33,063 bases of DNA from an uncultured Bacilli bacterium (GCA_947626655.1 CANQTA010000011.1:1-33063); one strand, 5' to 3'. Shown: positions 1 through 33,063, numbered from the stretch's first letter. Translations and numbers: made by a program. The notes: generated by a model not told the origin, from the letters alone.

Positions 1-124
1 AAGAATACATGATTTTTTTTACTATAAAAAGTAATTGTACCATAATTTTACATTATTTTTTTTATGCGATTGCCATAGTTAAAAGTCACTTTTATTTACA
101 ATTTATAGTTATGGAGATGAGACA

Positions 125-391
125 ATGGAAGATATGATTGAGTATGTTAAAGATTGGTGCGGAGAAAGCGAAAAAAATGGAAAAGAAGATTTCATAGAGA
201 ATTTAAAAGATGATATTCGGGAAGAAGCTAGAGAAGAATGGATTGAGATTGGTACTATGGAGGGTATTAAAATAGGTATTGAAAAAAATCGTTTTAATAT
301 TGCTAAAATGATGAAAAAAGATAAAGCACCGATAAACAAAATAATGAAATACACTGGTTTATCTAAGAAAGAAGTTCTAGATATAAAGTAA
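125..391 (+). CDS. Short protein resembling the C-terminal tail of Rpn/PD-(D/E)XK transposase-like proteins
   Basis: This 88-aa charged protein has no membrane segment. Its second half (residues about 47-88: a Gly-Ile-Lys run, then IEKN, then a closing helix with TGLSKKEV) looks like the C-terminal end of Rpn/PDDEXK_2 family proteins, which carry a helical tail after the nuclease domain. The nuclease domain itself is absent, and an in-frame stop at 80-82 prevents extension upstream. It is therefore either a remnant tail or a small stand-alone ORF. GGAG at 113-116 lies 8 bases before the ATG, so it could be translated. The family assignment is from memory of the tail pattern and is only moderately sure. 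Confidence 0.5.
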   Translation: MEDMIEYVKDWCGESEKNGKEDFIENLKDDIREEAREEWIEIGTMEGIKIGIEKNRFNIAKMMKKDKAPINKIMKYTGLSKKEVLDIK

Positions 392-436
392 TTATATTAA
401 TTAACATTTAAAATTAGATAGAAAGTGATTTTAATA

Positions 437-2695
437 ATGAAGTATAAATTAAAAAATATTATGCCATATTTGGTAAATGGTTTGATTGTTACGGGAATAT
501 TCTGTTTAATATTATTTATTAGTCAAAGTTTTCCATTTGGTCAAAAGTTAACATTGGGTAAATCGGATGCTATATTTCAATACAAGCCAATGCTCTATAA
601 TTTTATAATGCGTCTTAAAACTGGTACTTTATATCCTTTTACCTTTAATAATGGACTTGGTAATTCTTTTTATTTTAATTTTGCGTATTATCTTACTAGT
701 CCAATAAATTTAGTGGCATTATTATTTAAAAATCCTGATGTTATGTATTTAAGTGTTATTGTTGTAAAAATGTTTATAACTGCTATTATTTGTACTTTTT
801 ATACTAGAAAAAAGGGAGGCTCTAATTTAACAAGTTTAATAGTAACTCTCTCTTATGTTTTTTCAAGTTGGTTTATAGTTTATTATTATAATATTATGTG
901 GCTTGATACTTTTATGATTTTTCCTTTAGTTCAGTATGGTTTAGAAGAGTTAATAAGTAAAAATAAAGTCGCTATTTTTATATTTGCTTTAGCTTATTGT
1001 TTTTATACTAATTTTTTATTAGCATTTGCAGTTATAGTTTATGTCTTAGTATATTTTATTATAAGAAACTTTTTTTACGATCAAAAAAGTTGGAAAGATA
1101 AATTTAAAACTTTGGGAATTTTTTTATTAGCTTTTATTTGGAGTTTTTTAATTATCGCTTTCTTTTTTAATATATTAGTGGTAGTAAAAAGACAAATGGG
1201 GTTAGGTTTTTCTAATTCCAATGACAGTAATTATTTTTTGTCGACAGTTAATTTTTTTAAAAGCTTATTTTATGGAAATAATATTTTAAATATAAATTTT
1301 TCTGGAGAAACTTTTCCTAATATTGCTGTTAATACCTTTATATTGTTGAATATTATATTTTACTTTTTAAATTCTAAAATAAAGCCAAGAGATAAAGCTT
1401 TTGTTTTTATTGGTTTAAGCTTAGTTATTGATTGTTTATTTTCAACTAAAATGGATTATGTAATGAATTTTTTTCACAATGTAATAGGACTTACTTATCG
1501 TTATGTTTTTATATTTATATTTTTAGGAATTATTTTGTTTATTAAAAATATGCAAAATTATGATCAAAAAGATTTGAAGAAAATGATTCCGGTAATTGGC
1601 ATATTGATGTTAGTGGTTATTTTATTAAGAAAAAGAATGGAATTTAAAATTTGGATAATTAATTTAGTATTTTTGTTGTTATTTTTAATGTTGATATTTT
1701 TTAAAGAAAAAAAATATAGTAAGTATGTTGTTTTATTATTAGTTTTTAGTCAAACTTTGATAATAAGTTATTTGGCTATTCCTGCTGATATTAGTTTTGA
1801 AAAAATTAATACGAATTTTATTGAAGAACCCATAAAATATCGCTTAAATACTATTGGCAAAAATGATTATTTAAATAAAAATTTATATACAAATCAAGAT
1901 GTTACTTATTCTTTTACATCAATGACTTATAATAAAGTTTTGGCGATGGTAAAAAAGTTGGGCTTTAATTCTGGTGGTAATGGAATGCATGGTAATATTT
2001 ATAATGATTTATTTTCTTTAATATTTAATGTTAAAAATGATTTATATTTAGAAAAGATATATGCAGTTAATAAAGATATTACTAAAACTATTTTATTAGT
2101 AGATGATGTAAAAAATAATACAGAAGATTTAATATATAAAATGACAGGAATAAAAGATATTTATCGAGAAGAAGTTTTAGAAGCTAATAGATTGGATGAT
2201 GATAATTATTATTTTGATATTGATAAGCATTACTATTTTGTTAAAGATGGTGATATAACGTTGTTGAAGGGATTGGGAACAGCTATAAAAAAACGTGATA
2301 ATATTGAAAATAATAAATTGATTATTTATACTTTAGATGAAAATAAATTAAAAGAAATTTATGATAAGTTAAGTAAAAATCAAATAAAATATAGTTACTA
2401 TCGCGATGATTTAATAAAAGGAACTATTGAAGTAGATGAAGGAGAGTTAATTTTTACATCTATTCCTTATGATAAATCTTGGCAAGTTAAAGTTGATGGT
2501 CGAGATGTGCAAACTGTTGAATTATTGGATTCTTTGTTGGGAATTGAAGTAGATGAAGGAAAGCATGAAATTATTTTAGAATATAAGTGTGATTTTCAAA
2601 AAGGAATTATTATTTCATTGGTTTCATTTATTAGTTTAATTGGTTATTTAATTTTTAAAAGTTTTAAAAGTTTAAGGGTAGCAAAAATTAAATGA
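437..2695 (+). CDS. YfhO family membrane protein (GT-C type glycosyltransferase-like)
   Basis: This is a polytopic membrane protein of about 752 aa. It has about a dozen hydrophobic helices in the first two thirds and a soluble extracellular C-terminal domain, followed by one last helix. An early acidic motif (GKSDAIFQYKP) and the C-terminal stretch IPYDKSWQVKVDG are typical of the YfhO family. In Bacillus and Listeria, members of this family act outside the membrane in glycosylating lipoteichoic acid with lipid-linked sugar; that role here is inferred. The ATG at 437 is preferred over the in-frame GTG at 425 because GAAAG at 421-425 gives the ATG a better spacing. It lies 45 bases after the previous ORF and ends in TGA. 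Confidence 0.85.
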   Translation: MKYKLKNIMPYLVNGLIVTGIFCLILFISQSFPFGQKLTLGKSDAIFQYKPMLYNFIMRLKTGTLYPFTFNNGLGNSFYFNFAYYLTSPINLVALLFKNPDVMYLSVIVVKMFITAIICTFYTRKKGGSNLTSLIVTLSYVFSSWFIVYYYNIMWLDTFMIFPLVQYGLEELISKNKVAIFIFALAYCFYTNFLLAFAVIVYVLVYFIIRNFFYDQKSWKDKFKTLGIFLLAFIWSFLIIAFFFNILVVVKRQMGLGFSNSNDSNYFLSTVNFFKSLFYGNNILNINFSGETFPNIAVNTFILLNIIFYFLNSKIKPRDKAFVFIGLSLVIDCLFSTKMDYVMNFFHNVIGLTYRYVFIFIFLGIILFIKNMQNYDQKDLKKMIPVIGILMLVVILLRKRMEFKIWIINLVFLLLFLMLIFFKEKKYSKYVVLLLVFSQTLIISYLAIPADISFEKINTNFIEEPIKYRLNTIGKNDYLNKNLYTNQDVTYSFTSMTYNKVLAMVKKLGFNSGGNGMHGNIYNDLFSLIFNVKNDLYLEKIYAVNKDITKTILLVDDVKNNTEDLIYKMTGIKDIYREEVLEANRLDDDNYYFDIDKHYYFVKDGDITLLKGLGTAIKKRDNIENNKLIIYTLDENKLKEIYDKLSKNQIKYSYYRDDLIKGTIEVDEGELIFTSIPYDKSWQVKVDGRDVQTVELLDSLLGIEVDEGKHEIILEYKCDFQKGIIISLVSFISLIGYLIFKSFKSLRVAKIK

Positions 2696-2756
2696 AATAT
2701 TATCATGTCAAAATATAGCAAATTTATTTAAAAATTAATAAAATTTTAAATTGCAA

Positions 2757-2785
2757 TTGCTATTTTAAAAATTATTGGTTATAAT
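2757..2785 (+). promoter_or_regulatory. Promoter of the Tad-like pilin operon
   Basis: TTGCTA (2757-2762) and TATAAT (2780-2785) are separated by exactly 17 bases. A strong ribosome binding site (AAGGAGGAG, 2801-2809) follows, which supports the rare TTG start at 2817. Confidence 0.75.
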
Positions 2786-2816
2786 ATAGATATGATAATA
2801 AAGGAGGAGAATAAAA

Positions 2817-3065
2817 TTGAAAGAAGCGACTGGTGAATTAAATATGACTGTTGTTACTGTTGTAGCAATAGCTGCGTTAATGGCTTTCTTTTATTTAATA
2901 ATTTGGCCAACAATTAAAACAAGTTTAAGTTTGACTACGGCATGTAGTAGTGCAGGACAATCAACTATGACTTTTAAAGATGATAATGGGACAGATTCAA
3001 TCTCTTGTGCTAATGGTGTATGTACAGATATAGCTAGTGGTACCCAAAAAACTTGTGGTCAATAA
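2817..3065 (+). CDS. Small Tad-like pilin candidate 1
   Basis: This 82-aa protein starts with MKEATGELN, enters one hydrophobic helix (residues about 11-32) and ends in a short outward domain with five Cys. The next gene has almost the same N-terminus, so the two are paralogs. A short charged leader, a Gly at position 6 and an immediate hydrophobic helix recall Flp or pseudopilin precursors. The +5 Glu of classical prepilins is not clearly placed, however, so processing at Gly6 is only a guess. The start is TTG with a very strong AAGGAGGAG site 7 bases upstream. It is the first gene of a five-gene operon ending with a TadZ-like protein. Confidence 0.7.
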   Translation: MKEATGELNMTVVTVVAIAALMAFFYLIIWPTIKTSLSLTTACSSAGQSTMTFKDDNGTDSISCANGVCTDIASGTQKTCGQ

Positions 3066-3068
3066 TTT

Positions 3069-3314
3069 ATGAAACAAGCAACTGGAGAATTAAATGCCAC
3101 GGTGGTGGTAGTTTTATCTGTTGGGGTCTTGATGGCCTTTTTTTACTATACATTATGGCCAGTTTTACGAAAAAACTTTGAAGAAAATGCGAAATGTAGT
3201 AAAGCTGTGTGTGAACCATGTGATAATGGGACTGATTGTGATTATGTGACTTGCTATTCTAAAAATAAGGATCATACACCACAAAATGCTTTCGAATGTG
3301 TATATAAAGGTTAG
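3069..3314 (+). CDS. Small Tad-like pilin candidate 2
   Basis: This 81-aa paralog of the preceding gene begins MKQATGELN, followed by one hydrophobic helix (about 10-32) and a Cys-rich tail with six Cys, including a CEPC pair. It starts 3 bases after the upstream stop, so translation is probably coupled. The tail should lie outside the membrane and could be disulfide-bonded. Two tandem pilin-like genes may represent a major and a minor subunit. The sequence does not show which is which, and the family assignment is inferred from topology and neighbours. Confidence 0.7.
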   Translation: MKQATGELNATVVVVLSVGVLMAFFYYTLWPVLRKNFEENAKCSKAVCEPCDNGTDCDYVTCYSKNKDHTPQNAFECVYKG

Positions 3315-3325
3315 GAAGTGAATTT

Positions 3326-3838
3326 ATGAAGGAAGCTATAGGAGGAGTATCGATATTTCAATTAGCTGTAATATTTTTATTAATATTTACAGCTATTATG
3401 TGTTTAACTATAAATCATTCTAAAGCTTTCGGCGTAAAAGATGAAATAATAAATATCATAGAAGCAAATAAATATGCAAGTTTGGCATCATCAGGAGAGT
3501 TAGATAGTGCTGCGATTGAGGAAATTGTCGATTATTTAACTGATTCTGGTTATCGAATTACAGGACAATGTCCTAGTGGTGATTGGACAGGTTATACAAG
3601 AAATTATGGAATTGATAATAATAATGCAGCATTTTGTGTAAGATCTAATGATGTTTCGCAAGCTTATTATAATGATTTATTAGATAAGTGTAGTAATGGT
3701 AGGTGTACAGCAACTACTGGTGATTTACCTAATATGCATTATTATGAAATAGCTTTATTTTATCAATTGGATATTCCTGTTATTGGCCAAATATTAAATT
3801 TTCGTTTATATGGTTCAACAAGGGTATTATATAGTTAA
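3326..3838 (+). CDS. TadE-like minor pilin/pseudopilin candidate 1
   Basis: This 170-aa protein has an N-terminal hydrophobic helix (residues about 9-29, after MKEAIGGVS) and an exported domain with Cys pairs, including CSNGRC. The C-terminus has the pattern ALFYQLDIPVIGQ, then a Gly-Ser-Thr-Arg stretch, resembling the end of TadE-like minor pilins of clostridial Tad loci. The next gene shares helix, Cys pattern and C-terminal pattern and is a paralog. The order after the two small pilins and before a TadZ-like gene supports a role in assembling or capping a pilus-like fibre. This is inferred. Confidence 0.65.
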   Translation: MKEAIGGVSIFQLAVIFLLIFTAIMCLTINHSKAFGVKDEIINIIEANKYASLASSGELDSAAIEEIVDYLTDSGYRITGQCPSGDWTGYTRNYGIDNNNAAFCVRSNDVSQAYYNDLLDKCSNGRCTATTGDLPNMHYYEIALFYQLDIPVIGQILNFRLYGSTRVLYS

Positions 3839-3847
3839 GGTGATAAG

Positions 3848-4345
3848 ATGAAACAGATGGTATCAACAACAACTTTGTTTAAAATAGTTTTAGTATTAAC
3901 TTTTTTATTTGCTGGTTTTTTAGCGGCAGCGATAGTATATAACAAAGCTTTTAGGATGAAAAATGAATCAATTTCAATAATTGAAAAATATGAAGGTTTA
4001 ACGCCGAAATCTATTGGAATAATAAATAACTATTTGTATAATAATGGGTATAATACTAAAGGTACTTGTGAAGATGGCGAATATGGGTTAAGTTCTTTAA
4101 GTAGTACAACTTTGGAATTGAGTGATGATGGAAAGAGATACTTTTATTGTGTAGATTTTCATTGTTTAAATGGCAGATGTCGTATTGATAATAATGCTGA
4201 TTCAAGACCGAATGGTAATAAAATTTATTATGATTTTAGATTGTTTTTTAACTTTGATTTACCTTTTTTAGGCGATTTGCTTACTTTTAGTATAACTGGT
4301 GAATCAAAAGGGGTAAATTATTATAGTGGTGATCAAACGCCATAA
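3848..4345 (+). CDS. TadE-like minor pilin/pseudopilin candidate 2
   Basis: This 165-aa paralog of the preceding gene has an N-terminal helix (about 10-31), then the NKAF...KNESISIIEKYEG pattern that matches the neighbour's HSKAF...KDEIINIIEANK pattern. An exported domain with GTC, FYC and CLNGRC cysteines follows. The C-terminal LFFNFDLPFLGDLL corresponds to LFYQLDIPVIGQIL in the paralog. It starts 10 bases after the previous stop, with AAGG overlapping that stop. The second copy suggests two different minor subunits. Confidence 0.65.
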   Translation: MKQMVSTTTLFKIVLVLTFLFAGFLAAAIVYNKAFRMKNESISIIEKYEGLTPKSIGIINNYLYNNGYNTKGTCEDGEYGLSSLSSTTLELSDDGKRYFYCVDFHCLNGRCRIDNNADSRPNGNKIYYDFRLFFNFDLPFLGDLLTFSITGESKGVNYYSGDQTP

Positions 4346-4360
4346 TAGAGAGGATTTTGT

Positions 4361-5353
4361 ATGAATGTAATAGTATCGAATAAATATCAAACTTTGCTAG
4401 GAACTTTAAATATAGATGTAATAAAAACAATTAATGGTGAATTCAGTGTTCAAGATTTAGTAAATCAATTTAGTAATTTTTTCTATAATAAAATGATTAT
4501 CGATGTTACTGCTATAAAAGGTTATGAAGATGTTAATACGATGCGGGAACTTTCGATGAATTTTGAAATGGATAAAATCATTTTGTTATTAGATGATTCA
4601 GCAAGAGTAAATTCGCCAAATTATTTGTCGCAATTAGTATCGGTGGGGATTTATAATTTTACTAGAAGTGTGGAAGCAATACCTTTTTTAATTGAAAATC
4701 CTAACTCATATAAAGATGTAGCTAGTTATCAAAATTTTAATAATCCGATGGGACCAATGAAAATGAATGATGTATCGATAACGCAGAATGTTAGAATTGA
4801 GCAAAGAGTAATAGGATTTAAAAATATTACGGAACATGCAGGGGCTACAACTCTTATTTATATGTTAAAAAAAGCTTTGCAAAGGGCTTATAAAGTAAAA
4901 GCTATTGAGATTAATAATACGGATTTTGAATATTTTAATGATCCAACTTTGGAAAGTGCTGATTTTATGAATGCTTCCTTTCAAATTTCTAATAATAGTG
5001 AAGCAGATGTCATTTTAGTTGACTTAAATGATGGACCAGAAAGTTTGTGTACAGAAGTAGTTTATATTATTGAGCCCGGAATAATAAAACTTAATAAGTT
5101 AATAAGATCAGATCGAAAGATTTTTGATAAATTACGTAATAAAAGAATTATTTTAAATAAAAGTGTTTTAAATGAAAATGATATTAAAGATTTTGAATAT
5201 GAAAGTGGTAGTAGAGTATTTTTCAATATTCCTTATTTAGATGAAAAATTAGATAATAATGTCAAAATTAATGAATTTTTAATAGCACTTGGTTTTGCTA
5301 GATTAAACGATGATAATACTAATTATTGTAACTACTCAGACTTTATAAAGTAA
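4361..5353 (+). CDS. TadZ/CpaE-like protein with degenerate P-loop; 3' end altered by IS insertion
   Basis: This 330-aa soluble protein has an N-terminal receiver-like region (about 1-115) and a MinD/TadZ-like ATPase region beginning near residue 150. The loop at 155-164 (NITEHAGATT) sits where the P-loop should be but lacks its lysines. TadZ/CpaE proteins place Tad pilus machinery at a site in the cell, so a localisation role is likely; nucleotide hydrolysis is doubtful. The last eight codons (CNYSDFIK) and the TAA stop lie inside the IS66 left end. Removing the IS and one target copy restores TAG right after Tyr322, so the native protein had 322 aa. RBS GAGAGGA lies just upstream. No TadA, TadB or TadC gene is adjacent. 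Confidence 0.7.
   Translation: MNVIVSNKYQTLLGTLNIDVIKTINGEFSVQDLVNQFSNFFYNKMIIDVTAIKGYEDVNTMRELSMNFEMDKIILLLDDSARVNSPNYLSQLVSVGIYNFTRSVEAIPFLIENPNSYKDVASYQNFNNPMGPMKMNDVSITQNVRIEQRVIGFKNITEHAGATTLIYMLKKALQRAYKVKAIEINNTDFEYFNDPTLESADFMNASFQISNNSEADVILVDLNDGPESLCTEVVYIIEPGIIKLNKLIRSDRKIFDKLRNKRIILNKSVLNENDIKDFEYESGSRVFFNIPYLDEKLDNNVKINEFLIALGFARLNDDNTNYCNYSDFIK
5320..5327. repeat. Left 8-bp target site duplication of the IS66 element
   Basis: TAATTATT at 5320-5327 is repeated exactly at 6976-6983, immediately outside the two inverted repeats. Eight bases is the usual duplication length for IS66-family elements. Confidence 0.9.
5328..5343 (+). repeat. IS66 left terminal inverted repeat
   Basis: GTAACTACTCAGACTT pairs perfectly with 6960-6975. 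It overlaps the end of the TadZ-like reading frame. Confidence 0.9.
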
Positions 5354-5435
5354 AAAAAATAGAAAGTAGTCAAAAAGAGCTGCTTTTTATTATGATTTAT
5401 GAGAGAATATGTATATAGTAAAGGAAGTGATTGAT

Positions 5436-6920
5436 GTGACAAGAAATTATGAATTAGGTTTATTTAAGGAATTAGAAGAATTAAATAAAAAAATGGATAA
5501 ACTATTTCAAGAAAATAAACATCAATTACTTGAAATACACGAATTAAAAGAAGAATTAAAAAAATATCAAAAATTATATGAAGAAGCCCAAAAGAAAATA
5601 GAAAAGCTTTTAGAAGAAAATGAAAAATTAAAAAATCAAAATAATAAAAATAGTAGTAATTCATCTAAACCATCATCAACTGATATGCTTAGGCCCAAGA
5701 AAAGTGGTCCAAATTTATATAATTCTAGAGTTAAGAGTGGAAAAAAAACAGGAGGTCAGTTTAATCATGAAGGACATTCTTTAACAAAAGAAAAAATAGA
5801 GCAAAAAATAAAAGAAGAAAATGTTAAAGTGTTTGAAATTAAACACACTATTTTTGGTGACTCTAAAAAAGAACCAGTAATAAAATATAGATTGGGAATG
5901 AAAGCAATGCCAATCGTTGAAAAACACATATTTGAATATTCCGAAAGTACAAAAGAAAAATTACCTAAAGAATTTTATACAGATGTAACATATACGAATG
6001 ATTTTAAAGCTTTAGTTGTATTTATGAATGTTCAAAATGTGATGTCATTAAATAGACTAAGTGAATTTATTAGAATAGTAACAAGAAATACCATAAATTT
6101 ATCAGAAGGAACAATAATAAATTTTATGAGAGAATTTTCTAATAAGAGTACAAACACTATAGATAATATTATTGAGAATGTTATATCTAATCTTACTATG
6201 TATTCAGATGAAACAACAGAAAAAATAAATAAGCATAATTCCTATGTAAGAAACTATTCTAACGAAAATTCAACTGTTTATAAAAGTCATCTGCATAAAG
6301 GACATGATCCAATAAAAGAAGATGATATTTTACCAAGGTTTAATGGGACAATAATGGGAGATCATGATACAACATTAGATTCATATGGTTCAAAAAGAAT
6401 AGAATGCAATGTTCATTTAGGAAGGTATACAGTAGAAATAACTCAAAATGTATTAGATGCACCGTGGGCAGAGAAAATGAAAACATTACTTGAAACAGGA
6501 AATAGAACTAGAGAATATGCTAAGGCTTATGGATTAGATGGATTTAAAGATGATAATTATGAATGGTATTCCAAAAAAATTGATGAAATAATAAAGGAAG
6601 CAAGGGAAGAAACAAAAAATATGTCATCCTCATTTTACAAAAAGAAATCTAAGAAATTATATACTAGATTAGAAAAAAATAAAGAAAAACATTTAGCTTA
6701 TTTAAAGAATTTTTCGTTGCCTTATTCAAATAATCTAAGTGAATCTGATTTAAGAGTATATAAAATAAAATTAAAGGTATCTGGATGTTTTAGAAGTAAA
6801 ACAGGCTCAGATTATTTTGCAGATGCACTTAGTATAATTAAAACTTCTAAAAAAAGAAAAGAAAATGTTTTACAAAATATAAAGAGCATTTTTGAAGGTA
6901 AGGTTTTATTTGCAAATTAA
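5436..6920 (+). CDS. IS66-family transposase (TnpC type)
   Basis: This is a DDE transposase of about 494 aa. An N-terminal coiled coil (about the first 80 residues, Glu/Lys/Leu-rich, then NNKNSSNSSKPSS) precedes the catalytic region. Candidate acidic residues are in YSDETT, in GDHD and in the late NLSESDLR motif, which is followed by the typical KVSGCFRS. The Ser-rich linker and the RPKKSG stretch are characteristic of IS66. No frameshift or premature stop is seen, so the gene looks functional. GTG at 5436 is preferred because AAAGGAAG (5420-5427) lies at good spacing; the in-frame ATG at 5409 has a poor site. Confidence 0.9.
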   Translation: MTRNYELGLFKELEELNKKMDKLFQENKHQLLEIHELKEELKKYQKLYEEAQKKIEKLLEENEKLKNQNNKNSSNSSKPSSTDMLRPKKSGPNLYNSRVKSGKKTGGQFNHEGHSLTKEKIEQKIKEENVKVFEIKHTIFGDSKKEPVIKYRLGMKAMPIVEKHIFEYSESTKEKLPKEFYTDVTYTNDFKALVVFMNVQNVMSLNRLSEFIRIVTRNTINLSEGTIINFMREFSNKSTNTIDNIIENVISNLTMYSDETTEKINKHNSYVRNYSNENSTVYKSHLHKGHDPIKEDDILPRFNGTIMGDHDTTLDSYGSKRIECNVHLGRYTVEITQNVLDAPWAEKMKTLLETGNRTREYAKAYGLDGFKDDNYEWYSKKIDEIIKEAREETKNMSSSFYKKKSKKLYTRLEKNKEKHLAYLKNFSLPYSNNLSESDLRVYKIKLKVSGCFRSKTGSDYFADALSIIKTSKKRKENVLQNIKSIFEGKVLFAN

Positions 6921-6921
6921 A

Positions 6922-6950
6922 GAGTAACCTATTTAAAAGTTACTCGTTTT
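6922..6950 (+). terminator. Intrinsic terminator after the transposase
   Basis: GAGTAAC (6922-6928) pairs with GTTACTC (6939-6945), with a 10-base loop, followed by GTTTT. It lies just inside the right inverted repeat. Confidence 0.65.
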
Positions 6951-6959
6951 GAAGTGTTT

Positions 6960-6975
6960 AAGTCTGAGTAGTTAC
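6960..6975 (-). repeat. IS66 right terminal inverted repeat
   Basis: AAGTCTGAGTAGTTAC is the exact reverse complement of the left end at 5328-5343. Confidence 0.9.
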
Positions 6976-6983
6976 TAATTATT
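6976..6983. repeat. Right 8-bp target site duplication
   Basis: TAATTATT is identical to 5320-5327. The next two bases (AG, 6984-6985) complete the pre-insertion TAG stop of the TadZ-like gene. Confidence 0.9.
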
Positions 6984-7004
6984 AGTAAAATTTTTGTTTA
7001 ATTC

Positions 7005-7033
7005 TTGACATCTAATTATTAATTAGGTAAAAT
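7005..7033 (+). promoter_or_regulatory. Near-consensus promoter of the first VirB2-like pilin, with a dyad in the spacer
   Basis: TTGACA (7005-7010) and TAAAAT (7028-7033) are 17 bases apart. The spacer contains a perfect dyad, CTAATT-ATT-AATTAG (7012-7026), which could be an operator. The promoter lies 30 bases outside the IS and owes nothing to it. Confidence 0.8.
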
Positions 7034-7067
7034 TTAGATAGATAGAAAAAGAAAGAAGGTTAATTAG

Positions 7068-7406
7068 ATGAGTTTTATGGGATTTTGTGCTGATACTGCA
7101 AAAATTTGGAACGTTTTAGGTTATGTTGTAATGATTATAAAAATAGTAATTCCCTTAATGTTAATTATTTTAGGAATGGTTGATTTAGGAAAAGCAGTAA
7201 TATCTAGTGATGAAAAATCAATTAATAAAGCCGTTTCAACATTAATAAAAAGATTTGTAGCAGCAGTAGTTTTGTTCTTTATTCCAACAATTGTCAGTGC
7301 AATATTTAATGCATTAGATTTATTGGGAGATGGAACTGATTATAATACTTGTGTTCAATGTGTAACGCAAACTTGTCCTGAAACTGCTCAAAGTAGTACA
7401 TATTAA
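7068..7406 (+). CDS. VirB2/TrbC-like pilin (Mbov_0395-like), candidate major subunit
   Basis: This 112-aa protein has two hydrophobic helices (about 15-40 and 63-88) separated by the conserved loop GMVDLGKAVISSDEKSI, then a short tail with three Cys (CVQC, TC). The topology is that of VirB2/TrbC pilins of conjugative systems. The same loop motif recurs in the next pilin (7490) and in the C-terminus of the 607-aa protein. There is no cleavable signal peptide. The gene stands alone between a near-consensus promoter and a strong terminator, as expected for an abundant structural subunit. AGAAGG upstream serves as ribosome binding site. Confidence 0.8.
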   Translation: MSFMGFCADTAKIWNVLGYVVMIIKIVIPLMLIILGMVDLGKAVISSDEKSINKAVSTLIKRFVAAVVLFFIPTIVSAIFNALDLLGDGTDYNTCVQCVTQTCPETAQSSTY

Positions 7407-7417
7407 TAGATATTTAG

Positions 7418-7438
7418 AAACCACGTTGGTGGTTTTTT
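7418..7438 (+). terminator. Strong intrinsic terminator after the first pilin
   Basis: AAACCAC (7418-7424), loop GTTG, GTGGTTT (7429-7435), then further T. It isolates the first pilin as its own transcription unit. Confidence 0.85.
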
Positions 7439-7462
7439 CATGTTTTAATTTTATTATAATTA

Positions 7463-7471
7463 TGGTATAAT
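7463..7471 (+). promoter_or_regulatory. Extended -10 promoter of the second pilin
   Basis: TGGTATAAT (7463-7471) is an extended -10 element. No good -35 is seen 17 bases upstream. GAGG at 7481-7484 precedes the ATG at 7490. Confidence 0.6.
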
Positions 7472-7489
7472 TGCAAATAAGAGGTTTGG

Positions 7490-7909
7490 ATGATGAAAAA
7501 GTTTTTAAACTATATTTTGGTTTTTGGGATAATAATGTTTATTCTTAATCCATCTGTTTTAGCAGCATCACTTAATTATAGTAATTTATGTGATAATGAA
7601 GGCATAAAAAATGCAGCTGAAATAGTTGGTTATGTGGTGTTATTAATTAAATGGATAGTTCCTCTTATTTTAATTGTTCTTGGGATGATTGATTTTGGAA
7701 AAGCTGTTATAAGTAATGATGATAAAGCATTAAATAATGCCACTAGTTCTTTAATAAAAAGAATTATCGCCGGTGTAGTAGTATTTTTTGTTCCTTCATT
7801 GGTAATGGCATTAGTCAATTTTATAGGTTTTACCCAAGGAATTGAAAATGACGCTGATTTTGCAACTTGTACTAAGTGTGTAATGGATGTTTTAAATAAT
7901 TGTAATTAA
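7490..7909 (+). CDS. VirB2/TrbC-like pilin with signal peptide
   Basis: This 139-aa precursor has a signal peptide (MMKKF, a hydrophobic core to about residue 22, then VLAA). The mature part has two helices separated by GMIDFGKAVISNDDKAL, nearly the same loop as in the 7068 pilin, and a Cys-containing tail (CTKC, NC). Unlike its neighbour it carries an export signal, so the two pilins probably enter the membrane differently. It is the first gene of a unit with the YwaF-like gene. A second in-frame ATG at 7493 is an equivalent start. Confidence 0.8.
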   Translation: MMKKFLNYILVFGIIMFILNPSVLAASLNYSNLCDNEGIKNAAEIVGYVVLLIKWIVPLILIVLGMIDFGKAVISNDDKALNNATSSLIKRIIAGVVVFFVPSLVMALVNFIGFTQGIENDADFATCTKCVMDVLNNCN

Positions 7910-7929
7910 ATTAAAGTAGGATGATTGGT

Positions 7930-8664
7930 ATGAATAAATTTTTTCTTAATTTAAATAAAGGTTTAGAAATAAGAATATTTAGCGTAGCACATCTTTTTTT
8001 AATTTTATTAGAGTTTTTGGCAATTTTTATTGTTTATAGAAAAAGAGATTATTTTTGTAATATTAAAAAACAAACAAAAAGAAAATATCAAATATTTTTA
8101 GCAAGTATAATTATTTTAAATTGGTTTTTAAGAAGGGGTAGCTTTATTTATTATGGGGTTTATGATTATCATAATCATCTAGATCTTAATTTTTGTAATA
8201 TAACTAGTATTTTATTTTTAATTTACTCTTTAACAAATAATAAAAATATCTATAATATTTGTTATTATATGGCTTTTATTGGGCCTTTGTTAGCTATTTT
8301 AATACCAAGTGTTAATATAAGAATTACTAATTATTCTTTTTATTCTTATTTAGTTATTCATCATATTATATTTTTATTTAATTATATGTTTATGTATATG
8401 GAAAATTTAAAATTTGAAAAAAGATATTTAAAACAATTAGGTGTTTTTTTAATTATTTATTTTATGGGTGTTTATTTATTTAATTATGTTTTTCATACTG
8501 GTTATAATATGCCAATTACTTTTTTAAATGGTAATATTACTAATTTATTAATAATTAAAATTGTAACTTATAATATTTATACGCAATTATTGACAATGTA
8601 TGGATTAATTATTTTGTTTATTTTGTTAGGTATTATTAATTTGAAGTTAAGTAGTAAAATATAA
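7930..8664 (+). CDS. YwaF/TMEM164-like (TIGR02206) integral membrane protein
   Basis: This protein of about 244 aa has six or seven hydrophobic helices. Family marks are NHLDLNFCNIT (a His...Cys-Asn-Ile stretch at the start of a helix) and the His pair in VIHHIIF, as in the YwaF family of uncharacterised bacterial membrane proteins. Its human relative TMEM164 has been linked to acyl transfer on lipids; no activity can be assigned here. It lies between two T4SS pilin genes, which is not a known position for this family. The ATG at 7930 is preferred because AGG at 7918-7920 is too close to the ATG at 7921. Confidence 0.7.
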   Translation: MNKFFLNLNKGLEIRIFSVAHLFLILLEFLAIFIVYRKRDYFCNIKKQTKRKYQIFLASIIILNWFLRRGSFIYYGVYDYHNHLDLNFCNITSILFLIYSLTNNKNIYNICYYMAFIGPLLAILIPSVNIRITNYSFYSYLVIHHIIFLFNYMFMYMENLKFEKRYLKQLGVFLIIYFMGVYLFNYVFHTGYNMPITFLNGNITNLLIIKIVTYNIYTQLLTMYGLIILFILLGIINLKLSSKI

Positions 8665-8691
8665 TTTAATATGGTGTTTAAGGAAAAAATG

Positions 8692-8700
8692 TGATAAAAT
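8692..8700 (+). promoter_or_regulatory. Extended -10 promoter of the ectodomain pilin and T4SS core operon
   Basis: TGATAAAAT (8692-8700) is an extended -10 sequence without a clear -35. TTGGAG (8725-8730) lies six bases before the ATG at 8737. Confidence 0.5.
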
Positions 8701-8736
8701 CTATATGTATGTAATATTACTAGTTTGGAGTAGCTT

Positions 8737-10560
8737 ATGAAAAAGAAAATTCTAAGTTTTCTAACAATTTTAATAGCATTGTTACCATTAGTGGTTATGG
8801 CTGGTGGAAATAGTGATGATATTGTTTATAATACCAATTACGAAAGTGGTTATGAATATGGTAACGTTACTAAATGTGTTAAAGGTGGTAGTGGCGGAAT
8901 AGCATATTTTGTAGGTATTAAAAAAGTTAGTGGTTATGATGTTTGCTTATGGACTCAATCAGGTAATCCGATGACTGCTGAGTTTGCTTGTGATGATCCA
9001 GAAATGGAAATGTTTGGTTTGGGTACAGTAGCAGATACCGAAGGTAATGCTTATAAAGGATTGGGTTGTAGAAAGCCAAAAGTTAATGGTAATGAGACAG
9101 TAAGTGATATTATGGTAGCTTATACAAATAAAGTAGTAAAGCCAAGTATGGCTAATAGTGGTTCTAAATGTAGTATAGTTTCTGGTGATGCGGTTAAATT
9201 AAATGGCTGTGATATTCAAGGCCTTAAAAATGGTACTGCTATTGTAAAAGTAACTCAAGCTGGTAAGAGTTATAATTATCAAGTTTATGTAGTGTTGTCT
9301 TCAAAAAAAGTTTATGTTGGTGAAACAGTTACAGTTGGTAGTATTATTAATACTACAATTTTGGGTGAATCAAGAATATCAATAAATAGTGACAATAAAT
9401 CTTTTACTGCTAAAGTAGCTGGTAATGTACTTATAAAAGCGAATCCTGATATTTATTATGAATATATTTTAGAAAATCGACCTACAGGAACTAGTAGTTT
9501 GGATAATAATTATAATTATGGAGATGTTAATGAGTGTAATCTTGACTTTTATGGTTTGGGAGATACATCGGGAAAAGTAAATTTTGATGGTCATACTTTT
9601 TGTGGTGTTAGTGAAAATAGTTTATATTATGATAAATATGATTATACATATGTTAAAATAACTTGTACTAATAGTGATTATGATTTTTTTCCTTTAGAGT
9701 TTACAGCTAATGGTTTAAAATATAAGGGTTTTGGATGTCGACAATCTAAAGATGGTAGTAATCAATATCAAATAGAAAATGTTTTTATTGGTCAAGAAAA
9801 AGAATATACTGGTAATTTAACAAGTGATTATTATGAGTGTTCTATTACAGAAGGTAGTGATAAAGCTTATTTTTTATCAAGTAATAAATGTAGAATAAGA
9901 TTTAATAGTGCAGGAATAGTTAAAGTTAAAGTTAAACATTTAAGTACTGGAGAAACTAAATATTATGAATATCATGTTACTGAATATGTTTCTGAAAATA
10001 GTACTTTGGATGGTTCTTATGAGTATGCAAATGTTAGTTCATGTAGCATTGGTTCAGGAACAAATAATATTGTAAATTTTAGTGGTTATAATTTTTGTGC
10101 TACTAGTAATTCGGTGTATAATTTAAATGATATTAATGCTTCATGTCCTGATAGTTTTGTTCTTTTTCCTATTGAATTTAATAGTAATGGAACTTTATAT
10201 AATGGTTATGGTTGTCGTAAGTCTTTAACTTCTATTGGTGGAGCTATTCCGGATATAGAAAAGGCTGATTGTGATTCGATGTTAGGAGATCCAGATACAC
10301 AAGGTACACCGGCCTTTTATTTAGATAAGGCTTTTAGAATTATTAGATATGTTGCTATTATTTTATTAGTAGTTTTAACTATGATGGATTTTATAGGTGC
10401 TACGGCTTCTAATGATCAAGATGCTATTAAGAAAAGCGCTCAAAAGGCTATAATTAGAGCTATCTTATGTGTGGCAATATTCTTTTTACCAACTTTAATT
10501 AAAATATTCTTAAAATATTTAAATAAAAGAGCAATAGATCTTTGTGGTATTGGTGGGTGA
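8737..10560 (+). CDS. Secreted repeat protein fused to a VirB2-like pilin module
   Basis: This 607-aa protein has a signal peptide (about 1-22). Its ectodomain alternates two repeat types. A repeats, at about 35-113, 255-336 and 424-495, run from a Tyr-Glu/Asn-Tyr start to G(L/F/Y)GCR and contain paired Cys. B repeats, at about 145-186 and 368-414, are Ig-like, with a Cys pair and a closing beta run; a B-like end is also seen near 220-246. Residues about 530-595 hold two helices with TMMDFIGATASNDQDA between them, matching the DxGKAVxSxD loop of the two upstream pilins. It may be a minor, tip or adhesive subunit. It heads the operon with VirB6, PrgI and VirB4. Confidence 0.75.
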   Translation: MKKKILSFLTILIALLPLVVMAGGNSDDIVYNTNYESGYEYGNVTKCVKGGSGGIAYFVGIKKVSGYDVCLWTQSGNPMTAEFACDDPEMEMFGLGTVADTEGNAYKGLGCRKPKVNGNETVSDIMVAYTNKVVKPSMANSGSKCSIVSGDAVKLNGCDIQGLKNGTAIVKVTQAGKSYNYQVYVVLSSKKVYVGETVTVGSIINTTILGESRISINSDNKSFTAKVAGNVLIKANPDIYYEYILENRPTGTSSLDNNYNYGDVNECNLDFYGLGDTSGKVNFDGHTFCGVSENSLYYDKYDYTYVKITCTNSDYDFFPLEFTANGLKYKGFGCRQSKDGSNQYQIENVFIGQEKEYTGNLTSDYYECSITEGSDKAYFLSSNKCRIRFNSAGIVKVKVKHLSTGETKYYEYHVTEYVSENSTLDGSYEYANVSSCSIGSGTNNIVNFSGYNFCATSNSVYNLNDINASCPDSFVLFPIEFNSNGTLYNGYGCRKSLTSIGGAIPDIEKADCDSMLGDPDTQGTPAFYLDKAFRIIRYVAIILLVVLTMMDFIGATASNDQDAIKKSAQKAIIRAILCVAIFFLPTLIKIFLKYLNKRAIDLCGIGG

Positions 10561-10565
10561 TATAT

Positions 10566-12734
10566 ATGAATCTAATAAATTTTTTATCAATTCCTGGTGT
10601 TTTTCAAAGTTTGTTAATTACCCTTTGTAACGGGGTTTATCGAGTAGCAGCTTTTGCTTTTCAAATATTTTTGATTTTAGCAACAGGTCAATTATTAGAT
10701 ACCAGTGATTATGAATTAATGATAACAAATTTTTATGTTATTTTAGGAATTGTCATGTTATTTGTTTTAGCATTTACTTTACTAAAAGGGATGGTTAATC
10801 CTGATGAACAAAAGAAAGGCGCTACAACTGTTAAAAAGGTTATAATTAATTTAGTAACGTCAGCATTGATTTTAGCTCTTTTACCAACTATCTTTGGTTT
10901 TGCTTTTGATTTTCAAACTGCAGTGATTGTAGAGCAAAATTCGATTGGTAAATTCTTTAATTATGGTGGTAGTAGCAATGATAATGTTGCTACTGTTAAA
11001 CAAGGTGCTAATCAAATTGTTAATGGTGTTTATACAGCTTTTTTAAATGTTAATGGTGATAATTGTGCAAATACAATTAATTCGAAAGAAGCTTTAGAAG
11101 CATGTCAAGGAAGTATTCCTTCTGAAGACAAAAAAAGGTTTGCTAATGAATCTTCTGAGCAATCACATACTTTTTTGGAAACAATTAATTATGTTGATCA
11201 GACTGGTTCTTTCGGAGCTTATAATGCTTTTGCTGAAAATATTGCAAATGATGATACTTTAGATTTTAATTTTTTGTTAAGTTTAATTGGTGGTTTAATT
11301 TTAGTTTATATAGCTGTTTCATTTTGTTTTGATATGGCAGTTCGATTAGTTAAATTAGTATTTTATCAATTAATTGCGCCGATTCCATTATTTTTAAGAA
11401 TTGTTCCCGAGGGAAAACTAAGTGATGTATTTAGTAAATGGGTTAAAATAACATTAACTTGTTATTTGGAAGTTTATATAAGAATATTTATCTTTTATTT
11501 TTGTATTTATTTATGTAATGCTATGTTAGGTTCTGATTTTATTAATAAGCAAGTTTATGGTTGGGGAGCATTTGTAGCATTAATTACTCAAGCTTTTATC
11601 TTAATGGGAATTATAACATTTATGAGAAGTGCACCAAAGTTGTTTAGTGAGGTAACTGGTCTTGATTCTGGTAATATGAAACTTGGTATTAAAGATAAGT
11701 TAGCAGCAGGTGGTGGCTTTGTAGCTGGATCTTTAGTTGGAGCTGGTGTAACATCAATGGTTAGAAATGGTCTAGTTTCTGGTGGGGCAATGGTAAACAA
11801 ATATAAGGAAAACAGGAAAGCTGGCAAAGGTAAATTTAGATCAGTTTTAGGTGCTTCTGGTAGTGCGGTTAAATTTTTAACTTCAACAGCTGCAGGAACA
11901 GTATCGGGTGCTTTTAGAGGTGGATATGCTGGTCTTAATGCTAAAAATTATACAGATGTTACGAAAGCTGCTAGTAAAGGTGCTAAAGGTGCTGTAGATG
12001 CACGAGTAAAGAGAGCTAATTATAAAGCTGCTCATGGTGGTAGTACGTTAGGAGCTACTATTGGTCATTTGAAAGATGCTGGTGTATCAATTAAAAATTA
12101 TGCTTTAGATCAAAGTATTGAAGGGTTGACAAGAGAAAGTAATAGTATGGGTAAATTGGCTTCTAGTTATAATTCATTTAGTGATGGTATAGAAAGTTTA
12201 TTGGAAAAGGAACAAGGAAAAGGAAATGGTTCAGTTTTCTTGTCAAATGGTTTTACTTTATCTCAATATACTGCTTTTGATGCTGCTGCTCAAAATCTTG
12301 CAAAGGCAAGGGCAGACTTTAATACAGGTAGAATAAATGCTGCTGCATTAAGAACAGCAGAACAGAATTATTCAAATGCTCGGGATAGTGCTCGAGATGA
12401 ATTAATGAATATGGTATTAGAAGGCAGTAAAGGTTCAAGATTTACAGCTTTAACAGCTAAAGGACAAGCAGCTTTAAAAGACAGTATGGTTAATGCTGAA
12501 TCATTACAAGCTGTTATATTGGAAAATGCTAATTCTAGTGTAGTTCAAAGTATTATGGGACCTAAAGGTAATAATGCTTTAGATGATATTGCCCATAAAA
12601 GACCACTATCTACAAGTTCGTTTGAATTTAATCATACTAAGTTAAAAGATGCTGCCAAGGTAGCCCAAGGACAAGCAGATATTAGAATAGCTGAAATGAA
12701 TAAAGAAAATGCTGCTAAGGGTGAAAAAAAGTAA
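10566..12734 (+). CDS. VirB6/TrbL-like polytopic T4SS membrane protein (Mbov_0396-like) with long soluble tail
   Basis: This is a protein of about 722 aa. About six hydrophobic helices lie in the first 360 residues (near 13-40, 53-74, 91-115, 235-262, 285-318 and 335-358), with a soluble loop between the third and fourth. The remaining 360 residues are Ala/Gly/Lys/Ser-rich, hydrophilic and probably helical. VirB6-like proteins form the inner-membrane channel next to VirB4 and VirB3. The ATG at 10566, six bases after the upstream TGA with GGTGGGTGA before it, is preferred over an in-frame TTG at 10542 inside the previous gene. The position before PrgI and VirB4 matches mycoplasma and firmicute T4SS loci. 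Confidence 0.8.
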   Translation: MNLINFLSIPGVFQSLLITLCNGVYRVAAFAFQIFLILATGQLLDTSDYELMITNFYVILGIVMLFVLAFTLLKGMVNPDEQKKGATTVKKVIINLVTSALILALLPTIFGFAFDFQTAVIVEQNSIGKFFNYGGSSNDNVATVKQGANQIVNGVYTAFLNVNGDNCANTINSKEALEACQGSIPSEDKKRFANESSEQSHTFLETINYVDQTGSFGAYNAFAENIANDDTLDFNFLLSLIGGLILVYIAVSFCFDMAVRLVKLVFYQLIAPIPLFLRIVPEGKLSDVFSKWVKITLTCYLEVYIRIFIFYFCIYLCNAMLGSDFINKQVYGWGAFVALITQAFILMGIITFMRSAPKLFSEVTGLDSGNMKLGIKDKLAAGGGFVAGSLVGAGVTSMVRNGLVSGGAMVNKYKENRKAGKGKFRSVLGASGSAVKFLTSTAAGTVSGAFRGGYAGLNAKNYTDVTKAASKGAKGAVDARVKRANYKAAHGGSTLGATIGHLKDAGVSIKNYALDQSIEGLTRESNSMGKLASSYNSFSDGIESLLEKEQGKGNGSVFLSNGFTLSQYTAFDAAAQNLAKARADFNTGRINAAALRTAEQNYSNARDSARDELMNMVLEGSKGSRFTALTAKGQAALKDSMVNAESLQAVILENANSSVVQSIMGPKGNNALDDIAHKRPLSTSSFEFNHTKLKDAAKVAQGQADIRIAEMNKENAAKGEKK

Positions 12735-12751
12735 AAAAGGAGGAATAAAAA

Positions 12752-13084
12752 GTGGACGAAGGAAGAAGAAATGCTTATTTAATACCTGCAAATACTAAGA
12801 AGTCACAATTAATATTAGGATTTTTTACTCCAACAGATTTATTTATATTTATAGTTGGGTGTGTATGGTCATTTGCAATGTTGCTTTTAATAAGTCATCC
12901 TAGTTTAGTGGTATTAATTATTATTATGTTACCAGCTTTAGTAGCGGCTTTCTTAGTAATGCCAGTGCCGCATTATCATAATGTATTACAGCTTATTACA
13001 AATATATTTAATTTTTACACCAATAGAAGACAATATTATTGGAAAGGATGGAATTATGAAAGATTCAACACAAACGGTAAGTAA
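12752..13084 (+). CDS. PrgI family (VirB3-like) T4SS membrane protein
   Basis: This 110-aa protein has an N-terminal soluble stretch (IPANTKKSQLILGFFTPTDL, typical of PrgI), two close membrane helices (about 29-47 and 50-68) and a C-terminal segment with YTNRRQYYW. PrgI/VirB3 proteins anchor the VirB4 ATPase at the membrane. The start is GTG with a strong AAGGAGG (12737-12743). Its last 29 bases overlap the next gene. Confidence 0.85.
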   Translation: MDEGRRNAYLIPANTKKSQLILGFFTPTDLFIFIVGCVWSFAMLLLISHPSLVVLIIIMLPALVAAFLVMPVPHYHNVLQLITNIFNFYTNRRQYYWKGWNYERFNTNGK

Positions 13085-13619
13085 TTCAAAATTTACTGAT
13101 GCTTGGCTTCCGGTGAAGCAAATTATGAATGGTATGATTCAACTTGATAGTGGCTATTATGTGACTGGGGTGAAAGTTCATCCAAGAAATATCTTTATAA
13201 TGGATCAAGCTCAACAAGATAATATGATTTATAATTTAAGAAATTTTTATAATACTATTGATTATGAATTTTGGTTAATTATAGCTGATCGTCCTGTCGA
13301 TATAAACTTATATTTAGCTGAATTACAAAGACATTATAATAATACAACTAGTAATGAAATTAGAAAGATTATTTTAGATGATATTAATAAAGCTAATAGA
13401 TTTATGAGTGCAGAGTATAACGTTGTAGATACAGAATATTATCTTATTTTTCAAGAGAAAAAGTTGGAAGTTTTACAAAAAAAATTACATAATTTGATTA
13501 GTGGACTTGCTAATGCGGGATTGCAATCAAGTCAAACAAGTAATAGTGATTTGAGAATTATTTTAGATAATTTACTTAATGGTGGTGAAACCATTAATTT
13601 TGGAACGGTGATGAGTTAA
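13056..13619 (+). CDS. TrsD/TraD-like stand-alone VirB4 N-terminal domain protein
   Basis: This 187-aa soluble protein starts with a domain pattern (WLPVKQIMNGMIQLDSGYYV) seen at the N-terminus of VirB4/TrbE-type ATPases. There is no P-loop. Staphylococcal plasmids pGO1 and pSK41 have a similar separate protein (TrsD/TraD) between a PrgI-like and a VirB4 gene, and the order here is the same. It probably forms part of the VirB4 complex at the membrane. The ATG at 13056 is chosen over an upstream in-frame ATG at 12981, which would lie deep inside the PrgI gene; AAAGGA lies about 8 bases before it. The next gene starts directly after its TAA. Confidence 0.75.
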   Translation: MKDSTQTVSNSKFTDAWLPVKQIMNGMIQLDSGYYVTGVKVHPRNIFIMDQAQQDNMIYNLRNFYNTIDYEFWLIIADRPVDINLYLAELQRHYNNTTSNEIRKIILDDINKANRFMSAEYNVVDTEYYLIFQEKKLEVLQKKLHNLISGLANAGLQSSQTSNSDLRIILDNLLNGGETINFGTVMS

Positions 13620-15401
13620 ATGAATATGAAAAATGAAATTGCTCCAAAAGGAATGGAGTTTAAACCAACAGAGTTTAGAATAGGTGGAAAGTATTCAACA
13701 ATTATTTCGATAGTGTCATTTCCAAAAAATATTTATGTTGGTTATTTATCTGATATAACTAATATTTCAGGCGTTAAAGTAATTGTTAAACATATTCCTA
13801 TTCAATTTAGTGTTTTACAAAAAATGATTAATAAAGAAATTGCTGACTTAAAAACTAGATATCAATCAGAACGTGATCAAACGATGCAAGAAAAAATTCG
13901 GCAAGATTATGAATCATTAGAACAATTTGTTAGTATGTTAGCTGCTACTGATGCTCGTATCTTTGATTTTCAAATGCATTTAATGGTAACAGCTGATAGT
14001 AAAGAAGAATTAGATGTTAAAAAGATGGAAGTTAAAAGTTATTTAAATGCTTTAGGTATGGGTGGAGTAGCTTTAATGTTCGAACAAGAGAAAGTTTTAA
14101 AAAGCGTTGTACCAATATTTCCAAAGCAAGATATAGAAAATAGAATTGGAACACCTATTCCATCTATTACAATTGCAGCGATGTATCCTTATGTTTTTGA
14201 TAGTATTAAAGATCCAGGATTATCTTGTTTGTTTGGAGTAGATTATTCTGGGGGAGTTGTTTTATTTAATCAATTTTTATATCAAATAAAAAATGAAAAT
14301 AATCGAAATAATGCTAATTTGATATTATTAGGAACATCTGGTAGTGGTAAATCTACTGCTGCTAAACTTCTTATTCGAAATCATATTAGAAATGGTTGTA
14401 AAATTGTTGCGATTGACCCAGAAGGTGAATTAGAAGAAATGGCAAAATCTGTTGGTGGAGATTTCTTGGATTTAGGTAAAGGCGGCAACTTTGGGATGGT
14501 TAATCCTTTAGAAGTGGTTGTTGATGTTGATGAACAAGAAATAGCTGAAGGATTAGGATATACTGTTTTAACAAGAACGTTGCAACAATTAAAAGCATTT
14601 ATGAAATATTATAATCCTTCGATTGAAGAAGATGTTTTAACTTTATTTAGTGAAGTTGTACAAGATACTTACCGAAGATATAGAATAGATTATAATACTG
14701 ATTTTACCAAATTGACTAGTGAAAATTATCCAACATTTGATGATGTTTATGCCACAATAAAAGGTAGATTATTATCAATGGTTGATGCAACTCATGAAAG
14801 AGATGTTATGGAAAGATTAGAGCTTAAGATTAGACCATTGGTACAAGAACTTCGGTATTATTTTACCGGTCATACTACAATTAAAATTACAAGTGATTTT
14901 ATTGTCTTTAATATAAAAGAATTAATGAATAGCGATGAAAATATTAAAAATGCTTTATTCTTTAATATTTTGAAATATGCTTGGGGATTATGTTTAGATA
15001 GTTCAGTAAATACAGTGATGATGGTTGATGAAGCTCATGTATTACTTGCTTCTCATAATGAATTAGGAGCTGAATTTTTAGCTCAAATTCAAAGAAGAAG
15101 TCGTAAATATAATACAGGTACAATAATAATTACGCAACAACCTACTGATTTTGCGGCACCAAATATTATTCAACATGGAAAAGCAATATTTGATAATGCT
15201 TCTTATTATTTGATTATGGGACTTCGGAAACAAGCAGTAGAGGATTTATCTAAACTTATCGATTTGAATGAAAGTGAAAAAGAAGGAATTAAATTCTATT
15301 CACAAGGACAAGGATTGTTTGTTTGTGGTAATCGACGGATGCGAATTAATGTAGTGGTAACTCAAGAAGAACTAGATTCGTTTGGAATTGGTGGTAATTA
15401 A
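13620..15401 (+). CDS. virB4: VirB4/TraE/TrsE-type T4SS ATPase
   Basis: This is a 593-aa soluble ATPase. Walker A GTSGSGKST is at 238-246 and Walker B VMMVDEAH at 466-473. Further conserved pieces are IDPEGEL, the RRSRKYNTG helix region and ITQQPTDF. VirB4 powers pilus assembly and substrate movement at the inner face of the membrane. It lacks the first part of the usual VirB4 N-terminal domain, which is supplied by the gene immediately upstream. It starts directly after the upstream stop (TAAATG), so translation is likely coupled. A terminator directly follows. Confidence 0.93.
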   Translation: MNMKNEIAPKGMEFKPTEFRIGGKYSTIISIVSFPKNIYVGYLSDITNISGVKVIVKHIPIQFSVLQKMINKEIADLKTRYQSERDQTMQEKIRQDYESLEQFVSMLAATDARIFDFQMHLMVTADSKEELDVKKMEVKSYLNALGMGGVALMFEQEKVLKSVVPIFPKQDIENRIGTPIPSITIAAMYPYVFDSIKDPGLSCLFGVDYSGGVVLFNQFLYQIKNENNRNNANLILLGTSGSGKSTAAKLLIRNHIRNGCKIVAIDPEGELEEMAKSVGGDFLDLGKGGNFGMVNPLEVVVDVDEQEIAEGLGYTVLTRTLQQLKAFMKYYNPSIEEDVLTLFSEVVQDTYRRYRIDYNTDFTKLTSENYPTFDDVYATIKGRLLSMVDATHERDVMERLELKIRPLVQELRYYFTGHTTIKITSDFIVFNIKELMNSDENIKNALFFNILKYAWGLCLDSSVNTVMMVDEAHVLLASHNELGAEFLAQIQRRSRKYNTGTIIITQQPTDFAAPNIIQHGKAIFDNASYYLIMGLRKQAVEDLSKLIDLNESEKEGIKFYSQGQGLFVCGNRRMRINVVVTQEELDSFGIGGN

Positions 15402-15403
15402 AT

Positions 15404-15431
15404 CTTTATAAAAAATTATAAAGGTTTTTTT
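15404..15431 (+). terminator. Intrinsic terminator after virB4
   Basis: CTTTATAA (15404-15411), loop AAAA, TTATAAAG (15416-15423), then a run of seven T. It closes the core operon. Confidence 0.85.
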
Positions 15432-15440
15432 ATGTTTTTC

Positions 15441-15469
15441 TTGACATACAATTGTTTGTAATGTATACT
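15441..15469 (+). promoter_or_regulatory. Near-consensus promoter of the 61-aa gene, with palindrome in the spacer
   Basis: TTGACA (15441-15446) and TATACT (15464-15469) are 17 bases apart. The spacer contains the palindrome ACAATTGT (15448-15455) and TACA...TGTA arms (15447-15450 and 15457-15460), a possible operator. Confidence 0.75.
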
Positions 15470-15497
15470 ATGGATAGACGATATAGAGAGGCAGATT

Positions 15498-15683
15498 ATG
15501 AAAAATGAAAAATTAAGTCAAAATGGAGTTAGTTATTTTTTGATAGGAAAAATTTTGGGTACTAATAGTAAGAAAAGATGTCAAAAATATTTAAAAATAT
15601 TAGAAAGTAGTTTAACTAAAGAAGAAATATGGTTAGCCAAAAGTACATATTTGAAAACCTTAGAGGTTAATAGTGATGAGTGA
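15498..15683 (+). CDS. 61-aa protein of unknown function in the T4SS locus
   Basis: I do not recognise this protein. It is basic and soluble, predicted largely helical (SYFLIGKILG, then SKKRCQKYLKILESSL, then TKEEIWLAKSTYLKTLE), with one Cys. GAGAGG at 15485-15490 is a good ribosome binding site. It sits between the virB4 terminator and the large wall hydrolase and has the best promoter of the block apart from the first pilin. A small regulator or a chaperone-like adaptor would fit its size and position, but nothing in the sequence proves either. Confidence 0.55.
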   Translation: MKNEKLSQNGVSYFLIGKILGTNSKKRCQKYLKILESSLTKEEIWLAKSTYLKTLEVNSDE

Positions 15684-15718
15684 AATAATTAGTAAATCTT
15701 TTTTTTATGAGGAAAGTA

Positions 15719-15727
15719 TGATAGAAT
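15719..15727 (+). promoter_or_regulatory. Possible extended -10 promoter before the wall hydrolase
   Basis: TGATAGAAT (15719-15727) fits an extended -10 element 30 bases before the ATG at 15757. There is no -35 match. GGTGGTG at 15744-15750 is the ribosome binding site. Confidence 0.4.
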
Positions 15728-15756
15728 TATATTAGCTTAGATTGGTGGTGCTCTAA

Positions 15757-18693
15757 ATGAATAATGATGAAAATAATGAAGAATTTGAAGATTATTTAGA
15801 GCCTGAAGAAACCGAAGAAAATGTTGGTAGTGAATTTTTAGATGAAGAGCCTGAAGAATTAGAAAATGATGATGTTGAAGAAGAATATGATGTTCCAAAT
15901 AGAAAAGAAAGCTTTGGCGAAAAAGAATATAGAGAAGCTAGAGATGAACATGGAAATTATGATAAAGATTATTATAAAAATAAGACTGCTGAAGCCGAAA
16001 AAAATGTAAATGAAGCTCGAGAGGAAAAAAATAAAAATTATAAAAATACTGATAATCAAAATGTTCAAGCTAATGGGGCAAATACAGTAAATAAAAATTT
16101 TAAAGATAAAGCTCAAGATAATTATAATCTTTTGAAAGCTAAGGGAGATTTAGCTCAAAATAAATTAAATGATATAAAGTCAAGAGTTTATCAAGCTACG
16201 CATCCTGGAGAAGTGTTAAAAAATAAAGCAGGAAGTGTTGGTAATAACTTAAAAGATGCCGCTAAAAGTAAAGCCAAGGAGGTTGGAAAAAAAGCTGGAG
16301 AAGCTATTTTAACTGGTGCTAAAGCTCTTCTTAAATTTTTAATGAAAAATCCAGTGGTACTTATTGTATTAGCTATCCTAGCTTTGTTAATATTTATTAT
16401 TTTACTTTTAGTAATTTTGTTTGGTGGCAGTTTATCTGATAATGATTCATTGGGATATTTTGATAGTTCTTGTAATTTTAATACAACGACGGTTGAACTT
16501 ACAACATGTAATACTCAATCTAGTACAAAAATGTCTTTAAAAAATTATGTAATAGGAGTAACTAGTTATTATACTAAAGATAATAACTATAGTGATGAAG
16601 TAATAAAAGCTTTGATGATCGTTATAAAAACAAATGCTTTAAGTAATGGAATGTATAATAATTCTTCAAAATTAGTAACATTAGATGATTGTAATATGGG
16701 GTATGAAGAAGTAACTGATAATAGTAGTTTAAATGATTTGTATGATGAAGTAGAAAATTATATCTTTGTTTCAGAATCTTATCAATCAGCAATTAGTAAT
16801 TTGTCGACTGTTAATGCTTTAGATTTTGATGCTAACACTTTAAGTCTTTTAAGTGAGGAAACTGGCAATTATGAAGATTTATTAAATAGTGTTTATGGTG
16901 GTACTGGTGGTACTACAAGTTCAACGACCTCTGATTATCGTGATACATTATTTTTAGGCGATTCTAGGATGCAAGGAATATTAAATGCTAATTTAATTAA
17001 CAAAAACAATACAGTTTATGGAGTAGGATATGGTTATGATTGGTTAGTAGGTAATGGAAGTTTTGATGCTACTAATACAAATTCTTTAGATGGTGGTATT
17101 AAAGGTATAAATACTAAAATTCGCCAAGGGGCTAGTTATAATATAGTTATTTGGTTAGGAGTAAATGATTATAGTATCAATGATGCAAATAAATATTATC
17201 AAAAATATGTTGAATTAGCGAGTGGAGATTGGAGTAATCATATAATATATGTTGTATCAGTGGGACCAGTTATGGATGAAAGATCGTTTTATGCTACAAA
17301 TAGCGAAATAACTAATTTTAATAATGAAATGCAAAGTTTAATAAATAATGGTGGGGTTAGTAATTTAAGATATATTGATTTAAATTATAGTGAAAATTCA
17401 ATTAGAGAATTTGATAGTGAAGGTATTCATTATAGTGATGAAGATTACAAAAATATTTATAATATTATGACAAGTAATTTAGAAAATAATCTTAGTAGTA
17501 AAAAAGTATTATATAATTTGAGTTCTTATTGTACGTATTATAATTTAACTGAAAATGATAGTTGGTGGTGGCCGATAGGAAGTAAAAATCCTACGGCTGG
17601 CGATATTTATGGGGGAGATCCGATGGATACTGTAATTACTTCTGTTGTAGGGCCAAGAAATACGGGAATTCCAGGGGCATCTACTAATCATGGGGGAGTT
17701 GATATTGCTTCATCTTTGTGTTCTGAAGTTCCTGTTATTGCTACTAAAGATGGTACTGTTATATATACAAATGATGGTTGTGTTCAAGGTAATAGTTCGT
17801 GTGGTTCTGGTTTTGGTAATTGGGTTGAAATTGATCATGGTGATAATATTGTTAGTATTTACGGTCATATGTCAATTAATACAATTCAAGTAAAGGTGGG
17901 GGATACGGTAAAACAAGGTCAAATATTAGGAAGAATGGGTTCAACTGGAACTTCTTCTGGTTGTCACTTACATTTTGAAATGCGAATAAATAATTCAAGG
18001 GTAGATCCTCTTCAATATGTTGATAAAGAAAATCCGCGCCCAATTAATACTTATAATTTTGATTTTAATAATTCAGGTAATAATACAGGAGGAAAACAAG
18101 CTGTTTGTCAAACTCTTTCGACATCAGGACTTTCAACATATGCGATAGCTGGAATTATGATTAATTTAGAAGCTGAAAGTAGTTATAGAACAAATAATTT
18201 GGAAGGATGCTATGAATCAGGTGTAACTTGTCATGGAAGTTCTGGTAGAAATTATGGTTGGTTTGCTAATTATTGTGGTGCTAATGGGAATACCAATTGT
18301 GGTAGTATAATTGGCTCATATGGAAGTGATCAAGCTTATACTTTAGGTGTTGATAGTGGTGAATATACAAAAGATAAATTTATGTATGATCATGCGGGAT
18401 ATGGTTTGTGTCAATGGACTAGTCAAGGTCGTAAAGCTTTATTATATGATCGAGCTAAAAGTGAAAATGTGTCAATAGCATCTTTGGATTTACAGATGAA
18501 ATATTTATTTTATGAATTAGAAAATAATACTAAGGAATTGTATTCTTATCTGCAAAGAAGTACTTCAACAAAAGATATAGCTTTGAAATTTTGTAATGAA
18601 TTTGAGAATCCCGGCTCTAGTACATGTACAAGAAGAGTTACAAATAGTGTTGTAGAAAGTATGAATAGTTATGTAACAAATGGTTGCAATTAA
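15757..18693 (+). CDS. Multi-domain T4SS cell-wall hydrolase: SGNH esterase, M23 peptidase and phage-tail lysozyme domains
   Basis: This 978-aa membrane-anchored protein has a charged, very acidic then Lys/Asn-rich cytoplasmic region (1-195) and one membrane helix (about 199-223). An exported region with SLKNYVIGV...ALMIVIKTNA (about 260-300) is weakly SpoIID-like. Next come an SGNH hydrolase domain (Ser403 in GDSR, GVND 468-471, His558), an M23 metallopeptidase (His645, Asp649, His704, His737, His739) and a C-terminal phage-tail lysozyme-like domain (Glu805 or Glu807 in NLEAES, then GLCQWTSQGRK). It should open peptidoglycan for the secretion channel, cutting both peptide and glycan; the esterase may remove acetyl groups. 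It lies upstream of VirB8-like and VirD4 genes. Confidence 0.88.
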   Translation: MNNDENNEEFEDYLEPEETEENVGSEFLDEEPEELENDDVEEEYDVPNRKESFGEKEYREARDEHGNYDKDYYKNKTAEAEKNVNEAREEKNKNYKNTDNQNVQANGANTVNKNFKDKAQDNYNLLKAKGDLAQNKLNDIKSRVYQATHPGEVLKNKAGSVGNNLKDAAKSKAKEVGKKAGEAILTGAKALLKFLMKNPVVLIVLAILALLIFIILLLVILFGGSLSDNDSLGYFDSSCNFNTTTVELTTCNTQSSTKMSLKNYVIGVTSYYTKDNNYSDEVIKALMIVIKTNALSNGMYNNSSKLVTLDDCNMGYEEVTDNSSLNDLYDEVENYIFVSESYQSAISNLSTVNALDFDANTLSLLSEETGNYEDLLNSVYGGTGGTTSSTTSDYRDTLFLGDSRMQGILNANLINKNNTVYGVGYGYDWLVGNGSFDATNTNSLDGGIKGINTKIRQGASYNIVIWLGVNDYSINDANKYYQKYVELASGDWSNHIIYVVSVGPVMDERSFYATNSEITNFNNEMQSLINNGGVSNLRYIDLNYSENSIREFDSEGIHYSDEDYKNIYNIMTSNLENNLSSKKVLYNLSSYCTYYNLTENDSWWWPIGSKNPTAGDIYGGDPMDTVITSVVGPRNTGIPGASTNHGGVDIASSLCSEVPVIATKDGTVIYTNDGCVQGNSSCGSGFGNWVEIDHGDNIVSIYGHMSINTIQVKVGDTVKQGQILGRMGSTGTSSGCHLHFEMRINNSRVDPLQYVDKENPRPINTYNFDFNNSGNNTGGKQAVCQTLSTSGLSTYAIAGIMINLEAESSYRTNNLEGCYESGVTCHGSSGRNYGWFANYCGANGNTNCGSIIGSYGSDQAYTLGVDSGEYTKDKFMYDHAGYGLCQWTSQGRKALLYDRAKSENVSIASLDLQMKYLFYELENNTKELYSYLQRSTSTKDIALKFCNEFENPGSSTCTRRVTNSVVESMNSYVTNGCN

Positions 18694-18722
18694 AATAAGA
18701 TAGAAAGAGGATGTTTTAATTT

Positions 18723-19643
18723 ATGCCTAAAAAACTCGATAATGGTAAAAAGAAAATTTTAATTATAATTGTTTTAATTTTGATGATCTCATCGGGGATA
18801 GCAATATATTTGAGTTTAAAACATAATGATAACGTTAATAATCCTAATTCAAATAATCCTAATAGTGGAAGTAATCCTTCCCAAGGAGAAGATAAACCAG
18901 ATGATGTTGAAGCTCATAATTTGGAAAATGAAGCTGAGTATTATGGAGTTCAAAATGCTCTTAATAATTATTATCTTTATTTACAAAATGGTGATAGTCA
19001 AAAATTATGGGATATTTTAGAAGAAAATTATAAAAATGAAAATAATATCACAGTTAATAATGTTTTAAATTATTTGGATAGAGATGTGGCTAATTTTATG
19101 GCTAAAAAAATATATTATAAAAGAATGAATGGTATATATTTCTATTTTGTGAATGGATATAGTTATAATTATACATTAGATGGTGTTGATAATTATCAAG
19201 AAGCAGTTAATATGTTAGTAATAGTTAAGAATAATCATTATGTTATAAGACCACTTTTAAATAATATTGAATTAAAAAGTTTGGCTGATAATTATCAAAG
19301 TAATAATATTAATGTTAGTGATAAATATTTGTTTGAAAGAAAAAGTATTGATGTTAATAATAAATTAGAAAGTTATATAGCAGAATTTTTAAATTTATTG
19401 AATTTAGATATTAATAGAGCTTATAGTATGCTTAATGAAGATATGAAAATTAAATATCCAAGTGTTGCTGATTTAAGAAAAGATAAAGATAATATTTTAG
19501 AGAATATTTCATCAAATATTTTTAGTTTAGCAACCAATGATAAAGTTGGTTATATAGAATATAAAATAAGGGATAAAAGGGAAAATAATATTACAATTAA
19601 TGAATATGAAATAATGAACTTTAAAATAAGTTTTGAGTATTAA
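18723..19643 (+). CDS. VirB8/TcpC-like bitopic T4SS protein with tandem NTF2-like domains
   Basis: This 306-aa protein has a basic N-terminus and one membrane helix (about 11-31). A flexible Asn/Pro/Ser linker (33-60) is followed by two similar alpha-beta regions (about 65-175 and 205-306), each starting with a helix pair of NTF2 type (NALNNYYLYLQNGDSQKLWDIL; LESYIAEFLNLLNLDINRAYSML, given here in part). TcpC and other Gram-positive VirB8-like proteins have this plan and form the channel core outside the membrane. Similarity is by architecture, not by conserved catalytic residues. It follows the wall hydrolase by 29 bases with AGAAAGAGG upstream, so it belongs to the same unit. Confidence 0.65.
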   Translation: MPKKLDNGKKKILIIIVLILMISSGIAIYLSLKHNDNVNNPNSNNPNSGSNPSQGEDKPDDVEAHNLENEAEYYGVQNALNNYYLYLQNGDSQKLWDILEENYKNENNITVNNVLNYLDRDVANFMAKKIYYKRMNGIYFYFVNGYSYNYTLDGVDNYQEAVNMLVIVKNNHYVIRPLLNNIELKSLADNYQSNNINVSDKYLFERKSIDVNNKLESYIAEFLNLLNLDINRAYSMLNEDMKIKYPSVADLRKDKDNILENISSNIFSLATNDKVGYIEYKIRDKRENNITINEYEIMNFKISFEY

Positions 19644-19649
19644 ATTTTT

Positions 19650-19678
19650 TTGATATTATTAAACTTTTATTGTATAAT
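19650..19678 (+). promoter_or_regulatory. Promoter of the VirD4 gene
   Basis: TTGATA (19650-19655) and TATAAT (19673-19678) are 17 bases apart. AGGAGG (19690-19695) follows, five bases before the ATG. Confidence 0.8.
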
Positions 19679-19700
19679 AATTATGAATTAGGAGGATTAT

Positions 19701-21935
19701 ATGAAATTTAAAGTAGAACCAAAAGATTTTTTCTTATTTGTATTATATTGTATAATATTATTATATTTGTGTGCTTTAGCAATTTCTAATCTTTTTTCTT
19801 TAGTAAACACAGGAACGTTTTATGGTCTTATTCCTTTTTCGGCTTTTACATTAAAATATTTGCCTTTTACTTTAGGATTATTTTTGGGAGTTTTAATATT
19901 AATTTTTACAAGTGTTTCTTCTTATATTTTTGATAAAGATAAAGGAAAAGGTTTTGGCTTAAAAATTAGTGATGAAAAAGCCAATGATGGTTATGCTAGA
20001 TGGGCTAAAGAAAAAGAAATAAAAGAATCAAGTCATGTAGAAAAAATTATTCCGACAGAAAAAGAATTGCAAGCGGCAGGAATTCCTCTTATTAATAATG
20101 GTAAAGAAATTTGGGTTGATAATGGTGATTATCACAATTTAGTTATTGGTTCAACTGGTTCAGGTAAAACTGAAAATTTAGTTTTTCCAATGGTTAACAT
20201 TTTAGCTAAAAAGGGTGAAAGTATGATTATTACTGACCCTAAGGGTGAAATTTATCGAAAAACAGCGGAAAATTTAAAAAAAAGGGGTTATAATGTAATT
20301 GTTTTGAACTTTAGAGAGCCGAATAGAGGTAATGCTTGGAATCCTTTGGCTCTTCCTTATCAATATTATAAAGAAGGTAATTATGATAAGGCAACAGAAT
20401 TGCTTGACGATGTAGCTTTAAATATTTTATATGATCCAACAAATAAAGGGGATTCAGAATTCTGGGAAAAAGGTTCTGCTGATTACTTTTCTGGTTTAGC
20501 ATTAGGATTATTTAAAGATGCTCAAGAAAAAGAAGTTAATTTAAATAGTATAAATTATATGAGTACTGTTGGAGAAGAGAGATATGCTACTAGTAATTTT
20601 ATAAAAGAGTATTTTAATTTAAAAGGGCCAAATTCTAATGAGTATATGTTTGCAAGTACAGTTATTAATGCTCCTTCGGATACAAAGGGTGGATTGCTTT
20701 CAACTTTTAGACAAAAAATAAGAATGTTTTCAACTCGTGAAAATTTGTCGGAAATGCTTTCATATAGTGATTTTGATATGCGGAGTATTGGTAAAGAAAA
20801 AACAGCAGTATTTATGATTATTCATGATGAAAAGAAAACTTATCATACTTTAATGACTATTTTTATAAAACAATGTTATGAAACTTTAATAGATGTAGCG
20901 CAAATGAGTGGTGGTAAGCTTAAACATCGGACTAATTTTATTTTAGATGAATTTGCTAATATGCCTCCGCTTAAAGATGTTGATAGTATGGTTTCAGCTG
21001 CTAGAAGTAGAGATATTAGATTTACTTTCATAATTCAAAACTTTGCCCAATTAAATGATGTTTATGGGGAAAATGTAGCGCAAGTAATTAGAGGTAATTG
21101 TGGTAATTTAATTTATTTAATTAGTACAGAGTTAAAAGCCTTAGAGGAAATTAGTAAAATGTGTGGAGAAGTTAAGTCTAAAGAAAAAGATAAGACTTCT
21201 TCAACCCCATTAATTACTGTTAGTGATTTACAAAAATTAAAACTAGGGGATGCAATAATAATTAGGTTGCGGACTAGTCCTTTTAAGACAAAATATACTC
21301 CTAATTTTAAAATTGATTGGGGAGAAGATTTTCCGGAAGCAAGTTATCCTGAAAGAAAAGTGGAACCAATTGCGTTATTCGATTTGAAAAAATTTGTCAC
21401 AGAAGAAAAGCGAAAAAGTATGATGAATAATAGTGGTATGAATCCTAATATGGGGATGGGTATGAATATGCCCGGAGCTAATCCAATGGCAATGCCTAAT
21501 CCGGGAAGACCAATAATGAATAGTAGTCCTTTTGGGATGTCAGCCATGGGAGATATGAGTGGTTTTAATCCATTAAATGATAGAAACCCAATGGGAGCTT
21601 TTCGTAATAGTGAGATGAATAGTAATATGAATCCTTTTAGTTCAAGTATGAGTATTGATGATATGATGAAAGATATTGATAAAAAACTAAAAGAATTAGA
21701 TGAAGAAGAAAAAAGACAAAAAGAAAAATTGAAAATGCAAAATAGAGAATTGATGGAATCGGCTAATGCAAATATTGATGCGTTTAATAAGAAATTGTTA
21801 GAAAATAATCAAGATGATAAAAATGAAAAGATAGAAAAACCAAAAGTTAATATTGATGTTGACAGTGTAATTGTCAATGAAAATGTTATAACTGATGATG
21901 AATTTTTTGACGATTTCTTTGATGGTGATGAATAG
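19701..21935 (+). CDS. virD4: VirD4/TraG/TrsK-type coupling ATPase with low-complexity tail
   Basis: This 744-aa protein has two N-terminal membrane helices (about 8-32 and 48-74) and a TraG/VirD4 ATPase domain. Walker A GSTGSGKT is at 150-157, ITDPKGE follows, and Walker B ILDEFANMPPLKD has Asp416 and Glu417. It would bring substrate to the channel. Beyond about residue 560 the sequence turns into a Met/Asn/Gly/Pro-rich region (to about 650), then a charged helix (DDMMKDIDKKLKELDEEEKR) and a very acidic end (DDEFFDDFFDGDE). Acidic tails can bind substrates or partners, but this one is unproven. It has its own promoter and a terminator overlapping its last codons. Confidence 0.93.
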   Translation: MKFKVEPKDFFLFVLYCIILLYLCALAISNLFSLVNTGTFYGLIPFSAFTLKYLPFTLGLFLGVLILIFTSVSSYIFDKDKGKGFGLKISDEKANDGYARWAKEKEIKESSHVEKIIPTEKELQAAGIPLINNGKEIWVDNGDYHNLVIGSTGSGKTENLVFPMVNILAKKGESMIITDPKGEIYRKTAENLKKRGYNVIVLNFREPNRGNAWNPLALPYQYYKEGNYDKATELLDDVALNILYDPTNKGDSEFWEKGSADYFSGLALGLFKDAQEKEVNLNSINYMSTVGEERYATSNFIKEYFNLKGPNSNEYMFASTVINAPSDTKGGLLSTFRQKIRMFSTRENLSEMLSYSDFDMRSIGKEKTAVFMIIHDEKKTYHTLMTIFIKQCYETLIDVAQMSGGKLKHRTNFILDEFANMPPLKDVDSMVSAARSRDIRFTFIIQNFAQLNDVYGENVAQVIRGNCGNLIYLISTELKALEEISKMCGEVKSKEKDKTSSTPLITVSDLQKLKLGDAIIIRLRTSPFKTKYTPNFKIDWGEDFPEASYPERKVEPIALFDLKKFVTEEKRKSMMNNSGMNPNMGMGMNMPGANPMAMPNPGRPIMNSSPFGMSAMGDMSGFNPLNDRNPMGAFRNSEMNSNMNPFSSSMSIDDMMKDIDKKLKELDEEEKRQKEKLKMQNRELMESANANIDAFNKKLLENNQDDKNEKIEKPKVNIDVDSVIVNENVITDDEFFDDFFDGDE

Positions 21936-21959
21936 GATTTTATATTACCATCTTTTTTT
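21921..21959 (+). terminator. Intrinsic terminator overlapping the end of the VirD4 gene
   Basis: GATGGTGAT (21921-21929) pairs with ATTACCATC (21944-21952; one G-U pair) and is followed by seven T. The 5' arm lies inside the last codons of the gene. It ends the T4SS block. Confidence 0.75.
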
Positions 21960-21989
21960 ATTTGTTCATAAATTATAAATGGTGATACG

Positions 21990-22247
21990 ATGAAAAGTAT
22001 TAAGGAAAGTGATTATTATCCTAATATGGGGATATTAATTGATGTTAGAGATCCAATTAGTTATAAAGAAAATCATAATCCTTATAGTATTAATATATAT
22101 TATGATAAATTATTGATGAATCATAAAACGCTATTAGATAAAAATCAAAAATATTATTTAATTTGTGATAAAGGACATAAAAGTAAAAAAGCAGCGCGAG
22201 TTCTTTCTTTTTACGGTTATGATGTAACATATATTATAAATAGATGA
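21990..22247 (+). CDS. Single-domain rhodanese-like protein
   Basis: This 85-aa soluble protein has the rhodanese marks LIDVRDPISYKENHNPYSINI at its start (quoted here in part by family pattern: DVRDP at 18-22) and an active-site loop ICDKGHKS with Cys59. The C-terminal LSFYGYDV matches the usual end of the domain. Such proteins carry a persulfide on the cysteine for sulfur transfer; the acceptor is unknown. It is shorter than typical (about 100 aa) but appears complete. The ribosome binding site is weak (GGTGAT). No link with the T4SS is visible beyond position. Confidence 0.8.
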   Translation: MKSIKESDYYPNMGILIDVRDPISYKENHNPYSINIYYDKLLMNHKTLLDKNQKYYLICDKGHKSKKAARVLSFYGYDVTYIINR

Positions 22248-22290
22248 AATTTAGCCATACTTATATTATAATATTAATTGTAGTGATAGT

Positions 22291-22881
22291 ATGGATGTAA
22301 TGGATATTTTAAATGAAATATATTTGTTTATTAATGAGCTTATAAATTCCTCAAGTATTTATGGAATTTTATTTGCGTGTTTATTAATATTTTTGGAATC
22401 AATTATTCCAGTGTTGCCTTTATTTGTTTTTATAACTATTGTTTTTCAGGCTTTTGGTTATGCTATTGGTTTTGTTATTTCTTATTTGCTTACTTGTCTT
22501 GGTTGTGTTTTTGCCTTTTTTGTGTGCCGGACAACATTAAAAAAATTATTTATAAAGTATATAAGACGTTATAAAGGATTTGATAATTTAATGTTACATG
22601 TCGATAATATGAAGTTAACTAGTTTAGCAACATTAATGGCGATACCTTTTACACCAGCTTTTTTGATTAATATTTCGGCTTCTTTATCGAAAATGGAATT
22701 TAAAAAATTTTTGTTGGCTTTGTTAATTGGTAAAGTTTCTTTAGTATTTTTCTGGGGTTTTATAGGTACTAGTTTAATTGAAAGTTTTAAAAATCCACGA
22801 ATTTTAATTGTTATTGTAATAATGATGTTAGGGGCTTATTGGTTAAGTAGATATGCGACTAAAAAATTGCATATTGATTGA
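22291..22881 (+). CDS. TVP38/TMEM64 (VTT domain, DedA-like) membrane protein
   Basis: This 196-aa protein has five or six hydrophobic segments. The early FLESIIPVLP helix-turn, the Gly-rich following helix, and the later PFTPAFLINISASLSKM stretch are family marks of the VTT/DedA superfamily, members of which move or scramble lipids or carrier lipids. The substrate cannot be told. TATAAT at 22267-22272 is a likely -10 without a good -35. Confidence 0.8.
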   Translation: MDVMDILNEIYLFINELINSSSIYGILFACLLIFLESIIPVLPLFVFITIVFQAFGYAIGFVISYLLTCLGCVFAFFVCRTTLKKLFIKYIRRYKGFDNLMLHVDNMKLTSLATLMAIPFTPAFLINISASLSKMEFKKFLLALLIGKVSLVFFWGFIGTSLIESFKNPRILIVIVIMMLGAYWLSRYATKKLHID

Positions 22882-22922
22882 TGTTAAAATGTTGTCAATT
22901 ATGAAAAGTTTTTAATAAAAAA

Positions 22923-22951
22923 TTGACTTTACCTGAAAAAATTAGTATATT
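22923..22951 (+). promoter_or_regulatory. Promoter of the 330-aa unknown, with overlapping inverted repeat
   Basis: TTGACT (22923-22928) and TATATT (22946-22951) are 17 bases apart. GTCAATT (22894-22900) and AATTGAC (22921-22927) form an inverted repeat whose second arm covers the -35. Confidence 0.65.
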
Positions 22952-22984
22952 ATTATTAGATAATAATCGTAGGTGATTAAGAAA

Positions 22985-23977
22985 ATGCAAGATGAATTTG
23001 ATAAATCTGTTATGAAGATGGTTAATGATAATAATACTAATTATACGGTAGCAGTTTATATTATGGAAAAGAATCCTAATGTTTTTAATTTAGAGGAAGC
23101 GCGTGGAGTAGCTAATTATTTAATGAAAGAATTAGGATTTTCTAGTAAGGCTATTTTAGATGGAGCTGCCCAAGCTGATATATTTCGCCAAGTAATTTTA
23201 AAAAATATTAGAAATAGTAGTGTTTTAAAAGAATCTGAAGAGAAAGTTAAAATTTTATTAAAAACAATAAAAAAGAAAGTAAATAGTAGTGATATTGAAA
23301 AAATTATTGTGAAAGTTATAGCAGTGGCAGCAGCTTGTGTAATTGTTCATGCAGCTAAGCCATTGGTGACTGAAAATTGGCTAGATTGGGAAAATGTTAA
23401 TGATGTATCAAGTAATATAGGAACAATTGTCGCAGATATGGATAATAGTGATTTACAAAATAAAAATTTGGTTGTTCAAAATACTTATCAAGTGGGTTTT
23501 GATGAGGACGGAAGGCCTTTAGTTGCTTATAATAGTGAGGGAATTGCTCAAGATATTTTGAAAGTATGTTCTAAAGATGAAACTTTATTAGATATTTGTT
23601 TGTATGATGTTTATTTTAATATGAATTATAATAGACTTGCTAATATGGATGAAGTTATACGAAATATTAAAAATTATATAGGAAATGATGGTAATTTTAA
23701 TAGTATTAGTTCTTCTTTACAAAATGTCGATGTCTTTTTGGATTATCTTTTAAAAATTGGAGTAGTCCAAAGTAATGATGCGGATTATTTTGAAGTTGTA
23801 AATGCAGTTGAAGCTTATAAAAGAAATGGTTCATTTGAGTCATTAAGTGAAAAAGAACAAAAAGTTATTCAAGATTTTATTAAAAAATATCAAAGTAGTA
23901 AAAAAGAAATTTATGAGACTAGTGCAGCTAAAATTAATGATTTAGTAAGTCAAGCAGAAACATTAGGAGGTAGATAA
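22985..23977 (+). CDS. Membrane-associated protein of unknown function
   Basis: I do not recognise this protein of about 330 aa. The first 105 residues are helical and charged, with ARGVANYLMKELGFSSKAI. One hydrophobic stretch (about 106-127, IIVKVIAVAAACVIVHAA) may be a membrane helix, after which lies an acidic, mixed region with QVGFDEDGRPLVAYNSEG, and the end is strongly helical (SLSEKEQKVIQDFIKKYQ). The ATG at 22985 is preferred to the GTG at 22973 because AGGTGA (22971-22976) is then correctly placed. A DUF1292 gene and a lipoprotein follow closely, probably in one operon. Confidence 0.6.
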   Translation: MQDEFDKSVMKMVNDNNTNYTVAVYIMEKNPNVFNLEEARGVANYLMKELGFSSKAILDGAAQADIFRQVILKNIRNSSVLKESEEKVKILLKTIKKKVNSSDIEKIIVKVIAVAAACVIVHAAKPLVTENWLDWENVNDVSSNIGTIVADMDNSDLQNKNLVVQNTYQVGFDEDGRPLVAYNSEGIAQDILKVCSKDETLLDICLYDVYFNMNYNRLANMDEVIRNIKNYIGNDGNFNSISSSLQNVDVFLDYLLKIGVVQSNDADYFEVVNAVEAYKRNGSFESLSEKEQKVIQDFIKKYQSSKKEIYETSAAKINDLVSQAETLGGR

Positions 23978-23980
23978 TAA

Positions 23981-24223
23981 GTGGAAATTAATGTATTACC
24001 TTTGGAAGATGGCAAAAATTATATGATTGTTGATACTATAGAAAACGGTAATTTTCAATACTTATTGTTAGCTAATGAAAATGATCATGATGAAATTATT
24101 TTGCGAAAAGTTATTCATGAAGATAAAGATTATTTAGTCAAATTAGATAGTGATGATGAATTTGATGAAGTGATGACAGTATTTAATGAAAAATATAGAA
24201 AAGGTGGAAATGATGAAAAATAA
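23981..24223 (+). CDS. DUF1292 family protein (YrzB-like)
   Basis: This 80-aa acidic soluble protein has the YxIVDTIENGxFxYLLLANE pattern and a closing DDEFDEVMTVFNEKY helix. These match the DUF1292 family, common in Bacillota and often near RNA-processing or Holliday-junction genes; its function is unknown. The start is GTG, with GGAGG at the end of the preceding gene. It overlaps the lipoprotein gene by 11 bases. Confidence 0.75.
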   Translation: MEINVLPLEDGKNYMIVDTIENGNFQYLLLANENDHDEIILRKVIHEDKDYLVKLDSDDEFDEVMTVFNEKYRKGGNDEK

Positions 24224-24674
24224 TAAGAGTGTAATATTAGGAATTATAATGATTGTAGTAATTAGTTTAGCAACGGGATGTAAATTTTATAATTTGCTAG
24301 AAACGCAGGATTTTAAGGAACATTTTGGGGCTTTAGGTTATACAATTAGTGATGGTGAAGAAACAGAATTTAAAGCTGAAAGTTATTTAGTTGCTAGTAA
24401 AGAAGATATTCCTTATAAAATAGAATATTATGAATTTGCTGAAGAGGTAGATGCTAAAAAAGCTTATAAAGATTATTATGATAATATTGGTAATTATATA
24501 ACTACAGATTCGAAAAATCAAGAAACAACTGGTGCAGTATTTTCAAAGACCGTAGCAGTTTCTGATAATGAATATATTATTATTTCAAGAGTAAAAAATA
24601 CTTTAATATTTATTGCAACCACTAAAGATTATCAAAAAGAAGTAGATACATTATTAGAAGATATTAAATATTAA
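24213..24674 (+). CDS. Predicted lipoprotein of unknown function
   Basis: This protein of about 153 aa has a lipoprotein signal: KNNK, a hydrophobic core, then the lipobox LATG-Cys23. The mature part is a small alpha-beta domain rich in acidic residues (YKIEYYEFAEEVDAKKAYKD). I do not recognise the family. The ATG at 24213, with AAAGGTGG 7 bases before it, is chosen over an in-frame ATG at 24186 because it starts exactly at the signal peptide. It overlaps the upstream DUF1292 gene. Confidence 0.7.
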   Translation: MKNNKSVILGIIMIVVISLATGCKFYNLLETQDFKEHFGALGYTISDGEETEFKAESYLVASKEDIPYKIEYYEFAEEVDAKKAYKDYYDNIGNYITTDSKNQETTGAVFSKTVAVSDNEYIIISRVKNTLIFIATTKDYQKEVDTLLEDIKY

Positions 24675-24695
24675 AATAATTTAAAGTAATTAAAA

Positions 24696-24728
24696 ATGAA
24701 TATAGACTGAACTATATCCATTTTTTTT
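24696..24728. terminator. Bidirectional terminator between convergent genes
   Basis: ATGAATATAG (24696-24705) and CTATATCCAT (24712-24721) form a stem with one mismatch and a six-base loop. T follows on the plus strand (24721-24728), and A precedes it (24692-24696), giving T on the minus strand. Confidence 0.7.
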
Positions 24729-25044
24729 AATCGTTTAAATTATCATATTGAGTTTGTAAATCATTACTTAAAGTTGTTACTTTATTTTCTTTACTTTCTT
24801 CTAAGCTATACCAACCTAAATAAAACATCAATTCATAGCTTTTTCTTTGAGCATCGACAATGGTGTCAAACATTTTTTTATATTCTTTATAAAGTTTTTC
24901 GTTAGATGCTTCCGTTAAAACAACAGTCATGTTTTTAGATAATTCTTTTAGATGACTTAATAAAATTGTCATATAATCTTGATCATTTAGGGAAATACCA
25001 ACTGGAACTTCTTGTTTAGGATTGCTTATTTTATTATTATTCAT
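24727..25044 (-). CDS. CotF-like spore coat family protein
   Basis: This 105-aa soluble helical protein has the CotF pattern SLNDQDYMTILLSHLKEL, then VLTEASNEKLYKEYK, then a long helix with QRKSYELMFYLGWYSLE. Members coat spores in Bacillus and Clostridium, but the family also occurs where sporulation is not established. Its start lies inside the end of the next gene upstream on the minus strand (8-base overlap), so the two are translated together. Confidence 0.7.
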   Translation of the reverse strand: MNNNKISNPKQEVPVGISLNDQDYMTILLSHLKELSKNMTVVLTEASNEKLYKEYKKMFDTIVDAQRKSYELMFYLGWYSLEESKENKVTTLSNDLQTQYDNLND

Positions 25045-25273
25045 TATTATTACCTTCCTTTAAAATTGTTAATATTCTTTGCATATTGTCATCAAACATT
25101 TCAATACAATCAGAGATAACTTTATTGACTTTGTCATCTTCTACAAAATTGACACAATCATTCATTAGTTTAAAGGCAGTATGATTCCACCCAAACATAT
25201 CTTTTAGATAATCTAAATCTTTACATGTAAATATTTCTGGAGCTTTTTTATATTCTTTGTCCATATTTTTCAC
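25037..25273 (-). CDS. CotF-like small protein, partner of the downstream gene
   Basis: This 78-aa acidic helical protein has TCKDLDYLKDMFGWNHTAFK followed by a second long helix ending in a DDNMQRILTIL stretch, the two-helix pattern of CotF-related proteins often encoded in pairs. GGAAGGTG lies upstream of its ATG on the minus strand. It probably interacts with its neighbour. Whether the organism forms spores cannot be decided from this window. Confidence 0.6.
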   Translation of the reverse strand: MKNMDKEYKKAPEIFTCKDLDYLKDMFGWNHTAFKLMNDCVNFVEDDKVNKVISDCIEMFDDNMQRILTILKEGNNNE

Positions 25274-25385
25274 CTTCCATTTTTATTATGGTTGCGTATT
25301 TTATTTTTATACTTTTAATTTTATAGACATTTATTGGTAGATTAGTTAGTAAAAGATTTTGGCATAATAATAATGGTGAAAAGTA

Positions 25386-25886
25386 ATGGATAGTGATTTA
25401 ATAATTAATTTAGGAACTCTTTTTTATATAAGTAGTATTTTGGGATATTTTTATGAACTTATTATTTGTTATTGTTATAATCAAAAAATTTATAGTCATG
25501 GCTTTTTGAAAGGACCTTGGTTACCGATTTATGGCTTGGGAGCTGTTTTATTAACTAGTTTGGAAAAATTTCGCGATAATTTACCCAAAATATTCTTTTT
25601 GTCTTTTTTCTTAGCTGGTTGTTTAGAATATGCGGGAGGATATTTTTTATTGAAGGTAATGAAAATGCGTCTTTGGGATTATACCGGAAATTTTTTAAAT
25701 ATTGATGGATTGGTTTGTTTTTTAAGTGCAGTGACTTTTGGAATTGGGGGAATCCTAGTGGTTTATGTTTTATATCCAGAGATTAAGAAATGGACTAAAA
25801 AAATTAATAAAGAAAATTTGAAGAAATGTTTAGCTATTTTAAGTAGTGTTTTTATAGGAGATTTAGTTGCATCAATTTTAAAATAA
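25386..25886 (+). CDS. CmpB-like putative ABC transporter permease family membrane protein (PF06541)
   Basis: This 166-aa protein has four or five hydrophobic helices. Family marks are SHGFLKGPWLPIYGLGAVLL and the later MRLWDYTGNFLNIDGLVCF. The family is annotated as a putative ABC transporter permease, but without an ATPase beside it the real role is unknown. The upstream region (25274-25385), shared with the divergent coat gene, shows AT-rich sequence but no promoter I would defend. Confidence 0.75.
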   Translation: MDSDLIINLGTLFYISSILGYFYELIICYCYNQKIYSHGFLKGPWLPIYGLGAVLLTSLEKFRDNLPKIFFLSFFLAGCLEYAGGYFLLKVMKMRLWDYTGNFLNIDGLVCFLSAVTFGIGGILVVYVLYPEIKKWTKKINKENLKKCLAILSSVFIGDLVASILK

Positions 25887-25913
25887 TTATATAATTAGCT
25901 AAAGGAGTTTTGT

Positions 25914-26603
25914 ATGAATTTAGAAGGCTTAGTAGTTTTAATTACTGGGGCAAGTCGCGGAATTGGGTTAACTCTTGCCAATATTTTAAATGATTATGGG
26001 GCAACTGTGATAGGAGTTTATAATCAAACGAAAATAGATGTCTTATGGGATACATATAAATGCGATATTAGTGATGAAATGGCTGTTAAGAAATTGTTTC
26101 AATATATAAAAGATAAACATGAGAAATTAGATGTTGTTGTAAATTGTGCAGCGATTTCTAAAGATAATGATATATATGAAAAAAGTAAAGAAGAATTTAT
26201 GAAAGTTATTGAGGTTAATTTGGGGGGAACTTTTCTTATCAATAAATATGCATCATTAATAATGACGAAAGGGGTTATTGTTAATATTTCATCAACAGAT
26301 GCTAGTAGTACTTATAATCCTTTAAGTATGGATTATGCAGCTAGTAAAGCAGGAGTGGAAGTTTTAACAAAATGTTTAAAAATGCGATTTCCACAGTTAA
26401 AAATATGTTGTTTGGCTCCTAATTGGGTTAATACAGAAACAGTTTTGGAAATGAATCCTGATTTTTTGAAACAAGAGATGATAAGAGTAGGGCAAGAAAA
26501 ATTATTAACAAAAGAGGAAGTAGCTTTAAAAATTTTAGAAATTATAATAGATGATGATATAAGAAGTGGAGAAATAATTAAAATGGGAGTCGAAAATGAA
26601 TGA
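25914..26603 (+). CDS. SDR family oxidoreductase
   Basis: This 229-aa Rossmann protein has the NAD(P)-binding motif TGASRGIG (11-18), NCAA (77-80), Asn102, Ser126 or Ser127, and the catalytic YAASK (Tyr141, Lys145). Substrate is unknown. AAAGGAG (25901-25907) precedes the ATG. The following PLP-enzyme gene begins eight bases before its end, so the two enzymes are made together. Confidence 0.9.
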   Translation: MNLEGLVVLITGASRGIGLTLANILNDYGATVIGVYNQTKIDVLWDTYKCDISDEMAVKKLFQYIKDKHEKLDVVVNCAAISKDNDIYEKSKEEFMKVIEVNLGGTFLINKYASLIMTKGVIVNISSTDASSTYNPLSMDYAASKAGVEVLTKCLKMRFPQLKICCLAPNWVNTETVLEMNPDFLKQEMIRVGQEKLLTKEEVALKILEIIIDDDIRSGEIIKMGVENE

Positions 26604-27855
26604 GTATTTAAAAGAATATGGAATTAATCAAGAAGTCTGGAATTTAATTAATGATTCGGAAAAAGAGTTAACAGCTATTTTTAAAAAAATTGATGATTTA
26701 GCTTTTCTAAATAGTTTAAATGTTATTAGGGCTTTTAAAAAAGCAAATGTAACTGAAGCGTGTTTTGCAACATCGACAGGTTATGGATATAATGATTTAG
26801 GAAGAGATACAATTGAGAAGGTTTTTAAAATTGTATTAAAAGCAGAAGATGCTTTAGTAAGAGGGCAATTTATATCGGGAAGTCATGCTTTAACAGTAGC
26901 GTTATTTGCCTTTCTTCGCCCTAATGATACAATGATGTCAATTACTGGTGAACCATATGATACGTTACATGAAGTAATAGGAATTAAAGAAAATAATTCT
27001 TCATTAAAGGCTTTTGGAGTAAAATATGAACAAGTGGATTTAAAAGATAATGATTTTGATTATGAAAAAATTAGGGAAATACTTACTAAGAAGAAAATAA
27101 AATTAATTGAAATTCAAAGAAGTCGAGGGTATTCGACTCGGCAAAGTTTAACGATTGATAAATTAGAAAAGGTAATTAAATTTATAAGAACAATTGATAA
27201 AGAAGTAATTATTATGGTAGATAATTGTTACTGTGAATTTGTGGAAGATAAAAATCCTTTAGAAGTGGGAGCATCAGTAATAGTTGGTTCTTTGATAAAA
27301 AATTTAGGTGGTGGAATAGCGCCGAATGGGGCTTATATAGCGGGTAAAAAAGAATTAATTGAACTTGCTAGTGAAAGATTAAATTTACCTGGGGAAGGAA
27401 GAGAAGTAGGACCATCATTAAACATAAATAAAGAAATTTTATTAGGATTATATGAAGCACCTAGTGTGGTAGCTAGTGCTTTAAAATGTGCAATTTTAAC
27501 TAGTCATGTTTTAGAAAAATTGGGGTATGAAGTAGATCCTAAATTTAATGAAAAAAGAGCTGATATTGTAGAAACAATTAAGTTTGGTAATCCAGATGAT
27601 TTAGTGAAATATTGTGGAGGAATCCAAGCTGCTTCTGCTATTGATGCAAATGCCTTAGTTGTTCCAACTGATATGCCCGGGTATAGTGATCAAGTAGTAA
27701 TGGCTTCGGGTTCTTTTGTTCAAGGTTCTTCGATTGAGATTTCTTGTGATGGACCAATGCGGAGTCCTTATATTGCTTACCAACAAGGGAGTTTGACTTA
27801 TCCGTATGGGAAGATTGCGGTGATGGTGGCAGTTAGCAAGATTTTGCAAAAGTAG
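26596..27855 (+). CDS. Methionine gamma-lyase family PLP enzyme (YnbB-like, 'aluminum resistance' family)
   Basis: This 419-aa fold-type I PLP enzyme has a probable PLP lysine, Lys235, in SLIKNLGGGIAPNGAYIAG, and an upstream IMVDNCYCEF with the cofactor-binding Asp. An IQRSRGYSTRQSL stretch and GPSLNINKE are typical of the family named from aluminum resistance and related to cystathionine/methionine lyases. It probably breaks a C-S bond. It overlaps the upstream SDR gene (ATGAATGA). Confidence 0.88.
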   Translation: MNEYLKEYGINQEVWNLINDSEKELTAIFKKIDDLAFLNSLNVIRAFKKANVTEACFATSTGYGYNDLGRDTIEKVFKIVLKAEDALVRGQFISGSHALTVALFAFLRPNDTMMSITGEPYDTLHEVIGIKENNSSLKAFGVKYEQVDLKDNDFDYEKIREILTKKKIKLIEIQRSRGYSTRQSLTIDKLEKVIKFIRTIDKEVIIMVDNCYCEFVEDKNPLEVGASVIVGSLIKNLGGGIAPNGAYIAGKKELIELASERLNLPGEGREVGPSLNINKEILLGLYEAPSVVASALKCAILTSHVLEKLGYEVDPKFNEKRADIVETIKFGNPDDLVKYCGGIQAASAIDANALVVPTDMPGYSDQVVMASGSFVQGSSIEISCDGPMRSPYIAYQQGSLTYPYGKIAVMVAVSKILQK

Positions 27856-27873
27856 AATTTTGATGCATTTTTC

Positions 27874-27902
27874 TTGCATATTATGGAATATTATGGTATA
27901 TT
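27874..27902 (+). promoter_or_regulatory. Promoter of secE-nusG
   Basis: TTGCAT (27874-27879) and TATATT (27897-27902) are 17 bases apart, and TGG before the -10 makes it extended. A hairpin AACAC-GAAA-GTGTT (27910-27923) followed by T sits at the very start of the expected transcript. Confidence 0.75.
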
Positions 27903-27955
27903 ATTAATGAACACGAAAGTGTTTTTTAATTGTTTGAAAGTTTTAGGAGGTTAAA

Positions 27956-28237
27956 ATGGCTAAAGAAAAAAATGAGAAGAAAGAAAAAAAGGAAAAATTA
28001 GTTAAAGAAAAAAAAGTGAAAAAATCTGGAAAAGTTAAAAAAGAGAAAAATGATAAAAAAGTAAAAAAAGAAAGTTTATTAAAAGGGATTAGTAAAGAAT
28101 TAAAATTGGTAAAATGGCCAACTTTAAAAGAAATTGTTAAATATACAATTGCAACAGTTGTTTTGTGTGTTATTTTAGTTCTATTCTTTGAATTGTTAAC
28201 ATTTATTGCTGCTAATATAAAGGAGTGGGTTAGCTAA
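27956..28237 (+). CDS. secE: Preprotein translocase subunit SecE with Lys-rich N-terminal extension
   Basis: This 93-aa protein has a C-terminal part (about 42-93) with the SecE pattern GISKELKLVKWPTLKEIVKYT and one membrane helix. SecE clamps the SecY channel. The first 40 residues are almost all Lys and Glu with a few other polar residues and are longer than in many single-helix SecE proteins. TAGGAGG precedes the ATG. nusG starts on the last base of its stop (TAATG). Confidence 0.93.
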   Translation: MAKEKNEKKEKKEKLVKEKKVKKSGKVKKEKNDKKVKKESLLKGISKELKLVKWPTLKEIVKYTIATVVLCVILVLFFELLTFIAANIKEWVS

Positions 28238-28770
28238 TGGATAAACAATGGTATGTTGTAAATACTTATTCAGGACATGAAAGTAAAGTAAAAGAAAAAT
28301 TAGAAGCTAAGATTGAATCAATGGGAATGCAAGATTATATTTTTCGAATTGTTATTCCTGAAACTAAGGAAGTTGAAGTTAAAGATGGTGTAAAAAAAGA
28401 AAAAGTTAAAAAGATGTTTCCTGGTTATATTTTAGTAGAAATGATTATGTCCGATGAAGCATGGTATATTGTCAGAAATACACCGGGAGTAACTGGCTTT
28501 ATTGGTTCAAGTGGAAAAGGTGCTAAACCAACACCATTATTACCACAAGAAATAGATCGTATTTTAGTTAATATGGGTATGAGTAGAGTTAATGTTGAAG
28601 ATGACTTGAAAGTCGGCGATAATGTTTCAATTGTTGATGGTCCATTTAAAGGTATGATGGGACGAGTTGATAATATTGATACAGAAAATAATCGTTTAAA
28701 TATAATTATTGATTTATTTGGTCAAGAAACTTCAGTTGATGTAGAATTATTTCAAGTTAGTAAAAATTAA
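28237..28770 (+). CDS. nusG: Transcription termination/antitermination factor NusG
   Basis: This 177-aa protein starts with the NGN domain (QWYVVNTYSGHESKVKEKL, FPGYILVEM, VRNTPGVTGFIG) and ends with a KOW domain (VGDNVSIVDGPFKGMMGRV). It binds RNA polymerase and affects pausing and coupling with translation. Normal length. In most bacteria rplK follows nusG, but here a terminator and a minus-strand gene do. Confidence 0.97.
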   Translation: MDKQWYVVNTYSGHESKVKEKLEAKIESMGMQDYIFRIVIPETKEVEVKDGVKKEKVKKMFPGYILVEMIMSDEAWYIVRNTPGVTGFIGSSGKGAKPTPLLPQEIDRILVNMGMSRVNVEDDLKVGDNVSIVDGPFKGMMGRVDNIDTENNRLNIIIDLFGQETSVDVELFQVSKN

Positions 28771-28777
28771 TAAAAAT

Positions 28778-28815
28778 AAAAAATCGCTTATTGCTTTGAT
28801 AGACGATTTTTTTTT
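28778..28815. terminator. Intrinsic terminator after nusG, likely bidirectional
   Basis: AAAAAATCG (28778-28786) pairs with CGATTTTTT (28804-28812), with extra pairing inside the loop. T runs on both strands serve nusG and the convergent minus-strand gene. Confidence 0.8.
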
Positions 28816-28820
28816 ATAAA

Positions 28821-29225
28821 TTAAATTATTTTTCTTTGTTTTGATTGATGATTTAAAGAAATATTTTGAATAATTTGGCTTGCTAATGCTTGTTCTAAAG
28901 GATCATTTTTAGAAAATATTAATTCAAGATAGTTTTCGTAATCGTGGGGACAATATTGAAACTTTTGACATAAAACTTCTTCATCAACACATCCTCTTAT
29001 ATCATAAAAATGTTCATCTATTCTCACAATAACATGATTTTGATTATAGTAAAGGGTAGATTCGGGAAAAAGAGTTTGTAAAATTTTAGCAAATGAATAA
29101 CAATGCCCATTAAGATAATAACTATAGGCATTATGATAAGCTGCTTTTGGATTTATATTATTAATTAAATCTGGAAAAATACTTACAATACAATTTATAT
29201 AATTTTCAATATTATCGTTGTTCAT
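28821..29225 (-). CDS. Small Cys-His-Asp protein, possible papain-fold hydrolase; unknown
   Basis: This 134-aa protein has no signal. Cys42 starts a helix in NGHCYSFAKIL, His64 lies in NHVIVRI and Asp75 in FYDIRG. This order and spacing resemble the catalytic triad of transglutaminase- or NlpC-like papain folds, where Cys heads a helix and His and Asp lie on following strands. I know of no precise family, so activity is only a suggestion. Its own promoter is good, and it is a single-gene unit. Confidence 0.6.
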   Translation of the reverse strand: MNNDNIENYINCIVSIFPDLINNINPKAAYHNAYSYYLNGHCYSFAKILQTLFPESTLYYNQNHVIVRIDEHFYDIRGCVDEEVLCQKFQYCPHDYENYLELIFSKNDPLEQALASQIIQNISLNHQSKQRKII

Positions 29226-29242
29226 AAAATCACTAATAAAAT

Positions 29243-29271
29243 ATTATAATATTAACTTTATAAATATGCAA
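29243..29271 (-). promoter_or_regulatory. Promoter of the 134-aa gene (minus strand)
   Basis: Read on the minus strand, TTGCAT (29271-29266) and TATAAT (29248-29243) are 17 bases apart, upstream of the ATG ending at 29225. Confidence 0.75.
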
Positions 29272-29278
29272 TTTAATT

Positions 29279-29307
29279 AAAAAAAGTATAACGCGAATTA
29301 TACTTTT
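29279..29307 (-). terminator. Terminator of the ABC transporter operon (minus strand)
   Basis: AAAAGTATAA (29282-29291) and TTATACTTTT (29298-29307) form a perfect 10-bp stem. On the minus strand it is followed by T. It overlaps the permease stop codon. Confidence 0.85.
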
Positions 29308-30094
29308 AGATATGTTTTAATAATTTTTTTTCTAAAATAGTTATAAATTTGTATAATATATAAGATATTAGAGCTAATATGATTATACCACTCATAACTA
29401 TATTTAGATTAAAGACTTGTTTACCATAGACTATTAAATAACCAATGCCTTGTTTACTAACTAAAAATTCACCCATCAGAACACCAACTAATGTTTGTGA
29501 TAAGCATAATTTTAAAGATGTAATGATTGTTTGATAAGAATTAGGGATAACTAAATAAAGCAATGTTTGAAGTTTAGTAGCATGTAAGGTTTTAAATAAT
29601 TTGAAACAATATTCGTCGGTACATAAAAAGCCATTATAGATGGTAATAATGCTAATAATAAGATTAATTAATAAAGCCATTAAAATAACACTTTTGATAT
29701 TAGCACCACCAGCGATGATAATAAGGGGACCTAAAGCAACTTTAGGTAAAGAATTAAACATTGTTAAATAAGGATCGATTACTTTGGCTAAGAATTTCCA
29801 TTCGTATAGAATTAAAGCTATAATAAAGCCAAGGGAAATTCCAAGAAAAAAGGCAATTAAAACTTCTTTTAATGTTATGTATATATGAATAAAGAAATTA
29901 TGGCTATGAATTAGATCAATAATAGTGCTAAAAATTTTAGAGGGACTAGAATAGATAAAAGGACTGATAATTCCTTTAAATGTTAGAAATTCCCAAAGAC
30001 CTAAGAATATAACTAAAATAGCTATTTGTAAAAAAATAACTTTGTATTTAGTTAATTTTAAATTTTTTAAAAATTTTTTTTGTTCAGGACTCAT
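29306..30094 (-). CDS. ABC transporter permease, SsuC/ThiX/TauC type
   Basis: This 262-aa protein has about six membrane helices and the permease EAA-like loop (HATKLQTLLYLVIPNS), which contacts the ATPase. The family imports sulfonates, nitrate, taurine or pyrimidine precursors of thiamine; no residue here decides between them. It is last in the operon and overlaps the ATPase gene by 11 bases. Confidence 0.88.
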   Translation of the reverse strand: MSPEQKKFLKNLKLTKYKVIFLQIAILVIFLGLWEFLTFKGIISPFIYSSPSKIFSTIIDLIHSHNFFIHIYITLKEVLIAFFLGISLGFIIALILYEWKFLAKVIDPYLTMFNSLPKVALGPLIIIAGGANIKSVILMALLINLIISIITIYNGFLCTDEYCFKLFKTLHATKLQTLLYLVIPNSYQTIITSLKLCLSQTLVGVLMGEFLVSKQGIGYLIVYGKQVFNLNIVMSGIIILALISYILYKFITILEKKLLKHI

Positions 30095-30830
30095 TGATAT
30101 CTAAATCCTTCCAAATAGTATCAAAATACTTATGAAAATTAGGATCTTTGCGTCGTTCATAAATAGAAGTATTATTTTCACAATTTATAGAAATGATATT
30201 TTTAATAATGGCAGGTCTTTTGGATAAGACAACGATTTTATCCGAAAAGTAGATGGCTTCTTCAATGTTGTGAGTTACTAAAATAGCTGTAATATTTTTT
30301 TCTTTTATTATTTTATAAACATCTTCACTAATGATAAGTTTTGATTGCTCATCTAAAGCACTAAATGGTTCATCTAGTAATAGTAAATCTGGTTTTAAAG
30401 ATAAGGTTCTAATAAGAGCAATTCTTTGTTTCATTCCCCCGGATAAACTTTTTGGATAATTATTTTTAAAATCGTTTAAATTATATAAATCGAATAAATA
30501 ATCGACGTAGGCGAGGTTTTCTTTAGTCAATTGATGATTAATTTTTAAACCTAAAATGGCATTTTCATAAATGGTTAGATAAGGAAGGAGAGCAGCATTT
30601 TGAAGCATATAAGCTATTTTTAGATTATGTTGGATTATTTCTCCTTGATAATCAGAATCAAGATTGGCTATAATTGATAAAAGTGTTGACTTTCCACAGC
30701 CAGAAGGACCGACGATGGAAACTATTTCGCCTTTTTTTAGATTGAGATTAAAATCTTTAATAGCGCTTATTTCGCCTTCCTTAGTGTGATAATTTTTAGT
30801 TATATTATGAATTTCTATTAAATTATTCAT
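30084..30830 (-). CDS. ABC transporter ATP-binding protein, SsuB/ThiZ type
   Basis: This 248-aa protein has Walker A GPSGCGKST (41-49), Q-loop Gln77, signature LSGGMKQR (129-136), Walker B LLLLDEP (149-155) and the switch His in VTHN. It is complete and powers uptake with the adjacent permease. It overlaps the binding-protein gene by 8 bases. Confidence 0.93.
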   Translation of the reverse strand: MNNLIEIHNITKNYHTKEGEISAIKDFNLNLKKGEIVSIVGPSGCGKSTLLSIIANLDSDYQGEIIQHNLKIAYMLQNAALLPYLTIYENAILGLKINHQLTKENLAYVDYLFDLYNLNDFKNNYPKSLSGGMKQRIALIRTLSLKPDLLLLDEPFSALDEQSKLIISEDVYKIIKEKNITAILVTHNIEEAIYFSDKIVVLSKRPAIIKNIISINCENNTSIYERRKDPNFHKYFDTIWKDLDINES

Positions 30831-31824
30831 AAAGATTATTTACCAAGTCTTGGTAGTAAACATTTTCTTTAATTAAATTATTTTCCTTTAGTAGTTGAAC
30901 TAAGGTATTGAAAAAATCTTCTTCAACATAAGGATTTGGTAGCCAAACATCAGCTTGGCGATATCTTTCAATCATAGTTGTTAAATCTTCTATGTTTGTA
31001 TCACTAAATTGTTTTTGAATTACTTTAGCAACAGTAGCACTAGAATTTTGGGTTGTATATTCGATGCCTTTGTTAATTGCTTTGGTAAATTTTGTTAATA
31101 ATTCTTGATTTTTAGCTATATAACTTTTACGAGCATAGAATGCAGTGTAGGGAAATGGATCAGAGTAGGCTCCGACAGAAGTGACTACATAGCCATTTTT
31201 ATTTTGTTCTAATTTGGTTGCGAGTGGTTCAAATAAATTGACATAATCGCCTTCGCCACCAATGAAAGCTCCCGATATTTCTGCAAAATCTACGGAATCA
31301 TTGATTTTTACATCTTGGGCATTAATTCCTTGATTTTTTAAGGCTCTTAAGAAAGATAATCCCGGCATACCAGTTGAACGACCAATTAATATTTCTTTTC
31401 CTATTAGGTTATGCCAATCAAAATTTTCATTTTGGCGGGATAGCATAAATTGACCATCTCTTTTAGTTAAGCCCGAAAATACTTGTAAATAATCTTTTTC
31501 TTTTCCTAAATACACATAAATAGCTGATTCGGGACCGGCTAAACCAACTTCTGTATCATTGGCTAAGACAGAGGCAGCTACATTATCACTACCACTAACT
31601 AAAGATAAATCAATTTTTATTCCTTCATCTTTAAAATAACCGTTTTCAATTGCTACATAGAAGGGAGTATAAAAAATACTATGAGTTACTTCTGCTACTT
31701 TAATAGTTTGTAAAGTTTTATTATTTTCAGTATGAGAATCTTTTTTAATAAATATACCTATTATAAGTACAATAAGCACAATAGTGATGAGAACAGTTAA
31801 AATGTATAAAACACTTTTTTTCAC
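30823..31824 (-). CDS. ABC transporter substrate-binding protein, NMT1/THI5-like (SsuA/ThiY type)
   Basis: This 333-aa protein has an N-terminal membrane segment (about 4-25) without a lipobox Cys. The NMT1-like domain starts with IKVAEVTHSIFYTPFYVAIE and includes GYFKDEGIKIDL and GRSTGMPGLSFLRAL. It should capture the substrate outside the membrane. The GTG start at 31824, preceded by AAGGAG on the minus strand, replaces the longer frame that would begin inside the neighbouring gene. It is the first gene of the three-gene operon. No thiamine (TPP) riboswitch is seen upstream, so a thiamine link has no support. Confidence 0.88.
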   Translation of the reverse strand: MKKSVLYILTVLITIVLIVLIIGIFIKKDSHTENNKTLQTIKVAEVTHSIFYTPFYVAIENGYFKDEGIKIDLSLVSGSDNVAASVLANDTEVGLAGPESAIYVYLGKEKDYLQVFSGLTKRDGQFMLSRQNENFDWHNLIGKEILIGRSTGMPGLSFLRALKNQGINAQDVKINDSVDFAEISGAFIGGEGDYVNLFEPLATKLEQNKNGYVVTSVGAYSDPFPYTAFYARKSYIAKNQELLTKFTKAINKGIEYTTQNSSATVAKVIQKQFSDTNIEDLTTMIERYRQADVWLPNPYVEEDFFNTLVQLLKENNLIKENVYYQDLVNNLYE

Positions 31825-31874
31825 ATAAACACTCCTTACATATATAATATATTCAGGTGGATAGTTTTTGCTAT

Positions 31875-31899
31875 TAAAAAAGAAACATTGCTGTTTCTT
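31875..31899 (-). terminator. Terminator of the SleB-like gene (minus strand)
   Basis: AAGAAACA (31880-31887) and TGTTTCTT (31892-31899) form a perfect 8-bp stem with a four-base loop. T follows on the minus strand. Confidence 0.85.
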
Positions 31900-31903
31900 A
31901 AAA

Positions 31904-32863
31904 TTATTTTGTTCTAGTAAGAACTTTTTCGTTATCTTCGGTAAGCGAAGTATTGTATAGATTTTCAGCTTCTTCGCCATATGGATAAGTAATTTGTTCA
32001 GTAAGAGGTATAGTATCTTCTTCTTTTAATTGATTATGATAATAGTTACCATATGGGGTACATAATTGAACTTTTCCTTCGGGATTGCAACCTATTCCTT
32101 TAAAGCTTAAATAATCATGACTGGTTTGTTCAGTATATAAACAGTCAATTATAGCTTGATAGCCTGGTAGAGATTCTAAGTATTCTTGATCAAAATTGTC
32201 CCAATAATAATAGTTGGCATCCTTATAACCACTAAATTGATGAGGAGCAGTTAATAAGCAGTAAATGTTGAATCCCAAATTTTTACCAAAAGATTTGGAA
32301 GCATCCGTAGTAAAGGCAATACTTTTTTTACGATTTAAAATAGTACTAGTAACATTATAACATTCATCATAATAAGAACCGCCACCTTCTGCAAATACAG
32401 TTCTAATAAATTCTTGGAATTGCGTTTCGGTTATTTTTTGATTAGTTAAAATAATGGCTTTCTTTTCAGCATTAGTTAATTCTTTTGGTTCTTTAGTTTC
32501 ATTATTTTCAGTAGCTAAAGAAGAAGTTGGATTTAACACTTCGTCAGTGTGGTTTGTTATTATAGATTGTGAGGTATTGTAAGAAGCAATTATTATTTCA
32601 TCAATATTAAGATTTTCTTGTTTTATTGTTTCTTCATTAGTATCATATAATTCAGTATAATCATGGGAAGAAGATTGCTCAAAAGGACCATATTCATGAG
32701 AACGGTTTTTGGATTGTTTATTATTAGTACTAAGGTTGATAGCAACAATACAAGCAAGAACAAAAGTGAGTGTTCTTTCAAATTTTTTAGTTTGTAAAAA
32801 TTTGAACAATTCTTTTAAAGTTTCTTTATCATTAATTTTAGCAATATATTCTTTAATATTCAC
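31904..32863 (-). CDS. SleB-like cell wall hydrolase with membrane anchor
   Basis: This protein of about 319 aa has an N-terminal charged helix and one hydrophobic segment (near residues 32-46, FERTLTFVLACIVAINL). A low-complexity Ser/Glu/Thr linker follows, then a hydrolase domain of the SleB/cell-wall-hydrolase family with the probable catalytic Glu in RTVFAEGGG, then TSTILNRKKS and HQFSGY. Members cut the glycan strand of peptidoglycan. GTG at 32863 (with GGGGGT before it) is preferred to an ATG 18 codons upstream, which would lie on the promoter itself. Confidence 0.82.
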   Translation of the reverse strand: MNIKEYIAKINDKETLKELFKFLQTKKFERTLTFVLACIVAINLSTNNKQSKNRSHEYGPFEQSSSHDYTELYDTNEETIKQENLNIDEIIIASYNTSQSIITNHTDEVLNPTSSLATENNETKEPKELTNAEKKAIILTNQKITETQFQEFIRTVFAEGGGSYYDECYNVTSTILNRKKSIAFTTDASKSFGKNLGFNIYCLLTAPHQFSGYKDANYYYWDNFDQEYLESLPGYQAIIDCLYTEQTSHDYLSFKGIGCNPEGKVQLCTPYGNYYHNQLKEEDTIPLTEQITYPYGEEAENLYNTSLTEDNEKVLTRTK

Positions 32864-32888
32864 ACTATTACCCCCAAAACAAGTGTTT

Positions 32889-32917
32889 ATTCTACTACTT
32901 TTACGTATTGTTGTCAA
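32889..32917 (-). promoter_or_regulatory. Promoter of the SleB-like gene (minus strand)
   Basis: On the minus strand TTGACA (32917-32912) and TAGAAT (32894-32889) are 17 bases apart. This makes the longer frame starting at 32917 untenable. Confidence 0.8.
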
Positions 32918-32950
32918 GAGTTAATGACAAAAATGTTAATCCTTTTTAGA

Positions 32951-33004
32951 AATGATACCTTATCATTAGTTAAAATGATACCATTAATATTAATGATGTA
33001 TAAT
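32951..33004 (+). promoter_or_regulatory. Palindrome-rich promoter/operator of the gene at 33033
   Basis: TATAAT is at 32999-33004, without a good -35. AATGATA-CCT-TATCATT (32951-32967) is a perfect dyad, AATGATACC recurs at 32974-32982, and CATTAATATTAATG (32982-32995) is a perfect 14-bp palindrome in the spacer. This suggests binding of a dimeric regulator. Confidence 0.6.
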
Positions 33005-33032
33005 ATCTCTAGAAAGGAGATATTTTTATTAT

Positions 33033-33063
33033 ATGCATAATAAAGAATATGCATTAAAACTTG
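33033..33063 (+). CDS. Start of an unidentified gene, cut by the window end
   Basis: ATG at 33033 opens a frame reading MHNKEYALKL before the window ends. AAAGGAGA (33013-33020) is its ribosome binding site. Too little is visible to name it; a self-controlled regulator would fit the palindromes upstream. Confidence 0.5.
   Translation, partial: MHNKEYALKL

Follow-up and report, generated by a model that had tools for sequence, protein, structure and literature searches.

A resident, relaxase-less type IV secretion system joined to Tad-type pilus genes in a family of uncultured gut Bacilli

Almost all known Gram-positive type IV secretion systems (T4SSs) move DNA, according to a 2025 review that raises the question of dedicated protein translocators (PMC12857230). 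The closest parallel to the system described here comes from Patescibacteria (Saccharimonadia; PMC12102498, PMC12857230) and their relaxase-less T4SS, and for a Saccharibacterium on its host the T4SS and T4P are essential and comEC is not (PMC12857230). By described features, both systems are chromosomal and lineage-wide, combine a monoderm VirB1/3/4/6/8/D4 set with arrays of VirB2-like pilins, lack a dedicated relaxase and occur in cells with a reduced genome and a type IV pilus. The present system differs in that it belongs to another phylum, its pilus is of the Tad type with genes contiguous with the T4SS, its VirB4 is split in two, its pilins bear large variable N-terminal parts, and its VirD4 is usually encoded within the block and ends in DDEFFDDFF, whereas Patescibacteria VirD4 is seldom near virB4. 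Bacilli and mycoplasmas carry FATA-type ICEs and plasmids that have the same core set and give the best VirB4 and VirD4 profile matches (NF045975, Mbov_0397 VirB4; NF045973, CD1115 VirD4), but VirB4 here is at most ~34% identical to theirs, the mobile members checked have a relaxase 2–5 kb from VirB4 or VirD4, and the resident form neither moves nor has a patchy distribution. Archaeal Ced/Ted systems (PMC9905601) are also domesticated chromosomal relaxase-less T4SSs working with type IV pili (ups); DNA import has been demonstrated for these archaeal machines, to which the system here is likened by its described features. The Streptococcus suis 89K T4SS is a Gram-positive system that is reported to export a protease (PMC12857230) and lies on a pathogenicity island of one species, whereas the system here is core to a family.

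We analyzed a 33,063-nucleotide stretch of DNA (the window) from an uncultured Bacilli bacterium, which we take to belong to order RF39, family UBA660 (database labels: uncultured Bacilli, Mycoplasma sp., Tenericutes, Candidatus Caccenecus). An intact relaxase-less T4SS of the monoderm type spans positions 7068–21935, with all genes on the plus strand and all reading frames open, and chance is discounted because VirB4 and VirD4 profile matches lie far beyond it and the same gene order turns up in over 10 genera. The block contains the components of a monoderm (MPF-FATA-like) T4SS, namely VirB4, a VirD4/TcpA-type coupling protein, and VirB1, VirB3, VirB6 and VirB8 equivalents near virB4, of which VirB1 is assigned by M23/lysozyme domains, VirB8 by fold, and VirB3 and VirB6 by sub-threshold profile matches and position. 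These assignments bear out the VirB6-, PrgI/VirB3-, VirB4-, wall hydrolase-, VirB8- and VirD4-like genes named in the original prediction. A literature search returned no text reporting such a T4SS in RF39/UBA660, nor a Tad system paired with VirB4.

The block opens with two VirB2-like pilins, a (7068–7406; PF18895 4.5e-5, position conserved) and b, which has a signal sequence (7490–7909; PF18895 1.3e-4), both matches falling below the cut-off. The two pilins first predicted are thus both of VirB2 type, but a 607-aa protein (8737–10560) adds a third pilin domain at its end: its big secreted N-terminal part has three Cys-containing repeats (at aa 41, 261 and 430), and its C-terminal domain aligns with the other VirB2-like pilins. 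The intervening TMEM164-like membrane protein gene (7921–8664; PF14808 2.7e-20) is probably a late insert, with a GC content of 17% versus 28% for the T4SS block and no counterpart in any other T4SS locus examined. A VirB6-like channel protein (10542–12734; NF045848 3.3e-9, below cut-off, order conserved) and a VirB3/PrgI/TcpE-like protein (12752–13084; PF12666 1e-4 and PF12648 7e-4, both below cut-off) precede VirB4, whose main ATPase part occupies 13620–15401 (NF045975 1.2e-102; PDB 4ag5 1.8e-55). The preceding gene (12981–13619) had been called TrsD-like. Its product aligns to residues 7–186 of the 786-aa VirB4 that mobile T4SSs from the same family make as a single chain (30%, 1e-17), which identifies it as the N-terminal piece of a split VirB4 encoded as its own gene and rules out an independent protein. 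VirB4 is split in two chains in all 81 resident loci scored; the start codon at 12981 is uncertain because the gene overlaps the VirB3 gene.

Downstream of VirB4 lie a VirB1-like multi-domain cell-wall hydrolase (15757–18693; M23 5.5e-27, phage-lysozyme2 1.1e-21 and a weak SpoIID-like match), in which motif reading picks out an SGNH-like stretch, and a VirB8/TcpC-like protein (18723–19643) with an N-terminal transmembrane helix followed by two extracytoplasmic domains of predicted alpha+beta type, of which the first is NTF2-like. A PDB sequence search with the VirB8-like profile returned no match and identity was settled by fold comparison, in which an AF2 model (pLDDT 86.5) matched TcpC 3ub1 with Z 10.3 over 109 residues and ICESt3 OrfG with Z 8.4. 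The block closes with a VirD4 coupling ATPase (19701–21935; NF045973 294.5 bits, cut-off 250) whose long tail ends in DDEFFDDFF, a motif present in 34 of 36 resident and none of five mobile VirD4s examined. PADLOC matches of VirB4 and VirD4 (mad8, HerA) reflect general P-loop similarity and were set aside.

The flanks of the block had been described as ordinary genes. On the downstream side a rhodanese-like protein (21990–22247; PF00581 5e-9) and a VTT-domain membrane protein (22291–22881; PF09335 3e-15) are conserved neighbors. The description fails on the left, where positions 2817–5353 hold Tad-type pilus genes that normally lead into the T4SS. These begin with two small genes for prepilin-like proteins with paralogous N-termini, the first a Tad/Flp-pilin candidate (2817–3065; weak Pilin_N match) that in many genera lies upstream of TadE-like and CpaE-like genes and the second (3069–3314) conserved in order; a Flp profile search gave no match to either. 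Two TadE/F-like minor pilin candidates (3326–3838 and 3848–4345) each have a conserved position and one N-terminal hydrophobic segment, with no Pfam match. A two-domain CpaE/TadZ-like protein with a C-terminal ParA/MinD fold follows (4361–5353; 42–78% identical across the family); a PDB sequence search with its profile returned no match, and its identity was settled by fold comparison, the model (pLDDT 81) matching ParF with Z 14.5 over 161 residues of the C-terminal half and 3fkq by Foldseek over 409 columns covering both domains (E 4.9e-4). The original prediction overlooked that these upstream pilus genes are part of the same conserved unit as the T4SS. In this genome the two are parted by an IS66-family element (5328–6975; tnp ORF 5409–6920) with 16-bp inverted ends and the 8-bp target-site duplication TAATTATT. 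The element occurs at this place in no other locus examined and is a late insertion, not a machine component; lodged after CpaE and ahead of the first VirB2 gene, it could lower expression of the downstream genes.

Across the family, the Tad pilus and the T4SS are tied both physically and evolutionarily. In the ancestral order a Tad-type pilus operon leads directly into the T4SS: of the 41 informative genomes, those with both genes on one contig, 39 have CpaF no more than 15 kb from VirB4. The Tad core of the present genome is on a separate contig and includes a CpaF/TadA-type ATPase (PF00437 3e-29), which scores alike against TadA-family (98 bits) and VirB11 (111 bits) profiles, both below cut-off, and a CpaB/RcpC protein just under the cut-offs (PF16976 28.6 bits versus 28.8; TIGR03177 1.4e-11); with TadZ/CpaE, these support a Tad-type assignment. 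A DUF5411 protein was assigned alongside CpaB/RcpC and CpaF. Two membrane proteins are TadB/TadC candidates by position, size and hydrophobic segments, with no profile or PDB sequence match, including with the TadC-like profile; like the TadE/F candidates, which also matched no profile, they are assigned by position and topology. The system resembles a Tad (Flp) operon in its CpaB/RcpC, CpaF/TadA-VirB11-like ATPase, CpaE/TadZ-like protein, two membrane proteins in TadB/C position and prepilin-like genes, and differs in running head to tail into a T4SS, in its extra large-surface-protein and DUF5411 genes, and in TadB/C too divergent for profiles. Tad and T4SS were lost together (p=7e-7 strict, 8e-9 loose); 15 of 145 genomes have the T4SS without CpaF, with the converse in four. 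This co-loss may reflect mere physical linkage.

Comparison among relatives upholds the predicted resident chromosomal location. Orthologue-grade VirB4 occurs in 33 of 38 genomes of the same genus (86–91% identity) and 247 of 291 of the same family, the order-level sample having fallen entirely within that one family, so presence is not patchy, and one T4SS gene order is kept across genera. No VirB4 above 34% identity was found in sampled genomes of the class outside the family, and no plasmid VirB4 above ~30% among the matches listed. VirB4 divergence follows that of the core gene uvrB (Mantel r 0.61, p 1e-4, n=28), its dN/dS of 0.079 indicates purifying selection, and its frames are open, with no internal stops, among the orthologous matches listed. 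A VirD4 orthologue is present in 127 of 145 genomes and is lost together with VirB4 (p 2e-11). An old conjugative element decaying after loss of its mobilization genes, a very remote reading to which the relocation of parts in some genomes, where the VirB1–VirD4 genes are not placed after VirB4, and the IS66 and low-GC insertions here would lend support, is already contradicted by this conservation of sequence, open frames and gene order over many genera.

As predicted, we found no relaxase or integrase in the window; nor did we find a tRNA or a long flanking direct repeat, only the IS66 ends and weak AT-rich repeats. The relaxase search beyond the window covered PF03432, PF01076 and three HMMs built here. 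In mobile T4SSs of the same family (VirB4 ~32% identical) a relaxase lies 2–5 kb away in nine of nine cases. The first two HMM types found none in these mobile systems because they use a third type. The HMM for that type serves as the positive control, and six of its nine strong matches are its own training sequences. Across 1.7 Mb around ~100 resident T4SSs, the three HMMs found one relaxase, inside an unrelated insertion, and PF03432 exceeded its cut-off in only 23 of 145 genomes, never adjoining resident VirB4. As for mobilization genes lying elsewhere, this genome has four Mob_Pre relaxase loci on three further contigs (one with two), at least one with an integrase, but they sit on small separate elements, none near the T4SS. 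Unlike an ICE, the block shows no relaxase of the searched families beside it, no integrase or bounding attachment repeats and no patchy, horizontally acquired distribution. Because presence is not patchy and the genomic relaxases are on separate elements unassociated with the T4SS, the resident, non-selfish reading holds, and the T4SS is very probably a domesticated, normal inherited part of the chromosome.

These results bear on what the machine moves. One improbable reading is a resident conjugation machine acting in trans, with small Mob_Pre mobilizable elements docking on the resident VirD4 and passing to neighbors; VirD4 is kept and of conjugative type, and Mob_Pre relaxases occur in 72 of 145 genomes as well as at the four loci here, one beside an integrase. 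However, their presence does not track the T4SS (4 of 12 genomes without VirD4 versus 68 of 133 with it, p=0.37), so dependence of these elements on the T4SS was rejected; one genome has five relaxase matches and no resident T4SS, the family also has complete mobile T4SSs, and passing selfish elements alone would not account for purifying selection on a host machine across ~140 genera. It is equally hard to credit a surface-attachment device in which VirB4 and the Tad ATPase serve pilus assembly with no translocation. Tad pili are adhesive, and the pilin heads are large and hypervariable (16% alike versus 38% for the pilin domain) and a locus can hold as many as eight pilin genes, but VirD4, dispensable for making pili, is retained with its conserved tail, which argues for substrate export and not attachment alone, and the VirB6 and VirB8 channel parts are kept as well.

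DNA exchange or uptake, in the manner of archaeal Ced/Ted or Helicobacter ComB, seems distinctly doubtful, even though Ced offers a precedent in a chromosomal T4SS that has been domesticated, has no relaxase and acts together with type IV pili (PMC9905601, PMC12102498). ComEC is common in the family (129 of 145 genomes) but independent of the T4SS (p 0.62), and was discarded as a T4SS partner; plain DNA uptake is disfavored since ComEC does not track the T4SS and this genome has ComEC and a separate PilB/ComGA-like pilus ATPase. Helicobacter ComB is not known to use a VirD4-type coupling protein, whereas the system here keeps its VirD4. The choice among the functions originally proposed is thus narrowed in part, with export of a substrate gaining over attachment alone through VirD4 retention and plain uptake losing ground.

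The best reading, with chances slightly better than even, is in our view that a vertically inherited T4SS was domesticated, lost self-transfer and, coupled to a Tad pilus, now exports a cargo, most likely protein, on contact. The Tad pilus (CpaB, CpaF, TadB/C-like proteins, prepilins and CpaE/TadZ) and the VirB2-like pilins, many of which bear variable secreted heads, would contact another cell, a role with which the strong divergence of those heads agrees, the VirB1-like enzyme would open the cell wall, and VirB3, two-chain VirB4, VirB6 and VirB8 would make up the membrane channel. VirD4 would pick the cargo, with its conserved acidic tail DDEFFDDFF a likely docking site. That the cargo is protein, passed on contact to neighboring bacteria or host cells, is the likeliest case, at about an even chance. 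Together, the evidence suggests a machine turned from spreading plasmids to touching neighbors and exporting something else. Possible, though on balance unlikely, is a stronger version in which Tad and T4SS form one integrated machine, the CpaF-type ATPase doubling as VirB11 and the hypervariable heads choosing the target; Gram-positives would then have their first dedicated protein (effector) injector spanning a whole family.

Of the ~150 genera sampled in this uncultured, small-genome gut family, most have the T4SS, with VirD4 kept and no dedicated relaxase, and their genomes, some of which have lost it, offer a large natural set for finding cargo by co-occurrence. If the Saccharibacterium parallel holds, contact-dependent reliance on neighbors may be widespread in reduced-genome gut Bacilli.

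The window is the whole of contig C11 (33,063 bases) in a 1.48-Mb draft genome of 84 contigs, and open reading frames and profile searches bear out the original prediction that its monoderm type IV secretion system (T4SS) gene set is present and intact across 7068-21935. The block encodes two VirB2-like pilins, a 607-aa protein, VirB6, VirB3/PrgI, VirB4 split between two neighbouring genes, a large wall hydrolase, VirB8 and VirD4; both pilins first proposed are confirmed, but a third VirB2-like pilin also forms the C-terminus of the 607-aa protein. VirB8 had no match by sequence and was identified through a predicted structure (mean pLDDT 86.5) whose best match is TcpC from a Gram-positive conjugative plasmid (3ub1; Z 10.3 over 109 residues, rmsd 3.1), with a further match to OrfG of ICESt3 (Z 8.4). 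Within the block lies a TMEM164-like membrane protein gene (7921-8664; GC 17%) not seen in other T4SS loci examined. Reading the wall hydrolase (15757-18693) by eye, we noted a GDSR...H stretch at ~aa 395-600, between the SpoIID-like and M23 parts, that has no profile match and a pattern typical of SGNH hydrolases.

Conservation across relatives demonstrates that the T4SS is resident in this family. Within the genus, 33 of 38 genomes, the window's own among them, carry a VirB4 orthologue at 86-91% identity; across the family, orthologue-grade VirB4 (E below 1e-150; 8 of 255 family matches were weaker and left out) occurs in 247 of 291 genomes from ~140 genera, a distribution that is conserved and not patchy, as expected of a resident system. 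Some absences look like assembly gaps, because CpaF persists in three of the five genomes of the genus that lack VirB4. Identity to resident VirB4 is at most 34% in the class genomes sampled outside the family and at most ~30% among the plasmid matches listed. VirB4 distances track UvrB distances (28 genomes, r 0.61, Mantel p 1e-4), VirB4 dN/dS within the genus is 0.08, and resident VirB4s group in a single clade, separate from those of mobile T4SSs in the same family (support 0.74, midpoint root). The VirB4 of these mobile systems in sister genomes is a single chain of ~786 residues. Residues 7-186 of this chain match the separate gene at 12981-13619 (30%, 1e-17; ~1e-23 with a family profile) and the remainder matches the main VirB4 gene, so that on alignment the gene originally called TrsD-like is the VirB4 N-terminal domain. 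The split is present in 81 of 81 resident loci scored.

The resident T4SS has no dedicated relaxase of the families searched (PF03432, PF01076 and three HMMs built here). As first noted, no relaxase or integrase was recognised in the window by open reading frames and profiles, nor was a tRNA. For a positive control we built relaxase HMMs from same-family relaxases: VirB4 or VirD4 has a relaxase at a distance of 2-5 kb in all nine loci of mobile T4SSs (VirB4 ~32% identical), six of which trained the HMM and three of which did not. Across the 1.7 Mb surrounding ~100 resident loci, which include close relatives and are not 100 independent cases, the HMMs gave one match, in an element ~12 kb upstream of VirB4 in genome G254. 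The relaxases and VirB4s of mobile T4SSs are almost identical in three genera of the family (loci L227, L228 and L230, from G062, G179 and G130), which suggests recent spread of a conjugative element among them. The possibility of a relaxase elsewhere in the genome is partly realised: none lies on C11, but four Mob_Pre (PF01076) loci lie on C7, C17 (two) and C23. The one read in detail, on C17 (locus L001, 1240-3270), resembles an IME: its Mob_Pre gene is adjoined downstream by an integrase gene of tyrosine-recombinase-like type. Mob_Pre is found in 72 of 145 family genomes and PF03432 is above cut-off in 23 of 145; where PF03432 and resident VirB4 share a contig, they are 71 kb (G045) or 115 kb (G147) apart. 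Transfer of DNA in trans for small Mob elements is a less favoured role for the T4SS.

The flanks were originally described as ordinary genes; the left flank instead holds Tad-type genes (prepilins to CpaE, 2817-5353) that are part of a conserved order. Reading ~20 kb on either side of the T4SS in ten genomes, we found a common order in eight: large surface protein, DUF5411 protein, CpaB/RcpC, CpaF, TadB-like and TadC-like; then prepilin-like, TadE/F-like and CpaE/TadZ-like genes; then VirB2 pilins, VirB6, VirB3, VirB4-N, VirB4, VirB1, VirB8 or a lipoprotein, and VirD4, followed mostly by rhodanese, VTT and RmuC. Profiles identify CpaB (just under cut-off), CpaF and DUF5411, fold identifies CpaE/TadZ, and TadB, TadC and TadE/F are placed only by position. 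Among 83 genomes compared, CpaF lies <15 kb from VirB4 in 39 of 41 with both on one contig. In a separate comparison, CpaF is absent from 11 of 15 genomes with neither a VirB4 nor a VirD4 orthologue versus 15 of 130 others (p 7e-7). The T4SS is thus joined to a Tad pilus. Genus g99 (loci L129-L130 and L135-L136) has VirB4 without adjacent VirB1-VirD4 or Tad genes; there the unit has been broken up and not lost, because in G135 CpaF is 37 kb away and a different contig carries VirD4. In the window's genome, contig C25 carries the first Tad part, from the surface protein through TadC. C11 (125-391) and C25 (locus L157, 119-1051) have, at their ends, related genes of the PD-(D/E)XK transposase family, which probably broke the assembly between TadC and the prepilins. 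In this draft YfhO and these genes may interrupt the unit, or the unit may be split; YfhO precedes the prepilins in locus L123 as well. A single-ORF IS66-family element (5328-6975) with 16-bp inverted ends and an 8-bp target duplication (TAATTATT) lies at the CpaE-like gene's stop codon, before the first pilin.

Established are the component genes and their conservation, the lack of a dedicated relaxase and the link to Tad; family assignments outline how the unit could work. CpaF would power Tad pilus assembly, VirB4 and VirD4 would be the T4SS motors, VirB3, VirB6 and VirB8 would form the channel and VirB1 would breach the cell wall; both kinds of pilin would make contact before export of cargo picked by VirD4. 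VirD4 ends in an acidic aromatic tail, DDEFFDDFF (21900-21932), that is possibly a docking site; this tail recurs, exactly or with slight changes, in 34 of the 36 resident copies and in none of the five mobile copies checked. VirB2-like pilins are encoded in arrays, with a median of two and a maximum of eight per locus, and 57% exceed 200 residues; in a subset of 34 long pilins the pilin domains are 38% alike, compared with 16% for the remainder, as expected of variable surface heads. Of the protein export, DNA uptake or attachment first proposed, protein cargo is favoured because VirD4 is retained while a dedicated relaxase is missing, because uptake has separate candidates in ComEC (C1) and a PilB/GspE/ComGA-like ATPase (C8; locus L158, 3774-5111), and because ComEC does not track the T4SS across genomes (p 0.62). 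This second type IV pilus ATPase is distinct from the Tad ATPase, so the bacteria probably also have a competence-type pilus. The T4SS could alternatively serve attachment alone, and Ced-like DNA exchange is conceivable.

Patescibacteria provide the closest known case, a chromosomal T4SS that lacks a relaxase (PMC12102498). In a Saccharibacterium on its host, this T4SS and the type IV pilus are essential for growth and comEC is not, and Gram-positive T4SSs are otherwise nearly all DNA movers (PMC12857230). The literature on RF39 and small-genome gut lineages, thinly covered for subscription papers, held no mention of such a system. The T4SS parts themselves are ordinary; new, in that we found no published description, are residence across a Bacilli family, this lineage's split VirB4, the VirD4 tail and the joining of T4SS and Tad pilus in a single block.
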